A stretch of DNA of 64,000 nucleotides from Paludibacteraceae bacterium (GTDB lineage Bacteria > Bacteroidota > Bacteroidia > Bacteroidales > Paludibacteraceae): positions 62,001 through 126,000 of the forward strand of contig JAGCWA010000059.1 in assembly GCA_017962085.1 (NCBI GenBank), in the 5' to 3' direction. Made by a program: the position numbers and the translations under genes. How positions within the stretch are numbered: position 1 is the first letter of the stretch; every line of letters starts with the position of its first letter. The notes beneath the pieces are model-generated. The model ran no database searches. It was not told the origin of the DNA and saw only the letters and a program-made list of their open reading frames with translations. Shown in pieces: positions 1-64,000 of this stretch.

Positions 1-519
1 GGCGGGGATTCCGTTGATGATGTGCTCGTAGGCCGTTTTGGTGGTGTGGAGGGAAGCGACGGAACGGTTCTTCGATCGGTTGCCGGTCAGGACGTTGATT
101 TCGCTCTTCTTCTCCTCGTTCAGTTTGTCCATGTCGTCGGCGGAGATGATGCCGTTGGCGTAGAGAGATTTCAGCTTGCGGGCGATGTAGTTCTTGTAGT
201 CGTCCGCCGCGTCGTCCTCCTCCTTGCCGAACTTCTCGTTCAGGAGGTTGATGTACTTGTTGGAGACGCTCTCGTCGTTGATGAAGAACGGGTTGAAGTC
301 GCTCAGCAGACTATCCTCCTCCCTTTTGACATCCTCCTTGGATTTCATGATCTCGAAGGCGAAGGGCGCGGTGAGCGCATCATACTCCCAAGGCTTTTCG
401 ACGGCGTAGTTGTATTTGAACTTCCCGAAGTTCGGGTAAGTTTTGAATATGATCAGACCAGCGGCGAAGAACATAGCCGCGATGGTGATGTAGCGCATAT
501 ACGAGTTTTTGCTTTTCAT
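1..519 (-). CDS. PgpH-like 7TMR-HD family phosphodiesterase, N-terminal part (cut by window edge)
   Basis: Read on the minus strand from an ATG at 519-517, the frame stays open for 173 codons to the left edge. It starts MKSKNSYMRY, has one hydrophobic segment at about residues 10-26 (AAMFFAAGLIIF), and goes on with FGKFKYNYAVEKPWEYDAL, TAPFAFEIMKSKEDVK and LLSDFNPFF. The 'F.Y.....KPW....L.APF.F.I.K' pattern is typical of the N-terminal extracytoplasmic domain of Bacteroidota 7TMR-HD (PgpH/YqfF-type) proteins, whose later HD domain hydrolyses cyclic di-AMP in the characterised members. The seven membrane helices and the HD domain would lie beyond the edge, so enzymatic function is inferred from this N-terminal pattern only. 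A near-consensus promoter stands at 570-600. The open frame on the opposite strand is a shadow. Confidence 0.75.
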   Translation of the reverse strand, partial: MKSKNSYMRYITIAAMFFAAGLIIFKTYPNFGKFKYNYAVEKPWEYDALTAPFAFEIMKSKEDVKREEDSLLSDFNPFFINDESVSNKYINLLNEKFGKEEDDAADDYKNYIARKLKSLYANGIISADDMDKLNEEKKSEINVLTGNRSKNRSVASLHTTKTAYEHIINGIPA

Positions 520-569
520 GTCAGTCCGAATATAAATTAGACAGGAACCCTTTTATTTTATATAAGGTA

Positions 570-600
570 CAAATATAAGCCATACATGTTGAAGAAACAA
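570..600 (-). promoter_or_regulatory. Bacteroidota-type promoter of the PgpH-like gene
   Basis: On the minus strand TTG (600-598), a 20-bp spacer and TATATTTG (577-570) match the Bacteroidota -33/-7 consensus (TTTG and TAnnTTTG). It lies about 50 bp upstream of the ATG at 519. Confidence 0.65.
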
Positions 601-602
601 GA

Positions 603-730
603 CGAGAATTAAGAATTAAGAATTAAGAATTGATCGGCAGATGTGCTTTCCTACACGATACGCACGTCCCACGGCCTGTTGGGCCAACTCTTTATTTAGC
701 CCAGGGCGACACCCTGGGGGGGGGATTTAT
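603..730. repeat. Intergenic repeat site 1: AT-rich array plus GC-rich hairpin
   Basis: The 370-bp spacer between the PgpH-like gene and rpsL holds tandem 'gaattaa' units at about 605-632. A partial copy of the GC-rich intergenic repeat seen at four other places follows, including the inverted repeat CCCAGGG-cgaca-CCCTGGG (700-718). No open frame in it looks like a gene. Opposed promoters occupy its two ends. Confidence 0.6.
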
Positions 731-791
731 GCGTGGAAACCTTAGGTTGAGGCGGGCGGAAAACATTTTGCATAAAAAAGAGCAAAAAAAA

Positions 792-822
792 TTGGTGGGA
801 TGAAATAATCTTCCTAAATTTG
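792..822 (+). promoter_or_regulatory. Promoter of the rpsL/ribosomal super-operon
   Basis: TTG (792-794), a 20-bp spacer and TAAATTTG (815-822) form a full Bacteroidota promoter. The start point would be near 829, giving an AT-rich 5' UTR of about 60 nt before the rpsL ATG at 890. Confidence 0.75.
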
Positions 823-889
823 CACCCACTTTTAGTAGAGTGTCTAAAAATATATTTATTAATAACTTAAAAGATTAAAGTTTAACGAA

Positions 890-1291
890 ATGCCTACAAT
901 TCAGCAGTTAGTTAGAAAAGGAAGGGCAAGTCAAGCGGACAAGAGCAAATCTCCGGCTTTGGACTCATGTCCACAGAGAAGAGGTGTCTGCGTGAGGGTT
1001 TACACAACAACCCCTAAGAAGCCTAACTCAGCAATGCGTAAGGTTGCCAGAGTACGTTTGACGAACCAGAAGGAAGTGAATGCTTACATTCCGGGAGAGG
1101 GTCACAACTTGCAGGAGCACTCCATCGTGATGGTGCGTGGTGGTCGTGTTAAGGATCTTCCAGGTGTGCGTTACCACATCGTACGCGGAACATTGGATAC
1201 CGCAGGTGTGAACGGACGTACACAACGTCGTTCTAAGTACGGAGCGAAGAGACCTAAGCCAGGACAAGCAGCTCCAGCAAAGAAAAAGTAA
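890..1291 (+). CDS. rpsL: 30S ribosomal protein S12
   Basis: 133-residue S12 of the decoding centre of the small subunit. The conserved [10 protein letters not shown] loop and KDLPGVRYH loop are present; these carry the two lysines at which streptomycin resistance arises in other bacteria, both unmutated here. It begins [12 protein letters not shown], as expected. It is the first gene of the long operon and is followed by a 104-bp spacer before rpsG, larger than most other gaps in the cluster. Confidence 0.98.
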
Positions 1292-1395
1292 TTCGGTAGG
1301 GCGACCTAGCAGAGTTACACCGGTTGAGTAAATGGCTAAGCGAAGCCGTTGAAGCAACTGCAACCAAAACAAAAACGAAAAATTTTTGAGTAAAA

Positions 1396-1872
1396 ATGAG
1401 AAAAGCAAAACCAAAGAAACGGATCATTTTACCAGATCCGATTTTCAACGAAGTAATGGTTTCAAGATTTGTGAACCATTTGATGTATGACGGTAAGAAG
1501 ACTATCGCATACGATATATTCTATACAGCGTTGGAAAACGTTAAGTCAAAACTTCCTAATGAGGACAAGACCCCATTGGAAATCTGGAAGAAGGCTTTGG
1601 AGAACATTACTCCTCAAGTAGAGGTTAAGTCTCGCCGTGTGGGCGGTGCTACGTTCCAAGTGCCTACGGAAATTCGTCCAGAGAGGAAAGAGTCTATTTC
1701 TATGAAGAACCTAATCATCTTCTCTCGTAAAAGAAGTGGCCATTCGATGGCTGAGAAGCTGGCTGCGGAAATCGCAGACGCTTACAATAACCAAGGCGGT
1801 GCATTCAAGAAAAAAGAGGATATGCACAAGATGGCCGAGGCTAACCGCGCGTTCGCTCACTTCAGATTCTAA
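1396..1872 (+). CDS. rpsG: 30S ribosomal protein S7
   Basis: 158-residue S7, the primary binder that nucleates the head of the 30S subunit on the 3' domain of 16S rRNA. The motif [20 protein letters not shown] and the C-terminal block [11 protein letters not shown] are diagnostic. Start MRKAKPKKR is the usual Bacteroidota N-terminus. The 104-bp spacer upstream contains a short hairpin (GGCT/AGCC at 1334-1347); in E. coli the S12-S7 spacer is the S7 autoregulatory site, but whether that applies here is not shown. Confidence 0.98.
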
Positions 1873-1892
1873 TTTAATTCACGAACTACAAA

Positions 1893-4016
1893 ATGGCTAA
1901 AGCTGATTTACATTATACAAGAAACATCGGTATCATGGCGCACATCGATGCCGGTAAGACAACTACGTCAGAGCGTATCTTGTTCTACACTGGTTTGACC
2001 CACAAGATTGGTGAGGTTCACGATGGTGCCGCTACAATGGACTGGATGGTGCAGGAGCAGGAGAGAGGTATCACTATTACTTCCGCCGCTACTACCACTT
2101 ATTGGAAATACAACGACAAGAAGTACAAGATCAACTTGATTGACACTCCGGGACACGTTGACTTCACGGTCGAGGTGGAGCGTTCACTTCGTATCTTGGA
2201 CGGCGCTGTCGCTACGTTCTGCGCGGTAGGTGGTGTTGAGCCTCAGTCAGAGACCGTTTGGCGTCAGGCCGACAAGTACTCTGTTCCTCGTATCTGCTAC
2301 GTGAACAAGATGGACCGTTCTGGTGCTAACTTCTTCGACGTGTACGCGCAGATCAAGGAGGTTCTCGGCGCTAACCCTTGCCCAATCCAAATTCCTATCG
2401 GATGTGAGGAGTCTTTCAAGGGTGTTGTAGACTTGATTAAGATGAAGGCTATCTTCTGGCACGACGAGACCATGGGTGCTGAGTATTCCGTAGAGGAAAT
2501 CCCGGCTGACTTGGTTGACGAGGCTAAGGAGTGGAGAGATAAGATGTTGGAGTCGGTCGCTGAGTGCGATGACGCGTTGATGGAGAAATTCTTCGACGAT
2601 CCTTCCACCATCACTGAGGATGAGATTAAGGTTGCCCTCAGAAAGGGTACCATCTCCATGAAGATCAACCCTATGATTTGCGGTTCTTCCTTCAAGAACA
2701 AGGGTGTGCAGACAATGTTGGATGCTGTGTGCGCTTACTTGCCTAGCCCATTGGATACGGAGGAGATCATAGGTACTTCAGTAGACAATCCAGACCAGAA
2801 GGTGGTTCGCCACCCAAGCGAGGACGAGCCTTTGTGCGCTTTGGCGTTCAAGATCGCTACTGACCCATTCGTAGGCCGTTTGTGCTTCTTCCGCGTATAT
2901 TCAGGAAAGATCGACGCAGGTTCGTACATCTTCAACACCCGTTCGGGCAAGAAGGAGCGTATCTCCCGTCTGTTCCAAATGCACTCTAACCACCAGAACC
3001 CAGTTGAGGTTATCTCAGCAGGTGATATCGGTGCCGGTGTAGGTTTCAAGGATATCCGTACTGGTGATACTTTGTGCGGTGAGGAGGAGAAAGACCACAT
3101 GATCTTGGAGTCTATCGACTTCCCAGATCCAGTGATCGGTATCGCTATCGAGCCTAAGTCTCAGGCAGACGTTGATAAGTTGGGCGTTGGTTTGTCCAAG
3201 TTGGCTGAGGAGGACCCTACCTTCACAGTGAAGACTGACGAGCAATCAGGCCAGACTGTCATCTCAGGTATGGGTGAGCTCCACTTGGATATCATCATCG
3301 ACCGTCTGAAACGTGAGTTCAAGGTTGAGTGTAACCAAGGTCGTCCACAGGTTAGCTACAAAGAGGCCATCACGAAGACCGTTGAGCACCGCGAGCTTTA
3401 CAAGAAGCAGTCCGGTGGTCGTGGTAAGTACGCCGACATCGTTGTGAAGGTTGGTCCGGCTGACGAAGGATTCGAGGGTTCATTGCAATTCGAGGATGTG
3501 GTTAAGGGAGGTAACATTCCTAAGGAGTTCATCCCATCTATCCAGAAGGGCTTCCAGTCAGCCATGAAGAATGGTGTGTTGGCAGGCTTCCCAATGGAGA
3601 AGTTGAAGGTTACCGTGTTGGATGGTTCTTACCACCCAGTCGATTCAGACCAGTTGTCATTCGAAATCTGTGCTAACTTGGCGTTCAAGGAGGCATGTGC
3701 GAAGGCTAAGCCGGTTTTGATGGAGCCAATCATGAAGTTGGAGGTCATCACACCTGAGGAGAACATGGGTGATGTGATCGGAGACTTGAACAAGCGTCGT
3801 GGACAAGTGGAAGGAATGGAGACCAGCCGTTCAGGAGCACGTATCGTGAAGGCTAAGGTGCCATTGGCGGAGATGTTCGGTTATGTGACCGACTTGCGTA
3901 CGATCACATCAGGACGTGCGACTTCTTCCATGGAGTTCTCACACTACGCTGAGGTATCTACGGCGATCGCTAAGACCGTTGTGGCAGAGGCAAAGGGTAA
4001 AGTAGAATTATTGTAA
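1893..4016 (+). CDS. fusA: Elongation factor G
   Basis: 707-residue translocation GTPase. The G1 loop AHIDAGKTT (about residues 16-24), G3 DTPGH and G4 NKMD are all intact, followed by domains II-V, including the GSYHPVDSD region of domain IV. Full length. Its place in the str operon directly after rpsG marks it as the main housekeeping EF-G, not the divergent EF-G2 paralogue that many Bacteroidota also encode elsewhere. EF-Tu, which follows fusA in enterobacteria, is absent; rpsJ comes next, as is usual in this phylum. Confidence 0.98.
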
Positions 4017-4037
4017 TATTAAAATAGATTCAAAGAG

Positions 4038-4343
4038 ATGAGTCAAAAGATTAGAATCAAATTGAAGTCTTACGACCACAACTTGGTTGACAAGTCAGCT
4101 GAAAAGATCGTTAAGACCGTGAAGTCTACGGGGGCTGTAGTAAGCGGACCAATTCCGTTGCCGACCCACAACCGTATTTTCACTGTGAACCGTTCAACGT
4201 TCGTGAACAAGAAGTCGAGAGAGCAGTTCCAACTCTCTTCGTTCAAGAGATTGATCGACATCTACAGCTCAACGGCGAAGACTGTTGACGCTTTGATGAA
4301 GTTGGAGTTGCCGAGCGGAGTTGAGGTAGAAATTAAAGTGTAG
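4038..4343 (+). CDS. rpsJ: 30S ribosomal protein S10
   Basis: 101-residue S10 of the 30S head, starting [18 protein letters not shown] and ending [11 protein letters not shown]. The central loop carries [16 protein letters not shown], with [10 protein letters not shown] just after it. First gene of the S10 cluster; the gap to fusA is only 21 bp and there is no promoter-like sequence between them, so it probably belongs to the same transcript. Confidence 0.98.
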
Positions 4344-4364
4344 TTAACATTAATATTTATTGAA

Positions 4365-4982
4365 ATGCCAGGATTAATTGGAAAAAAAATCGGAATGACA
4401 TCCGTTTTCAGTGCTGATGGAAAGAATGTTCCATGCACTGTTGTCGAAGTAGGTCCTTGTGTTGTCACACAGATCAAGACTGTCGAGAAAGATGGCTATG
4501 ACGCGATTCAGTTGGGCTTCGAGGATAAGAAGGAGAAGCACACAACGCAAGCGGAGATGGGCCACTTCAAGAAGGCAGGTGTGACACCAAAGAGACACTT
4601 GGCCGAGTTCAATGGGTTCGCTCAGGAGTACAAGTTGGGCGATGAGATCACAGTTGACTTGTTCACAGAGAAGGATTTCGTGGACGTTGTCGGCACATCC
4701 AAGGGAAAAGGTTTCCAGGGTGTCGTAAAGCGTCACGGATTCGGTGGTGTGCAACAGTCTACCCACGGTCAGCACAACCGTTTGAGAGCTCCGGGTTCTA
4801 TCGGTGCATGTTCTTATCCAGCTAAGGTGTTCAAGGGAATGCGCATGGCTGGTCGTTTGGGAGGAGACTCTGTAACAGTTCAGAATCTTCAGGTGTTAAA
4901 AGTAATCTCAGAGAACAATCTTTTGGTTATAAAGGGTTCGTTGCCGGGAGCTAAAGGTTCAATCGTAATAGTGAATAAGTAA
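4365..4982 (+). CDS. rplC: 50S ribosomal protein L3
   Basis: 205-residue L3, an early-assembling large-subunit protein with a loop reaching towards the peptidyl transferase centre. Recognised from [14 protein letters not shown] at the N-terminus and the [20 protein letters not shown] loop. The stop codon TAATG overlaps the rplD start by one base, which suggests translational coupling. Confidence 0.97.
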
Positions 4983-5611
4983 TGGAACTGAGTGTATATA
5001 ATATTAAGGGAGAAGATACCGGAAGGAAGGTCTCTTTGGATGAGAGCATCTTCGGCATTGAACCTAACGAGCATGTGATGTACCTCGCTGTTAGACAATA
5101 CATGGCTGGCCAACGCCAAGGTACGCACAAGTCAAAGGAGAGAAGTGAGATTTCCGGTAGTACTAGAAAGTTAGGTCGTCAAAAAGGTGGTGGTGGCGCA
5201 CGTCGTGGTGACATCAACTCTCCGTTGTTGGTGGGTGGAGCCCGCGTGTTCGGTCCAACTCCTCGCGACTACAGCTTCAAGTTGAACAAGAAGACCAAGC
5301 GTCTCGCGCGTTTGTCAGCGTTGTCAACCAAGGCAAAAGAGAATAAGATCGTTGTGGTTGAGAACCTCAACTTCGATGCTCCGAAGACCAAGAATTATGC
5401 TGCTATGATCGATGGTTTGAACGCATCTAAGAAGAATTCTCTTTTAGTTTTGTCGGAACCAAATAAAAATGTATATTTGTCGGCGAAAAATATTCCGAAT
5501 GCTGACGTCATAATCTCTTCAGAATTAAACACTTACAAGATTATGAAGGCTGCATGTCTCCTCTTTACGGAGGACGCTTTGGCGAATATTGAGAAAAATT
5601 TAAAGGCTTAA
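4982..5611 (+). CDS. rplD: 50S ribosomal protein L4
   Basis: 209-residue L4, one of the two proteins lining the constriction of the peptide exit tunnel. The loop [20 protein letters not shown] is clear, and the N-terminus [14 protein letters not shown] is typical of Bacteroidota. It overlaps rplC by one base. The last bases of the gene contain a strong Shine-Dalgarno sequence for rplW. Confidence 0.97.
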
Positions 5612-5616
5612 GGAGG
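5610..5616 (+). promoter_or_regulatory. Strong Shine-Dalgarno sequence before rplW
   Basis: AAGGAGG lies 8 bp before the rplW ATG and overlaps the rplD stop codon. This is unusual, because Bacteroidota ribosomes largely ignore such sequences and most genes in this operon lack one. Confidence 0.6.
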
Positions 5617-5624
5617 TTGAACAG

Positions 5625-5918
5625 ATGGGAATCATAATTAAACCGATTATAACAGAGAAAATGACAAACCTTAGCGAGAAGTACTCTCGCTATGGTTTTC
5701 GTGTCGTTCCGACAGCCAACAAGTTGGAGATAAAGAAGGCTGTCGAGGAGTTGTATAACGTAAAGGTTGCTTCTGTCAACACTGCGAGAGTGGAAGGCAA
5801 GGCTAAGTCACGTTATACTAAGTCCGGCATTCTTTCCGGCCGCGACGTTTCCTACAAGAAGGCGTACGTGACCTTGAAGGAAGGTGAAGTAATAGATTTT
5901 TATAGCAATATTGAATAA
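5625..5918 (+). CDS. rplW: 50S ribosomal protein L23
   Basis: 97-residue L23, which sits at the tunnel exit and docks trigger factor and SRP. Recognised from the start [17 protein letters not shown], the [12 protein letters not shown] segment and the C-terminal [16 protein letters not shown]. It is one of only two genes in the cluster for which I see a strong Shine-Dalgarno sequence. Confidence 0.97.
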
Positions 5919-5920
5919 AA

Positions 5921-6745
5921 ATGGCTGTTCGTAAATTCAAGCCCACAACACCGGGGCAAAGACACAAAGTTATTGGTACGTTTGAGACAATTACCACAAA
6001 TGTGCCAGAGAAATCTCTTGTCGTAGGTTTACGCAAGACTGGTGGACGTAACAACTCAGGTCAGTTGACCATGCGTTACATCGGAGGCGGACACAAGAGA
6101 AAGTATAGAGTAATTGATTTTAAGAGAGACAAAGATGGTGTTCCAGCAGTGGTAAAGACAATCGAGTACGATCCGAACCGTTCGGCCCGCATCGCTCTTT
6201 TGTTCTATGCTGATGGTGAGAAGCGTTACATCCTTGCACCTAATGGACTGCAGATTGGGCAACAATTGCTTTCGGGAGCGGAAGCTGCGCCTGAGGTAGG
6301 AAACGCGTTGCCATTGCAAAACATCCCTCTCGGTACGGTGATCCACAACTTGGAGCTTCGTCCGGGACAAGGAGCAGCTTTGGTGCGTTCCGCAGGAACA
6401 TTTGCTCAATTAACTTCGAGAGAAGGAAAGTATGCTATCGTGAAATTACCTTCTGGCGAGACCAGAATGATTCTTTGTACTTGCAAGGCGACAATCGGTA
6501 CGGTAGGTAACTCCGACCACGCTTTGGAGTCTTCCGGAAAGGCCGGTCGTTCACGTTGGTTGGGTCGTCGTCCACGCAACCGTGGTGTCGTGATGAACCC
6601 AGTAGATCACCCGATGGGTGGTGGTGAGGGCCGTCAATCAGGAGGTCACCCAAGATCAAGGAAAGGCTTGTTGGCTAAGGGCTACAAGACTAGATCTCCA
6701 AAGGCTGCTTCCAACAAGTATATAATCGAAAGAAGGAAAAAGTAA
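5921..6745 (+). CDS. rplB: 50S ribosomal protein L2
   Basis: 274-residue L2, required for subunit association and peptidyl transfer. The N-terminal [11 protein letters not shown], the middle [19 protein letters not shown] and the C-terminal motif [19 protein letters not shown] are diagnostic. Only 2 bp separate it from rplW. The C-terminus is basic (IIERRKK). Confidence 0.98.
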
Positions 6746-6762
6746 TTTAAAAGGTAATTTTT

Positions 6763-7032
6763 ATGAGTCGTTCATTAAAAAAAGGCCCGTTCATTAGCGT
6801 AAAGCTCGAGAAGAAGGTATTGGCCATGAATGAGAGCGGAAAGAAGTCCGTGATCAAGACTTGGTCGAGAGCTTCCATGATTTCTCCTGATTTCGTGGGC
6901 CATACATTAGCAGTTCATAACGGAAATAAGTTTATCCCTGTGTACGTTACTGAGAACATGGTCGGCCACAAGCTCGGTGAGTTCTCCATGACACGTACGT
7001 TTAGGGGACACGGTGGCAACAAGAAGAAATAA
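6763..7032 (+). CDS. rpsS: 30S ribosomal protein S19
   Basis: 89-residue S19 of the 30S head, which contacts S13 and the A-site finger. Begins [19 protein letters not shown] and contains the [18 protein letters not shown] block near the C-terminus; both are universal S19 signatures. Short, lysine-rich tail NKKK. Confidence 0.98.
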
Positions 7033-7063
7033 GCCGTGAAAACTTACTAAAACATTTTTCAAA

Positions 7064-7495
7064 ATGGATGTAAATAAAGAAAATAGAAGAATGAAGAAGA
7101 GCGCGAGGGCAGCCGTTAAGAAAGAGGCTCTCAAGACTCAATACTTCGCAAAAATGAATGATATACCTACATCTCCGCGCAAGATGCGTTTGGTCGCAGA
7201 CATGGTACGCGGAATGGAGGCGTATAAGGCTCTCAGCGTGTTGAAGTACTCCACAAAGGACGCTTCCAACCGTTTGGAGAAGTTGCTTCGCTCCGCTATC
7301 GCGAACTGGGAGCAGAAGAACGAGAAGAAGGCAGACAACGGAGAGTTGTACATCAGCACTATTTTTGTGGATGAGGGAAGGACTTTGAAGAGACTCCGTC
7401 CAGCGCCGCAGGGTAGGGGTTACAGGATCCGTAAGCGCTCTAACCATGTGACGATATATGTAGATTCTATTAATTCTAAAGAAAGTAAAAATTAA
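7064..7495 (+). CDS. rplV: 50S ribosomal protein L22
   Basis: L22 with the [16 protein letters not shown] motif and the C-terminal beta-hairpin [20 protein letters not shown] that reaches into the exit tunnel next to L4. Two starts are possible: 7064 (143 aa) or the internal ATG at 7091 (134 aa, [12 protein letters not shown]), which is closer to the usual length for the phylum. Neither has a Shine-Dalgarno sequence, so I keep the longer form without strong preference. Confidence 0.95.
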
Positions 7496-7502
7496 TTGTT
7501 AG

Positions 7503-8234
7503 ATGGGACAGAAAGTAAATCCAATTAGCAACCGCCTCGGAATCATCAAAGGATGGGATTCCAGCTGGTTTGGCGGTAAAAGTTACGGCGATACTATTGT
7601 GGAGGATGCTAAGATCAGAAAGTACCTCAACGCCCGTCTCGCAAAGGCAAGCGTCTCTAGAATAGTAATAGAACGTACATTGAAGCTCATCACCATCACG
7701 GTGTGCACGGCTCGTCCGGGCATCATCATCGGTAAGGGTGGTCAAGAGGTAGAGAAGTTGAAGGAGGAGTTGAAGGGAATCACCGACAAGGAGGTTCAGA
7801 TCAACATCTTCGAAGTAAAGCGTCCTGAGTTGGATGCTATGATCGTCGCGAACAACATCGCTCGCCAGGTGGAGGGTAAGGTAGCTTACCGTCGTGCCAC
7901 GAAGATGGCGATCGCGTCTACGATGCGCATGGGCGCCGAGGGTATCAAGGTGCAGGTTTCCGGTCGTTTGAACGGAGCCGAGATGGCTCGTTCCGAGATG
8001 TACAAGGAGGGAAGAACTCCGTTGCATACTTTCAGGGCTGACATTGACTACGCGCAGGCAGAAGCTTTAACGAAAGTGGGTTTGATCGGTATCAAGGTAT
8101 GGATCTGCCGTGGCGAGGTTTACGGCAAGAGGGATTTGGCTCCTAACTTCACGGCTTCCAAGGAGGCTGGTCGTCCAGGAAACAATTCTCAATCCGCTGG
8201 AAAACCACAAGGCTTCAAGAAGAAAAAGAAATAA
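7503..8234 (+). CDS. rpsC: 30S ribosomal protein S3
   Basis: 243-residue S3, part of the mRNA entry channel. The type II KH domain with its GXXG loop ([18 protein letters not shown]) and the C-terminal domain ([11 protein letters not shown]-like [13 protein letters not shown]) are present. The C-terminal tail is lysine-rich (FKKKKK). Starts [13 protein letters not shown], close to the family norm. Confidence 0.98.
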
Positions 8235-8264
8235 TTCTGTTTAACGAATTAAAGTTGAAGGAAA

Positions 8265-8699
8265 ATGTTACAACCTAAGAGAGTAAAATACAGAAGACCG
8301 CAGAAAGGTCGTTCTAAGGGAGTCGCTTCCCGCGGAAACCAGTTGGCATTCGGCTCTTTCGGAATCAAATCCTTGGAGACCAAATGGATTACCGCACGTC
8401 AAATCGAGGCTGCCCGTATCGCGGTTACACGTTATATGCAAAGGGAAGGTAAGATTTGGATCAGAATATTCCCTGACAAACCAATCACCAAGAAGCCAGC
8501 CGATGTCCGTATGGGTAAAGGTAAAGGTAGTCCGGAAGGGTTTGTGTTCCCTATCACGCCAGGTAGAATTGTGATCGAGGTGGAAGGCGTACCATTCGAG
8601 GTAGCGAAAGAGGCATTGCGTCTGGCTGCCCAGAAGTTGCCGGTAACCACTAAGTTTATCGTCAGAAGAGATTATGACACTCAAAATCAAAATGCATAA
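8265..8699 (+). CDS. rplP: 50S ribosomal protein L16
   Basis: 144-residue L16, which organises the A-site region of the 50S subunit. Signatures are [16 protein letters not shown], the [20 protein letters not shown] block and [16 protein letters not shown]. Full length for the family. Confidence 0.98.
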
Positions 8700-8704
8700 G
8701 TGAT

Positions 8705-8899
8705 ATGAAAATAACGGAATTAAAAAATTTGACCACTCAGGAGTTGCAAGAGAGACTTGCTACAGAGGAGCAAAACTTGGCTAAGATGAAGCTTAACCAT
8801 TCAGTATCTCCGTTGGATAATCCTATGCAGATTAGAGCTGCTCGTAAGGATATCGCTCGCATCTACACGGAGTTGCGATTGAGGGAAATTAACAAATAA
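8705..8899 (+). CDS. rpmC: 50S ribosomal protein L29
   Basis: 64-residue L29, a helical hairpin near the tunnel exit beside L23. Begins [18 protein letters not shown] and ends with the canonical [16 protein letters not shown]. Only 5 bp downstream of rplP. Confidence 0.96.
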
Positions 8900-8916
8900 A
8901 AAAGGGGCTGATAACA

Positions 8917-9168
8917 ATGAGAAACTTAAGAAAAGAAAGACAGGGAGTAGTTTCCAGCAACAAGATGGACAAAACCATCACTGTCGCTGTTAAGTGGAAA
9001 GAGAAACACCCTATTTATCAGAAGTTCGTCAACAAGACGAAGAAATATCATGCTCATGACGAGAAGAACGTGTGCAATGTCGGCGACTTCGTCCGTATCA
9101 TGGAGACTCGTCCGTTGAGCAAGACTAAGAGATGGAGATTGGTTGAAATTATCGAAAGGGCTAAGTAA
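8917..9168 (+). CDS. rpsQ: 30S ribosomal protein S17
   Basis: 83-residue S17, an OB-fold primary 16S rRNA binder. Signatures are [19 protein letters not shown], the conserved [15 protein letters not shown] block and [16 protein letters not shown]. Two base pairs separate its stop from rplN. Confidence 0.97.
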
Positions 9169-9170
9169 TT

Positions 9171-9536
9171 ATGATACAGCAAGAATCAAGAATGGTTGTG
9201 GCTGACAACAGCGGAGCGAAAGAGGCATTGTGTATCCGTGTCTTGGGAGGTACCGCTAAGCGCTACGCCACAGTAGGTGACGTCATCGTAGTGACTGTCA
9301 AGAATGTCATTCCATCGAGTGACATGAAGAAGGGTACTGTTTCTAAGGCGGTTGTCGTTAGGACGAAGAAGGAAATCAGACGTCCGGATGGATCATACAT
9401 CCGTTTCGACGATAACGCTTGTGTCCTTTTGAATGCTGCAGGTGAGATGAGGGCTAGCCGTATCTTCGGTCCTGTCGCTCGTGAGCTCCGTGCAACAAAC
9501 ATGAAAATCGTTTCATTGGCACCAGAAGTGCTTTAA
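9171..9536 (+). CDS. rplN: 50S ribosomal protein L14
   Basis: 121-residue L14, part of the inter-subunit bridge. Start [19 protein letters not shown] and end IVSLAPEVL are invariant features of the family. Codon use and spacing match the neighbours. Confidence 0.98.
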
Positions 9537-9554
9537 TTCTTAATGTTTAAGGAA

Positions 9555-9875
9555 ATGAGTAAGTTACATATCAAAAAAGGAGATACGGTTTACGTAAACT
9601 CTGGAGAATCTAGGGGAAAGCAGGGACGTGTTCTCCGCGTCCTTGTGAAGGAGCAGAAGGCGATCGTTGAGGGTCTCAACGTCGTGAAGAAGTCAACCAA
9701 GCCTAGCGCAAAGAATCCTCAGGGTGGAATCGTGGAAATGGAGGCTCCTATCCATATCTCCAACTTGAATTTGGTCGATCCTAAGAGTGGCAAGCCGACT
9801 CGTATCGGTCGCCGTATGGGTGCAAATGGCAAGTTAGTGCGTTACGCAAAAAAATCAGGGGAGGAAATTAAATGA
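9555..9875 (+). CDS. rplX: 50S ribosomal protein L24
   Basis: 106-residue L24, an assembly initiator with a KOW motif ([20 protein letters not shown]). An in-frame ATG at 9543 would add MFKE, but homologues start [10 protein letters not shown], so the start at 9555 is preferred. The stop codon overlaps the rplE start in an ATGA arrangement. Confidence 0.95.
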
Positions 9876-10426
9876 TGAATACCGCAAGTTTAAAGCAAGA
9901 GTACGCTAAGCGTATCGTTCCTTCCTTGATGAAGGAGTTTAACTACAAAACGGTGATGCAAGTCCCTGTTTTGGAGAAGATCGTTATCAACCAGGGTTTG
10001 GGTTTGGCAATCGCCGACAAGAAGATCATCGAGGTGGCAATCAACGAGTTGACCGCCATCACGGGTCAGAAGGCAGTCCAGACATTGTCCAAGAAGGATA
10101 TCTCAAACTTCAAGCTTCGTAAGAAAATGCCTATCGGTGTGAGGGTAACCTTGCGTAGGGAGAAGATGTACGAGTTCCTCGAGAGACTTATCCGCGTCGC
10201 TCTTCCTCGTATCCGCGACTTCAAGGGTATCGAGTCCAAGCTCGACGGAAGGGGTAATTACACCCTCGGTATCGACGAGCAGATCATTTTCCCTGAAATT
10301 AATATCGATTCGATACAGAAATTGTTGGGAATGAATATTACCTTTGTGACCTCTGCGAAGACGGACGAAGAAGGTTTCGCTTTGTTGAGAGAATTTGGGT
10401 TACCATTTAAAAATGTAAAGAAGTAA
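9872..10426 (+). CDS. rplE: 50S ribosomal protein L5
   Basis: 184-residue L5, which binds 5S rRNA in the central protuberance. Signatures are [12 protein letters not shown] and the [18 protein letters not shown] block. Two adjacent ATGs (9872 and 9875) could both serve; the first overlaps the rplX stop. Confidence 0.97.
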
Positions 10427-10430
10427 TAAG

Positions 10431-10700
10431 ATGGCAAAAGAATCAATGAAGGCACGTGAGGTTAAACGTGCAAAACTTTGCGCCAAGTATGCTGAGAAGA
10501 GGGCTAAGTTGAAAGCTGAGGGCGATTATGAGGGTCTTCAGGCTTTGCCTAAGAATTCCTCTCCGGTGCGTAAGCACAACCGTTGCAAGTTGACGGGGAG
10601 ACCAAAGGGTTACATGCGCCTTTTCGGCATTTCACGTATCCAATTCCGTGAGATGGCTTCCGCAGGTTTGATTCCAGGTGTGAAGAAAGCAAGCTGGTAA
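10431..10700 (+). CDS. rpsN: 30S ribosomal protein S14 (zinc-free form)
   Basis: 89-residue S14 of the 30S head. The C-terminal block [20 protein letters not shown] is diagnostic. The CxxC pairs of the zinc-binding short S14 are absent, so this is the 'C-minus' type. It is followed by 55 bp before the rpsH start. Confidence 0.97.
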
Positions 10701-10755
10701 AAAAAATTAGTGTTAAATATTGTCAGGTTTTCCTGATCAATTTAATTGTTTTATT

Positions 10756-11151
10756 ATGACAGATCCAATAGCAGATTATCTAACGAGATTGAGGAACGCT
10801 ATTCAGGCAAAACACAGAGTGCTTGAAGTTCCTGCGTCAAATTTGAAAAAGGAGATTACGAAGATATTGCTCGACAAGGGCTATATCTTGAACTACAAGT
10901 TCAGCGATGAGGGTTATCAAGGTTCTATCAAGATCGCCTTGAAGTATGATCCCATCAACAAAGTGAACGCTATCAAGGGCTTGAAGAGAGTTTCAACCCC
11001 AGGTTTGCGTAAGTATGTCGGATACAAGGATATGCCGAGGGTATTGAACGGTCTCGGTATCGCCATCGTTTCGACATCAAAAGGAGTTATGACTGATAAG
11101 GAAGCCCGCGACATGAAGATCGGCGGCGAGGTTTTGTGTTACATCTATTAA
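10756..11151 (+). CDS. rpsH: 30S ribosomal protein S8
   Basis: 131-residue S8, a primary 16S rRNA binder. Start [15 protein letters not shown] is universal, so the upstream in-frame extension to about 10720 (a TTG codon) is rejected. The C-terminal [20 protein letters not shown] block is clear. In E. coli S8 represses the spc operon by binding near the rplE start; no comparable structure was identified here. Confidence 0.97.
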
Positions 11152-11169
11152 TGTTGGGAGGATTTTGAA

Positions 11170-11724
11170 ATGTCAAGAATAGGTAATTTACCGATCAGTA
11201 TTCCTTCAGGGGTAACAGTTTCCATGAAGGATAATGTTGTGACAGTTAAAGGTCCTAAGGGCGAGTTGTCACAGTATGTGAATCCCGACATCAACGTTGA
11301 GGTTAAGGATGGAACCATCACATTCACCCGTTCCGCGGAGGATGCTCCTCGTCGTTCCATGCACGGATTGTACAGGGCTTTGATTAATAATATGGTTGTC
11401 GGTGTATCTCAGGGCTACAAGAAGGAACTTGAACTTGTTGGTGTCGGTTATCGTGTTTCCAACCAAGGTCAGGTGCTTGAGTTCGCTGTAGGATATACCC
11501 ATAACATCTTCTTACAATTGCCAAAGGAGATTAAGATCGAGACCAAGAGTGAGAGAAACCAGAACCCTCTGGTGATCCTCGAGAGTTGCGACAAGCAATT
11601 GTTGGGCCAGGTTTGCGCGAAGATTCGTACGTTCCGTAAGCCAGAGCCTTACAAGGGTAAAGGTATTAAATTCGTTGGCGAGCAGATTCGTCGTAAGGCT
11701 GGTAAGTCAGCTGGTGCTAAGTAA
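11170..11724 (+). CDS. rplF: 50S ribosomal protein L6
   Basis: 184-residue L6, near the factor-binding site. Signatures are MSRIGNLPISIPSGV and the C-terminal EPYKGKGIKFVGEQIRRKAG. A GGGAGG sequence (11156-11161) lies 8 bp before the ATG, the second strong Shine-Dalgarno match in the operon. Confidence 0.97.
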   Translation: MSRIGNLPISIPSGVTVSMKDNVVTVKGPKGELSQYVNPDINVEVKDGTITFTRSAEDAPRRSMHGLYRALINNMVVGVSQGYKKELELVGVGYRVSNQGQVLEFAVGYTHNIFLQLPKEIKIETKSERNQNPLVILESCDKQLLGQVCAKIRTFRKPEPYKGKGIKFVGEQIRRKAGKSAGAK

Positions 11725-11745
11725 TCATTGTAAAAAAGTAGTATT

Positions 11746-12090
11746 ATGGCGACTAAAATTGAAAGAAGATTAAAGATAAAGAGGAGAATCAGGGGCAAGG
11801 TCTCCGGATCTGCCGCTCGTCCTCGCATGACAGTTTTCAGAAGCAACAAGCAAATCTATGTTCAGTTGATCAACGATTTGGAAGGCAAGACATTGGCTGC
11901 CGCTTCTTCCCTCGGAATGACGGAGAAGTGTCCTAAGAAGGAGCAAGCTGCCAAGGTAGGCGAATTGGTTGCTAAAAAGGCTTTGGAGGCAGGTATCAGT
12001 GAGGTTGTATTCGACCGTAACGGTTACTTGTACCATGGTAGAGTTAAAGAATTGGCGGATGCTGCTCGTAAGGGCGGTCTTAAATTTTAA
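11746..12090 (+). CDS. rplR: 50S ribosomal protein L18
   Basis: 114-residue L18, which binds 5S rRNA with L5. Signatures are [30 protein letters not shown] and the C-terminal [20 protein letters not shown]. Normal length. Confidence 0.97.
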
Positions 12091-12095
12091 TAGTT

Positions 12096-12614
12096 ATGGC
12101 TGGAGAAAATAGTAAAGTAAAGTCAACCAACGACTTGGAATTGAAGGATAGGTTGGTAGCGATTAACCGTGTGACGAAGGTGACCAAAGGTGGTCGTACT
12201 TTTAGTTTCGCTGCAATGGTTGTTGTAGGAAACGAAGAGGGCGTCGTCGGTTACGGTTTGGGTAAAGCCAGTGAGGTTACCGCAGCCATAGCGAAAGGCG
12301 TAGAGGCAGCTAAGAAGAACTTGGTGAAGGTTCCTGTGCTCAAGGGCACTATCCCTCACGAGCAGGAGGCTAAGTTCGGTGGCGCGCAAGTCTTGTTGAG
12401 ACCTGCATCCCATGGTACCGGTGTGAAGGCCGGTGGTGCCATGCGTGCCGTTCTTGAGAGCGTAGGTATCACTGACGTCTTGGCTAAGTCTAAGGGTTCT
12501 TCTAACCCTCACAACTTGGTGAAGGCTACGGTTCTCGCACTCTCTGAGATTCGTGACGCTTACACGGTTGCGCAAAACCGCGGTGTTTCAATGGAAAAAG
12601 TGTTTAAAGGTTAA
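12096..12614 (+). CDS. rpsE: 30S ribosomal protein S5
   Basis: 172-residue S5 of the mRNA entry site. The double-stranded RNA-binding segment [20 protein letters not shown] and the [20 protein letters not shown] block are typical. Five base pairs separate it from rplR. Confidence 0.97.
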
Positions 12615-12625
12615 TTTTTGGAAAT

Positions 12626-12802
12626 ATGGCTAAGATTAAGATTAGACAGATTAAAAGTAAGATCGGTGCCCCTAAAAGGCAAAAGGAGACTCTCGAAGCT
12701 TTGGGCTTGAAGAAAATTAACGCTGTTGTTGAACATGAGGACACTCCAAGCATCTTGGGAATGGTCGAGACTGTTAAACACTTGGTGATTGTTGAAAAAT
12801 AG
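12626..12802 (+). CDS. rpmD: 50S ribosomal protein L30
   Basis: 58-residue L30, too short for many gene-length cut-offs. Translation from the ATG at 12626 gives MAKIKIRQIKSKIGAPKRQK at the start and MVETVKHLVIVEK at the end, the family pattern including the 'G.P..QK.TL..LGL.K' core. Located in its normal place between S5 and L15. Confidence 0.96.
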   Translation: MAKIKIRQIKSKIGAPKRQKETLEALGLKKINAVVEHEDTPSILGMVETVKHLVIVEK

Positions 12803-12827
12803 TAATTAACTTTAAAAACATTTCATA

Positions 12828-13289
12828 ATGGATTTAAGTAATTTGAAACCAGCTGCGGGGTCAGTAAAGAGCAGAAAGAGGATCGGTCGTGGTCCGGGTT
12901 CCGGTTTGGGTGGAACTTCCACGAGAGGTCACAAGGGTGCTAAGTCTCGTTCTGGTTACTCAAAAAAGATTGGTTTCGAGGGTGGACAAATGCCTTTGCA
13001 ACGTCGTTTGCCTAAGTACGGATTTAAGAATATCAATCGTGTTGAATATAAGGCTATCAACTTGGGCGACATCCAAGTTCTTGCCTCTGAGATGAAGGTT
13101 GACGCTGTGGACGTTAATGCTTTGGTAGCGGCTGGCATGGCTTCTCCTAAGGACTTGATCAAGGTTTTGGGTGATGTTCGTAAGGGCCAGTTGACTAGCA
13201 AGTTGACGGTTTCCGCTCACGCTTTCTCTAACTCAGCGAAAAGTGCGATTGAGGCTTTAGGTGGTACGATTGTAATTCTTGAGAAATGA
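12828..13289 (+). CDS. rplO: 50S ribosomal protein L15
   Basis: 153-residue L15, a late assembly protein. The Gly/Arg-rich N-terminus (RKRIGRGPGSGLGGTSTRGH, then KGAKSRSG) is unmistakable and the C-terminal half has the usual AHAFSNSAKSAIEALGG. Its last 4 bases overlap the secY start (ATGA). Confidence 0.97.
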   Translation: MDLSNLKPAAGSVKSRKRIGRGPGSGLGGTSTRGHKGAKSRSGYSKKIGFEGGQMPLQRRLPKYGFKNINRVEYKAINLGDIQVLASEMKVDAVDVNALVAAGMASPKDLIKVLGDVRKGQLTSKLTVSAHAFSNSAKSAIEALGGTIVILEK

Positions 13290-14626
13290 GGAAACTTATA
13301 ACAAAATTAAAGGAAATATACAAGGTCAAGGATTTGAGACATCGAATCCTTGTCACCTTTTTATTTGTTTTGGTCTATCGCTTCGGCTCCTTCGTGGTAT
13401 TGCCGGGCATAGATACGAGTTCTCTTTCAAGCTTGAAAGACCAGACCGCTGAGGGTTTGATGGGACTTTTGGATATGTTCTCCGGAGGTGCCTTCTCCAA
13501 TGCGTCAATCTTTGCGCTCGGTATCATGCCGTACATCTCGGCTTCCATCGTGGTGCAGTTGTTGACCATCGCGGTTCCTTCTTTCCAGAAAATGCAGAAG
13601 GACGGCGATAGCGGTAGGAAGAAGATGATCCAGATCACCCGTTACTTGACGGTGGCTATCCTCTTGCTCCAAGGTCCTTCTTATTTGTTGAACTTGTCAT
13701 ACCAATTGAGGGAGGTCGGTTCCGCTTTGCCTGATGGCTGGTGGTTCAGGGTTTCTTCGACTATCATCCTCTGCGCGGGCAGTATGTTCGTCATGTGGTT
13801 GGGTGAGCGTATCACGGACAAGGGTGTCGGCAACGGTATCTCCTTCATCATCTTGGTGGGTATCATCGCTCGTTTCCCTCACGCTGTGGTCGGCGAGTTC
13901 GCGTCTTGCTTGCACGAGAGTGGCGGTCTCATCAAATTGATCTTGGAGATCCTCGGTCTCTTCGCGGTTTCTTGCGCGGCGATCCTTTTGGTGCAGGGCG
14001 TCAGGAAAGTTCCTGTGCAGTACGCTAAGCAGATGGTTGCCGGTCAGAGGTTGGGTGGCGCGCGCCAATACATTCCTTTGAAGGTGAACGCCGCTAACGT
14101 GATGCCTATCATCTTCGCTCAGGCGATCATGTTCATTCCGTTGGCGCTCATGCCGGTGCTCGGAAACGGCGACGGCTCGGGTTCCTTCTTCTCTATGTGG
14201 CGTGATAACAATAGCCTCGTGTATAATTTGATCTTTGCTGCGCTGATCATCGTCTTCACATATTTCTATGTGGCGATCATCATCAATCCTACCCAAATGG
14301 CGGAGGACATGAAGCGCAACAATACGTTCATTCCTCAGGTTAAGCCAGGTTCGGAGACTGCCGAGTACATCGATACGATCATGTCTCGCATCACTTTGCC
14401 GGGTGCTATTTTCTTGGCCATCTTGGCCATCTTGCCTGCCATCGTGCGCCAGTTCGGCGTCACCACGCAGTTCGCGCAGTTCTTCGGGGGAACTTCCCTG
14501 TTGATCATCGTGGGTGTGGTGCTCGACACGTTGCAGCAGATCAATAGCCACTTGAAGATGAACGGCTACGACGATTTGTTGGAGTCAGGTCATTTCAGGG
14601 GCCGTTCCAGTGCTTCCGTTTACTAA
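13286..14626 (+). CDS. secY: Protein translocase subunit SecY
   Basis: 446-residue channel subunit of the SecYEG translocon in the inner membrane, with ten predicted membrane segments. Conserved features include GSFVVLPGID early in the chain, the second-helix region MGLLDMFSGGAFSNASIFALG, split here as MGLLDMFSGG and AFSNASIFALG, and the cytosolic loop KVPVQYAKQMVAGQR. It overlaps rplO by four bases. The five giant proteins downstream carry Sec-type signal peptides and would depend on this channel. Confidence 0.98.
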   Translation: MRKLITKLKEIYKVKDLRHRILVTFLFVLVYRFGSFVVLPGIDTSSLSSLKDQTAEGLMGLLDMFSGGAFSNASIFALGIMPYISASIVVQLLTIAVPSFQKMQKDGDSGRKKMIQITRYLTVAILLLQGPSYLLNLSYQLREVGSALPDGWWFRVSSTIILCAGSMFVMWLGERITDKGVGNGISFIILVGIIARFPHAVVGEFASCLHESGGLIKLILEILGLFAVSCAAILLVQGVRKVPVQYAKQMVAGQRLGGARQYIPLKVNAANVMPIIFAQAIMFIPLALMPVLGNGDGSGSFFSMWRDNNSLVYNLIFAALIIVFTYFYVAIIINPTQMAEDMKRNNTFIPQVKPGSETAEYIDTIMSRITLPGAIFLAILAILPAIVRQFGVTTQFAQFFGGTSLLIIVGVVLDTLQQINSHLKMNGYDDLLESGHFRGRSSASVY

Positions 14627-14632
14627 CGGTCT

Positions 14633-15415
14633 ATGATATATCTTAAGACTGCCGAGGATATCGAGTTGATGAGGATAAGCAACAGGATTGTTGCGATGAC
14701 GTTGGGCGAGATCGCGAAGGCGGTGAAGCCCGGGGTTACCACCTTACAACTCGATGCGCTGGCAGAGGATTTCATCCGCTCGCAGGGTGCTGTCCCAAGT
14801 TTCTTAGGATATGCGGGGTATCCGAATTCGATATGCACCTCCGTGAATGACCAGGTGGTGCATGCGATACCCTCCAAATATGTACTGAAGGAGGGGGATG
14901 TCGTTTCCGTGGATTGCGGAGCTCAGATAAATGGTTTCCATGGTGACTCCTGCTACACGTTCTGCGTGGGCGAAGTCTCCGAAGAGGTGAAGACGCTGTT
15001 GCGGACAACCAAGGAGGCCCTCCTGCTGGGGATCAGCAAGGCGAAGTCGGGGAACCGTCTGGGTGATGTGGGTCATTCGATCCAGGAGTACTGCGAAGGG
15101 AAAGGATATTCAGTCGTACGTGAGATGACAGGTCACGGGATCGGAAGGATGATGCACGAAGAACCTTTAGTCCAGAATTATGGGCGAGCGAGAAGAGGCC
15201 TCCTGTTCAGGGAAGGCATAGTGATCGCGATCGAGCCCATCATCAACATGGGCAAGAGGGGTGTTTATTTGGAGAAGGATGGATGGACAGTGCGTACTGC
15301 CGATGGTTTACCTTCCGCTCATTACGAGCATACGGTTGCGATAGGTACTGATAGTCCCGATATTCTTTCTTCTTTTGAATATGTCGAACAAATATTAGGT
15401 ACTAACGCATTATAG
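14633..15415 (+). CDS. map: Methionine aminopeptidase, type I
   Basis: 260-residue enzyme that removes the initiator methionine from new proteins. The metal ligands are visible: the two aspartates in [18 protein letters not shown], the histidine in [14 protein letters not shown], and glutamates in IAIEPIIN and YEHTVAIG. No N-terminal zinc finger, so bacterial type I. Seven bases after secY and five before infA, the order secY-map-infA being normal in this phylum. Confidence 0.97.
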
Positions 15416-15419
15416 TTGG

Positions 15420-15638
15420 ATGGCAAAACAGGCTGCTATAGAACAAGATGGAACCATCGTAGAGGCATTGTCGAATGCGATGTTTCGTGTAGAGTTGGAG
15501 AATGGGCATGAGATTACCGCCCACATCTCGGGGAAGATGAGGATGCACTACATCAAAATTCTTCCGGGAGATAAGGTGAGAGTTGAAATGTCACCGTATG
15601 ATTTGTCCAAGGGACGGATTGCTTTTAGATACAAATAG
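15420..15638 (+). CDS. infA: Translation initiation factor IF-1
   Basis: 72-residue S1/OB-fold protein that blocks the A site during initiation. Starts [20 protein letters not shown] and contains [17 protein letters not shown] and [20 protein letters not shown], all canonical. Length is exactly that of the family. Confidence 0.98.
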
Positions 15639-15654
15639 AATAAATAATTGAGAT

Positions 15655-15771
15655 ATGAAAGTTAGAGCTTCTTTAAAAAAACGTACTCCTGAGTGTAAAA
15701 TTGTGAGGAGAAAAGGGCGTTTGTATGTGATTAACAAAAAAAATCCTAAGTATAAACAACGTCAAGGATAA
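15655..15771 (+). CDS. rpmJ: 50S ribosomal protein L36, zinc-ligand-poor form
   Basis: 38-residue L36, [20 protein letters not shown] at the start and [11 protein letters not shown] at the end. The zinc-binding form has Cys11, Cys14, Cys27 and His33 (E. coli numbering); here these positions are Thr, Cys, Asn and Tyr, so three of four ligands are gone and zinc cannot be held in the usual way. It fills the gap between infA and rpsM. Confidence 0.95.
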
Positions 15772-15778
15772 TTTTTTA

Positions 15779-15786
15779 TACTTTTG
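15779..15786 (+). promoter_or_regulatory. Possible internal promoter (-7 element) before rpsM
   Basis: TACTTTTG matches TAnnTTTG exactly and ends 15 bp before the rpsM ATG. No good -33 TTTG is seen at the right distance, so this may only be a chance match. Confidence 0.3.
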
Positions 15787-15801
15787 CAAAAAAATTAGTT
15801 T

Positions 15802-16182
15802 ATGGCTATAAGAATTGTCGGTGTAGATTTGCCACAGAACAAAAGGGGCGAAATCGGTTTGACCTATATCTTTGGTATAGGCCGTAGTAGTGCGAACAAA
15901 ATCTTAGCACAAGCTGGTGTTGACAAGAACATCAAGGTAAAGGACTGGAACGATGAGCAGGCATCCAAGATTCGTGAGATTATTGGAACCCAATTCAAAG
16001 TTGAGGGAGACCTTCGTTCAGAAGTGCAACTGAACATCAAGCGATTGATGGATATAGGTTGTTACAGAGGAATCCGTCATCGTTTGGGATTGCCGTTGCG
16101 TGGACAGAGCACTAAGAACAACGCTCGTACTCGTAAGGGTAAGAAGAAAACTGTCGCAAACAAGAAGAAGGCGACTAAGTAA
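15802..16182 (+). CDS. rpsM: 30S ribosomal protein S13
   Basis: 126-residue S13 of the 30S head, which contacts the P-site tRNA and 50S bridges. Signatures are [20 protein letters not shown] and [19 protein letters not shown]. The C-terminal tail is lysine-rich, as expected for the tRNA-facing end. Confidence 0.97.
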
Positions 16183-16214
16183 TAGTTAGCGAACGCTATT
16201 TAATTATTAAAGAT

Positions 16215-16604
16215 ATGGCAAAAAAAGCAGTAGCAACCAAAAAAAGAGTAGTAAAAGTTGACGCGAATGGACAATTGCATGTCCACTCATCTTTCAACAA
16301 CATCATCGTGTCTTTGGCAAACTCTGATGGCCAGGTGATCTCTTGGTCTTCAGCAGGTAAGATGGGTTTCAGGGGTTCTAAGAAGAACACTCCGTACGCT
16401 GCGCAAATGGCTGCGCAAGATTGTGCGAAGATAGCTTACGACCTCGGTTTGAGAAAGGTGAAGGCATATGTGAAGGGTCCAGGTAATGGCCGTGAGTCCG
16501 CGATCAGAACTGTGCATGGCGCAGGTATCGAGGTGACGGAGATTATCGACGTAACACCACTACCACACAACGGTTGTCGACCACCTAAGAAACGTAGAGT
16601 ATAA
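16215..16604 (+). CDS. rpsK: 30S ribosomal protein S11
   Basis: 129-residue S11 of the 30S platform. Contains [17 protein letters not shown], the [20 protein letters not shown] block, and the C-terminal [18 protein letters not shown] that is nearly invariant. The 111-bp space behind it is unusually long for this operon and seems structured. Confidence 0.98.
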
Positions 16605-16646
16605 AAAATACAGTATTATAACAACTTTCGAATCTCGCATTGTGAT

Positions 16647-16695
16647 AATTGCATTTTAAACCTCTCTGCAATTGCGGCTGCACGGTTCAAGGTTT
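16647..16695 (+). promoter_or_regulatory. Candidate structured leader (pseudoknot-like) before rpsD
   Basis: In the 111-bp gap between rpsK and rpsD, AATTGCA (16647-16653) can pair with TGCAATT (16667-16673), and AAACCT (16658-16663) with AGGTTT (16690-16695). The two stems interleave, as in an H-type pseudoknot. S4 is known to repress its own operon in E. coli through a pseudoknot, so this may be an S4-binding autoregulatory leader. The structure is my manual pairing only. Confidence 0.4.
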
Positions 16696-16715
16696 GGAAA
16701 TAAACAGTAACTAAA

Positions 16716-17321
16716 ATGGCTAGATACATAGGTCCAAAAACTAAGATTGCGCGTCGTTTCGGTGAACCGATTTTCGGTCCAGACAAGATTTTGGCTAAGA
16801 GAAACTTCCCACCGGGACAACATGGCGTAAACAGAAGAAAGAAGTCATCTGAGTACGGTATTCAGTTGGCAGAAAAGCAAAAGGCTAAATACACTTACGG
16901 CGTTCTCGAGAGACAGTTCCGTAACCTCTTCGAGGCTGCTAACCGTTCCAAGGGTATCACCGGTGAGGTGCTTTTGCAACTCCTCGAGTCTAGGCTCGAC
17001 AACGTTGTTTTCCGTTTGGGTATCGCTCCGACTCGTGCGGCTGCGCGCCAATTGGTTTCCCACAAGCATATCGTTGTAGATGGTGAGGTGGTTAACATCC
17101 CTTCTTTCTCCGTTAAGCCGGGTCAAATCGTAGGTGTTCGCGAGAAATCCAAGTCTTTGGAAACGATCGTAAATTCTTTGTCAGGATTCAACCACAGCAA
17201 GTATCCTTGGTTGGAATGGGACGCTCCCGCTTCTGCAGGTAAGTTCCTCCACCTGCCGGAACGTGCGGACATCCCTGAGAATATCAAAGAACAATTGATC
17301 GTCGAACTTTACTCTAAATAA
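16716..17321 (+). CDS. rpsD: 30S ribosomal protein S4
   Basis: 201-residue S4, a primary 16S rRNA binder with an S4 RNA-binding domain ([30 protein letters not shown]). No zinc-binding cysteines at the N-terminus ([18 protein letters not shown]). It may repress its own expression through the leader just upstream. Confidence 0.98.
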
Positions 17322-17331
17322 TAATTGATTC

Positions 17332-18324
17332 ATGGCTATATTAGCGTTTCAAAAACCTGACAAGGTTATAATGTTGGAGGCGGACAATTTCCACGGGAAG
17401 TTCGAATTCCGTCCTCTTGAGCCTGGTTACGGTATTACCATCGGTAATGCCCTCAGACGCATTCTCCTTTCTTCGTTGGAGGGTTTCGCAATCACTTCAA
17501 TCAAGATCGATGGCGTTGACCATGAATTCTCTGTGATTCCAGGCGTGATGGAAGATGTCACTAACGTCATCCTCAACTTGAAACAAGTACGTTTCAAACA
17601 GAAAGTGAGCGAGATTGAGAATGAGAAGGTCTCTATTAACGTTTCCGGTACTGAGGTGTTCAAAGCTGGCGATATAGCTAAGAGTTTGACTGGTTTCGAC
17701 GTTCTTAACAAGGATTTTGTCATCTGTCGTCTGGATCCTTCCGCTTCCTTCACCATCGAACTGACGATCGGTAAGGGCCGCGGTTATGTCCCTGCCGACG
17801 AGAACAAGATTCCGGGTTCTGAAATCGGGGTCATCGCGATTGACTCTATCTATACTCCTATCCGTAATGTCAAGTATGCGGTTGAAAACTACCGCGTCGA
17901 GCAGAAAACTGACTTCGAGAAGCTCGTGATCGAAATCGATACCGATGGTTCCATCCATCCGAAAGACGCCTTGAAGGAGGCCGCCAAGATTTTGATCCAA
18001 CACTTCCTCTTGTTCTCTGACGAGAAGATCTCCCTTGACACGACGGATGAAGGTTCGAATGACGACTTCGATGAGGAGGTTCTCCACATGCGTCAACTGC
18101 TTAAGTCTAAGCTGGTCGATATGGATCTTTCCGTTCGCGCGCTTAACTGCTTGAAGGCCGCTGACGTCGAGACATTGGGCGAATTGGTTGTATTCAACAA
18201 GAACGACTTACTTAAGTTCAGAAACTTCGGTAAGAAGTCTTTGACCGAGCTCGACCAACTCCTCGATACTTTGAACCTTTCGTTCGGTATGGATATTTCT
18301 AAGTATAAATTGGATAAAGAATAA
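17332..18324 (+). CDS. rpoA: RNA polymerase subunit alpha
   Basis: 330-residue alpha subunit. The N-terminal dimerisation domain ([20 protein letters not shown]) and the C-terminal DNA/activator-binding domain ([32 protein letters not shown]) are both complete, joined by an acidic linker (DDFDEEVLH). Eleven bases behind rpsD, in the normal alpha-operon position. Confidence 0.98.
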
Positions 18325-18329
18325 GTAAA

Positions 18330-18827
18330 ATGAGACACAATAAAAAATTCAACCATCTTGGTAGACAAAAGGGACACAGAGAGTCTCTGTTGGCTAACTT
18401 GGCCATCTCTTTGATCGAACACAAGAGAATCACGACGACTACCGCTAAGGCGAAGGAGTTGAGAAAGTACATCGAGCCATTGTTGACGAGGGCTAAGGAT
18501 AAGGACGAGGCTAAGTTGATGAACAACTACAGGGTTGTTTTCAGCTATCTCCAAAACAAGAAGGCTGTCACTGAGTTGTTCAAGGTAATCGGTGAGAAGA
18601 TCGCTGACCGCCCAGGTGGTTACACTCGTATCATCAAGACTGGTTTCCGCGCTAACGACGCCGCTGAAATGTGCTTCATCGAGTTGGTGGACTTCAACGA
18701 GAAGATGTTGAAGGATTCTACTCCTAAGAAGGCTACGAAGACCCGTCGTTCCAGAAAGAAGGCTCAACCTGCAGTGGAAGCTCCTGCCGCTGAGTCTACT
18801 GAGGTCGCTACAACTGAGGCTGAATAA
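18330..18827 (+). CDS. rplQ: 50S ribosomal protein L17
   Basis: 165-residue L17. The core ([20 protein letters not shown] ... [18 protein letters not shown]) is about 125 residues. The rest is a basic stretch ([14 protein letters not shown]) followed by an Ala/Glu/Thr-rich tail, an extension that is common in Bacteroidota L17. It is the last gene of the super-operon, with a terminator 18 bp later. Confidence 0.97.
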
Positions 18828-18844
18828 GATTTCTTCAGTATATG

Positions 18845-18877
18845 AAAAGCCGCATCCTAATACGATGCGGCTTTTTT
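18845..18877 (+). terminator. Intrinsic terminator of the ribosomal super-operon
   Basis: GCCGCATC (18849-18856) pairs perfectly with GATGCGGC (18864-18871) around a 7-nt loop, with AAAA before and a T6 run after it. Confidence 0.9.
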
Positions 18878-18898
18878 GTTCAATTCGGGGACCGCGCC

Positions 18899-18929
18899 TT
18901 GCCTCCCTATTCTTTTTTTTGTATCTTTC
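18899..18929 (+). promoter_or_regulatory. Promoter of pyrH
   Basis: TTG (18899-18901), 20-bp spacer, TATCTTTC (18922-18929): seven of eight bases of TAnnTTTG. It lies about 55 bp before the pyrH ATG and just after the rplQ terminator. Confidence 0.6.
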
Positions 18930-18983
18930 ATGAAATTTCGGTGGGCCTTTATGACCTCACTATCAACCTAAATTCTTTTTTGT

Positions 18984-19694
18984 ATGGCAAAGTTTAAAAG
19001 AGTCTTATTGAAGCTTAGCGGCGAGTCGCTGATGGGCGAAAAAGGGTATGGTATCGACGAGAATAGACTGGGCGAATATGCCGCCCAAATCAAGGAAATA
19101 GCTGACATGGGCGTCCAACTGGGCATCGTCATCGGCGGTGGTAACATCTTCCGTGGCTTGTCTGGCTCCCAAAAGGGCTTCGACCGTGTGAAGGGCGACC
19201 AGATGGGTATGCTCGCCACGACGATCAACGCATTGGCCCTCTGCTCGGTCCTGACGGCCGCCGGCGCGAAGTGCAAGGTGCTGACCGCTATCCGCATGGA
19301 GCCTATCGGCGAGTTCTATACCAAGGATAAGGCCCTCGAACTCCTCAATGCGGGCTATATCACGATCTTCGCCGCTGGTACGGGCTGCCCATACTTCACC
19401 ACCGATACGGGCTCTTCCCTCCGTGGCATCGAGATCGAGGCGGACGCTATGTTCAAGGGCACGCGCGTGGACGGTATCTACACCGCCGACCCGGAGAAGG
19501 ATCCTTCCGCCACGAAGTTCGACGATATCTCCTACGACGAGATCCTCGTGCGCAACCTGAAGGTCATGGACCTCTCCGCTACGGTGATGTGCCGCGACAA
19601 CGGTCTCCCTATCGTGGTCTTCAACATGGATAAACCGGGCAACCTGAAGCGCGTGATCGCCGGTGAGAACATCGGTACCTACGTGCATCCGTGA
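18984..19694 (+). CDS. pyrH: UMP kinase
   Basis: 236-residue bacterial UMP kinase, which makes UDP from UMP in pyrimidine synthesis. It belongs to the amino acid kinase fold, with KLSGESLMGEKGYGID at the N-terminus, VIGGGNIFRG, and GTGCPYFTTDTGSSLRGIE in the nucleotide region. Single-gene unit between its own promoter and terminator. The frr gene that often follows pyrH in other bacteria is not here. Confidence 0.97.
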   Translation: MAKFKRVLLKLSGESLMGEKGYGIDENRLGEYAAQIKEIADMGVQLGIVIGGGNIFRGLSGSQKGFDRVKGDQMGMLATTINALALCSVLTAAGAKCKVLTAIRMEPIGEFYTKDKALELLNAGYITIFAAGTGCPYFTTDTGSSLRGIEIEADAMFKGTRVDGIYTADPEKDPSATKFDDISYDEILVRNLKVMDLSATVMCRDNGLPIVVFNMDKPGNLKRVIAGENIGTYVHP

Positions 19695-19716
19695 TTGCTT
19701 TTGGGGCGAAACTATT

Positions 19717-19745
19717 AAAGCGGGGATGGGTCTCCGCTTTTTTTG
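19717..19745 (+). terminator. Intrinsic terminator of pyrH
   Basis: AAAGCGG (19717-19723) pairs with CCGCTTT (19734-19740), 10-nt loop, then a run of T. Confidence 0.8.
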
Positions 19746-19770
19746 TGACTTCTCCGTGCGAAGCAATTTG

Positions 19771-19955
19771 TTATTTACTATTTGACGATTTACAATTTAC
19801 GATTTACCCTCTGGGATTTACTATTTGACGATTTACGATTTACCCTCTTAGATTTACTATTTGACGATTTACAATTTGCTATTTTGGGGGCGATCTGCTG
19901 TTGGAATGTTTTGTGATTTACTATTTGGCTATTTACGATTTACTGTTTGGCTATT
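19771..19955. repeat. AT-rich intergenic array (TTTACTATTTGACGATTTAC type)
   Basis: About ten imperfect direct copies of short motifs such as TTTACTATTTG and ACGATTTAC, with fragments of a longer unit (CCTCTGGGATTTACTATTTG / CCTCTTAGATTTACTATTTG). The same family, on the other strand, fills 55224-55395 and part of 21220-21259. It takes up most of the 320-bp space between pyrH and the next gene and is not coding. Confidence 0.65.
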
Positions 19956-19956
19956 T

Positions 19957-19986
19957 TTTGCGGTCTCGCGATTATTGTTATCTTTG
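19957..19986 (+). promoter_or_regulatory. Promoter of the transglutaminase-like gene
   Basis: TTTG (19957-19960), 18-bp spacer, TATCTTTG (19979-19986), an exact -7 element. It lies 28 bp before the ATG at 20015. Confidence 0.6.
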
Positions 19987-20014
19987 TCTTAGACTATGTC
20001 ATAATGAGGAGTAT

Positions 20015-21085
20015 ATGAAGAGAAGTGCTGTTTTATTGTTCCTGCTGATGCTCTCCTGCTTCGCGGTGGGTGCGGAGGAGTTGAGTGAGCCTGTCAATGT
20101 CCCTAAAGAGCATGCGAAGGATGTGGATGCACTGGCGGCGTATATCAAGGAGAACTGTCGTGACACGCGTCAGAGGCTTTGGACGCTGCAGAACTGGTTG
20201 TCGGAGAACGTCATGTATGATCTCTCTGTGACGGATGTCCAGACTAAGTACAATACTGAGGACCTGGCCAACTGGACTTTGCGCAACAGAAAGGGTGTGT
20301 GCGCCAACTACTCGAGCCTCTTTTCCGAGGTCTCCAACAGGATGGGCATCCCCATGTTCATCATTGAGGGCTATACGCCGAAAGACAATATCGTGGGGGA
20401 GGGTGGTCATGCGTGGTGCGCCTGCATCATCGACAGCGTCCCTTATATGTTCGACCCGACCTGGTGCAGCGGATATTTCGAGCCGGGTAATCCCCGCGCC
20501 TACCACCAGCGCCTGGAAAATAAATTCTTCATGGTCTCTCCGGATAGCCTGAAGGAGAGCCATATCCCTTACGACCCGCTGATGCGCCTGGGGACGGGGG
20601 TGTCGCAGGACCTGACCTCGGGGGATACGATGAACCCGCCTGCCGTGGATGGAATGGGCTGGCTGGACTCGCTGACCGCTTATTTTCGGTTGGATTCCCT
20701 CGAGCAGAAAAAGGCCCTCTACGAGAGGCTTGTCCGCAACGGGGACGGCAATAAGCTGGCGGTCAGGTACACGGAGAACGTGAAACACTACATCGACGCG
20801 TGCACGTTGGAGGAACAGCAACGCAGATGCGAACGGATCATCTACCAAATCAGTGATCTGCACAACCGCATCGTGGACCTCAACTTCGTGAGCCCGGGCG
20901 CGGAACGCTCGATGCAGAATAAAATCGAGGAGCTTAAGGCTGAACTGAACGATATCCTGTCGCGGACGAATTCCGTGACGACACCGGTGCTCGCTAAACC
21001 TGCCCGGCAGATCCGCTCTTACCTCCAGGACCTTCTTCGGAAGGTGGATAAGTGCGAGACGTTGCTGAAAAAGAAAAAGAAGTAG
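20015..21085 (+). CDS. Secreted transglutaminase-like (cysteine protease fold) protein
   Basis: 356 residues. The start at 20015 gives a good signal peptide (MKRSAVLLFLLMLSCFAVGA then EEL); a longer in-frame reading from 19901 would run through the AT-rich repeat and the promoter and is rejected. Residues about 60-170 form a transglutaminase-like domain with a visible triad: Cys in RKGVCANYSSLF, His in GGHAWCACI, Asp in YMFDPTWCSG. Such domains in secreted bacterial proteins act as peptidases or amidases or in cross-linking; the substrate here is unknown. The C-terminal 130 residues are helical and charged, ending in KKKKK. Monocistronic by its own promoter. Confidence 0.8.
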   Translation: MKRSAVLLFLLMLSCFAVGAEELSEPVNVPKEHAKDVDALAAYIKENCRDTRQRLWTLQNWLSENVMYDLSVTDVQTKYNTEDLANWTLRNRKGVCANYSSLFSEVSNRMGIPMFIIEGYTPKDNIVGEGGHAWCACIIDSVPYMFDPTWCSGYFEPGNPRAYHQRLENKFFMVSPDSLKESHIPYDPLMRLGTGVSQDLTSGDTMNPPAVDGMGWLDSLTAYFRLDSLEQKKALYERLVRNGDGNKLAVRYTENVKHYIDACTLEEQQRRCERIIYQISDLHNRIVDLNFVSPGAERSMQNKIEELKAELNDILSRTNSVTTPVLAKPARQIRSYLQDLLRKVDKCETLLKKKKK

Positions 21086-21219
21086 CCGACGGTCGGGATG
21101 GACTGCTGCCATGTGTTTCACCGTAATGTGCGCTCGGCTCTTTCGTTTAGACGAAGCATGGAGCGATAGTTCCTCACGGAGAAAATGGTTCACGTAGTTT
21201 GATGCGAAATTACCGCATC

Positions 21220-21259
21220 CTACTAATCGTAAATTGTAAATCGTAAAATAGTAAATGTC
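21220..21259. repeat. Short AT-rich repeat copy and hairpin
   Basis: 'cgtaaattgtaaatcgtaaaatagtaaat' is a small copy of the AT-rich family. Just before it, GATGCG (21201-21206) can pair with CGCATC (21214-21219), but no T run follows, so I do not call a terminator. The rest of the 21086-21338 spacer shows nothing recognisable. Confidence 0.5.
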
Positions 21260-21299
21260 ATATGTCTAATGCAGTATATGAAACCTCCGCATGCATGTG

Positions 21300-21329
21300 T
21301 TGCTTTTTCCCCGAATCTTTTTATCTTTG
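21300..21329 (+). promoter_or_regulatory. Promoter of the EamA-type permease gene
   Basis: TTG (21300-21302), 19-bp spacer, TATCTTTG (21322-21329), an exact -7 element, 9 bp before the first ATG. Confidence 0.6.
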
Positions 21330-21338
21330 TGAAAACGG

Positions 21339-22256
21339 ATGATTATGTTGAAGTTGACCAAACGCCAATATGGTATCTTACTCGCTTTGCTGGGTGCGAC
21401 GCTCTATGCGGTGAACGCTCCTTTCTCGAAGATCGTGCTTGATTACCTGCCGCCTATCCTGACGGCTGGATTCCTCTATCTGGGTTCGGGCCTGGGTATG
21501 CTGGCGATCGCGTCGTTCAGGAGCCGCCACGGCACGGATAATGTGGAGAAGAAACTGGACCGCAAGGAGTGGCCGTATGTCTTAGCGATGATCGCCTTGG
21601 ATATCGTGGGACCGATCTGCCTCATGGTGGGCTTGCAGAAGACCACGGCGGCGAACGCTTCCCTGCTGAGCGATTTCGAGATCGTGGCGACCGCCATCCT
21701 CGCGTGGCTCTTCTTCCAGGAACGCATCTCCAAGCGGCTTTGGGTGGGCATCGCCTTCGTGACGCTCTCTTGCTGCGTGCTCTCCTGCGAGGAGATGGAC
21801 AGCCTGCGGTTCTCTTCCGGCTCCTTGTACGTTATCTTGGCGGCTTTCTGCTGGGGCTTGGACAATAACTGCACCCGACGGATCGCCTCGAAGGACCCGA
21901 TGCAGATCGTCCTCATGAAGGGTATCTTTTCGGGGGTCGGCATGCTCCTGATCGGTTTCCTCATCGGGGAGACCATAGAGGTCATTTGGCCCATCTTCGC
22001 GGCGATGGCCATCGGATTGGTCTCGTACGGCTTGAGTGTCTTTGTAGACATCTATGCGCAACGGTCGTTGGGCGCCGCCCGTACGAGTGCCTACTATGCG
22101 GTCGCTCCCTTCATCGGCACGGGCCTCTCGCTGCTGATCTTCCAGCAGACGCCGCCCCACACCTATTGGGTGGGACTAGCCCTGATGGCGGTGGGCGCTT
22201 GGCTGTGCGCCAAGGATTCTTTCGACGATAAGATAAATATGTTAAATGATAATTGA
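21339..22256 (+). CDS. EamA/DMT-family permease
   Basis: 305 residues (or 303 from the second ATG at 21345) with about ten hydrophobic segments arranged as two EamA halves. The first half opens LLALLGATLYAVNAPFSKIV and contains KTTAANASLLSDFEIVATA; the second opens SLYVILAAFCWGLDNNCTRR. This is the drug/metabolite transporter superfamily, inner-membrane exporters or importers of small molecules. The substrate cannot be told from sequence. The next gene starts 6 bp after its stop and is probably co-transcribed. Confidence 0.88.
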   Translation: MIMLKLTKRQYGILLALLGATLYAVNAPFSKIVLDYLPPILTAGFLYLGSGLGMLAIASFRSRHGTDNVEKKLDRKEWPYVLAMIALDIVGPICLMVGLQKTTAANASLLSDFEIVATAILAWLFFQERISKRLWVGIAFVTLSCCVLSCEEMDSLRFSSGSLYVILAAFCWGLDNNCTRRIASKDPMQIVLMKGIFSGVGMLLIGFLIGETIEVIWPIFAAMAIGLVSYGLSVFVDIYAQRSLGAARTSAYYAVAPFIGTGLSLLIFQQTPPHTYWVGLALMAVGAWLCAKDSFDDKINMLNDN

Positions 22257-22262
22257 TTGAAT

Positions 22263-22625
22263 ATGGGTTTGATAGATTCTATACTCGGTAAGGCGAGTGA
22301 GGTGGACGGAAAGAAGATCAGAAGTGATTTCGATCATGTCCTTTTGGAGAATGAAACGGTGGAAACGGCTTTCGCGGTCTCCCGCCAATGTCTGTTGTTC
22401 ACGGACAAGCGAATGATTTTCATGGAAGTGCAGGGGCTTATCAAGTCGGAGAATGCCTTCACCTCTGTTCCGTACCGAAGCGTCGTCACCTTTTCTGCGA
22501 ACTTCGCGAAGCCATGCACGCTGACGATCTATCTGGTCGGCAGGGAGAAACCTTTCGTGTTCGAGTTCGGCCGCGAGTCGGGGCTGGAGACGGCGCAGAT
22601 GTTGTTGGCGGCACACGTGGGATAA
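22263..22625 (+). CDS. Small bacterial PH-domain protein
   Basis: 120 residues from the ATG at 22263 (MGLIDSILGKASEVDGKKIR). The whole chain resembles the single-domain bacterial PH family (PF08000-like), with QCLLFTDKRMIFMEVQGL and SVPYRSVVTFSANFA as the characteristic strands. The function of this family is not settled; no signal peptide or membrane segment is seen. It is the last gene of the permease unit. Confidence 0.7.
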   Translation: MGLIDSILGKASEVDGKKIRSDFDHVLLENETVETAFAVSRQCLLFTDKRMIFMEVQGLIKSENAFTSVPYRSVVTFSANFAKPCTLTIYLVGREKPFVFEFGRESGLETAQMLLAAHVG

Positions 22626-22628
22626 TTA

Positions 22629-22950
22629 TGAATTAAGAATTAATAATTAAGAATTAAGAATTTTGAATTAAGAAACGTTAGTTCGACGTAGTCAATTAAA
22701 AATTTTTGGGAGGTGCATCCCTACATGATTCGCACGACCTAAGCCCTGGAAGGGCGACATCCCCCAGGCAGGGGTGTAAACCCCTGTGAATGAAACGACG
22801 AGTGTATTTATAGCCCTGAAGGGGCGACACCATGATAATTGTGAATTTTAAATTATGAATTGTAGGGGCGAATAACATTCGCCCCTTTTCATTTGTTATG
22901 AATTACGCGCATCCCTACATGATGCGCCCACCCTTCGTTATTGCCCTAAT
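22629..22950. repeat. Intergenic repeat site 2: AT-rich array and GC-rich composite element
   Basis: Starts with 'ttaagaatt' tandem units (to about 22672), then a motif GTTCGACGTAGTCAATT also seen near 56870 and 56907 in the opposite orientation. The GC-rich element follows, in reverse orientation relative to sites 3 to 5: CAGGGGT-gtaa-ACCCCTG, CCCTGGAAGGGCGACATC, and near the end GGGGCGAAT-aac-ATTCGCCCC followed by TTTT (22865-22889), which could also act as a terminator. No gene is visible between 22626 and 23233. Confidence 0.65.
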
Positions 22951-23083
22951 TCATGGTATTGTCCCTCCCATTCTCATTGACATTAAATAAGAAATAACAA
23001 ACAAACGAATTATATATTTAAATAATTCCCTGTATTTAAAGTATTTCTGCTAACTTTCTTATTCTTTTTGTAAAGTGTTTCCC

Positions 23084-23111
23084 ATGATTGGCGGTTGATG
23101 CCGCCGATGAT
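23084..23111 (+). promoter_or_regulatory. Hairpin in the long leader of giant gene 1
   Basis: ATGATTGGCGG (23084-23094) pairs with CCGCCGATGAT (23101-23111) around a 6-nt loop, with one mismatch and one G-U pair. It lies about 120 nt upstream of the start codon in a spacer otherwise free of repeats. Its role, if any, is unknown; no clear TAnnTTTG promoter was found nearby. Confidence 0.35.
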
Positions 23112-23233
23112 AGGAAATGTGTGTTTATTGAAGCTATAAATATGTGAATGGACGTGAATTGCTTTTCTATGGTATTGGATCATCGCCCCATCGCTATGGC
23201 TTGGCATTAGAGTAGAATAAAAAATTACAGCTT

Positions 23234-26200
23234 ATGAGAAAAATAATTACTGCTTTCATGATGATGCTTTGCGCCGTCTGCATGGCGAGCGCGGCCAATT
23301 ACCTCACTTTTACGGCTGAGGAGGATAGTTCCACGTTCGGGATAATGAACAAAGGTAATTATCCTAGCTTGTTGTATTCGACGGATGGCGGGGAGAACTG
23401 GAGCTTCTTAGCTGGATCCACGCCCATTTTAGCCCATAAAGGCGACAAAGCCCTGCTGAAGGCAGATTGTCCCAATGGTTTTTCAGCCAATAGGGATTGT
23501 TATTCAACTTTCACGATGACAGGGAAAGTGGCCGCCAGCGGTAGTGTGATGAGCCTGGTTGACGGCACCGGCCTTTCTACGGAAATCCCTAATAATTACT
23601 GTTTCCAAAAGTTATTCAGTGGTTGCACCAGCCTGACGCAAGCCCCTGAATTGCCAGCGACGACATTGGCCAATTATTGTTATTATGAAATGTTCTCCGG
23701 CTGCACCAGTCTTACGCAAGCCCCTGAATTGCCTGCGACGACATTGTCCAATTATTGTTATTGTGAAATGTTCTCCGGTTGTACCAGCCTGACGCAGGCG
23801 CCTGAATTGCCAGCAACGAAATTGTCTCAATATTGTTATTGGGGAATGTTCTCAGGTTGCACCAGCCTGACGCAAGCCCCGGAATTGTCCGCCACGACAT
23901 TGGCAGGTTATTGCTACCAGTCAATGTTCTCCGGCTGCACCAGCCTGACACAAGCCCCGGAATTGTCCGCCACGACATTGACAGGTTATTGTTATCAGGA
24001 CATGTTCTCTGGTTGCACCAGCCTGACGAAAGCTCCTAAACTGCAGTCGACGACATTGGCTCCTTGTTGTTATTTAGGTATGTTCTCCGGTTGCACCAGC
24101 CTGACGCAGGCGCCTGAATTGCCAGCCACAACATTAGCTGAAAACTGTTATGTCAATATGTTCTCAGGTTGTGCCAGCCTGACGCAGGCGCCGAATTTGC
24201 CTGCCACGACATTGGCTAATCGTTGTTATATGTCTATGTTCTCAGGTTGCACGAACTTGTCCCGAATCCATGTCTCGTTTGATTCTTGGAATGGCGGTGC
24301 TGGCACTCTTGATTGGGTCAAAGACGTAGCCCCTGCCGGCACCTTCATTTGCCCTGATGCATTGCCTCTTGAATGTGGGAAGAATAGGATACCGTCAGGT
24401 TGGAAGGTGAAAAAAATTATTGATGGAGATTCCGTTGATGTGCCTGTCAATTACAACTATCTCACCTTCACGGCCGAGGAGGATGGTTCCACGTTCGGAA
24501 TCGTGAACAAGAAAAATAATGATCCTGATGTGCAATATTCGTTGGACGGTGGGAAGACATGGACCGCTTTGTCGGGAGGCGATACGGTCGTATTAGCCCA
24601 TAAGGGGGACAAAGCCTTGTTGAGAGGAGGTAATTCCCAATTTTTCTCAAAGGATCAGTATCAATATTCCTCCTTTACGATGACAGGGAAGGTGGCCGCT
24701 AGCGGTAGTGTGATGAGTCTAATCGACGGAATAGGACTTTCCACAAAAATCCCTTGTAATTACTGTTTCTATAGTTTGTTCTCGGGGTGTGCAGGTCTGA
24801 CGCAGGCTCCTGAAATGCCAGCGACGACATTGTCTAATTATTGTTATTGGAAAATGTTCTTCGGTTGCACCAGTCTGACGCAAGCCTCCGAATTGCCAGC
24901 CACGACATTGACTGGAAATTGTTATGAATCTATGTTCTCAGGCTGCACCAGCCTGACGCAAGCCCCTGCATTGCCGGCGACGACATTGACTGAAAAATGT
25001 TATTATGAAATGTTCTCAGGCTGCGCCAGTCTGACGCAAGCCCCCGAATTGCCTGCCACGACATTGATTGGAAATTGTTATGAATCTATGTTCTCAGGCT
25101 GCGCCAGCTTGAGACAAGCCCCTGCGTTGCCGGCGACGACATTGACTGAAAAATGTTATTATAGAATGTTCTCAGGTTGCGCGAGTCTGACGCAAGCCCC
25201 TGCATTACCAGCCACGACATTGGCCAATTATTGTTATTATGAGATGTTCTCCGGCTGCACCAGTTTGACGCAAGCCCCTGCATTGTCCGCCACGACGTTG
25301 GCCGAATGGTCTTGTTCGGGTATGTTCAAGAATTGCGCGGGTCTGACGCAAGCTCCCATATTGCTGGCCACGACATTGGCTTATTATTGTTATTATGAAA
25401 TGTTTTCAGGTTGCACCAGTTTGACGCAAGCCCCCGAACTGCCTGCTACGACATTGGCTGAGTATTGTTATAACAGGATGTTCTTAGGTTGCGCGAGTCT
25501 GACGCAAGCCCCCGAATTGCCAGCCACGACATTGATAAAATCCTGTTATGAGGGGATGTTCAAAGGTTGCACCAGCCTGACGAAAGCTCCTAAACTGCAG
25601 TCGACGACATTGGCTATTTTTTGCTATCGTGACATGTTCTCCGGCTGCACCAGCCTGACGCAGGCGCCTGCATTGCCAGCCACAAAATTAGCTGAAAGCT
25701 GTTATGCCAATATGTTCTCAGGTTGTGCCAAAGTGTCCGAAATCCATGTCTCCTTTGAGGATTGGGGGTATTATTGGGCGACCACTGGATGGCTCAAGGA
25801 CGTAGCCCCTACCGGCACCTTCATTTGCCCGAAAGCATTGCCGCTTGAGTATGGAGTGGACAGAATACCGGAAGGGTGGACGGTGAAATATATTGACGAT
25901 ACGGTTGCGGCTGAGACCAACTATCTCACCTTCACGGCAGAGGAGGATGGCTCTTCGTTCGGAATCGTGAACAACGAAGGAAATAATCCAGACGTGCAGT
26001 ATTCATTGGATGGCGGAAAAACATGGACCGCACTGGCTGCAGGGGATACCATCACGTTGGCCCACAAGGGGGACAAGGCTTTGTTGAGAGGGGATAATCC
26101 GGAAGGGTTCTCAAAGGATTATGAAATATACTCGTCTTTTACGATGACGGGCAAGATAGCCGCCAGTGGTAGTGTGATGAGCCTAATTGACGGCATGGGC

Positions 26201-29200
26201 AAAACCCTTGTCATTCCTTCTCTTTATTGCTTCTATAAGTTGTTCTCTGGTTGCACCAGTCTGACGCAAGCCCCTGAATTGCCTGCCACAACGTTGGCAG
26301 GTTGTTGTTATCAATATATGTTCAAAGGTTGCACCAGTTTGACGCAAGCGCCCGCATTGCCGGCTATGACATTGGCGGATCGTTGTTATCAATATATGTT
26401 CGAAGGATGCACCAGCCTGACGCAGGCACCAGCATTGCCGGCGACAACATTGTCCGAATGGTGCTATGGATACATGTTCAAAGGTTGCACCAGCCTGACG
26501 CAAGCCCCAGAATTGCCAGCAACGACGTTGGTAAGTGCTTGTTATCAATACATGTTCTCAGGTTGCACCAGTCTGACACAAGCTCCAAAATTGCCAGCTC
26601 CAGAATTGCTGGCCAACTCAAATGCGAAAAATAGTTGTTATCTCGGAATGTTCTCAGGGTGTACGAACTTGTCTGAAATCAGTGTAGCCTTCGTCGAGTG
26701 GAAAGACAGCTCTGATCAGGAGGACAACACTTATCGTTGGGTCGAAAACGTCGCCCCTACCGGCACCTTCATCTGCCCGAAAGCCTTGCCGCTTGAGTAT
26801 GGAGAGGATAGGATACCGGAAGGTTGGACGGTGAAATATATCGAGGACCTAGCCAATTACCTCACCTTCACGGCGGAGGAGGATAGTTCTTCGTTCGGAA
26901 TTGTGAACAACGGTGACAACAACCCAGACGTGCAGTATTCATTAGATGGCGGGGCGACATGGATCGCCTTGTCGGGAGGCAAGATGGTCACGTTAGCCCA
27001 TAAGGGAGACAAGGCTTTGCTGAAGGGAAATAATCCCCAAGGGTTCTCAAAGAATTATGATCAATATTCATCCTTTAAGATGACCGGGAAAGTGGCCGCA
27101 AGCGGTAGTGTGATGAGCCTGATCGATGGCGTAGGCCTTTCTACGGAGATTCCTAATAGTCATTGTTTCTTTGTTTTGTTCGAGTATTGCAGAGGATTGA
27201 CACAAGCGCCCGAATTGCCAGCCACGACATTGACCGAATTGTGTTATTGGTATATGTTTAGGTCTTGCACCAGCCTGAAGCAAGCCCCTGAACTGCCGGC
27301 CATGACATTGGCTAATAAATGTTATTGCCTTATGTTCTCAGGTTGCACGAGTCTGACGCAAGCTCCGGCACTTCCTGCCACGACCTTGGCTCCTTATTGT
27401 TATAGGAACATGTTCTCCGGCTGCAAGGGTCTGACGCAGGCACCGGAATTGCCAGCGACAACATTGGCAGAATCCTGTTATTATAATATGTTTGAAGATT
27501 GCACTAGTCTGACGCGAGCTCCGCATTTGCCAGCCACGACGTTAGCTGATTATTGTTATATGGGAATGTTCTCAGGTTGCACAAGCCTATCCCAAATCAG
27601 TGTCTCATTTGATGATTGGGGGGAAAATCGTGGCACTTATGGATGGGTCAGTAACGTTGCCCCTACCGGCACCTTCATCTGCCCTAACGCTTTGGCTCAG
27701 AGATATGGTGAGGATAGGATTCCTGTGGGTTGGACATTGGAATATAATAGGATCGATCCTAACTACCTCACCTTCACGGCCGAGGAGGATGGCTCTTCGT
27801 TCGGAATCGTGAACATAAATAATAATAATCCTGACGTGCAGTATTCATTGGATGGAGGGAAGACGTGGACTGCCTTGGCGGAAGGTGACACGGTCGTATT
27901 AGCCCATAAGGGTGACAAGGCATTGTTGAAGGGAAATAATCCCGAAGGTTTCTCATTCTCAAAGTTGGATAATTCATCTTTTAGGATGACAGGGAAAGTG
28001 GCCGCCAGCGGTAGTGTGATGAGTCTGATCGATGGAGTAGGTGTTTCTACGGAAGTTCCTGGGAATTTCTGTTTCTATAAATTGTTCCAAGGTTGCACCA
28101 GTCTGACGCAAGCCCCCGAATTGCCAGCGACGATATTGGCTGATAATTGTTATTGGGGGATGTTCTATCATTGCACCAGTCTGACGCAAGCCCCAGAATT
28201 GCCAGCTACAACGTTGGCTGAGGGCTGTTATTACGAGATGTTCTCAGGTTGCACCAGCCTGTCGGAAATCAAAGTGCCCTTTGATGATTGGAATCACGGT
28301 GATTACACTGCTGAATGGGTCATTGACGTAGCCCCTACCGGCACCTTCATCTGCCCGAAAGCATTGCCTCTTGAGTATGGATGGGAAAGTATACCGGAAG
28401 GTTGGACGGTGAAATATATCGAGGACATGGCCAATTACCTCACCTTCACGGCCGAGGAGGATGGTTCCACGTTCGGAATCGTGAACAACGCTGGCAACAA
28501 CCCAGACTTGCAGTATTCTTTGGACGGTGGGAAGACATGGACTGCCTTGGCTGGGGGCGACTCGGTCTTATTAGCCCATAAGGGAGACAAGGCCTTGCTG
28601 AAGGGAGACAATCCACAAGGGTTCTCAAAGAGCTTTTATCAACCAACCTTTAAGATGACAGGGAAAGTGGCCGCCAGCGGTAGTGTGATGAGTCTAATCT
28701 GTGGAACAGGACTTTCTACGGAAATTTTGGGGAATTCTTGTTTCGTGAATTTATTTAAGGATTGCACCAGCCTGACGCAAGCCCCTGAGTTGCCAGCCAC
28801 GATATTGACAGAATACTGTTATGATGGTATGTTCTCCGGTTGCACCAGCTTGACGCAAGCGCCTGAATTGCCGGCCACGACATTGGATTATGTTTGTTAT
28901 GCGAATATGTTCGAGGGTTGCACCGGTCTGACGCAAGCTCCAAAATTGCCAGCCACAACGTTATTGGAAGGTTGCTATGCGAATATGTTCTCAGGTTGTA
29001 CAAGCCTATCGGAAATCAATGTCTCATTTGAAGATTGGGATTATGGTATGGGGACTGGTCGTTGGGTCACCAACGTAGCTCCTACCGGCACCTTCATCTG
29101 TCCGAAAGCACTGGCTCTTGAGTATGGAGAGAATAGAATCCCTGAAGGTTGGACGGTGAAATATATCGATGATACGGTTGCGGCTGAGCCCAACTATTTG

Positions 29201-32200
29201 ACCTTCACGGCCGAGGAGGATGGCTCTACGTTCGGAATCGTGAACAACGGTGACAACAACCCAGACGTGCAGTATTCATTGGATGGTGGGGAAACTTGGA
29301 CCGCACTGGCTGCAGGCGATACCATCACGTTGGCCCATAAGGGTGACAAGGCTTTGTTGAGGGGAAATAATCCGGAAGGGTTCTCAAAGGATATAAAAAT
29401 ATGCTCGTCTTTTACGATGACGGGCAAGATAGCCGCCAGCGGTAGCGTGATGAGCCTGATCGACGGAACAGGACTTTCTACGGAGATTCCTAATGAGTAC
29501 TGTTTCTGTAGATTGTTCAGAGCTTGCACCAGTCTCACCCGAGCCCCTGAATTACCTGCTACGAAATTGGCTAGAGGTTGTTATGAATCTATGTTCTCAG
29601 GTTGCACCAGTCTGACGCAAGCCCCTGAATTGCCTGCTACAACGTTGGCAAGTTGTTGTTATGAATTCATGTTCTCAGGTTGCACAAGTCTTACGCAAGC
29701 CCCTGCATTGCCAGCCACGACGTTGGCGGAAAGTTGTTATGATGGAATGTTCTCAGGTTGCACCAGCCTGTCGCAAGCTCCTGAACTGCCAGCGACGACA
29801 TTGGCACCAACCTGTTATTGCGAAATGTTCTCCGGATGTACGAGTTTGACGCAAGCCCCTGAATTACCTGCTACGACATTGGTTGAAGGTTGTTACTACG
29901 GTATGTTCAAAGGTTGCACCAGTCTAACTGAAGCCCCTGAATTACCTGCCACGACATTGGCTGGTTATTGTTATTCCAGTATGTTCAAAGGTTGCACCAG
30001 TCTAACTGAAGCCCCTGAATTACCTGCCACGACATTGGCTGATTATTGTTATTCCAGTATGTTCTACGGTTGTACAAACCTGTCTCAAATCGATGTTGCC
30101 TTTGAGGAGTGGCCTATCAATGAAGGAACTTATAATTATGTCGCAAACGTCGCCCCAACCGGCACCTTCATCTGCCCGAAAACGTTGGCTCTCGAATATG
30201 GAATAAGCAGGATACCGGAGGGTTGGACGGTGAAATATATAGAGGACATGCCTAACTACCTCACCTTCACGGCAGAGGAGGATGGCTCTACGTTCAGAAT
30301 CGTGAACAACGGTGACAACAACCCAGACGTGCAGTATTCCTTGGATGGTGGAGAAACCTGGACCGCCTTAGCTGCAGGAGATACCATCACGTTGGCCCAT
30401 AAGGGTGACAAGGCTTTGTTGAGGGGAAATAATCCGGAAGGGTTCTCAAAGGATGGGAATCAATATTCAACATTTAAAATGACAGGGAAAGTGGCTGCCA
30501 GCGGTAGTGTGATGAGCTTAATCGATGGAACGGGTCTTTCTACGGAAATTCCTGGGAATTACTGTTTCTATAGTTTGTTCTCGGGGTGTACAGGTCTGAC
30601 GCAGACGCCTGAATTACCAGCTATGACATTGGCTAATTATTGTTATGGTTATATGTTCTCCGGTTGCACCAGTCTGACGCAAGCCCCCAAATTGCCGGCT
30701 ACGACATTGGCTGTGGGTTGTTATTCCTTCATGTTCTCCGGTTGCACCAGTCTGACGCAAGCCCCCGAACTGCCAGCTACTACGTTGGCTGAAGATTGTT
30801 ATTCTTTTATGTTCTCAGGCTGCACCGGCCTGACACAAGCCCCAAAATTGCCAGCTACAACGTTGGCTGATGCTTGTTATTACGAGATGTTCTCAGGTTG
30901 CACCAGTCTGACGCAAGCCCCCGAATTGCCAGCGACGAATTTAGCTGCTTCTTGTTATTGGAGAATGTTCTCAGGTTGCACCAGTCTGACGCAAGCCCCC
31001 GAACTGCCAGCTACTACGTTGGCTGAAGATTGTTATTCTTTTATGTTCTCAGGCTGCACCGGCCTGGCCCAGGCCCCTGAATTGCCTGCTACTACATTGG
31101 CTTATGGTTGTTATAATGGTATATTCGTAGGTTGCGAAAGCCTATCCCAGATTCGTGTCTCATTTGATGAATGGTCTTACGCCTTCACTGGTGACTGGGC
31201 TGTACGTGTAGCCCCTACCGGCACCTTCATCTGCCCGAAAGACCTGCCTCTCGAGTATGGAGATAGCAGAATACCGGAAGGTTGGACGGTGAAATATATC
31301 GAAGATACGGTTGCGGTGGAGGCCAACTACCTCACCTTCACGGCAGAGGAGGATGGCTCTACGTTCGGAATCGTGAACAAAGATAACAATCCCGACATCC
31401 AGTATTCATTGGATGGTGGGGAAACCTGGACCGCACTGGCTGCAGGCGATACCATCACGTTGGCCCATAAGGGAGACAAGGCTTTGTTGAAGGGAAATAA
31501 TCCCGGAGGTTTCTCAAAGTATTGGGAGCAATATTCAACCTTTAAGATGACCGGGAAAGTGGCCGCCAGTGGTAGTGTGATGAGTCTAATCGATGGAGTA
31601 GGACTTTCTACGGAGATTCCTAATGGTGAATGTTTTAACAGTTTATTCAAGGATTGCGCTAGTCTGACTCAAGCGCCGGAATTGCCAGCGACGAAATTGC
31701 AATGGAGTTGTTATGAATCTATGTTCGCTGGTTGCACCAGTCTGACTCAAGCTCCCGAATTGCCAGCGACGAATTTAGCTGCTTCTTGTTATTGGAGAAT
31801 GTTCTCAGGTTGCACGAGTCTGCTGCAAGCCCCAGAATTGCCGGCTACGAATTTGTTGGAGAAGAGTTCATATGCATTGATGTTCTCAGGTTGTACAAGC
31901 CTATCGGAAATCAATGTCTCATTTGAATATTGGGATTATGGTATGGGGACTGAAGAATGGGTCAAAGACGTCGCCCCTACCGGCACCTTCATCTGCCCGA
32001 AGACCTTGCCTCTTGAGTATGGAGAGAGCAGAATACCGGAAGGATGGACGGTGAAATATATAGAGGATGGTTCTGGCGTAAATACCACCTTGGCCGACAA
32101 TATCTCCGTATGGAGCGATGATTTAACTATCTTTGTGCGCGGTGCGGAGGGGGAGGTTTCCCTTTATGATATGTCGGGCAAGCGAGTGGCAGTCTCCAAC

Positions 32201-32293
32201 TCCGCGGACGAGGAGCGTGCGTTGAGCGTGCCGTCCAAGGGTGTTTATGTGGTTCGGACGAGCGGAGGGGAGAGGTCCGTGCTGGTGCGCTAA
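23234..32293 (+). CDS. Giant secreted repeat protein 1 (9 modules, about 52 26-residue repeats)
   Basis: 3019 residues. Signal peptide MRKIITAFMMMLCAVCMASA, then nine modules starting near nt 23297, 24455, 25919, 26855, 27762, 28431, 29192, 30254 and 31325. Each module opens with a ~100-residue domain (NYLTFTAEED..., Asp-box-like YSLDGGETW, LAHKGDKALL, MTGKVAASGSVMSLIDG). A run of 26-residue repeats follows (consensus MFSGCTSLTQAPELPATTLA plus six variable residues containing CY): 8, 12, 5, 5, 2, 3, 7, 7 and 3 copies. Each module closes with a cap (CTNLSEI.VSF..W, VAPTGTFICPKALPLEYG, RIPEGWTVKYIED). The repeat period and MFSGC-SL core fit the DUF285/BspA-like 26-residue surface repeat family. 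The last ~70 residues (GEVSLYDMSGKRV ... KGVYVVRTSGG) look like a type IX secretion sorting tail. Adhesion or surface display is inference. Confidence 0.85.
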   Translation: MRKIITAFMMMLCAVCMASAANYLTFTAEEDSSTFGIMNKGNYPSLLYSTDGGENWSFLAGSTPILAHKGDKALLKADCPNGFSANRDCYSTFTMTGKVAASGSVMSLVDGTGLSTEIPNNYCFQKLFSGCTSLTQAPELPATTLANYCYYEMFSGCTSLTQAPELPATTLSNYCYCEMFSGCTSLTQAPELPATKLSQYCYWGMFSGCTSLTQAPELSATTLAGYCYQSMFSGCTSLTQAPELSATTLTGYCYQDMFSGCTSLTKAPKLQSTTLAPCCYLGMFSGCTSLTQAPELPATTLAENCYVNMFSGCASLTQAPNLPATTLANRCYMSMFSGCTNLSRIHVSFDSWNGGAGTLDWVKDVAPAGTFICPDALPLECGKNRIPSGWKVKKIIDGDSVDVPVNYNYLTFTAEEDGSTFGIVNKKNNDPDVQYSLDGGKTWTALSGGDTVVLAHKGDKALLRGGNSQFFSKDQYQYSSFTMTGKVAASGSVMSLIDGIGLSTKIPCNYCFYSLFSGCAGLTQAPEMPATTLSNYCYWKMFFGCTSLTQASELPATTLTGNCYESMFSGCTSLTQAPALPATTLTEKCYYEMFSGCASLTQAPELPATTLIGNCYESMFSGCASLRQAPALPATTLTEKCYYRMFSGCASLTQAPALPATTLANYCYYEMFSGCTSLTQAPALSATTLAEWSCSGMFKNCAGLTQAPILLATTLAYYCYYEMFSGCTSLTQAPELPATTLAEYCYNRMFLGCASLTQAPELPATTLIKSCYEGMFKGCTSLTKAPKLQSTTLAIFCYRDMFSGCTSLTQAPALPATKLAESCYANMFSGCAKVSEIHVSFEDWGYYWATTGWLKDVAPTGTFICPKALPLEYGVDRIPEGWTVKYIDDTVAAETNYLTFTAEEDGSSFGIVNNEGNNPDVQYSLDGGKTWTALAAGDTITLAHKGDKALLRGDNPEGFSKDYEIYSSFTMTGKIAASGSVMSLIDGMGKTLVIPSLYCFYKLFSGCTSLTQAPELPATTLAGCCYQYMFKGCTSLTQAPALPAMTLADRCYQYMFEGCTSLTQAPALPATTLSEWCYGYMFKGCTSLTQAPELPATTLVSACYQYMFSGCTSLTQAPKLPAPELLANSNAKNSCYLGMFSGCTNLSEISVAFVEWKDSSDQEDNTYRWVENVAPTGTFICPKALPLEYGEDRIPEGWTVKYIEDLANYLTFTAEEDSSSFGIVNNGDNNPDVQYSLDGGATWIALSGGKMVTLAHKGDKALLKGNNPQGFSKNYDQYSSFKMTGKVAASGSVMSLIDGVGLSTEIPNSHCFFVLFEYCRGLTQAPELPATTLTELCYWYMFRSCTSLKQAPELPAMTLANKCYCLMFSGCTSLTQAPALPATTLAPYCYRNMFSGCKGLTQAPELPATTLAESCYYNMFEDCTSLTRAPHLPATTLADYCYMGMFSGCTSLSQISVSFDDWGENRGTYGWVSNVAPTGTFICPNALAQRYGEDRIPVGWTLEYNRIDPNYLTFTAEEDGSSFGIVNINNNNPDVQYSLDGGKTWTALAEGDTVVLAHKGDKALLKGNNPEGFSFSKLDNSSFRMTGKVAASGSVMSLIDGVGVSTEVPGNFCFYKLFQGCTSLTQAPELPATILADNCYWGMFYHCTSLTQAPELPATTLAEGCYYEMFSGCTSLSEIKVPFDDWNHGDYTAEWVIDVAPTGTFICPKALPLEYGWESIPEGWTVKYIEDMANYLTFTAEEDGSTFGIVNNAGNNPDLQYSLDGGKTWTALAGGDSVLLAHKGDKALLKGDNPQGFSKSFYQPTFKMTGKVAASGSVMSLICGTGLSTEILGNSCFVNLFKDCTSLTQAPELPATILTEYCYDGMFSGCTSLTQAPELPATTLDYVCYANMFEGCTGLTQAPKLPATTLLEGCYANMFSGCTSLSEINVSFEDWDYGMGTGRWVTNVAPTGTFICPKALALEYGENRIPEGWTVKYIDDTVAAEPNYLTFTAEEDGSTFGIVNNGDNNPDVQYSLDGGETWTALAAGDTITLAHKGDKALLRGNNPEGFSKDIKICSSFTMTGKIAASGSVMSLIDGTGLSTEIPNEYCFCRLFRACTSLTRAPELPATKLARGCYESMFSGCTSLTQAPELPATTLASCCYEFMFSGCTSLTQAPALPATTLAESCYDGMFSGCTSLSQAPELPATTLAPTCYCEMFSGCTSLTQAPELPATTLVEGCYYGMFKGCTSLTEAPELPATTLAGYCYSSMFKGCTSLTEAPELPATTLADYCYSSMFYGCTNLSQIDVAFEEWPINEGTYNYVANVAPTGTFICPKTLALEYGISRIPEGWTVKYIEDMPNYLTFTAEEDGSTFRIVNNGDNNPDVQYSLDGGETWTALAAGDTITLAHKGDKALLRGNNPEGFSKDGNQYSTFKMTGKVAASGSVMSLIDGTGLSTEIPGNYCFYSLFSGCTGLTQTPELPAMTLANYCYGYMFSGCTSLTQAPKLPATTLAVGCYSFMFSGCTSLTQAPELPATTLAEDCYSFMFSGCTGLTQAPKLPATTLADACYYEMFSGCTSLTQAPELPATNLAASCYWRMFSGCTSLTQAPELPATTLAEDCYSFMFSGCTGLAQAPELPATTLAYGCYNGIFVGCESLSQIRVSFDEWSYAFTGDWAVRVAPTGTFICPKDLPLEYGDSRIPEGWTVKYIEDTVAVEANYLTFTAEEDGSTFGIVNKDNNPDIQYSLDGGETWTALAAGDTITLAHKGDKALLKGNNPGGFSKYWEQYSTFKMTGKVAASGSVMSLIDGVGLSTEIPNGECFNSLFKDCASLTQAPELPATKLQWSCYESMFAGCTSLTQAPELPATNLAASCYWRMFSGCTSLLQAPELPATNLLEKSSYALMFSGCTSLSEINVSFEYWDYGMGTEEWVKDVAPTGTFICPKTLPLEYGESRIPEGWTVKYIEDGSGVNTTLADNISVWSDDLTIFVRGAEGEVSLYDMSGKRVAVSNSADEERALSVPSKGVYVVRTSGGERSVLVR
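29903..30058 (+). repeat. Fresh 78-bp tandem duplication inside giant gene 1
   Basis: 29903-29980 and 29981-30058 are in-frame copies of one repeat unit and differ at a single base (GGT versus GAT codon). The other units of the gene differ from each other much more, so this duplication is recent. Confidence 0.9.
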
Positions 32294-32340
32294 GGCGGCG
32301 CTGGCGGGGAAATATTAGTGTAGAATAAAATTTTTAAGTT

Positions 32341-35300
32341 ATGAGAAAAATATTTACTGCTTTCATGATGATGCTTTGCGCCGTCTGTATGGCGAGCGCG
32401 GCCAATTACCTCACCTTTACGGCGGAGGAGGATAGTTCTACGTTCGGAATAGATTTCGGGAAAAATATCAATCCTAACGTGCAGTATTCGTTAGATGGTG
32501 GGAATACATGGAAAGAGTTAACGAATGGAGACACGGCCGTGTTAGTCCATAAGGGAGACAAGGCCTTGTTGAAAGGAAATAATCCGCACGAGTTCTCAAG
32601 GTCTACGGAACCATACTCCAGCGCCAGTTTTACGATGACAGGTAAGATTGCGGCTAGTGGTAGTGTGATGAGCCTGATTGATGGAGTAGGCCTTTCCACA
32701 GAAATTCCTTGCGATTTCTGTTTTTATTCTTTGTTTAGACTTTGTGCTAATTTGACTCAAGCCCCTGAATTGCCTGCCACGAAATTGACTAAAGGTTGTT
32801 ATTTAAAGATGTTCTCAAGTTGCATGAGTCTGACGCAAGCACCCGAATTACCAGCTACTACATTGGCTGAACATTGTTATGAATCTATGTTCTGGAATTG
32901 CACTGGCCTGACACAAACTCCCGAATTACCTGCGACTACATTGGCTGATAGTTGTTATTTTGGAATGTTCTATGGATGTACCAGTCTGACGCAAGCCCCC
33001 GAATTGCCAGCCACGACATTGACTATATATTGTTACGAATCTATGTTCTATGGATGTACCAGTCTGACGCAAGCCCCCGAATTGCCTGCTACAGTGTTGG
33101 CGGGAAATTGTTATGATGAAATGTTCTCAGGATGCACCAGTTTGACGCAAGCCCCCGAATTATCAGCTACAACAATGGCCAAAGCCTGTTATTATGGAAT
33201 GTTCAGAGGATGTACCAGTCTGACGCAAGCCCCCAAACTGCCTGCTACGACATTAGCTAAATTGTGTTATAGTTATATGTTCTCTAACTGTTCCAGTCTG
33301 ACGCAAGCCCCCGAATTGCCAGCCACAACGTTGGCAGATGGTTGTTATGGAGGAATGTTCTCAGGTTGCACCAGCCTGACACAAGCCCCCGAATTGCCAG
33401 CTACAACGTTGGCTAATAATTGTTATAATAGCATGTTCTCAGGTTGCACCAGTCTGACGCAAGCCCCCGAATTGCCAGTTACAGCATTGGCTGAAAGATG
33501 TTATTCTGGAATGTTCTATCTTTGCACCAGTCTGACGCAAGCACCCGAACTGCCAGCCACGACATTGACTATATATTGTTACGAATCTATGTTCCAAGGT
33601 TGCATCAGTCTGACGCAAGCCCCCGAACTGCCTGCTACCACATTGGATGCATACTGTTATAAAGATATGTTCGCGAGTTGCGCTAGTTTGACGCAAGCCC
33701 CTGAATTGCCTGCCACGACACTAAAAAAACAATGTTATTATGGGATGTTTTATGGTTGCAAAAACCTATCCCAGATCCATGTTTCATTTGAAAGTTGGGG
33801 TAATAATGAGGAGACTAATGGATGGGTTCAATACGTCGCCAGTACCGGTACCTTCATCTGCCCGAAAGACCTGCCCCTCGAGTATAGAATAAGCAGGATA
33901 CCAAAGGGTTGGACAGCGCAATATGTCGATGATACGGTTGCTATCCATGATACGGTTGCTATCCATGATACGGTTGTGGTGGAGACCAACTACCTCACCT
34001 TCACGGCGGAGGAGGATGGCTCTTCGTTCGGAATCGTGAACAACGGCGGCAACAACCCAGACGTGCAGTATTCATTGGACGGTGGGAAGACATGGACTGC
34101 CTTGGCTGGAGGCGACTCGGTCTTATTAGCCCATAAGGGAGACAAGGCTTTGCTGAAGGGAAACAATCCTCAAGGTTTCTCGAAGGATTATGATCATTAT
34201 TCAGCCTTTAAGATGATAGGGAAAGTGGCCGCCAGCGGTAGTGTGATGAGTTTAATCGACAGCACAGGCCTCTCCACAAAGATTCCTAAGAGTTACTGCT
34301 TCTTGTATTTGTTTAAGGATTGCACGAGTCTGACGCAAGCCCCTGAATTGCCAGCTACCACGTTGGTTGAGTCTTGCTACGTTGAGATGTTCTCAGGCTG
34401 CACGAGTCTGACGCAAGCACCCGAATTGCCAGCCACGACGTTGGCAGATGGTTGTTATTATGGCATGTTCTCAGATTGCACCAGTCTGACGCAAGCCCCT
34501 GAACTGCCGGTCACGTCACTCTCTTTTTATTGTTATGCGGGTATGTTCAGCGGTTGTACCAGCCTGACGCAGGCTCCTGAGTTGCCTGCTACGACATTGG
34601 CTGAAGGTTGTTATGCAACTATGTTCTGGAATTGCACCAGCCTGACGCGGGCCCCGGAATTGCCTGCTACGACATTGGCTGTTGATTGTTATCGCAATAT
34701 GTTCCAAGGTTGCACTAGCCTGACGCAAGCCCCAGAATTGCCGGCTACGACGTTGGCTGATAATTGTTATTTCGGGATGTTCAAAGGTTGCGCCAGTCTG
34801 ACGCAAGCTCCTGAACTACCTGCCACTACGCTGAACAGGGGATGTTATTCCGAGATGTTCATAAGTTGCACCAGCCTGTCGGAAATCAAAGTCTCCTTTG
34901 ATGATTGGAAAGACGAGGATTACACTCTTGAATGGGTCGTAGACGTAGCCCCTACCGGCACCTTCATCTGTCCGAAAACGTTGGCTCTCGAATATGGAAT
35001 AAGCTGGATCCCTGAGGGTTGGACGGTGAAATATATAGAGGACATGGCCAACTACCTCACTTTCACAGCCGAAGAGGATAGTTCCACGTTCGGATTTGTG
35101 AACGCAAGGAAAAATAATCCGAACGTGCAGTATTCGTTGGATGGCGGGGAGACATGGACCTCATTGGCCGAAGGTAAAACGGTCGTATTAGCCCATAAGG
35201 GAGACAAGGCCTTGTTGCGAGGAGATAATCCCAAAGGTTTCTCAAAGGATTGGTATCAGTATTCATATTTTAAGATGACAGGGAAAGTGGCCGCCAGCGG

Positions 35301-37008
35301 TAGCGTGATGAGCCTAATCGATGGAATAGGTCTTTCCACAAAAATTCCTGATAGCAGTTCTTTCTATAGTTTATTCGGCGATTGCACCAGTCTGACGCAG
35401 GCTCCGGAATTGCCTGCCACGACATTAAGGCCTGGTTGCTATTGGTATATGTTCTCAGGTTGCACGGGTCTAACGCAAGCCCCGGCGTTGCCTGCGACAA
35501 CATTGGCTGAAATTTGTTATGGTGATATGTTCGAAAATTGCACCAGTCTGACGCAAGCCCCGGAACTTCCTGCAACGACGTTGGAACCTACTTGTTATCA
35601 ATCTATGTTCGCGGGTTGCACCGGCCTGACACAAGCACCCGAATTGCCTGCTACCACATTGGCTATATTCTGTTATAAACTTATGTTTGCGGGTTGCACC
35701 AGCTTGACGCGAGCACCCGAATTACCTGCTGCCACATTGGTTGAATGGTGCTATGCACAAATGTTCGCAAATTGCTCAAATTTAACGGAGATCAATGTGT
35801 CCTTTGACGAATGGCCTGTCGATAACTATGCCACTCCTGACTGGGTTTTAGACGTAGCCCCTACCGGCACCTTCATCTGCCCGAAGGCATTGCATCTTGA
35901 GTGTGGTGCGAATAGGATCCCTGCAGGTTGGACGGTGAAATATATCGAAGATACGGTTGCGGCCAACTACCTCACCTTCTCGGCCGAGGAGGATGGTTCT
36001 TCGTTCGGGATTGTGAATAACGGTGACAACAACCCAGACGTGCAGTATTCTTTGGACGGTGGGGAGACGTGGACTGCCTTAACACAAGGTGACTCGGTCG
36101 TATTAGCCCATAAGGGAGACAAGGCTTTGCTGAGAGGAAATAATCCCGAAGGGCTCTCGAAGGATGGGAATCAATATTCAACATTTAAAATGACAGGGAA
36201 AGTGGCTGCCAGCGGTAGTGTGATGAGCCTAATCGATGGAGTAGGTGTTTCTACGGAGATTCCTAAAGCTGAATGTTTTAATAGTTTATTCAATGATTGC
36301 GCTAGTCTGACGCAAGCTCCGGAATTGCCAGCGACGAAATTGAACTGGCGCTGTTATGAATCTATGTTCGCTGGTTGCACCAGTCTGACGCAAGCCCCCG
36401 AATTGCCTGCTACGACATTGGTTGATGGTTGTTACTGGGAGATGTTCTCGGGTTGCACCAGTCTGACACAAGCCCCGGAATTGCCTGCCACGAAGACTGA
36501 TCGTTATTGTTATCAATACATGTTCTCTGGCTGCACCAGTCTGACGAAGGCCCCTGTATTGCCTGCCACGTTCTTGGCTGGTTATTGTTATTATAGCATG
36601 TTCTCCGGTTGCACCAGTTTGTCGGAAATCAATGTCTCATTTGATGAATGGTCTGACGTCTTCACTGGTGACTGGGCTGTAAGTGTAGCCCCTACCGGCA
36701 CCTTCATCTGCCCGAAAGAATTGCCTCTTGAGTATGGAGTGAGCAGGATACCGGAGGGTTGGACGGTGAAATATATAGAGGATGGTTCTGGCGTAAATAC
36801 CACCTTGGCCGACAACATCTCCGTATGGACCGATGGCCTCACCGTCTACGTCCATGGGGCGGAGGGGAAGGTCTCCCTCTATGACATGTCGGGCAAGAGA
36901 GTCGCAGTCTCCAACTCCAAGGCCGAGGAGCGTGCGCTGAGCGTCCCGGCTAAGGGTGTCTATGTGGTCCGGACGAATAATGGTACATCGGATGTGTTGG
37001 TGCGCTAA
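32341..37008 (+). CDS. Giant secreted repeat protein 2 (4 modules, about 29 repeats)
   Basis: 1555 residues, 47 bp after giant gene 1, probably in the same transcript. Signal peptide MRKIFTAFMMMLCAVCMASA. Modules start near nt 32401, 33987, 35048 and 35965 and hold about 13, 7, 5 and 4 repeats; the 13-repeat run is the longest in the locus. Between modules 1 and 2 the linker is expanded by a tandem 18-bp duplication (IHDTVAIHDTV). Module 2 has the variant MIGKVAASGSV, shared with module 4 of protein 4 and preceded there by the same FSKDYDHYSAFK. The C-terminal tail (GKVSLYDMSGKRVAV, KGVYVVRTNNGT) is of the sorting type. Homologues of unknown ligand; see gene 1 for the module plan. Confidence 0.85.
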   Translation: MRKIFTAFMMMLCAVCMASAANYLTFTAEEDSSTFGIDFGKNINPNVQYSLDGGNTWKELTNGDTAVLVHKGDKALLKGNNPHEFSRSTEPYSSASFTMTGKIAASGSVMSLIDGVGLSTEIPCDFCFYSLFRLCANLTQAPELPATKLTKGCYLKMFSSCMSLTQAPELPATTLAEHCYESMFWNCTGLTQTPELPATTLADSCYFGMFYGCTSLTQAPELPATTLTIYCYESMFYGCTSLTQAPELPATVLAGNCYDEMFSGCTSLTQAPELSATTMAKACYYGMFRGCTSLTQAPKLPATTLAKLCYSYMFSNCSSLTQAPELPATTLADGCYGGMFSGCTSLTQAPELPATTLANNCYNSMFSGCTSLTQAPELPVTALAERCYSGMFYLCTSLTQAPELPATTLTIYCYESMFQGCISLTQAPELPATTLDAYCYKDMFASCASLTQAPELPATTLKKQCYYGMFYGCKNLSQIHVSFESWGNNEETNGWVQYVASTGTFICPKDLPLEYRISRIPKGWTAQYVDDTVAIHDTVAIHDTVVVETNYLTFTAEEDGSSFGIVNNGGNNPDVQYSLDGGKTWTALAGGDSVLLAHKGDKALLKGNNPQGFSKDYDHYSAFKMIGKVAASGSVMSLIDSTGLSTKIPKSYCFLYLFKDCTSLTQAPELPATTLVESCYVEMFSGCTSLTQAPELPATTLADGCYYGMFSDCTSLTQAPELPVTSLSFYCYAGMFSGCTSLTQAPELPATTLAEGCYATMFWNCTSLTRAPELPATTLAVDCYRNMFQGCTSLTQAPELPATTLADNCYFGMFKGCASLTQAPELPATTLNRGCYSEMFISCTSLSEIKVSFDDWKDEDYTLEWVVDVAPTGTFICPKTLALEYGISWIPEGWTVKYIEDMANYLTFTAEEDSSTFGFVNARKNNPNVQYSLDGGETWTSLAEGKTVVLAHKGDKALLRGDNPKGFSKDWYQYSYFKMTGKVAASGSVMSLIDGIGLSTKIPDSSSFYSLFGDCTSLTQAPELPATTLRPGCYWYMFSGCTGLTQAPALPATTLAEICYGDMFENCTSLTQAPELPATTLEPTCYQSMFAGCTGLTQAPELPATTLAIFCYKLMFAGCTSLTRAPELPAATLVEWCYAQMFANCSNLTEINVSFDEWPVDNYATPDWVLDVAPTGTFICPKALHLECGANRIPAGWTVKYIEDTVAANYLTFSAEEDGSSFGIVNNGDNNPDVQYSLDGGETWTALTQGDSVVLAHKGDKALLRGNNPEGLSKDGNQYSTFKMTGKVAASGSVMSLIDGVGVSTEIPKAECFNSLFNDCASLTQAPELPATKLNWRCYESMFAGCTSLTQAPELPATTLVDGCYWEMFSGCTSLTQAPELPATKTDRYCYQYMFSGCTSLTKAPVLPATFLAGYCYYSMFSGCTSLSEINVSFDEWSDVFTGDWAVSVAPTGTFICPKELPLEYGVSRIPEGWTVKYIEDGSGVNTTLADNISVWTDGLTVYVHGAEGKVSLYDMSGKRVAVSNSKAEERALSVPAKGVYVVRTNNGTSDVLVR
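33931..33976 (+). repeat. 18-bp linker duplication in giant gene 2
   Basis: GATACGGTTGCTATCCAT occurs at 33931-33948 and 33949-33966, with the first ten bases again at 33967-33976. It lengthens the inter-module linker by six residues per copy. Confidence 0.85.
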
Positions 37009-37040
37009 GGGGCACCAACGCAATCCGGTTATAAATACTA

Positions 37041-37233
37041 GGGTGTCGCCCTTTCAGGGCTATGATTGCACCGCCGCATTATTCACAGGGGTTTACACCC
37101 CTGCCTGGGGGATGTCGCCCTTTCAGGGCTATCAATAATGTGCCTGTCGTTTCACACACACACAGGGGTTCACACCCCTGCCTGTGTTGTCACCGCCCCG
37201 TTGGGGCTCAGGTCGTGCGGGTCGGGTAAGGAT
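37041..37233. repeat. Intergenic repeat site 3: GC-rich composite element inside the gene 2/gene 3 junction
   Basis: Holds two copies of GTCGCCCTTTCAGGGCTAT, the inverted repeat CAGGGGT-ttac-ACCCCTG with GCCTGGGGGATGTCGCCC, a second CAGGGGT-tcac-ACCCCTG and CCCCGTTGGGGCTCAGG. The sequence on both sides resembles the ~46-bp junctions found between the other giant genes, so the element appears to have entered such a junction. Confidence 0.7.
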
Positions 37234-37273
37234 GCGCTGGAGAGAAGTTTAAGTAGAAAAAAATATATAGCTT

Positions 37274-40200
37274 ATGAAGAAAATATTTACAGCTTTCATG
37301 ATGATGCTCTGCGCCGCATGTGTGGCGAGTGCGGCTAACTACCTGACCTTCACGGCTGCGGAGGATGGGTCTACGTTTGGAATAAAAAACACGTATAACG
37401 ACCCTGATGTCCAATACTCGTTGGATGACGGGGCGACGTGGAACCTCTTGGCGGATGGTGCCTCGATCCCTTTGGCAAAGAAAGGGGATAGGGCTTTGTT
37501 GAAGGGTAATAATCCTGAGGGCTTCTCCTCTGATTATTTGAATTGCACGCAATTCGTGATGTCCGGCTCCATCTCCGCCAGCGGAAGCGTGATGAGTTTG
37601 ATTGACGGTAAGGGTGAAAGCCTTACCATCCCGAACAAAAAATGTTTCTATTATTTGTTCAGCAATTGTGAAAGCTTGGTACAGGCGCCCGAACTGCCCG
37701 CCACCCATTTGGCGGATAGTTGCTATGCTAACATGTTCTATTTCTGTACCAACTTGGAGAAGGCGCCCGAACTACCTGCCACAGAGTTGGCGGAGTATTG
37801 TTATTTTGCCACGTTCGCCTGCTGCCGCAAAATGGTGGATGTGCCACAGTTGCCCGCCAGTGTGATGGTCAAGGGATGCTATAATTCCATGTTCCTCGGA
37901 TGCTATAGCTTGAAACAAGCACCCGAATTGCCTTCCACCGAGTTGGCCAATAGTTGCTACGCGAATATGTTCGCCTATTGCATCGGTTTGGAGAAAGCCC
38001 CTGAACTTCCGGCGACGGTAGTGGTGGACAGTTGTTATCTCTGTATGTTCTCCCGCTGTGACAGTCTGACGCAGGCGCCGGCACTGCCTGCCACCGAGTT
38101 GGCGTACAGGTGCTACTATAGCATGTTCGATTATTGCGTATCCCTGGAGGTCGCGCCTGAATTGCCGGCCACAACATTGGCGGAGCAGTGTTACTACAAT
38201 ATGTTCTCGGAATGTTTCAGTCTGAAAAAGGCTCCGGAACTGCCCGCCACCGAGTTGGTGAAGGGTTGCTACACGTTCATGTTCCATGATTGCACAAGCC
38301 TCTCTGAAGTCAAAGCGCACTTCACTTCGTGGGAATATGTGGGCTATACTTATTGGTTGTCGGCAGTCGCCTGGCCGGGTACATTCTATTGCCCGAGGGA
38401 ACTTGCCAAAGACACCTTCCCTTCTGATATTCCTTACAGATGGGTGGTGAAATACAATGAGGGGATCGACACCACCGCCAACTACCTTACTTTCACGGCC
38501 GAGGAGGATGGCTCATCCTTCATGATAGAGCACCACTATATGGAGAGATTCCCGAATATCCGGTATTCCTTGGATGGCGGAGAGTCGTGGGCCGCTTTGA
38601 TGTATGGTGACACGGTTTTCTTGCCGAAGAAAGGGGACAGGGCGATGTTGAGTGGAAATAATCCGGCGGGTCTTTCTCAGTCTTACACCTCATATTCGAG
38701 CTTCATCATGAATGGGAAAATAGCGGCCAGCGGTAGTGTGATGAGCCTGATTGACGTGGATGGCCTTTCCACGGAAATCCCTAACGGACATTGCTTCTGT
38801 CGATTGTTCGAGGGTTGCACCAGTCTGACGCAAGCCCCTGAATTACCAGCCACGACATTGACAGAGAAGTGTTACGGCGAAATGTTCTTGGGTTGCACCA
38901 GCCTGTCGGAAATCCATGTCTCATTTTCTGACTGGGGTTCTGACTCGTGGACTGGTAGTTGGGTGAAAGACGTTGCCCCGACCGGCACCTTCATCTGCCC
39001 GTACACCCTGCCTCTGCGCTATGGAGAGAGCTGGATACCGAAGGATTGGGCGGTGAAATATGCTGGGGGTGAAGCCAACTACCTCACCTTCACCGCTGAG
39101 GAGGATGGTTCTACGTTCGGAATCATAAATAACGATGGAAATAATCCGAATATCCAGTACTCATTAGATGGCGGGTCGACATGGTCCGTATTAACAGCTG
39201 ACGATTTGGTTACCTTGCGGAAGAAAGGTGATCAAGCCATGTTGAGGGGATTAAATCCTAATGGATTCTCTCGCATGGAGACATCTGTGAAAATCTCTCG
39301 TTTCAAGATGACCGGCAAGATCGCGGCCAGCGGAAGCGTGATGAGCCTTGTGGACGGAGTGGGCAACTCAACCGTTATCCCTGTCAAGGGATGTTTCAAA
39401 AATCTCTTCTCTATGTGTTCCTGCCTTACGCAGGCTCCTGAGTTGCCTGCTACTACGTTGACCGATTATTGCTATAGTGGAATGTTCAATCAATGTACTG
39501 GTCTGAAAAAGGTCCCTGCATTGCCCGCCACGACGTTGAAACCTGACTGTTATGATGGAATGTTCGCGGATTGCACCAGTCTGATCGAAGCTCCTGAGAT
39601 GTCTGCTACGACGCTGGACGAGTATTGCTACAGCTATATGTTCTTGGGGTGTAAAAAGCTAAAAAATGCCCCTGCATTGCCAGCCACGAAATTGGCATAT
39701 GCTTGTTACGCGTCCATGTTCGATGGTTGCGTCAGCCTAACTGAAGCTCCGGAATTGCCGGCCACGGAGTTGGCGGAGTCCTGTTATGAAGAGATGTTCA
39801 AAGGGTGCAAAAGTTTAAAGAAAGCACCTGCACTGCCCGCTCCTGTATTGGTTAATATGTGTTACAATAGAATGTTCTGGGGCTGTGCGAATTTGTCTGA
39901 GATTGAAGTCTCCATCGAGGACTGGATTCTTGAAGGATCGTACGGGAACACAGCCTATGAATGGGTATATAACGTTGCGCCGACCGGCACCTTCGTCTGC
40001 CCGAAAGCCTTGCCGCTGGAGTATGGTTCGTGCAGAATACCGGATGGTTGGACGGTGAAATATCTTGACGATACGGCTGTGGTCGTGTATGTGGTCGGCC
40101 AGCTCTCCTTCACCGCTGAGGAGGAAGAATCCACATTCGAATTGGTGAATAATGGTAACACCCCGAATGTCGAGTACTCCAAGGATGGGGGAAAAACTTG

Positions 40201-42379
40201 GACCCCTCTCACCCCAGGGGAACCTGTCGTTTTGGATGAAATAGGCGAAACGGCCCTGCTGAGGGGAAATAACCCTGATGGTTTCTCGCAATCATGGGAC
40301 AACTATTCGAATTTCTCGATGACGGGAAGGATCTCCGCCAGAGGAAACGTGATGAGCCTGTTGGATGGAACGGGCGAATCCACCGTCATCCCTAATGATT
40401 ATTGTTTCTGTCGACTGTTCGAGAATTGCGAAGCTTTGGTGAAAGCCCCTGTATTGCCTGCCACCACCTTGACGAAGGGGTGCTACAAGGCCATGTTTAT
40501 GGAGTGCGTGGATTTAAAGATGGCGCCTGAATTGCCTGCCACGACATTGGCTGATAGTTGTTATGCGTATATGTTCTTCCATTGCGAAGACATTGGTCAA
40601 ACTCCAGTGTTGCCCGCCATGACGATGTCTGTCGGCTGTTATGCATATATGTTCTCATGTTGCTATTGTCTGCTTGATATCGTGGATTTACCTGCCACGA
40701 CGCTGGCGGAGAGCTGTTATGCGAATATGTTCAATGGTTGTGAGAGCTTGATGAATGCACCTGCGTTGCCCGCCACAACGTTAAAAAAGTGTTGTTATGC
40801 ATATATGTTCGCGGGTACTACATTACATCAGGCGCCAGAATTGCCAGCCACGACGTTAGCTGATAGTTGTTATGCATATATGTTTGTCTCATGTAACTTC
40901 CCTGAGGCTCCGAAATTGCCAGCCATGACGCTGGCGGAGGGATGTTATAGCCATATGTTCGTGGGATGCTGCTCCATAGATAAGACGCCAGAACTGCCTG
41001 CCACCACATTGGCTACTGGCTGTTATTCGTATATGTTCGATGATTGTTCGCAATTTCAGGAGATCCCGGAATTGCCAGCCACGACGTTGGCTAAGGATTG
41101 CTATTCTTACATGTTCCGTGATTGTTATTACTTACATAGTGTCGTATTGCCAGCCACGACGTTGGCGGAAGATTGCTATTCCTATATGTTCGCTGGTTGT
41201 GATGAATTGTCGGAAGTCAGGGTTTCTTTTGATCAGTGGCAAACTGCGGACGGGAAGGAGTCTAGTGTCATGTTCCTCGCAGGGGTGCGCGATACTGGTA
41301 CTTTCTACTGCCCGAAAGCCTTGGCGCTGGAATATGGAAGGAACAGGATACCTAGTGGTTGGACGGTGAAATATATCGAGGAAGAACCAAACTATCTGAC
41401 ATTCACGGCTGAGGAGGATAACGTCAGCGTCGTGGTCACGGAAGGTGAAGCGGGCGGCGGTGACATCCAGCCTGCCCCTTATCCGCAACTCTCGGATGAG
41501 TCCGCCGTTGCCTCTGTGGAGGGGGAGAAGAGACCGGTTATGAGAAGGAACCTCCCTTCTACGGGTGTTGACCTGAAGTATTCGACGGACGGCGGCGAGA
41601 CGTGGACGGAGATGAAACCTGGCACGCCTGTCACCTTGGCGAAGAAGGGGGATAAAATCCTGTTCAAGGGTAATAACCCGTCCGGATTCTCCACCGAGAC
41701 GCAACGCATCCAATTTGATATCGAGGGTACCGCCTCCGCGAGCGGAAGCGTGATGAGCCTGATAGACGAGATAGGAGGGACTACAACCATCCCGAACGAG
41801 TATTGCTTCGCCAGCCTCTTCGAAAACTGCGCAGGGCTCACGAAAATGCCTGATTTGAGCGCTACGACGCTGAAGGCATACTGCTACAAGGATATGTTCC
41901 GCGGGTGCACGAGCCTGACGTCAACAACCGAGTTGCCTGCCACCACGCTCGAGGAGGGTAGCTATGAGGGAATGTTCTATGACTGCGAGAACCTCTCCGA
42001 GGTGAGCGTGTCGTTCTCCGACTGGGCGGACGGAACGGAGGATTGGCTCCATGGGGTCGCTCCTGAAGGTAAGGTCATCAGTCCTGCCAGCCTTGCGCCA
42101 AACGTCGGGGATGATTATGTGCCGGATGGGTGGGCGCTCGTTCCGGATAGCATCCTCACAGGCGTGGCCAATGCCTTAGCCAGCGGCGTCACCGTATGGA
42201 GCGATGGTCTCACCATCTACGTCCGTGGTGCGGAGGGGGAGGTTTCCCTCTATGATCTGTCGGGCAAGCGGGTGGCGGTCTCCAGCTCCGCGGATGAGGT
42301 ACGTGCGTTGAGCGTGCCAGCCAAGGGTGTTTATGTGGTCCGCACCAGTGACGGGGAGAAATCCGTGCTAGTGCGCTAA
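37274..42379 (+). CDS. Giant secreted repeat protein 3 (5 modules, about 27 repeats; the divergent member)
   Basis: 1701 residues; signal peptide MKKIFTAFMMMLCAACVASA. Modules start near nt 37336, 38479, 39079, 40100 and 41391 with about 8, 1, 6, 10 and 2 repeats. It is the least uniform paralogue: repeats often read LEKAPELPATELAEYCYF, the fourth module opens VGQLSFTAEEEESTFELV instead of NYLTFTAEED, two repeats in it are shortened (around MFAGTTLHQAPEL and MFVSCNFPEAPKL), and the fifth module carries an extra ~35-residue stretch with no similarity to the other modules (from VTEGEAGGGDIQPAPYPQL on). The tail GEVSLYDLSGKRVAVSSS matches the others. Its variation suggests an older or less recombined copy. 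Confidence 0.85.
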   Translation: MKKIFTAFMMMLCAACVASAANYLTFTAAEDGSTFGIKNTYNDPDVQYSLDDGATWNLLADGASIPLAKKGDRALLKGNNPEGFSSDYLNCTQFVMSGSISASGSVMSLIDGKGESLTIPNKKCFYYLFSNCESLVQAPELPATHLADSCYANMFYFCTNLEKAPELPATELAEYCYFATFACCRKMVDVPQLPASVMVKGCYNSMFLGCYSLKQAPELPSTELANSCYANMFAYCIGLEKAPELPATVVVDSCYLCMFSRCDSLTQAPALPATELAYRCYYSMFDYCVSLEVAPELPATTLAEQCYYNMFSECFSLKKAPELPATELVKGCYTFMFHDCTSLSEVKAHFTSWEYVGYTYWLSAVAWPGTFYCPRELAKDTFPSDIPYRWVVKYNEGIDTTANYLTFTAEEDGSSFMIEHHYMERFPNIRYSLDGGESWAALMYGDTVFLPKKGDRAMLSGNNPAGLSQSYTSYSSFIMNGKIAASGSVMSLIDVDGLSTEIPNGHCFCRLFEGCTSLTQAPELPATTLTEKCYGEMFLGCTSLSEIHVSFSDWGSDSWTGSWVKDVAPTGTFICPYTLPLRYGESWIPKDWAVKYAGGEANYLTFTAEEDGSTFGIINNDGNNPNIQYSLDGGSTWSVLTADDLVTLRKKGDQAMLRGLNPNGFSRMETSVKISRFKMTGKIAASGSVMSLVDGVGNSTVIPVKGCFKNLFSMCSCLTQAPELPATTLTDYCYSGMFNQCTGLKKVPALPATTLKPDCYDGMFADCTSLIEAPEMSATTLDEYCYSYMFLGCKKLKNAPALPATKLAYACYASMFDGCVSLTEAPELPATELAESCYEEMFKGCKSLKKAPALPAPVLVNMCYNRMFWGCANLSEIEVSIEDWILEGSYGNTAYEWVYNVAPTGTFVCPKALPLEYGSCRIPDGWTVKYLDDTAVVVYVVGQLSFTAEEEESTFELVNNGNTPNVEYSKDGGKTWTPLTPGEPVVLDEIGETALLRGNNPDGFSQSWDNYSNFSMTGRISARGNVMSLLDGTGESTVIPNDYCFCRLFENCEALVKAPVLPATTLTKGCYKAMFMECVDLKMAPELPATTLADSCYAYMFFHCEDIGQTPVLPAMTMSVGCYAYMFSCCYCLLDIVDLPATTLAESCYANMFNGCESLMNAPALPATTLKKCCYAYMFAGTTLHQAPELPATTLADSCYAYMFVSCNFPEAPKLPAMTLAEGCYSHMFVGCCSIDKTPELPATTLATGCYSYMFDDCSQFQEIPELPATTLAKDCYSYMFRDCYYLHSVVLPATTLAEDCYSYMFAGCDELSEVRVSFDQWQTADGKESSVMFLAGVRDTGTFYCPKALALEYGRNRIPSGWTVKYIEEEPNYLTFTAEEDNVSVVVTEGEAGGGDIQPAPYPQLSDESAVASVEGEKRPVMRRNLPSTGVDLKYSTDGGETWTEMKPGTPVTLAKKGDKILFKGNNPSGFSTETQRIQFDIEGTASASGSVMSLIDEIGGTTTIPNEYCFASLFENCAGLTKMPDLSATTLKAYCYKDMFRGCTSLTSTTELPATTLEEGSYEGMFYDCENLSEVSVSFSDWADGTEDWLHGVAPEGKVISPASLAPNVGDDYVPDGWALVPDSILTGVANALASGVTVWSDGLTIYVRGAEGEVSLYDLSGKRVAVSSSADEVRALSVPAKGVYVVRTSDGEKSVLVR

Positions 42380-42425
42380 GGGTGCGCTGGCGAGAAGATT
42401 AAGTAGAAAAAAAATTTTTTAGCTT

Positions 42426-45400
42426 ATGAAGAGAATATTTACAGCTTTCATGATGATGCTCTGCGCCGCATGCGTGGCGAGCGCGGCCAACTACCTTACC
42501 TTCACGGCGGAGGAGGATAGTTCTTCGTTTGGAATTGTGAACGCAGGGAATAATCCTGACGTGCAGTATTCATTGGATGGTGGAGAAACCTGGACCGCAC
42601 TGGCTGCAGGCGATACCATCACGTTGGCCCATAAGGGTGACAAGGCTTTGTTGAGGGGAGATAATCCGGAAGGGTTCTCAAAGAGTAGGAGTCAGTATTC
42701 AACCTTTAAGATGACCGGGAAGGTGGCCGCCAGCGGTAGCGTGATGAGCCTGATCGATGGCGTAGGCCTTTCTACGGAGATTCCTAATGGGTACTGTTTC
42801 TGTAGATCGTTCAGAGCTTGCACCAGTCTCACCCGAGCCCCTGAATTGCCTGCCACGACATTGACCGCTTTTTGTTATGACGCGATGTTCTTAGGTTGCA
42901 CGAATCTGAAACAAGTTCCTACGCTGCCTGCCACGACGTTGGCTAATTTTTGTTATGACGGGATGTTCGCGGGATGCACGAGTCTGACGCAAACCCCTGA
43001 ACTGCCAGTTACGACATTGGCAAGTGGTTGTTATTATTCCATGTTCTCGGATTGCAAGAGTCTGACGCAAGCCCCCGCATTGCCTGCGACGACGTTAGCG
43101 GATAGTTGTTACATGTATATGTTCTCAGGTTGCACCGGTCTATCTGAGATCCATGTCTCATTTGACGATTGGAGGAATGCCGGTTATTCCACTGCTTATT
43201 GGGTCGAAAACGTAGCTCCAAGCGGCACCTTCATCTGTCCTGAGAATTTGCCTCTTGAATATGGGGCGAATAGGATACCGTTAGGTTGGAGGGTGAAAAA
43301 AGTTATTGATGGAGATACTGTAGATGTGCTGCCTGTCAACCGCGATTTACTCACCTTCACGGCAGAGGAGGATGGCTCTACGTTCGGAATTATGAACGAA
43401 AAAAATAATCCCAACGTGCAGTATTCCTTGAATGGTGGAGAAACATGGAACGCCTTAGCTGCAGGAGATACCATCACGTTGGCCCATAAGGGTGACAAGG
43501 CTTTGTTGAGGGGAAATAATCCGGAAGGGTTCTCAAGGAGTAGAACTCAATATTCAACTTTCGAGATGACCGGGAAAGTGTCCGCCAGCGGCAGTGTGAT
43601 GAGCCTGATTGACGGCGTAGGCAAAACTCTTGTTGTCCCTGCTAGTTTTTGTTTCCATAGTCTGTTCGAAGGTTGCACGAGTCTGACGCAAGCCCCTGAA
43701 TTGCCAGCTACGACGTTGACTGAAAATTGTTACAGAGCAATATTCTCTGGTTGCACCAGTTTGACGCAAGCCCCCGCATTGCCTGCCACGACATTGGCTT
43801 ATAGTTGTTATGAATCTATGTTCTCAGGTTGCACCAGTCTGACGCAAGCGCCCAAACTGCCAGCAACTACGTTGGCTGAAGCTTGTTATTTCGGGATGTT
43901 CTCTAGTTGTACCAGTCTGACGCAAGCACCCGAATTGCCTGCGACGACATTGGCTTATAGTTGTTATAAAAAAATGTTCAGTTCATGTGACCTCCTCCGT
44001 CAAGCCCCAGAATTGCCAGCAACGACGTTGGTAAGTGCTTGTTATCAATACATGTTCTCAGGTTGCACCAGTCTGACGCAAGCCCCCGAATTGCCAGCTC
44101 CTGAATTGATAGCCCACTCAAACGTGGAAATTAGTTGTTATTTCGGAATGTTCTCAGAGTGTACGAACTTGTCTGAAATCAGTGTGGCCTTCGTCAAGTG
44201 GAAAGATAGCACTGATCGTTGGGAAGACAACACTTATCGTTGGGTCGAAAACGTCGCCCCTACCGGCACCTTCATCTGCCCGAAAGCCTTGCCGCTTGAA
44301 TATGGAGAGAATAGAATACCGGAAGGGTGGACGGTGAAATATATAGAGGATATGGCCAACTACCTCACCTTCACGGCTGAGGAGGATGGCTCCACGTTCG
44401 GAATTGTGAACGGAAGGAATAGCCCTAACGTGCTGTATTCGTTAGACGGTGGGAAGACGTGGACCGCTTTGGCGGGAGGCGATACGGTCGTATTAGCCCA
44501 TAAGGGAGACAAGGCCTTGCTGAAAGGAAATAATCCACATGGGTTCTCACAGAATTATATGGAATATCAGTCGTCTTTCAAGATGACAGGGAAAATTGCC
44601 GCCAGTGGCAGCGTGATGAGCCTGATTGATGGAACAGGTCTTTCTTCAGAAATACGTGGGGTTGAATGTTTCGGTAGTTTATTCGAAAACTGCACTAGCC
44701 TGACGCAAGCCCCTGAATTGCCTGCCGTGACATTGGCTAATTATTGTTATGCATATATGTTCAGAGGTTGTACGAGTCTGACGCGAGCCCCCGAATTGCC
44801 GGCTACGACGTTGGCTGATGGTTGTTACTGGGAGATGTTCTCAGGTTGCACCAGTCTGACGCAAGCCCCTGAATTGCCTGCTACGACGTTGACGGAAGAT
44901 TGTTATGCATATATGTTCAGAGGTTGTACGAGTCTGACGCAAGCTCCTGCATTGATAGCGACGAAATTGGCTGGAGGTTGTTACTGTGAGATGTTCTCAG
45001 GTTGCACCAGTCTGACGCAAGCCCCTGCATTGCCTGCTACTACATTGGCCGATGCTTGTTATTCTTATATGTTCTCTAGTTGCACCAGCCTCACAGAAGC
45101 GCCTGCATTGCCTGCGACGACATTGGCTAATAATTGTTATTATAGCATGTTCTCGGGTTGCACCAGTCTGACGAAAGCTCCGAATTTGCCGGCTCCGGAA
45201 TTGCCAGCCCCCGTAAATAAGAATTTTTGTTACGGATCTATGTTCTTAAACTGTACTAACTTGTCGGAAATCAGTGTCGCCTTCAACGTGTGGGATGACA
45301 ACACTTCTTGGTGGGTCAAAGACGTTGCCCCTACCGGCACCTTCATCTGTCCGAAAGACTTGCCTCTTGAGTATGGGGTGAGCAGGATACCAGAGGGTTG

Positions 45401-46880
45401 GACGGTGAAATATATAGAGGACATGCCTAACTACCTCACCTTCACGGCGGAGGAGGATGGCTCTTCGTTCGGAATCGTGAACAACGGCGGCAACAACCCT
45501 GACGTGCGGTATTCATTGGATGGCGGAGAGACATGGACCGCCTTAGCGGGAGGCAAAATGGTCACGTTAGCCCATAAGGGTGACAAGGCCTTGCTGAAGG
45601 GAAATAATCCTCAAGGTTTCTCGAAGGATTATGATCATTATTCAGCCTTTAAGATGATAGGGAAAGTGGCCGCCAGCGGTAGTGTGATGAGCCTGATCGA
45701 TGAAACAGACCTTTCTACGGAGATCCCTAATGGGTACTGTTTCTGTAGATTGTTCAGAAATTGCACCAGCCTGACGCAAGCACCCGAATTGCCTGCCACG
45801 ACATTGGCTAGTGGTTGTTATTATGAAATGTTCTCCAATTGCACGAGTCTGACGCAAGCACCCGAATTGCCAACTACAACGTTGGCTAATAATTGTTATT
45901 ATGGCATGTTCTCAGATTGCACGAGTCTGACGCAAGCCCCGGAATTGCCAGCTACTACGTTGGCTGAGGCTTGTTATTATAGTATGTTCTCACGTTGCAC
46001 TAGTCTGGTGCAAGCTCCCGAATTGCCGACCACGACATTGGCTGATTATTGCTATTGTTTCATGTTCTCAGGATGCACAAGTCTTGCGCAGGCTCCAACA
46101 CTTTCTTCCATGGTGATGGTTGAAGGTTGTTATTCGTATATGTTCTCCGGTTGCACGAGTCTGACGCAAGCCCCCGAATTGCCTGCTACAACATTGCCAA
46201 CTGTCATAGAGTGTGGTTGTTATCAAGGAATGTTCTCACGTTGCACGAGTCTGACGCAGGCCCCGGAATTGCCAGCTACGACATTGGCTAATTTTTGCTA
46301 TCGTGAAATGTTCTCCGGTTGCGCCAACCTGACGCAAGCCCCTGAATTGCCGGCGACGGAATTGGTATTTGCTTGTTATGAATCTATGTTCTCCGGTTGC
46401 ACCAGTTTGACGCAAGCCCCTGCATTGCCTGCCACTACGTTGGCTGATTTTTGTTATGACGCGATGTTCAGAGGTTGCACCAGCCTATCCCAAATCCGTG
46501 TCTCATTTGATGATTGGAATGACGGCCTTCACACTGATAGATGGGTCGCAGACGTCGCCCCTACCGGCACCTTCATCTGCCCGAAAACATTGGCTCTTGA
46601 GTATGGAGAGGATAGGATACCTGAGGGTTGGACGGTGAAATATATTGGTGAGGAAGGTTCTGGCGTAAGCTCCGCCTTGGCCGATGACATCACCGTATGG
46701 ACCGACGGACTCACCGTCTACGTGTGTGGTGTGGAAGGGGAGGTTTCCCTCTATGATATGTCGGGCAGGATAGTCGCGGTCTCCAACTCTGCGGACGAGG
46801 AGCGTGCGCTGTGCGTTCCGGCCAAGGGTGCCTATGTGGTTCGTACGAATGGTGGATCATCGGTTGTGTTGGTGCGGTAA
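42426..46880 (+). CDS. Giant secreted repeat protein 4 (4 modules, about 26 repeats)
   Basis: 1484 residues, 46 bp after gene 3. Signal peptide MKRIFTAFMMMLCAACVASA. Modules start near nt 42489, 43350, 44358 and 45429 with about 4, 6, 7 and 9 repeats. Module 2 ends with the long-loop repeat LPAPELIAHSNVEISCYFG and cap ISVAFVKWKDSTD, closely matching the end of module 3 in protein 1. Module 4 contains a repeat lengthened by four residues (LPTVIECGCYQG). The C-terminal tail (GEVSLYDMSGRIVAV, KGAYVVRTNGGS) has small differences from the other copies, including a cysteine in VYVCGVEGE. Confidence 0.85.
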   Translation: MKRIFTAFMMMLCAACVASAANYLTFTAEEDSSSFGIVNAGNNPDVQYSLDGGETWTALAAGDTITLAHKGDKALLRGDNPEGFSKSRSQYSTFKMTGKVAASGSVMSLIDGVGLSTEIPNGYCFCRSFRACTSLTRAPELPATTLTAFCYDAMFLGCTNLKQVPTLPATTLANFCYDGMFAGCTSLTQTPELPVTTLASGCYYSMFSDCKSLTQAPALPATTLADSCYMYMFSGCTGLSEIHVSFDDWRNAGYSTAYWVENVAPSGTFICPENLPLEYGANRIPLGWRVKKVIDGDTVDVLPVNRDLLTFTAEEDGSTFGIMNEKNNPNVQYSLNGGETWNALAAGDTITLAHKGDKALLRGNNPEGFSRSRTQYSTFEMTGKVSASGSVMSLIDGVGKTLVVPASFCFHSLFEGCTSLTQAPELPATTLTENCYRAIFSGCTSLTQAPALPATTLAYSCYESMFSGCTSLTQAPKLPATTLAEACYFGMFSSCTSLTQAPELPATTLAYSCYKKMFSSCDLLRQAPELPATTLVSACYQYMFSGCTSLTQAPELPAPELIAHSNVEISCYFGMFSECTNLSEISVAFVKWKDSTDRWEDNTYRWVENVAPTGTFICPKALPLEYGENRIPEGWTVKYIEDMANYLTFTAEEDGSTFGIVNGRNSPNVLYSLDGGKTWTALAGGDTVVLAHKGDKALLKGNNPHGFSQNYMEYQSSFKMTGKIAASGSVMSLIDGTGLSSEIRGVECFGSLFENCTSLTQAPELPAVTLANYCYAYMFRGCTSLTRAPELPATTLADGCYWEMFSGCTSLTQAPELPATTLTEDCYAYMFRGCTSLTQAPALIATKLAGGCYCEMFSGCTSLTQAPALPATTLADACYSYMFSSCTSLTEAPALPATTLANNCYYSMFSGCTSLTKAPNLPAPELPAPVNKNFCYGSMFLNCTNLSEISVAFNVWDDNTSWWVKDVAPTGTFICPKDLPLEYGVSRIPEGWTVKYIEDMPNYLTFTAEEDGSSFGIVNNGGNNPDVRYSLDGGETWTALAGGKMVTLAHKGDKALLKGNNPQGFSKDYDHYSAFKMIGKVAASGSVMSLIDETDLSTEIPNGYCFCRLFRNCTSLTQAPELPATTLASGCYYEMFSNCTSLTQAPELPTTTLANNCYYGMFSDCTSLTQAPELPATTLAEACYYSMFSRCTSLVQAPELPTTTLADYCYCFMFSGCTSLAQAPTLSSMVMVEGCYSYMFSGCTSLTQAPELPATTLPTVIECGCYQGMFSRCTSLTQAPELPATTLANFCYREMFSGCANLTQAPELPATELVFACYESMFSGCTSLTQAPALPATTLADFCYDAMFRGCTSLSQIRVSFDDWNDGLHTDRWVADVAPTGTFICPKTLALEYGEDRIPEGWTVKYIGEEGSGVSSALADDITVWTDGLTVYVCGVEGEVSLYDMSGRIVAVSNSADEERALCVPAKGAYVVRTNGGSSVVLVR

Positions 46881-46924
46881 GGCTGCGCCGGCGGGAAATG
46901 TTAGGTGGAAAAAATATTTAGATT

Positions 46925-49900
46925 ATGAGGAAAATAATAATTGCTTTTGTGATGATGCTTTGCGCCGCCTGCGTGGCGAGTGCGGCTAACTACCTCACCT
47001 TCACGGCGGAGGAGGACAGTTCAACGTTTGGGATAGACTACTACTATCTCACTCCAGATGTGCAATACTCCTTGGACGGAGGAGCGTCGTGGGCTGAATT
47101 GACGGTCAGAGATACAATCCTATTGGCAAAAAAAGGAGATAAGGCACTCCTCAGAGGATATAATGAGAACGGACTGGGAAGTAATGGAAAGCAATTCGTT
47201 CACTTCGTCATGACGGGTGCTATCGCCGCCAGCGGCAGTGTGATGAGCCTGATAGATGGAATAGGTCTTTCTACAGAAATTCCTAATGAGGATTGTTTCC
47301 GTAGTTTGTTTTATTATTGCACGAGCCTGACGCAAGCTCCCGAATTGCCAGCCACGACCTTGGCTGATTATTGTTATCAGGATATGTTCTATCATTGCAC
47401 TAGCCTGACCAAAGCCCCTGAATTGCCAGCTGCAACATTGGCTGGGCGTTGTTATGTTGGAATGTTCGAAGGCTGCTCCAGTCTGACGCAGGCACCTGTT
47501 CTTCCAGCTGTGACGTTGGCTGAAGGTTGTTATGCATCGATGTTCTATCGTTGCACTAGTCTTACCCAAGCCCCTGAATTGCCAGCTGCAACATTGGCTG
47601 GGGGTTGTTATTCTGAAATGTTCTCCGGTTGCACGAGCCTTACGCAGGCTCCTGAACTGCCAGCTGCAACATTGGCTTATCAGTGTTATTATAAAATGTT
47701 CGAGGATTGCACCAGTCTGACCAAGGCTCCTGAACTGCCAGCCACGACATTGGATGTAAGTTGTTATTATGGTATGTTCAAGGGATGTAATAGCCTATCG
47801 GAAATTAATGTGTCATTTGATGATTGGAATTATAAATCCGCGACTTCCAAATGGGTTGAAAATGTAGCGTCTTCAGGCACATTCACCTGTCCGAAGACAT
47901 TGGCTCTCGAATATGGCGTGGACAGGATACCTGAAAGTTGGATTGTGAAATATAACGATGATACGGTTGTGGTTAAGCCTAACTACCTCACCTTCACGGC
48001 GGATGAGGATAGTTCCACGTTCAGAATCATAAATGAGCGTGGAAATAATCCCAATGTGCAGTATTCATTAGATGGCGGAGTGACATGGACCGCACTTGCT
48101 GCAGGAGATATCATCACATTGGCCCATAAGGGAGACAGGGCCTTGCTGAAGGGAAAAAATCTGGAAGGATTCTCAAATGGGAGCAGTAAATACTCGTCTT
48201 TTACGATGACGGGAAAGATAGCTGCCAGCGGTAGTGTGATGAGTCTGATCGATGGGGCAGGCGTTTCTACTACAATTCCTAATACTTATTGTTTCAATAA
48301 TTTATTTGCTGGCTGTACGAGTCTGACGCAGGCGCCTGAACTGCCTGCAACTAAACTTGATGGGTATTGTTATGCATCCATGTTCTCAGGTTGTACGGGT
48401 CTGACACAAGCCCCTGAATTGCCTGCGACCAAACTCGTCTGGTATTGTTATAATAGCATGTTCAAGGGCTGCACAAGCCTTACAAAAGCCCCAAAATTGT
48501 CAGTAGCAGAAATTGAAGGAAAATATTGCTATGGTGAGATGTTCTACGGTTGCACAAACATGTCTCAAATCGATGTCGCCTTCGAGGAGTGGCCTGTTAA
48601 TGATGGAACTTATAATTGGGTAAAAAACGTGGCTCCAACAGGACTCTTCATCTGCTCGAAGACGTTGCCACTTGAGTGTGGAGTGAATAGAATACCGGAA
48701 GGGTGGACGTTGAAATTTATCGATGATATTACTCCTGATAGTGCCAACTACCTCACCTTCACAGCTGAGGAGGATAGTTCTACGTTTGGAATCGTGGACA
48801 ACTATAAGAATTTTGACGTGTTGTATTCTTTAGATGGTGGAGAGACATGGAATGCTTTGACTGAAGAATACTCAGTTACGTTAGCCCATAAAGGAGACAA
48901 AGCTTTGATCCGAGGATACAATCCTAATGGGTTCAATTTTGTGAGTCGGTGCAGAAAATTCACAATGACAGGAAAAATCGCCGCTAATGGTAGTGTAATG
49001 AGTCTAATTGATGGAGTAGGCAACACAACTGTTATTCCTTCTGGATACTGTTTCTTCCGGCTCTTCTATAGGTGTTCCAGCCTTACACAGGCTCCTGAAT
49101 TGCCTGCTACTACGTTGACTAATATTTGTTACGAAGAAATGTTCGAGGGTTGTACTAATCTGACAAAAGCACCAGAATTACCAGCTACTACGTTGGCTGA
49201 AAGTTGCTATGCCAGCATGTTCTCAGGTTGTGCTAATCTGACGCAAGCACCCGAACTACCTGCTACTACGTTGGCTGATTATTGTTATGCATCTATGTTC
49301 TCTGAGTGTACAAACTTAAAAGAGGCATCAGAATTACCAGCTACTACGTTGGCTGAATATTGTTATGAGGGTATGTTCTCAGGTTGCACTAATTTAACGC
49401 AAGCTCCCGAATTACCTGCTACTACTTTGGCAGAATGGTGCTATTCTTATATGTTTAATGGTTGCACTAATCTGACGCAAGCACCAAAATTACCTGCAAT
49501 TACTTTGAATTATATGTGTTACTATGAAATGTTCTCAGGTTGCACTAATCTGACGCAAGCACCAGAATTGCCAGCTACTACGTTGGCTGAGCAATGCTAT
49601 TCGCTTATGTTCTATGGTTGCACCAGTCTATCACAGATTCATGTCTCTTTTGACAATTGGAGTGATGCCAATTATCCTACCAGTAACTGGGTTGAGGACG
49701 TTGCCCCTACTGGCACCTTCATCTGCCCGAAGGCTTTGGCTGAAGAGTATGGGGAGAGCAGAATACCGGAAGGTTGGACGGTGAAATATATCGATGATAC
49801 AGTTGCGGTTGAGGCCAACTACCTCACCTTCACGGCTGAGGAGGATGGTTCTTCGTTCGGAATCGTGACTAACGCTGGCAACAACCCAGACGTGCAGTAT

Positions 49901-50863
49901 TCTTTGGACGGTGGGGAGACGTGGACTGCCTTAACACAAGGTGACTCGGTCGTATTAGCCCATAAGGGAGACAAGGCTTTGTTGAAGGGTAATAATCCCG
50001 AAGGGTTCTCAAAGAGTAGAAGTCAATATTCAACTTTCGAGATGACCGGGAAAGTGTCCGCCAGCGGTAGTGTGATGAGCCTAATCGATGGAGTAGGTGT
50101 TTCCACGGAAATTCCTGAGGGTTATTGTTTCTGTAGTTTGTTTGAAAATTGTACAAGCCTGACCAAGGCTCCCGAATTGCCAGCAACGACATTGGCTCAT
50201 GGTTGTTATAGTAGTATGTTCTCAGGTTGTACCAGTCTGACGAAAGCGCCGGAATTGCCTGCTACGAATATAGATCGTAGTTGTTATGAGTCTATGTTCG
50301 CTGGCTGTACGAGTCTGACGAAGGCCCCTGCATTGCCAGCTATGTCATTGCCTGGTGGTTGTTATTATGGCATGTTCGCTGGCTGCACGAGTCTGATGCA
50401 AGCCCCTGCATTGCTTGCCACGTCGTTGGGTGGAAGTTGTTATGAAAGGATGTTCTCCGGTTGCACCAGTTTGTCGGAAATCAATGTTTCATTTACTAGT
50501 TGGGCGTATTTGGTGACTGAAGAATGGGTCGAAAACGTAGCCCCAACCGGCACCTTCATCTGCCCGAAAGATTTGCCTCTTGAGTATGGAGTGAGCTGGA
50601 TACCAGAGGGTTGGACGGTGAAATATATCGAAGGCGAAGGCTCTGGCGTAAGCTCCGCCTTGGCCGATGGCATCACCGTATGGACCGACGGACTCACCGT
50701 CCACGTCCGTGGGGCGGAGGGGGAGGTTTCCCTTTATGATATGTCGGGCAAGCGGGTGGCGGTCTCCAGCTCCGCGGATGGGGAGCGTGCGCTGAGCGTT
50801 CCGGCTAAGGGCGTTTATGTGGTTCGCGCGAATGGTGGATCATCGGTTGTGCTGGTGCGGTAA
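46925..50863 (+). CDS. Giant secreted repeat protein 5 (4 modules, about 20 repeats)
   Basis: 1312 residues, 44 bp after gene 4; the shortest member. Signal peptide MRKIIIAFVMMLCAACVASA. Modules start near nt 46986, 47980, 48746 and 49817 with about 6, 3, 7 and 4 repeats. The third module prefers CTNLTQAPELPATTLAE and uses more A/T-ending codons (act, gct, tta) than the rest, giving it a distinct base composition. The cap of module 2 (QIDVAFEEWPVNDGTYNW) matches that of module 7 in protein 1. The tail GEVSLYDMSGKRVAVSSS ... KGVYVVRANGGS is nearly the same as in protein 4. Confidence 0.85.
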   Translation: MRKIIIAFVMMLCAACVASAANYLTFTAEEDSSTFGIDYYYLTPDVQYSLDGGASWAELTVRDTILLAKKGDKALLRGYNENGLGSNGKQFVHFVMTGAIAASGSVMSLIDGIGLSTEIPNEDCFRSLFYYCTSLTQAPELPATTLADYCYQDMFYHCTSLTKAPELPAATLAGRCYVGMFEGCSSLTQAPVLPAVTLAEGCYASMFYRCTSLTQAPELPAATLAGGCYSEMFSGCTSLTQAPELPAATLAYQCYYKMFEDCTSLTKAPELPATTLDVSCYYGMFKGCNSLSEINVSFDDWNYKSATSKWVENVASSGTFTCPKTLALEYGVDRIPESWIVKYNDDTVVVKPNYLTFTADEDSSTFRIINERGNNPNVQYSLDGGVTWTALAAGDIITLAHKGDRALLKGKNLEGFSNGSSKYSSFTMTGKIAASGSVMSLIDGAGVSTTIPNTYCFNNLFAGCTSLTQAPELPATKLDGYCYASMFSGCTGLTQAPELPATKLVWYCYNSMFKGCTSLTKAPKLSVAEIEGKYCYGEMFYGCTNMSQIDVAFEEWPVNDGTYNWVKNVAPTGLFICSKTLPLECGVNRIPEGWTLKFIDDITPDSANYLTFTAEEDSSTFGIVDNYKNFDVLYSLDGGETWNALTEEYSVTLAHKGDKALIRGYNPNGFNFVSRCRKFTMTGKIAANGSVMSLIDGVGNTTVIPSGYCFFRLFYRCSSLTQAPELPATTLTNICYEEMFEGCTNLTKAPELPATTLAESCYASMFSGCANLTQAPELPATTLADYCYASMFSECTNLKEASELPATTLAEYCYEGMFSGCTNLTQAPELPATTLAEWCYSYMFNGCTNLTQAPKLPAITLNYMCYYEMFSGCTNLTQAPELPATTLAEQCYSLMFYGCTSLSQIHVSFDNWSDANYPTSNWVEDVAPTGTFICPKALAEEYGESRIPEGWTVKYIDDTVAVEANYLTFTAEEDGSSFGIVTNAGNNPDVQYSLDGGETWTALTQGDSVVLAHKGDKALLKGNNPEGFSKSRSQYSTFEMTGKVSASGSVMSLIDGVGVSTEIPEGYCFCSLFENCTSLTKAPELPATTLAHGCYSSMFSGCTSLTKAPELPATNIDRSCYESMFAGCTSLTKAPALPAMSLPGGCYYGMFAGCTSLMQAPALLATSLGGSCYERMFSGCTSLSEINVSFTSWAYLVTEEWVENVAPTGTFICPKDLPLEYGVSWIPEGWTVKYIEGEGSGVSSALADGITVWTDGLTVHVRGAEGEVSLYDMSGKRVAVSSSADGERALSVPAKGVYVVRANGGSSVVLVR

Positions 50864-50879
50864 GGGCGCATCAACATAC

Positions 50880-51187
50880 GAATTAACGTTTCGTAATTCA
50901 ATTAGCCCAGGGCAACGCCCTGGGCTATATTTGTATATGTGCCGCCCTAGGGCGATGCCCTAGGCTATATATGTGCCGCCCCTTCAGGGCTATAACCGCA
51001 CCCGCCGTTTCGTGCACAGGGGTTTACACCCCTGCCTGTGTTGTCACCGACCCGTTGGGGCTTAGGATGTGCGTGTCGTGTGGGGATGCGCATCTCCCTG
51101 TTTTAATTTATGATAAAAGAAAAGGGACGAATGTTATTCGCCCCTACCATATCGAACTAACGTTCCTAAATTTTTAACTCTTAACTC
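50880..51187. repeat. Intergenic repeat site 4: GC-rich composite element plus AT-rich array
   Basis: Contains GCCCAGGGC-aac-GCCCTGGGC (perfect), GCCCTAGGGC-gat-GCCCTAGGC, CAGGGGT-ttac-ACCCCTG, GACCCGTTGGGGCTTAGG, GGGACGAAT-gtt-ATTCGCCCC and then 'ttaactcttaactcttaattcttaatt'. It fills the 324 bp between giant gene 5 and the convergent lipoprotein gene; its hairpins could end transcription from both sides. No gene seen. Confidence 0.65.
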
Positions 51188-51718
51188 TTAATTCTTAATT
51201 GCGTTTCTGACCGCCTCTTCGGTCGTGGCGATCTCCTCTACGATCCTTTTGTCGTGGATAGGTGTTCTGACGCTGTCGGACTGGGAGAGGAAGGCGTGGC
51301 TCCATGTGCCGGTCATCATGAACGGTCCCTTCTTAGGGGTGGTGTCTGGTTCGCCCGGACTGAGTTTCCCCTTCAGCAGGCTATCCATCGTGGCGATGGC
51401 GCTGGAGTCAAGCTGGCTGTTGGGTAGGGTGAAGGTGGTGTCCGCCGGGCGGAACCTGAGCTCCCTCACGTGAAAGAGGGTGCTGTCCTTCCCCGGAAGG
51501 ATCTCGTAGCCGATGTTGCCGCCGCCCTTCCGTTGGTAGTAGATGTTGGCGTAGAGGAGCGTGTCCTTCGCCGCCACCTCCTCCTGTATGGTGTCAGGAG
51601 GGGTGAGGACGATGGCTTGTGTGATTTTGGGCTCACTTTTTTTGCTCTTCCCGCAACAACTGTAGATTGTCATGACACCAGCTATGGTGAAAAACAATAT
51701 GACCTGTCTCTTTCCCAT
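51188..51718 (-). CDS. Predicted lipoprotein of unknown function
   Basis: 176 residues. The N-terminus MGKRQVILFFTIAGVMTIYS followed by CCGKSKKSE has a short basic start, a hydrophobic stretch and a lipobox-like I-Y-S-C, so it is probably a lipoprotein. The remainder is polar with many Thr/Pro/Asp and no family I recognise. It is the last gene of the operon with the epimerase and the two ATP-grasp enzymes, 36 bp after its neighbour, but nothing in the sequence shows that it works with them. Confidence 0.6.
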   Translation of the reverse strand: MGKRQVILFFTIAGVMTIYSCCGKSKKSEPKITQAIVLTPPDTIQEEVAAKDTLLYANIYYQRKGGGNIGYEILPGKDSTLFHVRELRFRPADTTFTLPNSQLDSSAIATMDSLLKGKLSPGEPDTTPKKGPFMMTGTWSHAFLSQSDSVRTPIHDKRIVEEIATTEEAVRNAIKN

Positions 51719-51754
51719 CTTCTTCTCCGTTTAAGTGTCCGTATCTTTTCGAAA

Positions 51755-52849
51755 TCAGTCGATGACGATTTTCTTGTCCGCCTTGTAGATGATATAACCG
51801 TTGCGTGTGTAGTTGTCGACGGCGTAGGTCAGCTCGGTGCCAGGCGTGTATGAACGCTCGATTTCCCAAGGCTGTTTCTCTAGGAAATATTTCAGTCGGT
51901 TCGCCCGTTGCTTGCAGAGGAAATAGATGCCGGCGTAGCTCTTGTGGGAGACCTTCGGCTCTTCGAACGTGCCTAGGGCCACGTCGATCATGGCCTTGAG
52001 GTAGTCGTATCCGATGCTTTCTCCGATGAGCGTGCAGATCTGGTCTCCCGCACCTCTCGGGTTCAGTTCGATCAAGTAGATGTTGTTCTCTTGGTCGATT
52101 TTCATCTCTATGTGGGAGGCTCCGTTGATGAGGCCCACACGGTTGAGTATCTCCGGTACGATCTGTTTGACCTTCTCCTTTACCGCTTCGCTGAGGTCGG
52201 CGGGTTGGTGGTGGGAGAGTTCCACGAAGTGCGGCGCACCATCGTTCTCCTTGTCCGTCATCTGTAGGATGTGGTGCTTCCCCTTGTAGGAGATGGACTC
52301 CACAGAGAACTCCCTTGTGCCGACGAACTTCTCGATCAGGATGACAGCGTCTCCGTCCGATCGCGCATAGTCGACCGCCTTCTTCAGTTCCTCCTTGTTG
52401 TTCACGAAGGAGACACCCTTCTTGGAGGATCCCACGGTCGGTTTCACGATGCATGGATAATCCACTTTCATCCCCTCCTTGTACAGATGACTCCTCACCT
52501 GACACAGGTTGGGTATGTCGTTCGTCAGTTCCCGCATCTTGGCTTTGTCCCTGACGAACTGGAATTTCTCGTAGTCGTTCGCGACGAGTCCCAGTTGGCT
52601 CGCCACGTACGAGGCTATTTCTGAGGTGAGGTCGGATGCGTTGGATACGACACCCTGCACACCTTCCTGCTTGCATGCTTCGACGATCTTATCCTTCTCG
52701 AGGATCGATATGGGGTAGAATTTGTCCGCATACTCCTTGCAGACCGCGCCATTGTCCCATGCGAAACTGATCACGGTATGCCCTAGCTCTTTCGCTTTCA
52801 GGGTGAGGGGGAGTTGCCCCGTCGAAGCTCCTATGATTGCTAATTTCAT
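51755..52849 (-). CDS. ATP-grasp ligase (carbamoyl-phosphate-synthase-like)
   Basis: 364 residues. The N-terminal Rossmann-like part begins MKLAIIGASTGQLPLTLKAK. The ATP-grasp domain follows, with YPCIVKPTVGSSKKGVSFV (nucleotide-binding lysine and glycine-rich loop), LIEKFVGTREFSVES and the metal-binding YLIELNPRGAGDQ (E..N). Such enzymes join a carboxylate to an amine or thiol through an acyl phosphate. The substrate is unknown. It is the second ATP-grasp enzyme in the operon, 30 bp behind the first, and the two belong to different ATP-grasp families. Confidence 0.82.
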   Translation of the reverse strand: MKLAIIGASTGQLPLTLKAKELGHTVISFAWDNGAVCKEYADKFYPISILEKDKIVEACKQEGVQGVVSNASDLTSEIASYVASQLGLVANDYEKFQFVRDKAKMRELTNDIPNLCQVRSHLYKEGMKVDYPCIVKPTVGSSKKGVSFVNNKEELKKAVDYARSDGDAVILIEKFVGTREFSVESISYKGKHHILQMTDKENDGAPHFVELSHHQPADLSEAVKEKVKQIVPEILNRVGLINGASHIEMKIDQENNIYLIELNPRGAGDQICTLIGESIGYDYLKAMIDVALGTFEEPKVSHKSYAGIYFLCKQRANRLKYFLEKQPWEIERSYTPGTELTYAVDNYTRNGYIIYKADKKIVID

Positions 52850-52879
52850 CTTCTTGGATATGTTGTGCCGGCGAAGGGA

Positions 52880-53977
52880 TTAATCGTCGAAGAAGTCGTC
52901 GAACATCTTCTTCACACCTTCACGCTCCGCATACTCGCATACGATCTGGCCCCAGTTGCCTTCCACGAGCACCCACTCTTTGTTGACCGTGTAGGCGAGG
53001 TCCCAACCCACGTAAGGGTAGAAAGGAATCGTGCGGTGAACTTCCTCGGCGAACTTGAGCAGTTTGTCCCAGTCAGGGATTTGGAATCCTTCATATTTGG
53101 CACCACTGTCCGGATGTCTTTCGAAGATGCCTCCGAACTCGTCGTAGCCCTTTGTCCTGCAGATACCGGTCTTCTCGTCGATGACGGAGAAGATACCACC
53201 GTTTCCGGCGTTGTCCACCACTGAGCCTGTACGGCCGGTGCGGAACACTGGTCGCATGATATGGAAACCGGTCTTGTTCAGGAAGGCCGGGAGACGTACC
53301 GTATTGACGGAGGATGGGTTGAACTGCTTGGTGCTCTCGTCCTGTTGGATGAGCTCCTCCACAATGAATTTGCCTTTGGACTTCAGGTAGTCGAATGCCT
53401 TGTCCGGGTCGTTGTCGTGGTCTGCCAAGTGCAGGATCTCCACACCCTTTCCGCACTGTCCTGCGATAGGCTTGCAGATGAAGGAGTCATGCTTCTTGCA
53501 GAACTCGGTGAAGGCTTCCCTTGTGACGGTCTCGTTGAACTTGATGACGTCACGTTTGAAGAATTGTCCGAAGTGGTCGTAGAAATTGTTCTTGTCCTCC
53601 AAGAGGTCCCAGTTCTCGCCACGTCCGACCTTCTCGGTCATGACATTGTCCTTGTGGCGTGTGGTGAGGTAGGTGGCGCGTTTCTTGTCGTCGGAGTGCG
53701 GGAAGTCCATGAGGAAATACTCCCTTGGCACCGCACCGAAGCGATAGTAGCACCAAACCATGTCTATACGCATGTCCTCTTTGAGCTTCTCGTCCGCCAT
53801 CTCCTTCTCGGTTAAGAATATGCCGAATACGTGCTCGATTTCCTCCCCGAAGGTGAGTTCACCTCCCCATCTCATTGATTTGAACGATAGGTAATAATCC
53901 CTGTTGGATTTGATGATCGCTTTTCCAAAAGCCTTGGAACCCAAGATTTTGAAACGAATTTTTTCTTTTAATGTCAT
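52880..53977 (-). CDS. Sugar-transfer-associated ATP-grasp protein
   Basis: 365 residues, resembling the ATPgrasp_ST family (PF14397-like). Visible are SFICKPIAGQCGKGVEIL (nucleotide loop), IVEELIQQDE, the family block PSSVNTVRLPAFLN, GRTGSVVDNAGNGGIFSVID, and GWDLAYTVNKEWVLVEGNWG (metal-binding acid and Asn). Members lie in polysaccharide or glycoconjugate loci; few are characterised. It begins 10 bp after the epimerase gene, so the two are co-expressed. A role in linking an amino acid or similar group to a sugar is inference. Confidence 0.78.
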   Translation of the reverse strand: MTLKEKIRFKILGSKAFGKAIIKSNRDYYLSFKSMRWGGELTFGEEIEHVFGIFLTEKEMADEKLKEDMRIDMVWCYYRFGAVPREYFLMDFPHSDDKKRATYLTTRHKDNVMTEKVGRGENWDLLEDKNNFYDHFGQFFKRDVIKFNETVTREAFTEFCKKHDSFICKPIAGQCGKGVEILHLADHDNDPDKAFDYLKSKGKFIVEELIQQDESTKQFNPSSVNTVRLPAFLNKTGFHIMRPVFRTGRTGSVVDNAGNGGIFSVIDEKTGICRTKGYDEFGGIFERHPDSGAKYEGFQIPDWDKLLKFAEEVHRTIPFYPYVGWDLAYTVNKEWVLVEGNWGQIVCEYAEREGVKKMFDDFFDD

Positions 53978-53986
53978 GATATGTTT

Positions 53987-54994
53987 TTATTTAATATAAT
54001 CTGATTCATAGCCCCATAGCTCGCCGAAAGGTTGCTCCTCCATCTCCTTCTTGAAGTCCAGGAGATACTCCTTCCAGGTGTAGCGGGGTTCGTAGCCTAG
54101 TTCTTTTTTTGTCTTTGTGATGTCCAACACGAATTGTTGGGAACTTCTCTTTTCGGGACAATAGATGATGTTGGATCGTTTGTCCTTCGGGTTGAAGACC
54201 TCCGCGATGGCTTTCACGCGCTCGTCCAGTGTGCTGCCGCCGCTCCCTATGTTGTAGATGCCGCCCTCGACGTTGGCCGTGAGCGTCTTCTCCACGATCT
54301 GCAGGAAGTCCTTGACGCAGCAGGTCTCCAAGAGACGGTCCGGGTCGCCCCAAATCTGCAGCTCGGCGCCCTTCATCGCTTGGTAGATGAAGAAACGGTC
54401 TGAGATGAGGGTCTTCTCTCCGTCGGTGAAGGTGTATGGGTTCGGGTCGTACATGTAGACCCTGGAAAGCCTCAGGATGAAACGCTTGAGACCGAACTTG
54501 GCGTGGTAGTGCTCTATGAGTTCCACGGCCGCGTTCTTGGCGATGACGTAGACGGCATGGTCGCCCGTCAGCGGTGCTTTCCGCTCAGCGTCCGCCGGGA
54601 TTGGGGTCTTGCTGCCGAAGAGGTAGCTGACGTCGAAGAGGGATTGCGGGAAGACGATACGGTCCGCCCCCACCTTCAGGGTGTAGTCCAACACGTTCAG
54701 TGTGCCTTGCACGATGGAGGAGATGTATTGCTCGGGATGGTAGCCCTCCATGGAGGCGGGAAGCGCTCCCGCGAAGTTGAGCACCGCATAGATGTCCTTC
54801 TGGGGCAACTTGTCGAAATCCTCCTTCTTGCAGATGTCGGCGGAGATATATTCCATGCCTAATTTGGCGAAGAACCCGTTGTCGCTCTTGCGTCGTCCGA
54901 CCGCGACGACGTTGTATCCGATCCTCTTCAGGTGGACTGCTATGTTAGTGCCCAAATGCCCGGTGGCACCTAGTACGATGACGTTCTTTCCCAT
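53987..54994 (-). CDS. NAD-dependent epimerase/dehydratase (extended SDR)
   Basis: 335 residues. The Rossmann motif GATGHLG (about residues 9-15) and the catalytic YVIAK (Y-x-x-x-K) are intact, and VFPQSLFDVS supplies the catalytic serine/threonine region. The C-terminal part GGIYNIGSGGSTLDERV is typical for sugar-nucleotide epimerases or reductases. First gene of the operon, behind a near-consensus promoter at 55088-55118. The specific sugar is not predictable. Confidence 0.85.
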   Translation of the reverse strand: MGKNVIVLGATGHLGTNIAVHLKRIGYNVVAVGRRKSDNGFFAKLGMEYISADICKKEDFDKLPQKDIYAVLNFAGALPASMEGYHPEQYISSIVQGTLNVLDYTLKVGADRIVFPQSLFDVSYLFGSKTPIPADAERKAPLTGDHAVYVIAKNAAVELIEHYHAKFGLKRFILRLSRVYMYDPNPYTFTDGEKTLISDRFFIYQAMKGAELQIWGDPDRLLETCCVKDFLQIVEKTLTANVEGGIYNIGSGGSTLDERVKAIAEVFNPKDKRSNIIYCPEKRSSQQFVLDITKTKKELGYEPRYTWKEYLLDFKKEMEEQPFGELWGYESDYIK

Positions 54995-55087
54995 GTTTTC
55001 TGCTCTTTTTTCTCCTTACTACACTACAGATATGTTCTTAATCGTCAGGTGAATCACGGAAATATGCATGATAAACCGTCCGTTTCG

Positions 55088-55118
55088 CAAATTTATTGTG
55101 TTCGAGCCTTGTTTCCAA
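55088..55118 (-). promoter_or_regulatory. Promoter of the epimerase/ATP-grasp operon
   Basis: On the minus strand TTG (55118-55116), 20-bp spacer, TAAATTTG (55095-55088). It predicts a 5' UTR of about 85 nt. Confidence 0.7.
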
Positions 55119-55223
55119 CTTTTTTGAGGATTTTTTCAGAAGATTTTGAGAAATGTTGGACGTGCGATTCGCACCCACGGATATTTCATTTGTAAGTGCC
55201 GGAATAGAGCCCAGTCTGTCTCC

Positions 55224-55395
55224 TTGCGCCTTCCAAATAGTAAATCGTAAATAGCTAAATAGTAAATTGTTAAATAATAAATCCCAAATAGTAAATCGTA
55301 AATAGTCAAATAGTAAATAGAACCCCCCAAATAGTAAATCGTAAATAGTTAAATAGTAAATAACAGTAAATTGTAAATAGCTAAATAGTAAATCA
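55224..55395. repeat. AT-rich intergenic array (AAATAGTAAATCGTAAATAG type)
   Basis: About a dozen imperfect copies of AAATAGTAAAT(C/T)GTAAATAG and AATAGTTAAATAGTAAAT. This is the reverse complement of the motif at 19771-19955. It fills the middle of the 505-bp space between the divergent epimerase operon and the membrane protein gene; the rest of that space shows only the two promoters. Confidence 0.65.
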
Positions 55396-55410
55396 CTTTG
55401 ATTTATTTCT

Positions 55411-55418
55411 TATATTTG
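55411..55418 (+). promoter_or_regulatory. Possible -7 element before the DUF998-like gene
   Basis: TATATTTG matches TAnnTTTG exactly, 81 bp before the ATG. A -33 TTG at the right distance is not seen because the AT-rich repeat lies there. Confidence 0.4.
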
Positions 55419-55499
55419 TGGAAAATCGTGAGCCTTTTTTCAGTGGGAGGCCGCGGTGTTTTCTTATTGGTTTAATAATGATAAATAATACAGGTACTT

Positions 55500-56117
55500 A
55501 TGAGTGAAGTAGTTGAATTGTCTTATTTGACTCAACGCAAGGTGATTGGATGGTTGGGTCTCTTTTTGCCTTTGATGTGTTTGGCGGGTGGTTGGATGAT
55601 TTCGGACCGTCCGGACGAGTGGTGGTACAGCTTGAGCGCGACCTATCATTTGACGCCTGTCCTTACGATGATGTTGAGTTGCTCGGCCATCTTCCTGATG
55701 ACCTATTATGGATATGACAAGGGTGACAGGATCATCAATTTCTCTTCGGGCGTGTGCGCCTTGGGGGTTATCCTTTTCCCTTGCAACACGACGTTCCTGC
55801 CGCAGGATACCCCGATCGGCTTTTTCCAGCTGATGCCGGCCACTAGCCACGTCATTCACACGATCGCCGCTTCTGTCTTGTTCGCGCTCTTCAGCATCAA
55901 TATCCTGGTGCAGTTCACGAAGGGAAATAGCCGGAAGAAGAACCGTATCTTCCGTATCTGCGGATGGAGCATGGTCACATGCCTGGTCTGCTTCCTTCTG
56001 GTGAAGGTCTTCCATCTTGTCCCTCGCTATGTCACGATGATTGTTGAGGCTATCCTGCTGATCCTTTATGGTGTGGCATGGTTGGTGAAGGGTAAGATGA
56101 TTGAGATAGAGGATTGA
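55500..56117 (+). CDS. DUF998-like six-helix membrane protein
   Basis: 205 residues with about six hydrophobic segments. Features are KVIGWLGLFLPLMCLAGGW, the family-like WWYSLSATYHLTPVLTMM, YYGYDKGDRIINFSSGVCAL and THVIHT-type HVIHTIAASVLFALFS, with histidines and aspartates near the membrane surface. It resembles DUF998-like integral membrane proteins, whose role is unknown. No close gene neighbour on the same strand; the next gene is 120 bp away with its own promoter. Confidence 0.65.
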   Translation: MSEVVELSYLTQRKVIGWLGLFLPLMCLAGGWMISDRPDEWWYSLSATYHLTPVLTMMLSCSAIFLMTYYGYDKGDRIINFSSGVCALGVILFPCNTTFLPQDTPIGFFQLMPATSHVIHTIAASVLFALFSINILVQFTKGNSRKKNRIFRICGWSMVTCLVCFLLVKVFHLVPRYVTMIVEAILLILYGVAWLVKGKMIEIED

Positions 56118-56165
56118 TATCTTGTGTGTTACGGTCGTTCCTCCGAGAATCGTCCGTGGGCGTCG

Positions 56166-56195
56166 TTGGCGTGTGTGTTGAATTTTATACCTTCG
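56166..56195 (+). promoter_or_regulatory. Possible promoter of the flavin reductase-like gene
   Basis: TTG (56166-56168), 19-bp spacer, TACCTTCG (56188-56195); seven of eight bases fit TAnnTTTG. About 40 bp before the ATG. Confidence 0.45.
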
Positions 56196-56236
56196 CGGAG
56201 GATTCTCTGTGTGGAATGATTCAAGGATAGACGTAC

Positions 56237-56830
56237 ATGAAAGAACGGTTCAAACCAGGAACGATGATTTACCCGGTGCCTGCCGCACTGATTTCCTGCG
56301 GCAAGGACGAGGAGGAATACAACCTCTTTACGGCTAGTTGGACGGGCACGATATGCACGGACCCGCCCATGTGCTACGTCTCCATTCGCCCGACCCGGCA
56401 CTCCTACGAGATCATCAAACGCAACGGGGAGTTCGTCATCAACCTCACCAACGAGGCGCTCGCCTATGCGACCGACTGGTGCGGTGTGCGTTCGGGCCGG
56501 GATTTCAATAAGTTCAAGGAGATGAAGCTCACCCCCGCACCGACGGAGGTCATCCATAGCGTGTTCGTCGAGGAGGCGCCCCTCTCCATCGAGTGCAAGG
56601 TGGAGCAGATCGTCCCGCTCGGCTCGCACGACATGTTCATCGCCCGGGTGGTGAATGTCTTGGCGGACCGCCGGTACATGGATAATGAGACGGGTGCGTT
56701 CAAATTGTCGGAGGCGAAACTCATCGCCTACAATCATGGGCATTATTACAAGTTGGGGGAGATGATCGGCAAGTTCGGTTGGAGCGTGCAGAAACCGGTC
56801 AAAGGGAAAGGAGCTAAACGCAAAAAATAG
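56237..56830 (+). CDS. Flavin reductase-like (FMN-binding split barrel) protein
   Basis: 197 residues. The chain fits the flavin reductase-like domain: MIYPVPAALISCGKD, LFTASWTGTICTDPPMCYVS, IRPTRHSYEIIKRNGEFVIN, and KLGEMIGKFGWSVQK at the end. Members bind FMN and either reduce flavin with NAD(P)H or act as small flavoproteins; the partner is unknown. Soluble, no signal peptide, and a lysine-rich C-terminus. Confidence 0.82.
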   Translation: MKERFKPGTMIYPVPAALISCGKDEEEYNLFTASWTGTICTDPPMCYVSIRPTRHSYEIIKRNGEFVINLTNEALAYATDWCGVRSGRDFNKFKEMKLTPAPTEVIHSVFVEEAPLSIECKVEQIVPLGSHDMFIARVVNVLADRRYMDNETGAFKLSEAKLIAYNHGHYYKLGEMIGKFGWSVQKPVKGKGAKRKK

Positions 56831-56864
56831 GGCTGAGGTTACGCACATCGAGACGCCCGACCCC

Positions 56865-57109
56865 CAATTGACTACGTCGAACTGACGTTTCTTAATTCAT
56901 AATTGACTACGTCGAACTGACGTTTCAAAATTATTAATTACCATGTGTCGCCCTTTCAGGGCTATAACCGCACCGTCGCGTTATTCACAGGGGTTTACAC
57001 CCCTGCCTGGGGGATGTCGCCCCGTCGGGGCTTAGGTCGTGCGTGTCATGTGGCGATGCGCATCCCCCTAATTTTTAATTCTTAATTCTTAACTCTTAAT
57101 TCATAATTC
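56865..57109. repeat. Intergenic repeat site 5: GC-rich composite element with flanking AT-rich parts
   Basis: Begins with two direct copies of AATTGACTACGTCGAACTGA (near 56870 and 56907), then GTGTCGCCCTTTCAGGGCTA, CAGGGGT-ttac-ACCCCTG, GCCTGGGGGATGTCGCCCC, GTCGGGGCTTAGGTCGTGCG and a closing 'taattcttaattcttaactc' array. It has the same order and orientation as site 4, with which it shares most of its parts. No gene in this 279-bp space. Confidence 0.65.
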
Positions 57110-57610
57110 TCAATTGGACCGTTTCATTTCTACTACTTCTAAGTCTCGTATGTCTGCTCCATCGATGACGAAACGCATCAAGGTGCGCACCTGATGGAAC
57201 CCGTAGGTGCCCGCGGCGCCGGGGTTTAAGCAGAGCATCTGCCTCGTCGGGTCATACTGCGCCTTGAGGATGTGGGAATGTCCGCAAACAAACAATTTAG
57301 GTTTCAACAGATTCAGACGGTTGGTGATGCCCGGCGCATACTTGCCGGGGTATCCGCCGATGTGCGTCATCAAGACGTTCACCCCTTCGCAGCGGAACGA
57401 CTCCTCCTTCTTCAGGAACTTGCGGAGGTCTTGTCCGTCGATGTTGCCGACCACCGCCCGCAGGGTCTTGCCCAACGACTCAAACTTTTCGTAGAGCTCC
57501 AACCCTCCGATGTCACCCGCATGCCAAATCTCGTCACACTTCTCGAAATACTTCGCGTAGCGGTCATCCCAGCATGAATGCGTGTCAGACAGTAGGCCAA
57601 TCGTCACCAT
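57110..57610 (-). CDS. YfcE/MJ0936-type phosphodiesterase
   Basis: 166-residue calcineurin-like metallophosphoesterase. Metal-binding motifs are SDTHSCWDD, HAGDIGG, VVGNIDGQ, MTHIGGYPGKYAP and CGHSHILK, in the usual order. YfcE-family enzymes hydrolyse phosphodiesters in vitro; the natural substrate is not established. The start overlaps the end of the upstream membrane-protein gene by 26 bp, implying coupled translation. Last gene of the DUF4954 group. Confidence 0.9.
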   Translation of the reverse strand: MVTIGLLSDTHSCWDDRYAKYFEKCDEIWHAGDIGGLELYEKFESLGKTLRAVVGNIDGQDLRKFLKKEESFRCEGVNVLMTHIGGYPGKYAPGITNRLNLLKPKLFVCGHSHILKAQYDPTRQMLCLNPGAAGTYGFHQVRTLMRFVIDGADIRDLEVVEMKRSN

Positions 57611-58211
57611 CGGTAAAATCCAATACTTTATTCTTCAAGAGAGCTTGCTTCACGTAGTCGCAGAAAGGAATCTGATAGATCTTGTGGAGCAGGTTGCCCA
57701 ACTTCACGATTTCGGCGACAGCCCTGAAATCGCTGGCGGATACGAATGAGACGAACGTGTTGTCCGGCTTGACGAAGCGCAGGTCATAGACGTGCTCCTC
57801 CACATGACGGTTCATGAGGAAACCGAACTGGTATTCGAAGTTCTTGTCGTACTTCTGGAACGCGATGAACTTATACCCGTCCAACACGAGGGGCTTCCAC
57901 TCGCCCCTGCGGAACGATAGGAACTGTGCCCCTCGGAAGTAGGTTTTCTTTTCAGGATCGAAGCAGGTGATCCGCCTCGTGGAAAGGAGAAAGAAGCCAA
58001 CGGCGGAGAGCAATACCATCAATGGAAATTCAAACTTGAGAAACTCGACGATGATGGTCCCCCAAGGCTTGAATATATCGATTGTCAGACTGTAATATAG
58101 CTTACAGATAAGCAAAGACAATGCTCCCATCAAGAGTATGAATCCTATCGCGACAACCACTGTAGGGAAGTAGCTGCCCGAATTGACTTCTATCACTTTC
58201 CTCTCTTCCAT
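57585..58211 (-). CDS. Membrane protein of unknown function
   Basis: 208 residues with two or three hydrophobic segments in the first 80 residues (YFPTVVVAIGFILLMGALSL and FEFPLMVLLSAVGFFLLSTR) and a soluble C-terminal part of about 130 residues. The part after the membrane segments (RRITCFDPEKKTYFRG, FEYQFGFLMNRHVEEHVYDL) recalls PH-like membrane-associated domains, but I do not assign a family. Its ATG overlaps the DUF4954 stop codon (TAATG), so the two are translationally coupled. Confidence 0.7.
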   Translation of the reverse strand: MEERKVIEVNSGSYFPTVVVAIGFILLMGALSLLICKLYYSLTIDIFKPWGTIIVEFLKFEFPLMVLLSAVGFFLLSTRRITCFDPEKKTYFRGAQFLSFRRGEWKPLVLDGYKFIAFQKYDKNFEYQFGFLMNRHVEEHVYDLRFVKPDNTFVSFVSASDFRAVAEIVKLGNLLHKIYQIPFCDYVKQALLKNKVLDFTDGDDWPTV

Positions 58212-60199
58212 TATTTTATGTTTTTAATTCTATCAATCAGCTCGTTACCAAGGGCTTCCTTGGCGGCGATGTGCTTCTGCACCTCTATCACGAATGGGTT
58301 CTCGTCGAATGCGCCACGCACGTTCTCGAAGTCCTTTTGCCTGCGGAGGTCGCCTCCATCCACGCCGAAACCGGTCTGCACCGTTAGGGTGAACTCCTTC
58401 TTGGCATCCTCGTAGAGGGTCTTGTCGAGGGAGATGACCGCAGTCTTCCAATCCTCCACCAACTTGATGATGTCCTCGACCGTGATCTCGTCGATCGTCT
58501 TGTTCAGACGCTTCTGGATCTTGTCGATGGCCCACGTCCACTCCAAGGTGTAGTAGTTCTTATGCAGGTTGATGAAGTCGTTGTTCAGATCCTTTACGGA
58601 AGCGTATTGCTTGTTCTCCACCTTCTTGATGATATCCTCGACGCAGTGCTTAGGTGCGATCAGACCGGAGATGTCGAGCCACTCGCCCAAACCGTCCTGC
58701 ACGTCTGGTTTCAGACGCTCGCGGATCTCTTGTATGTTCTTGAACTTGGTGATTTCCAACCGTTTGATGATGGAGTTGCCCAAGAACTTGCAGATGGCGG
58801 TGTCGTATAGTTTCACACCCTTTATCAGGGAAGTGCGTTTGATGCGGGTGTTGTGGTAGTAGTAGCGGTCGCACTCCTCGCCGGAGAGTTTCTTCAGCGA
58901 CTCCAACGCCTCGATACCGTTCATCATCTTCTGGATGGTGTATGGGCTCAACAGGTTGAAGTTGATCTGATCCAGCTTGTCCGGGTCGGTACGGCGGTCA
59001 CGTTTCGGCCACTTCTGCGCGTCACGGATGGTTCCGACGCTTCGGAGGTTGGCGGCTGGCACCAACAAGGTCTCGTTGGAGTTCTCTATCATGTAGGAGA
59101 ACGGAAGGTCCGTCGTGTCCGGATGGGTGGTGTGGCGTCCCATGATCAACGTGAAGGCGCCCACCTTGGCTGGCCACAGCACGTAGGAGTCGCTCGTGGT
59201 CTTCGAACCACGCTCCACGACGCCTTGGTGGATAGGCCCCAGCTTATACATGTGGTTGCTCTGGTTGCTTCCCGAACCGGCGTTCAGGAAGGAGAACATA
59301 CCAGCGATTAACAAGCTGGACTTATGGTGTGTGACGGTGAATGGTCCCGCAAAGACGGAGGCCGCCTCACCGTGGAATCCTTGGCAGTTGGAGAAGAAGA
59401 GGGTGTCTGTGGCGGAGTACTGCTTGCCGATCTGGCAGGCCTGGCCGACGAAGCAACGGTCGATCATCGCTCCTTCGGTGATTTCGCTACCGGAGGAGAT
59501 GATGAAGTTGCGCGCCATCACGTGCGTGCCCAACTTCACTGGAGCGTATTGGTTACCGTTGACGCTACCGTTGAGCAATTCTGCGCAACCGTCCGCCTCC
59601 GTGCAGTCGCCGAACTTCACGTTCACGATCTTACCGCAGTTGCGGATCATGACGGAACGGCCGATGTGACCCATGTCAGAAGCGATGCTCTCGGTATATT
59701 TAGCCGCCAATTCCTGGAGGTTGTGCGTCAGCTCCGGACGGTGGCGGTAGAGCGCCATCATGTAGGCGGTATGGGCGGAGAGGAGGTCGAAGATAGGCAC
59801 CTCACGTCCACCGCCCTCGTTCAGTGCGGAGACCATCGTGCCGTTTCCGAACGAGTTCTTCTCCGTGACGATCAGCATATCGACGTTCTCGATGTATGAA
59901 TCCTCGCCGATCTCGTAGTTGGCGATGTAGTTCGCTATACGTCCGATGTAGACGTTGTCGCCCACGACGCAGTTGTGGAGCGTGGCGTTCGTGATACCTG
60001 AGTGGCGGGACAATCCGCCTTCCAATGTGTAGCTCTTCTCGAAGGCACCCATCCTGATCTGTCCGGTGAAGATGGTGTATCGAACCCTCGTGGCGTCAAA
60101 GTTGTTCGTCACTTGAATGTTGTCCCAATCGTCCGCATTACAGCCCTGTGATCTCAGTGTCTCAATCTCAGGAGCGGTCAGTTTCCTATATTTCCCCAT
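58211..60199 (-). CDS. DUF4954 family protein with left-handed beta-helix region
   Basis: 662 residues, a family (DUF4954) typical of Bacteroidota. The N-terminal third contains hexapeptide-like turns (NATLHNCVVGDNVYIGRIAN, GEDSYIENVDMLIV, KLGTHVMARNFIISSGSEI) like those of sugar-nucleotide acyltransferases. The C-terminal 200 residues are helical. Enzymatic activity is not established for this family; the beta-helix suggests acyl- or nucleotidyl-transfer. It starts 62 bp after hflX, beyond a terminator, so it should have its own promoter, which I could not identify with confidence. Confidence 0.85.
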   Translation of the reverse strand: MGKYRKLTAPEIETLRSQGCNADDWDNIQVTNNFDATRVRYTIFTGQIRMGAFEKSYTLEGGLSRHSGITNATLHNCVVGDNVYIGRIANYIANYEIGEDSYIENVDMLIVTEKNSFGNGTMVSALNEGGGREVPIFDLLSAHTAYMMALYRHRPELTHNLQELAAKYTESIASDMGHIGRSVMIRNCGKIVNVKFGDCTEADGCAELLNGSVNGNQYAPVKLGTHVMARNFIISSGSEITEGAMIDRCFVGQACQIGKQYSATDTLFFSNCQGFHGEAASVFAGPFTVTHHKSSLLIAGMFSFLNAGSGSNQSNHMYKLGPIHQGVVERGSKTTSDSYVLWPAKVGAFTLIMGRHTTHPDTTDLPFSYMIENSNETLLVPAANLRSVGTIRDAQKWPKRDRRTDPDKLDQINFNLLSPYTIQKMMNGIEALESLKKLSGEECDRYYYHNTRIKRTSLIKGVKLYDTAICKFLGNSIIKRLEITKFKNIQEIRERLKPDVQDGLGEWLDISGLIAPKHCVEDIIKKVENKQYASVKDLNNDFINLHKNYYTLEWTWAIDKIQKRLNKTIDEITVEDIIKLVEDWKTAVISLDKTLYEDAKKEFTLTVQTGFGVDGGDLRRQKDFENVRGAFDENPFVIEVQKHIAAKEALGNELIDRIKNIK

Positions 60200-60235
60200 A
60201 CTGTTATATTTCTTTTAGTTCTTAATAATCTAATT

Positions 60236-60277
60236 CAAAAAAAGAGGAGGAGATAGCCTCTCTATTCTATCTCCTCC
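60236..60277 (-). terminator. Intrinsic terminator of recA-hflX, overlapping the hflX stop codon
   Basis: In the minus direction, GGAGGAGATAG (60277-60267) pairs perfectly with CTATCTCCTCC (60256-60246), 10-nt loop, followed by a run of T (60243-60236). The hflX stop codon (60264-60262) lies in the loop, so one stem arm is the coding sequence for the last residues. Confidence 0.8.
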
Positions 60278-61503
60278 GCATTATCGTCATATTTCTGATA
60301 AATAAAATCGTTGTAAGGGAATCTGGTTACATGAATCTCTTTCACTTTGTTGTAGAGTAGTGTCTTCAACTCCTCCAGGTTCGTCTTGTCCTTGGCTGAA
60401 ATGAAGATGCAGTTCTCATGCATCTTCGACATCCAGGTTTTCTTCAGTTCCTCCAGACTGATGTTCTCCCGCGTCATCGGGGTGAGGTCGTCCTCCTCCT
60501 TAGGCGTGTAGGTGAAGGCGTCGATCTTGTTGAAGACCAGGATCGTCGGCTTGTCCGCTGAATTGATATCCTTCAGCGTCTTCTCCACCACGGCGATTTG
60601 GTCCTCGAAGTTCGGGTGGGAGATGTCCACCACGTGCACCAAGAGGTCCGCCTCCCGCACCTCGTCCAGCGTCGATTTGAAGGACTCCACCAGGTCGGTA
60701 GGCAACTTGCGGATGAACCCTACCGTATCCGTCAGCAGGAAGGGGAGGTTCTCGATGATCACCTTGCGCACGGTCGTGTCCAATGTGGCGAAGAGCTTGT
60801 TCTCCGCGAAGACGTCCGATTTGCTGATGGTGTTCATGATGGTGGACTTGCCCACGTTGGTGTATCCGACCAAGGCGACGCGCACCATCTTGCCACGGTT
60901 CTTCCGCTGGGTGGTCTTCTGCTTATCGATGGAGACCAGTTCCTCCTTGAGGAGGGATATCTTTGTGAGGATGATACGACGGTCCGTCTCGATCTGGGTC
61001 TCACCCGGACCACGCATACCGATACCTCCTCGTTGACGTTCGAGGTGGGTCCACATACCCGTCAGGCGGGGCAACAAGTATTTGTATTGCGCCAGCTCCA
61101 CCTGCGTCTTGGCGTGGGCGGTCTGCGCCCGTTTGGCGAAGATGTCCAGGATGAGGCTGGTACGGTCGAGGATCTTCACGCCCAACTCCTTCTCGATGTT
61201 GCGGAGTTGCTTCGGGGAGAGCTCGTCGTCGAAGAGCACGAGACCGATTTCATTCTCCGTCTCTTCCTGCTCTTTGACGTAGTTCTTGATCTCCTCCAGC
61301 TTACCGGGGCCGACGAACGTGTTAGAGTTCGGACCATCCACCCGTTGGAAGAAGGTCTTCACAGGGTGTGCGCCCGCCGTCTCCGCGAGGAAGGCGAGCT
61401 CGTCCATGTACTCCTTCGCTTTCTGCTCGTTCTGCTGGGGCGTGATCAGTCCGACCAGGACCGCCTGCTCCTCGTATATTTCAGTTTTTACGATTTGTCC
61501 CAT
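60262..61503 (-). CDS. hflX: Ribosome-associated GTPase HflX
   Basis: 413 residues. N-terminal HflX domain (FVGPGKLEEIKNYV, VLFDDELSPKQLRNIE, RAQTAHAKTQVELAQYKYLL), the glycine-rich RGGIGMRGPGETQIETDRR linker, then a GTPase domain with G1 GYTNVGKST, G3 DTVG and G4 FNKID. HflX splits stalled or heat-damaged ribosomes in characterised bacteria. One base separates it from recA, so the two form an operon. Ends in an acidic tail (DDNAEEIE). Confidence 0.96.
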   Translation of the reverse strand: MGQIVKTEIYEEQAVLVGLITPQQNEQKAKEYMDELAFLAETAGAHPVKTFFQRVDGPNSNTFVGPGKLEEIKNYVKEQEETENEIGLVLFDDELSPKQLRNIEKELGVKILDRTSLILDIFAKRAQTAHAKTQVELAQYKYLLPRLTGMWTHLERQRGGIGMRGPGETQIETDRRIILTKISLLKEELVSIDKQKTTQRKNRGKMVRVALVGYTNVGKSTIMNTISKSDVFAENKLFATLDTTVRKVIIENLPFLLTDTVGFIRKLPTDLVESFKSTLDEVREADLLVHVVDISHPNFEDQIAVVEKTLKDINSADKPTILVFNKIDAFTYTPKEEDDLTPMTRENISLEELKKTWMSKMHENCIFISAKDKTNLEELKTLLYNKVKEIHVTRFPYNDFIYQKYDDNAEEIE

Positions 61504-61504
61504 C

Positions 61505-62518
61505 TTAGTTATTCGCTTTCTTAGCCGCCTCGCGCACCTTGACCTCGATCTCCTCGGCCAGTTCAGGATTGTCGCGCAGCAGGTCTTTCGTAGCGTCGCG
61601 CCCTTGCGCCAGCTTTGTGTCGCCGTAGCTGAACCACGAACCGCTCTTCTTGATGATACCGAACTCGACGCCCATGTCGATCAATTCACCGATCTTGGAG
61701 ATACCCTCGCCGAACATGATGTCGAACTCCGCCTTCTTGAACGGAGGCGCCACTTTGTTCTTCACCACCTTCACGCGGGTCTGGTTACCGATCACGTTCT
61801 CGCCGTCCTTGAGCTGTCCGATCCTGCGGATGTCGAGGCGGACGGAAGCGTAGAACTTCAGGGCGTTACCACCCGTTGTCGTCTCAGGGTTGCCGAACAT
61901 GACACCGATCTTTTCGCGCAATTGGTTGATGAAGATGCAGGTGGTGTTCGTCTTGTTGATCGTACCCGTCAGTTTTCTCAGGGCTTGGGACATCAAGCGG
62001 GCTTGCAGACCCATCTTGGAGTCGCCCATGTCGCCCTCGATCTCCGCCTTAGGCGTCAATGCCGCGACAGAGTCAATCACGACGATGTCCAATGCGGAGG
62101 AGCGGATCAGCTGGTCCGCGATCTCCAACGCCTGCTCACCGTTGTCCGGTTGGGAGATCAATAGGTTGGAGACATCCACGCCCAGTTTCTCCGCATAGAA
62201 GCGGTCGAAGGCGTGTTCCGCGTCGATGATGGCGGCGATGCCACCGTTCTTTTGTGCCTGAGCGATCGCATGGATGGCAAGCGTAGTCTTACCTGACGAC
62301 TCAGGACCGAATATTTCAATGACCCTACCTCTCGGGTATCCACCGACACCCAATGCGAGGTCTAAGCCAATAGATCCAGTTGAAATCACAGGTATTTCTT
62401 CAATTTTGTTGTCGCCCATCTTCATGATGGTGCCCTTTCCATGGTCTTTTTCAATCTTTTCCATCGCTAGCTGCAAAGCCTTCAGCTTCTCGCTCGATGG
62501 TTGAATTCCTTCTGCCAT
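61505..62518 (-). CDS. recA: Recombinase RecA
   Basis: 337-residue RecA. Walker A is GPESSGKTT, Walker B lies in [20 protein letters not shown], split here as [12 protein letters not shown], and the L2 loop is [20 protein letters not shown]. The C-terminal acidic region is short. RecA drives homologous recombination and the SOS response; the repeat-rich locus 11 kb away would be a natural substrate, but that is only a remark on context. I see no LexA-type operator. Confidence 0.98.
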
Positions 62519-62548
62519 TTTTCCTATTTTTTAAAATTTACATTGCTA

Positions 62549-62556
62549 CAAATTTA
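62549..62556 (-). promoter_or_regulatory. -7 element of the recA promoter
   Basis: TAAATTTG in the minus direction, an exact TAnnTTTG, about 30 bp before the recA ATG. At the -33 position the sequence is TGTG instead of TTTG. Confidence 0.55.
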
Positions 62557-62693
62557 TACAAAAAATCATGATTCCGCACACGACTTGTGTTTTTTTTAAT
62601 CCGATTGGTTATCTCTTAGTTGTCTTGTCCTTGCAGAGTGTCAGTAGCGGGAATTGTCTTTTCTATTTTTCAGAGACTTTTCCAATGCCTTTT

Positions 62694-63074
62694 TCATTTT
62701 CTTTTGGTGAAAACAAATTTTTTTGTAATATTTGCATCGTTAGGAAAATCTATTTCCGAAAACATAGAGTTGGTTGTTATGGTCGGTAGCAATTGGAGCT
62801 GCCCAGCCTCTGACAACCAACTTTTTATTTTTGTACTATCGTAATAATGGATATTATTGAGCACACTTGCGGAAACAATCTTCTCCACTACTTTGTAGTT
62901 TTCTTTAGAATAAACACTTGCTATAAGATTATACTTACCTTTATTGTCAAAGACGACGTGCGAAGAATGTTGTTTTGCAATTGTTTGTAGGTCTCCAAAA
63001 CAGGGTCTTGTTGACGCTTCCTCCTCAGACTTTCTGGAGAAATCAGTTAGAAATTGGCCTGCGTTCTTCTTCAC
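62694..63074 (-). CDS. Doubtful small gene or gene remnant
   Basis: 126 codons from a GTG preceded directly by an in-frame stop; an ATG 10 bases upstream is in another frame. The product (GQFLTDFSRKSEEEAS ... HVVFDNKGKYNLIASVYSKE) shows no family I know and no signal peptide. The region is richer in A/T than the genes around it, which may mean acquired DNA or a decayed gene. The gap before it (63075-63246) and the one behind it (62557-62693) show no other convincing gene. Confidence 0.35.
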   Translation of the reverse strand: MKKNAGQFLTDFSRKSEEEASTRPCFGDLQTIAKQHSSHVVFDNKGKYNLIASVYSKENYKVVEKIVSASVLNNIHYYDSTKIKSWLSEAGQLQLLPTITTNSMFSEIDFPNDANITKKFVFTKRK

Positions 63075-63246
63075 TTAAGCTCATAGTCAGGCAATTAAAA
63101 TTTTTTCTTGCTCAACATTCTTATAAAAGGGGGTGAAGCTATTGCTTTCCCATTCGTTTCTTGTATACAAGACAGGGATAATCATCTCACCCAACTCCCA
63201 ACCAAGGGATGTGATAGGATTCTTCTCTTGTACGCATAATCTTGCC

Positions 63247-64000
63247 TTAGTCTATACCAGGGTTCATCTCTTTGGGCGTCTTCCAATCTATGCCGTGTCT
63301 TTTTAGCACTTTCTTTTGGTAATACCAAACGTTATGACAACCCCAATCCCAGCCGTCCATGGAGCACTTTTCCAAGTGCTGTGTTATCGAGTCCACCACC
63401 TCCTCCATCACGTCACAGATGATGGCTTTGTATGCTGGTGAATATTCGACGAGATCGACTTTGAATGTGTCCGGTTTCCAATCGGTAACATTGTTTCCAC
63501 GGATGACACCCCTGACGGGAGATCCGTAGAATCGATACAACTCCACCACATAATCCATTGGGACAGCCTTGTGGGATTTTCGGATATATGGCTTTCCTTC
63601 ATCGTCATAATCGATGAGTTCTTCGTCATAACATAGATTTGAGGACCAATAAAGTCCGTGTATTCCCTTATTCGGCTTGATGATATCCGCCTCCATTATG
63701 CGGGGGAGGAAAATGGATTTCCCATTGTGCTTGGAGGTGAATATGGTGCCGGAGATTCCGCTTCCTTTGTAATTGTCCGTGTTATATTGATCACATTCCA
63801 ACCTCAGCTCAAGGAACTCCAAGTAGGTCGGTGTCACCCATCTACCGCCCATGTTCGCAGTGGCGGCATCGTCGCATGGCTCCAAGATCCTTAGCGTGTC
63901 GTAGTATGGGGACTTGGGGTAAAAGACATATTTGGTCATGGTCGAGTCGGACGAGATGTACTTGTAGTTGTCCCAGCCAAACCTCTCTTTGGGTTGGGTC
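63247..64000 (-). CDS. FISUMP-like (Fibrobacter major paralogous domain) protein, C-terminal part
   Basis: The frame is open from the right edge to a TAA at 63249-63247, so the gene starts outside the window; the ATG at 63939 is internal. Upstream of it the frame reads PKERFGWDNYKYISSDST, then MTKYVFYPKSPYYD, CDDAATANMGGRWVTPTYLE, FLELRLECDQYN, NGKSIFLPRI and GLYWSSNLCYDEE. The order 'W..YK....TKY ... DAA..N.GG.W..PT..E...L...C ... G.SIFLP ... YWSS' is that of the Fibrobacter succinogenes major paralogous domain, found in secreted proteins of gut Bacteroidota. About 251 codons are visible. The last 100 residues (from about KAVPMDYVVELYRFYGSPVR) end the domain and add a WDWGCHNVWYYQKKVLKRHG tail. 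Confidence 0.65.
   Translation of the reverse strand, partial: TQPKERFGWDNYKYISSDSTMTKYVFYPKSPYYDTLRILEPCDDAATANMGGRWVTPTYLEFLELRLECDQYNTDNYKGSGISGTIFTSKHNGKSIFLPRIMEADIIKPNKGIHGLYWSSNLCYDEELIDYDDEGKPYIRKSHKAVPMDYVVELYRFYGSPVRGVIRGNNVTDWKPDTFKVDLVEYSPAYKAIICDVMEEVVDSITQHLEKCSMDGWDWGCHNVWYYQKKVLKRHGIDWKTPKEMNPGID

What the first reader, a model, noticed from the sequence alone, without database searches (positions are those of the whole stretch)
23234..50863. Tandem array of five giant modular secreted proteins made from one recurring unit
Five same-strand genes (3019, 1555, 1701, 1484, 1312 aa) lie head to tail over 27.6 kb. All share the signal peptide, the last ~70 residues and the module plan. 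Together they hold 26 modules and, by my count, about 154 copies of a 26-residue repeat. Modules differ mainly in repeat number (1 to 13), so the locus looks like a system for varying the length of solenoid blocks between fixed caps. Proteins with such repeats are known in Bacteroidota, but five giant paralogues with multiple capped solenoids at one locus may be undescribed as a unit. Adhesion, surface coat or antigenic variation are possible roles, none shown.
Basis: partly seen in the sequence, partly recalled or inferred. Interest (0 to 1): 0.85.

Follow-up and report, generated by a model that had tools for sequence, protein, structure and literature searches.

The report
Mosaic surface-protein array in rumen bacteria
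A rumen-type bacterium carries a row of five very large surface-type proteins built from one repeated unit, and pieces of this row are almost identical to pieces in other, distantly related species, so the species appear to swap parts of their surface proteins.

Summary
In detail: five same-strand ORFs, 26 modules, 154 repeats, 1 to 13 per module. Each module is a ~100-aa N-cap, BspA/PARCEL-type leucine-rich repeats and a C-cap. The C-terminus resembles a T9SS type A sorting domain; SprA and GldM are in the genome. Named relatives are mostly Paludibacteraceae/Bacteroidales MAGs, many from ruminants. The genome has 67 N-caps.

New here: the array sits at a fixed site (EamA to ATP-grasp genes) holding 1 gene in one species, 3 in another, 5 here, at least 4 and about 7 in two with broken contigs. 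It is a mosaic: of 367 windows of 150 nt, 72 match another species' loci at 97% or more; none matches this genome's own array or other module loci. Segments shared with three distant species have dS 0 to 0.06, against 1.2 to 2.0 in EF-G. An intergenic palindrome accompanies modular genes (23 copies near, 3 elsewhere).

Best reading: T9SS-exported BspA-like surface binding proteins, diversified by inter-species recombination. Export is well supported; ligand and adhesion are inferred. No structure was obtained.

The parts
23234..32293 (+). gene 1, 3019 aa, 9 modules, repeats 8,12,5,5,2,3,7,7,3
32341..37008 (+). gene 2, 1555 aa, 4 modules, repeats 13,7,5,4
37274..42379 (+). gene 3, 1701 aa, 5 modules, repeats 8,1,6,10,2; more diverged repeats; N-cap 5 is 138 aa; mosaic of segments near-identical to G004, G006 and G013
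42426..46880 (+). gene 4, 1484 aa, 4 modules, repeats 4,6,7,9
46925..50863 (+). gene 5, 1312 aa, 4 modules, repeats 6,3,7,4
30257..30562 (+). example N-cap (gene 1 module 8), 102 aa, with an Asp-box-like SLDGGETW motif; 26 N-caps in the array
50675..50860 (+). C-terminal ~62 aa of gene 5, T9SS type A sorting-domain-like; equivalents end genes 1-4 (gene 4 below cut-off)
   Evidence: start set by eye
27499..28912 (+). run of segments ~99% identical to G001 second array gene (different gene position)
26383..26702 (+). segment 99.4% identical to G007 (EF-G 84% identical)
28090..28359 (+). segment 99.3% identical to G014 (EF-G 82% identical)
37544..38371 (+). two segments, 100% (374 nt) and 98.3% (351 nt) identical to G004 (EF-G 84% identical)
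38492..38819 (+). segment 100% identical to G006
38813..41352 (+). three segments 98.9-99.4% identical to the G013 right-hand gene
22769..22786 (.). core of intergenic palindromic element, left of the array
37086..37180 (.). two cores of the element between genes 2 and 3
51017..51034 (.). core of the element, right of the array
21339..22256 (+). left conserved flank: EamA transporter, after rpsD-rpoA-rplQ-pyrH-like genes
51188..54994 (-). right conserved flank: ORF 51188-51718 (no Pfam hit), ATP-grasp, sugar-transfer ATP-grasp, epimerase

Best explanation
The five genes encode Sec- and T9SS-exported, surface-displayed modular proteins. Each module is an N-cap, a BspA/PARCEL-type leucine-rich-repeat solenoid of 1-13 turns and a C-cap, so each protein is a string of several short solenoids with different exposed residues. 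They most likely work as adhesins or recognition proteins for rumen surfaces (feed particles, other microbes or host mucosa). The repertoire is diversified largely by homologous recombination that swaps module-sized DNA between species, at one chromosomal site that tolerates 1 to about 7 such genes. Shown: architecture, fixed locus with variable content, inter-species mosaicism. Strongly indicated: T9SS export. Inferred: solenoid fold, surface anchoring, ligand binding, and the reason variability is favoured.
For: LRR_5 (BspA-type) in 3 of the 3 array proteins scanned with Pfam, E 4e-43 to 4.7e-18. TIGR02167 (PARCEL) above cut-off in 4 of 5. T9SS domain TIGR04183 over cut-off in 4 of 5 genes in the six-frame scan but in 1 of 5 by hmmscan; 73 matches genome-wide, 70 over cut-off; of 6 PDB hits of the terminal-module profile, 4 are gingipain C-terminal domains, E 0.005-0.05. 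SprA 2391 bits and GldM 396 bits in the genome. Fixed site, variable content. Mosaic: 72 of 367 windows match other species at >=97%, 0 match own sequences; dS 0-0.056 against EF-G dS 1.24-1.96 for G004, G007, G014. Array contigs of G007 and G014 carry genes of their own clade. Five positions per repeat are hypervariable on a much more conserved frame; 133 distinct five-residue combinations among the 138 (of 154) repeats that fit the regular pattern. A similar repeat block lies behind an Mfa-like fimbrillin domain in a Segatella copri plasmid protein. Tannerella BspA binds fibronectin and fibrinogen (passage of PMC2843621).
Against: No ligand, expression or localisation data. Gene 4's sorting domain is below cut-off in both scans, and the top PDB hit of the terminal-module profile is a coat protein (E 0.0015). 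In unsaturated comparisons dN/dS at the hypervariable positions is 0.75 (0.24 in the rest of the repeat, 0.29 outside the regular repeats), so positive selection is not shown. Genomes are draft, mostly MAGs; contigs of G001, G005 and G013 break in or at the array. G004's array contig (22 kb) was not lineage-checked. Relatives of the repeat occur in phage protein families (phrog_9915, E 1.1e-36, unknown function), so the domain is not specific to surface proteins of bacteria.
Confidence: 0.6

Rival explanations
1. Structural surface coat: the proteins form an S-layer-like or fibrous sheath, and the variable positions are simply unconstrained exposed residues; variation has no recognition role.
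For: Hypervariable positions evolve close to neutrally (dN/dS 0.75). The N-cap profile gives weak hits to two S-layer chains (7qlh, 8q1o; E 0.14 and 0.17), below many Asp-box hits to sialidases.
Against: 67 N-caps in proteins of very different sizes on 10 contigs is an odd plan for a lattice protein; no structure to judge.
Confidence: 0.15
2. Defence of the cell's own surface: diversification to escape phages, protozoa or antibodies, with adhesion secondary. Not exclusive of the best explanation.
For: Recent module exchange between species and variable gene number at one site are what such escape could select.
Against: No within-genome near-identical copies (0 of 367 windows), unlike silent-cassette systems. 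Among 21 flanking ORFs given to Pfam the only recombination protein is RecA; invertible promoters and recombinases elsewhere were not searched for.
Confidence: 0.2
3. Near-neutral spread of PARCEL-like repeat DNA, with no function selected beyond export.
For: PARCELs were described as horizontally spread repeats in genes of unknown function (abstract, section 5 and passages of PMC2996958).
Against: Signal-peptide-like start, caps and sorting-like end kept in frame in all five genes; dN/dS 0.24 in the repeat frame and 0.29 outside the regular repeats in recent comparisons.
Confidence: 0.05
4. Assembly or binning artefact: chimeric assembly of repeats creates the array and the apparent sharing.
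For: Draft genomes; some relatives' contigs break at the array and carry N runs. The window's own source is not named, so a shared sample with one relative cannot be excluded.
Confidence: 0.07

Closest known systems
Tandem LRR protein genes of Flavobacterium psychrophilum (PMC8400371; passages read)
   Same: T9SS-bearing Bacteroidota; consecutive LRR protein genes in a 21-kb region; gene number varies (16 to 23 ORFs) and was resolved with long reads
   Different: More and therefore (inferred) smaller genes rather than few giant multi-module ones; variation reported between isolates of one species; inter-species mosaicism not mentioned in the passages read; no sequence comparison was made here
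PARCEL / TIGR02167 / DUF285 proteins (PMC2996958; abstract, section 5 and passages read)
   Same: Tandem ~25-residue repeats with variable exposed residues, often in surface proteins, horizontally spread; TIGR02167 above cut-off in 4 of 5
   Different: 26 not 25 residues; no DUF285 hit in the 3 proteins scanned; dyad symmetry of the repeat DNA not above controls; several capped blocks per protein; T9SS-like C-terminus
BspA-like LRR proteins (Tannerella BspA, Trichomonas TvBspA; PMC2843621 passages read)
   Same: BspA-type repeat (Pfam LRR_5), surface location, large families
   Different: Caps, multiple solenoids per protein and mosaic array are not described in the passages read
Mfa-like fimbrillin with LRR block, Segatella copri plasmid NZ_CP137558.1
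   Same: N-cap-like stretch and CYxxMF repeats (45.6% identity over 64% of a terminal module); C-cap-like end by eye
   Different: One block behind a fimbrillin domain; LRR_5 just below cut-off (25.5 against 27.7); no T9SS-like end by eye (not scanned with TIGR04183)

Membership tests
BspA-type LRR (PF13306) | Pfam gathering score reached | tested here: met
   P0001-P0003: 146.8, 94.3 and 65.7 bits against 27.7; P0004 and P0005 were not scanned whole with Pfam
PARCEL (TIGR02167) | model cut-off 30 bits | tested here: met
   4 of 5 proteins (45.5, 56.1, 40.3, 51.1 bits); gene 3 no hit
PARCEL | DUF285 (PF03382) match | tested here: not met
   no hit at E<=1 in the 3 proteins scanned; accession number recalled
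PARCEL | dyad symmetry of the coding repeat DNA | tested here: inconclusive
   best imperfect palindrome of the consensus unit scores 5; 689 of 2000 synonymous controls reach it; a simple test, not the MEME test of the paper; a first version was faulty
T9SS type A cargo | C-terminal sorting domain TIGR04183 over 23 bits | tested here: met
   4 of 5 genes in six-frame scan (30.1, 27.9, 27.0, 26.8); only 1 of 5 by hmmscan (24.5; others 21.5, 21.5, 15.3, 21.9); gene 4 below in both
T9SS type A cargo | T9SS machinery in the genome | tested here: met
   SprA and GldM found; other components not searched
T9SS type A cargo | export and surface attachment shown by experiment | not testable with these tools
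   needs culture or proteomics
F. psychrophilum-type tandem LRR array | consecutive related LRR genes, number variable at one site | tested here: met
   as a way of working only: 1, 3, 5 genes on single contigs in three species, more in two broken ones; variation here is between species, there between isolates
F. psychrophilum-type tandem LRR array | homology to the Flavobacterium genes | not tested
   those sequences were not fetched

The most novel reading that the evidence does not exclude
Rumen Bacteroidales of several species draw on one shared, freely recombining pool of surface-recognition modules: species keep docking sites flanked by a family of intergenic palindromes, and whole genes or module-sized pieces are exchanged there, so surface specificity is inherited at community level rather than by species. 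The Fibrobacter single-module proteins would be an older branch of the same pool.
Probability: 0.3. Interest if true: 0.78.

Novelty: new variant of a known kind. Interest (0 to 1): 0.56.

Why it matters
Surface proteins decide what rumen bacteria stick to and what infects or eats them. If specificity modules move between species within the rumen, species-level gene lists miss the units on which selection acts, and the recurring array gives a defined site to watch that exchange with long reads.

Tried and rejected
Recent duplication inside the genome: rejected as the main source. 0 of 367 windows had a >=97% match in the own array or the 11 other own stretches fetched, which cover the 41 other N-caps; the best internal pairs were five segments of 151-215 nt at 92.1-93.5%. 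A first blastn self-search gave nothing, probably because of its filter settings. Nearest neighbours in a DNA tree of 99 N-caps were in the same genome for 15 of 99, no more than label shuffles (mean 17.0), which argues against concerted evolution within genomes.

Positive selection: pairwise pN/pS at the variable positions was 0.96-0.98 against their own pS and 1.05-1.22 against the global pS, but the data are near saturation; the unsaturated comparison of 21 segments gave 0.75. Not claimed.

PARCEL-type DNA palindromes: not above controls. Phage or plasmid vehicle: IMG/VR scan with 94 pattern matches, none a relative by tblastn; 7 phage records with partial matches (37-52% of the query), identity 29-34%; a strong PHROG profile match of unknown function (phrog_9915, 1.1e-36); one plasmid record. 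So phages carry relatives of the repeat, but none was seen with this N-cap module and no vehicle for the exchange was found.

Breakpoints at module boundaries: 20 ends of 10 segments chosen by hand lie nearer N-cap edges than random positions (median 80 against 134 nt; 0.024 of resamples), suggestive only. Pfam and PDB hits to Reelin, Tli3, sortilin and sialidases centre on the short Asp-box motif and were not taken as family membership. My errors: the EF-G comparison with G004 used the wrong strand and was redone; notebook entry 5 says 38 loci where searches used 34 sequences.
Full report
What is there. Five ORFs of 3019, 1555, 1701, 1484 and 1312 aa stand head to tail at 23234-50863. Spacers between genes are 47, 265, 46 and 44 nt.

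Families. LRR_5 (BspA type) is strong in the 3 proteins scanned; TIGR02167, the PARCEL model, passes in 4 of 5. The C-terminus fits TIGR04183 over cut-off in 4 of 5 genes in the six-frame scan, though in 1 of 5 by hmmscan. The genome has 73 such matches, 70 over cut-off, an SprA and a GldM. A profile of terminal modules hits gingipain C-terminal domains weakly, beside one coat protein and one uncharacterized protein.

Where it comes from. The window is part of a 151,624-base contig of a 3.37-Mb, 59-contig genome; its name is not given. Related loci in GTDB genomes (73 distinct loci kept from the best 80 of 157 encoding stretches) are labelled Paludibacteraceae or Bacteroidales, plus one Prevotella and six Fibrobacter loci in five MAGs. 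Titles that name an animal give water buffalo, goat, sheep and yak, from rumen, reticulum or omasum; that RUG-type names mean rumen genomes is recalled. The six Fibrobacter ORFs each have one N-cap and, by eye, no signal peptide; three of the six are short (145-172 aa).

Genome- and genus-wide family. 67 N-caps in the own genome, 26 in the array. In the genus 13 of 16 genomes (own included) have some, from 2 to 81; G002, G008 and G011 have none.

Fixed site, variable content. The same left flank (ribosomal genes, pyrH-like kinase, EamA) and right flank (51188 ORF, ATP-grasp genes, epimerase) enclose one modular gene in G003, three in G006 and five here, each on one contig. G013 has at least four on two contigs. 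G001 has ten ORF pieces on two contigs, about seven genes if pieces next to contig ends and N runs belong together (my inference). Both G005 contigs end at the array edge. In the one locus fetched for each of G004, G007, G009 and G014 the modular genes lie at other sites or the flanks are not in view.

Mosaic. Of 367 windows of 150 nt over the array, 72 have a >=97% ungapped match in the fetched loci of eight relatives, and none in the own array or the 11 other own stretches. By relative (a window may match more than one): G013 36, G001 22, G006 7, G004 6, G007 3, G014 2, G003 0, G009 0. Genes 2 and 5 show none. Gene 3 reads in order as near-identical to G004, G006, G013 and G006. For G001, G006 and G013 the core genes tested are themselves 93-96% identical, so those matches could in part be ordinary descent; their segments still have dS 0-0.021 against 0.07-0.79 in flank genes. 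G004, G007 and G014 are the strong case: EF-G identity 82-84% and dS 1.24-1.96, yet array segments of 270-374 nt are 98.3-100% identical with dS 0-0.056. The best 300-nt stretch of EF-G reaches 91.7% (G007) and 87.3% (G014). The segments were picked for high identity and only one core gene of these three species was compared base by base. Constraint alone is a poor explanation, because the own modules, under the same constraint, never reach 97% with one another in that scan. The G014 array contig carries a glyA 76% identical to the own genome's and 92-93% to those of G004, G007 and G015; the G007 contig an asd 81% identical to the own genome's and 97% to those of G004 and G015 (the names glyA and asd are recalled from the protein sequences). 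They are not strays of this species. G004's contig was not checked.

Variable residues. Positions 18, 19, 22, 23 and 26 carry 2.6-3.7 bits of entropy; the other 21 carry 0-2.1. Among the 138 repeats that fit the regular pattern there are 133 distinct five-residue combinations. The rate test shows weak constraint (dN/dS 0.75), not positive selection.

Intergenic element. A core CAGGGGTTTACACCCCTG (up to two mismatches) with flanking hairpins occurs 23 times within 1 kb outside modular ORFs, never inside one, and 3 times elsewhere in 34 sequences; per non-coding base the density ratio is 18. One of the 3 lies at the contig end where G005's array is missing. The loci were chosen because they hold or adjoin modular genes, so its genome-wide distribution is open. 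Rfam at gathering thresholds finds no family there.

Function. Adhesion is inferred from relatives: Tannerella BspA (passages of PMC2843621) and a Segatella fimbrillin with a similar block.

Prior art. The listings of searches gave no description of this array; the library lacks most subscription papers. The nearest is the tandem LRR region of F. psychrophilum (passages of PMC8400371). Rumen T9SS cargo is known for multi-modular cellulases (PMC5831590, passages).

Noticed in passing
window 22769, 37086, 37164, 51017, 56988: Intergenic palindromic element strongly associated with modular genes in this genome and its relatives.
   Followed up: partly
L066, L068, L087, L090, L093, L094: Fibrobacter MAGs encode single-module proteins with the same N-cap (56-61% identity) and, by eye, no signal peptide.
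   Followed up: partly
L132:8152-9882: Segatella copri plasmid protein joins a Mfa-like fimbrillin domain to an N-cap-like stretch and CYxxMF repeats.
   Followed up: partly
window 47279-48331 (P0005 residues 119-469): Strong match to a phage protein family of unknown function, phrog_9915 (E 1.1e-36).
   Followed up: no
G000:C39:48245-48433, C34:96730-96963: Other T9SS-domain open frames of 4116 and 3236 aa in the genome, on contigs without N-cap hits.
   Followed up: no
window 19773-19884, 55235-55393: Short 7-nt-period repeats (ATTTACG / AAATAGT).
   Followed up: no
window 16647-16680: S4-Bacteroidia ribosomal leader, Rfam RF03139, upstream of the S4 gene.
   Followed up: no
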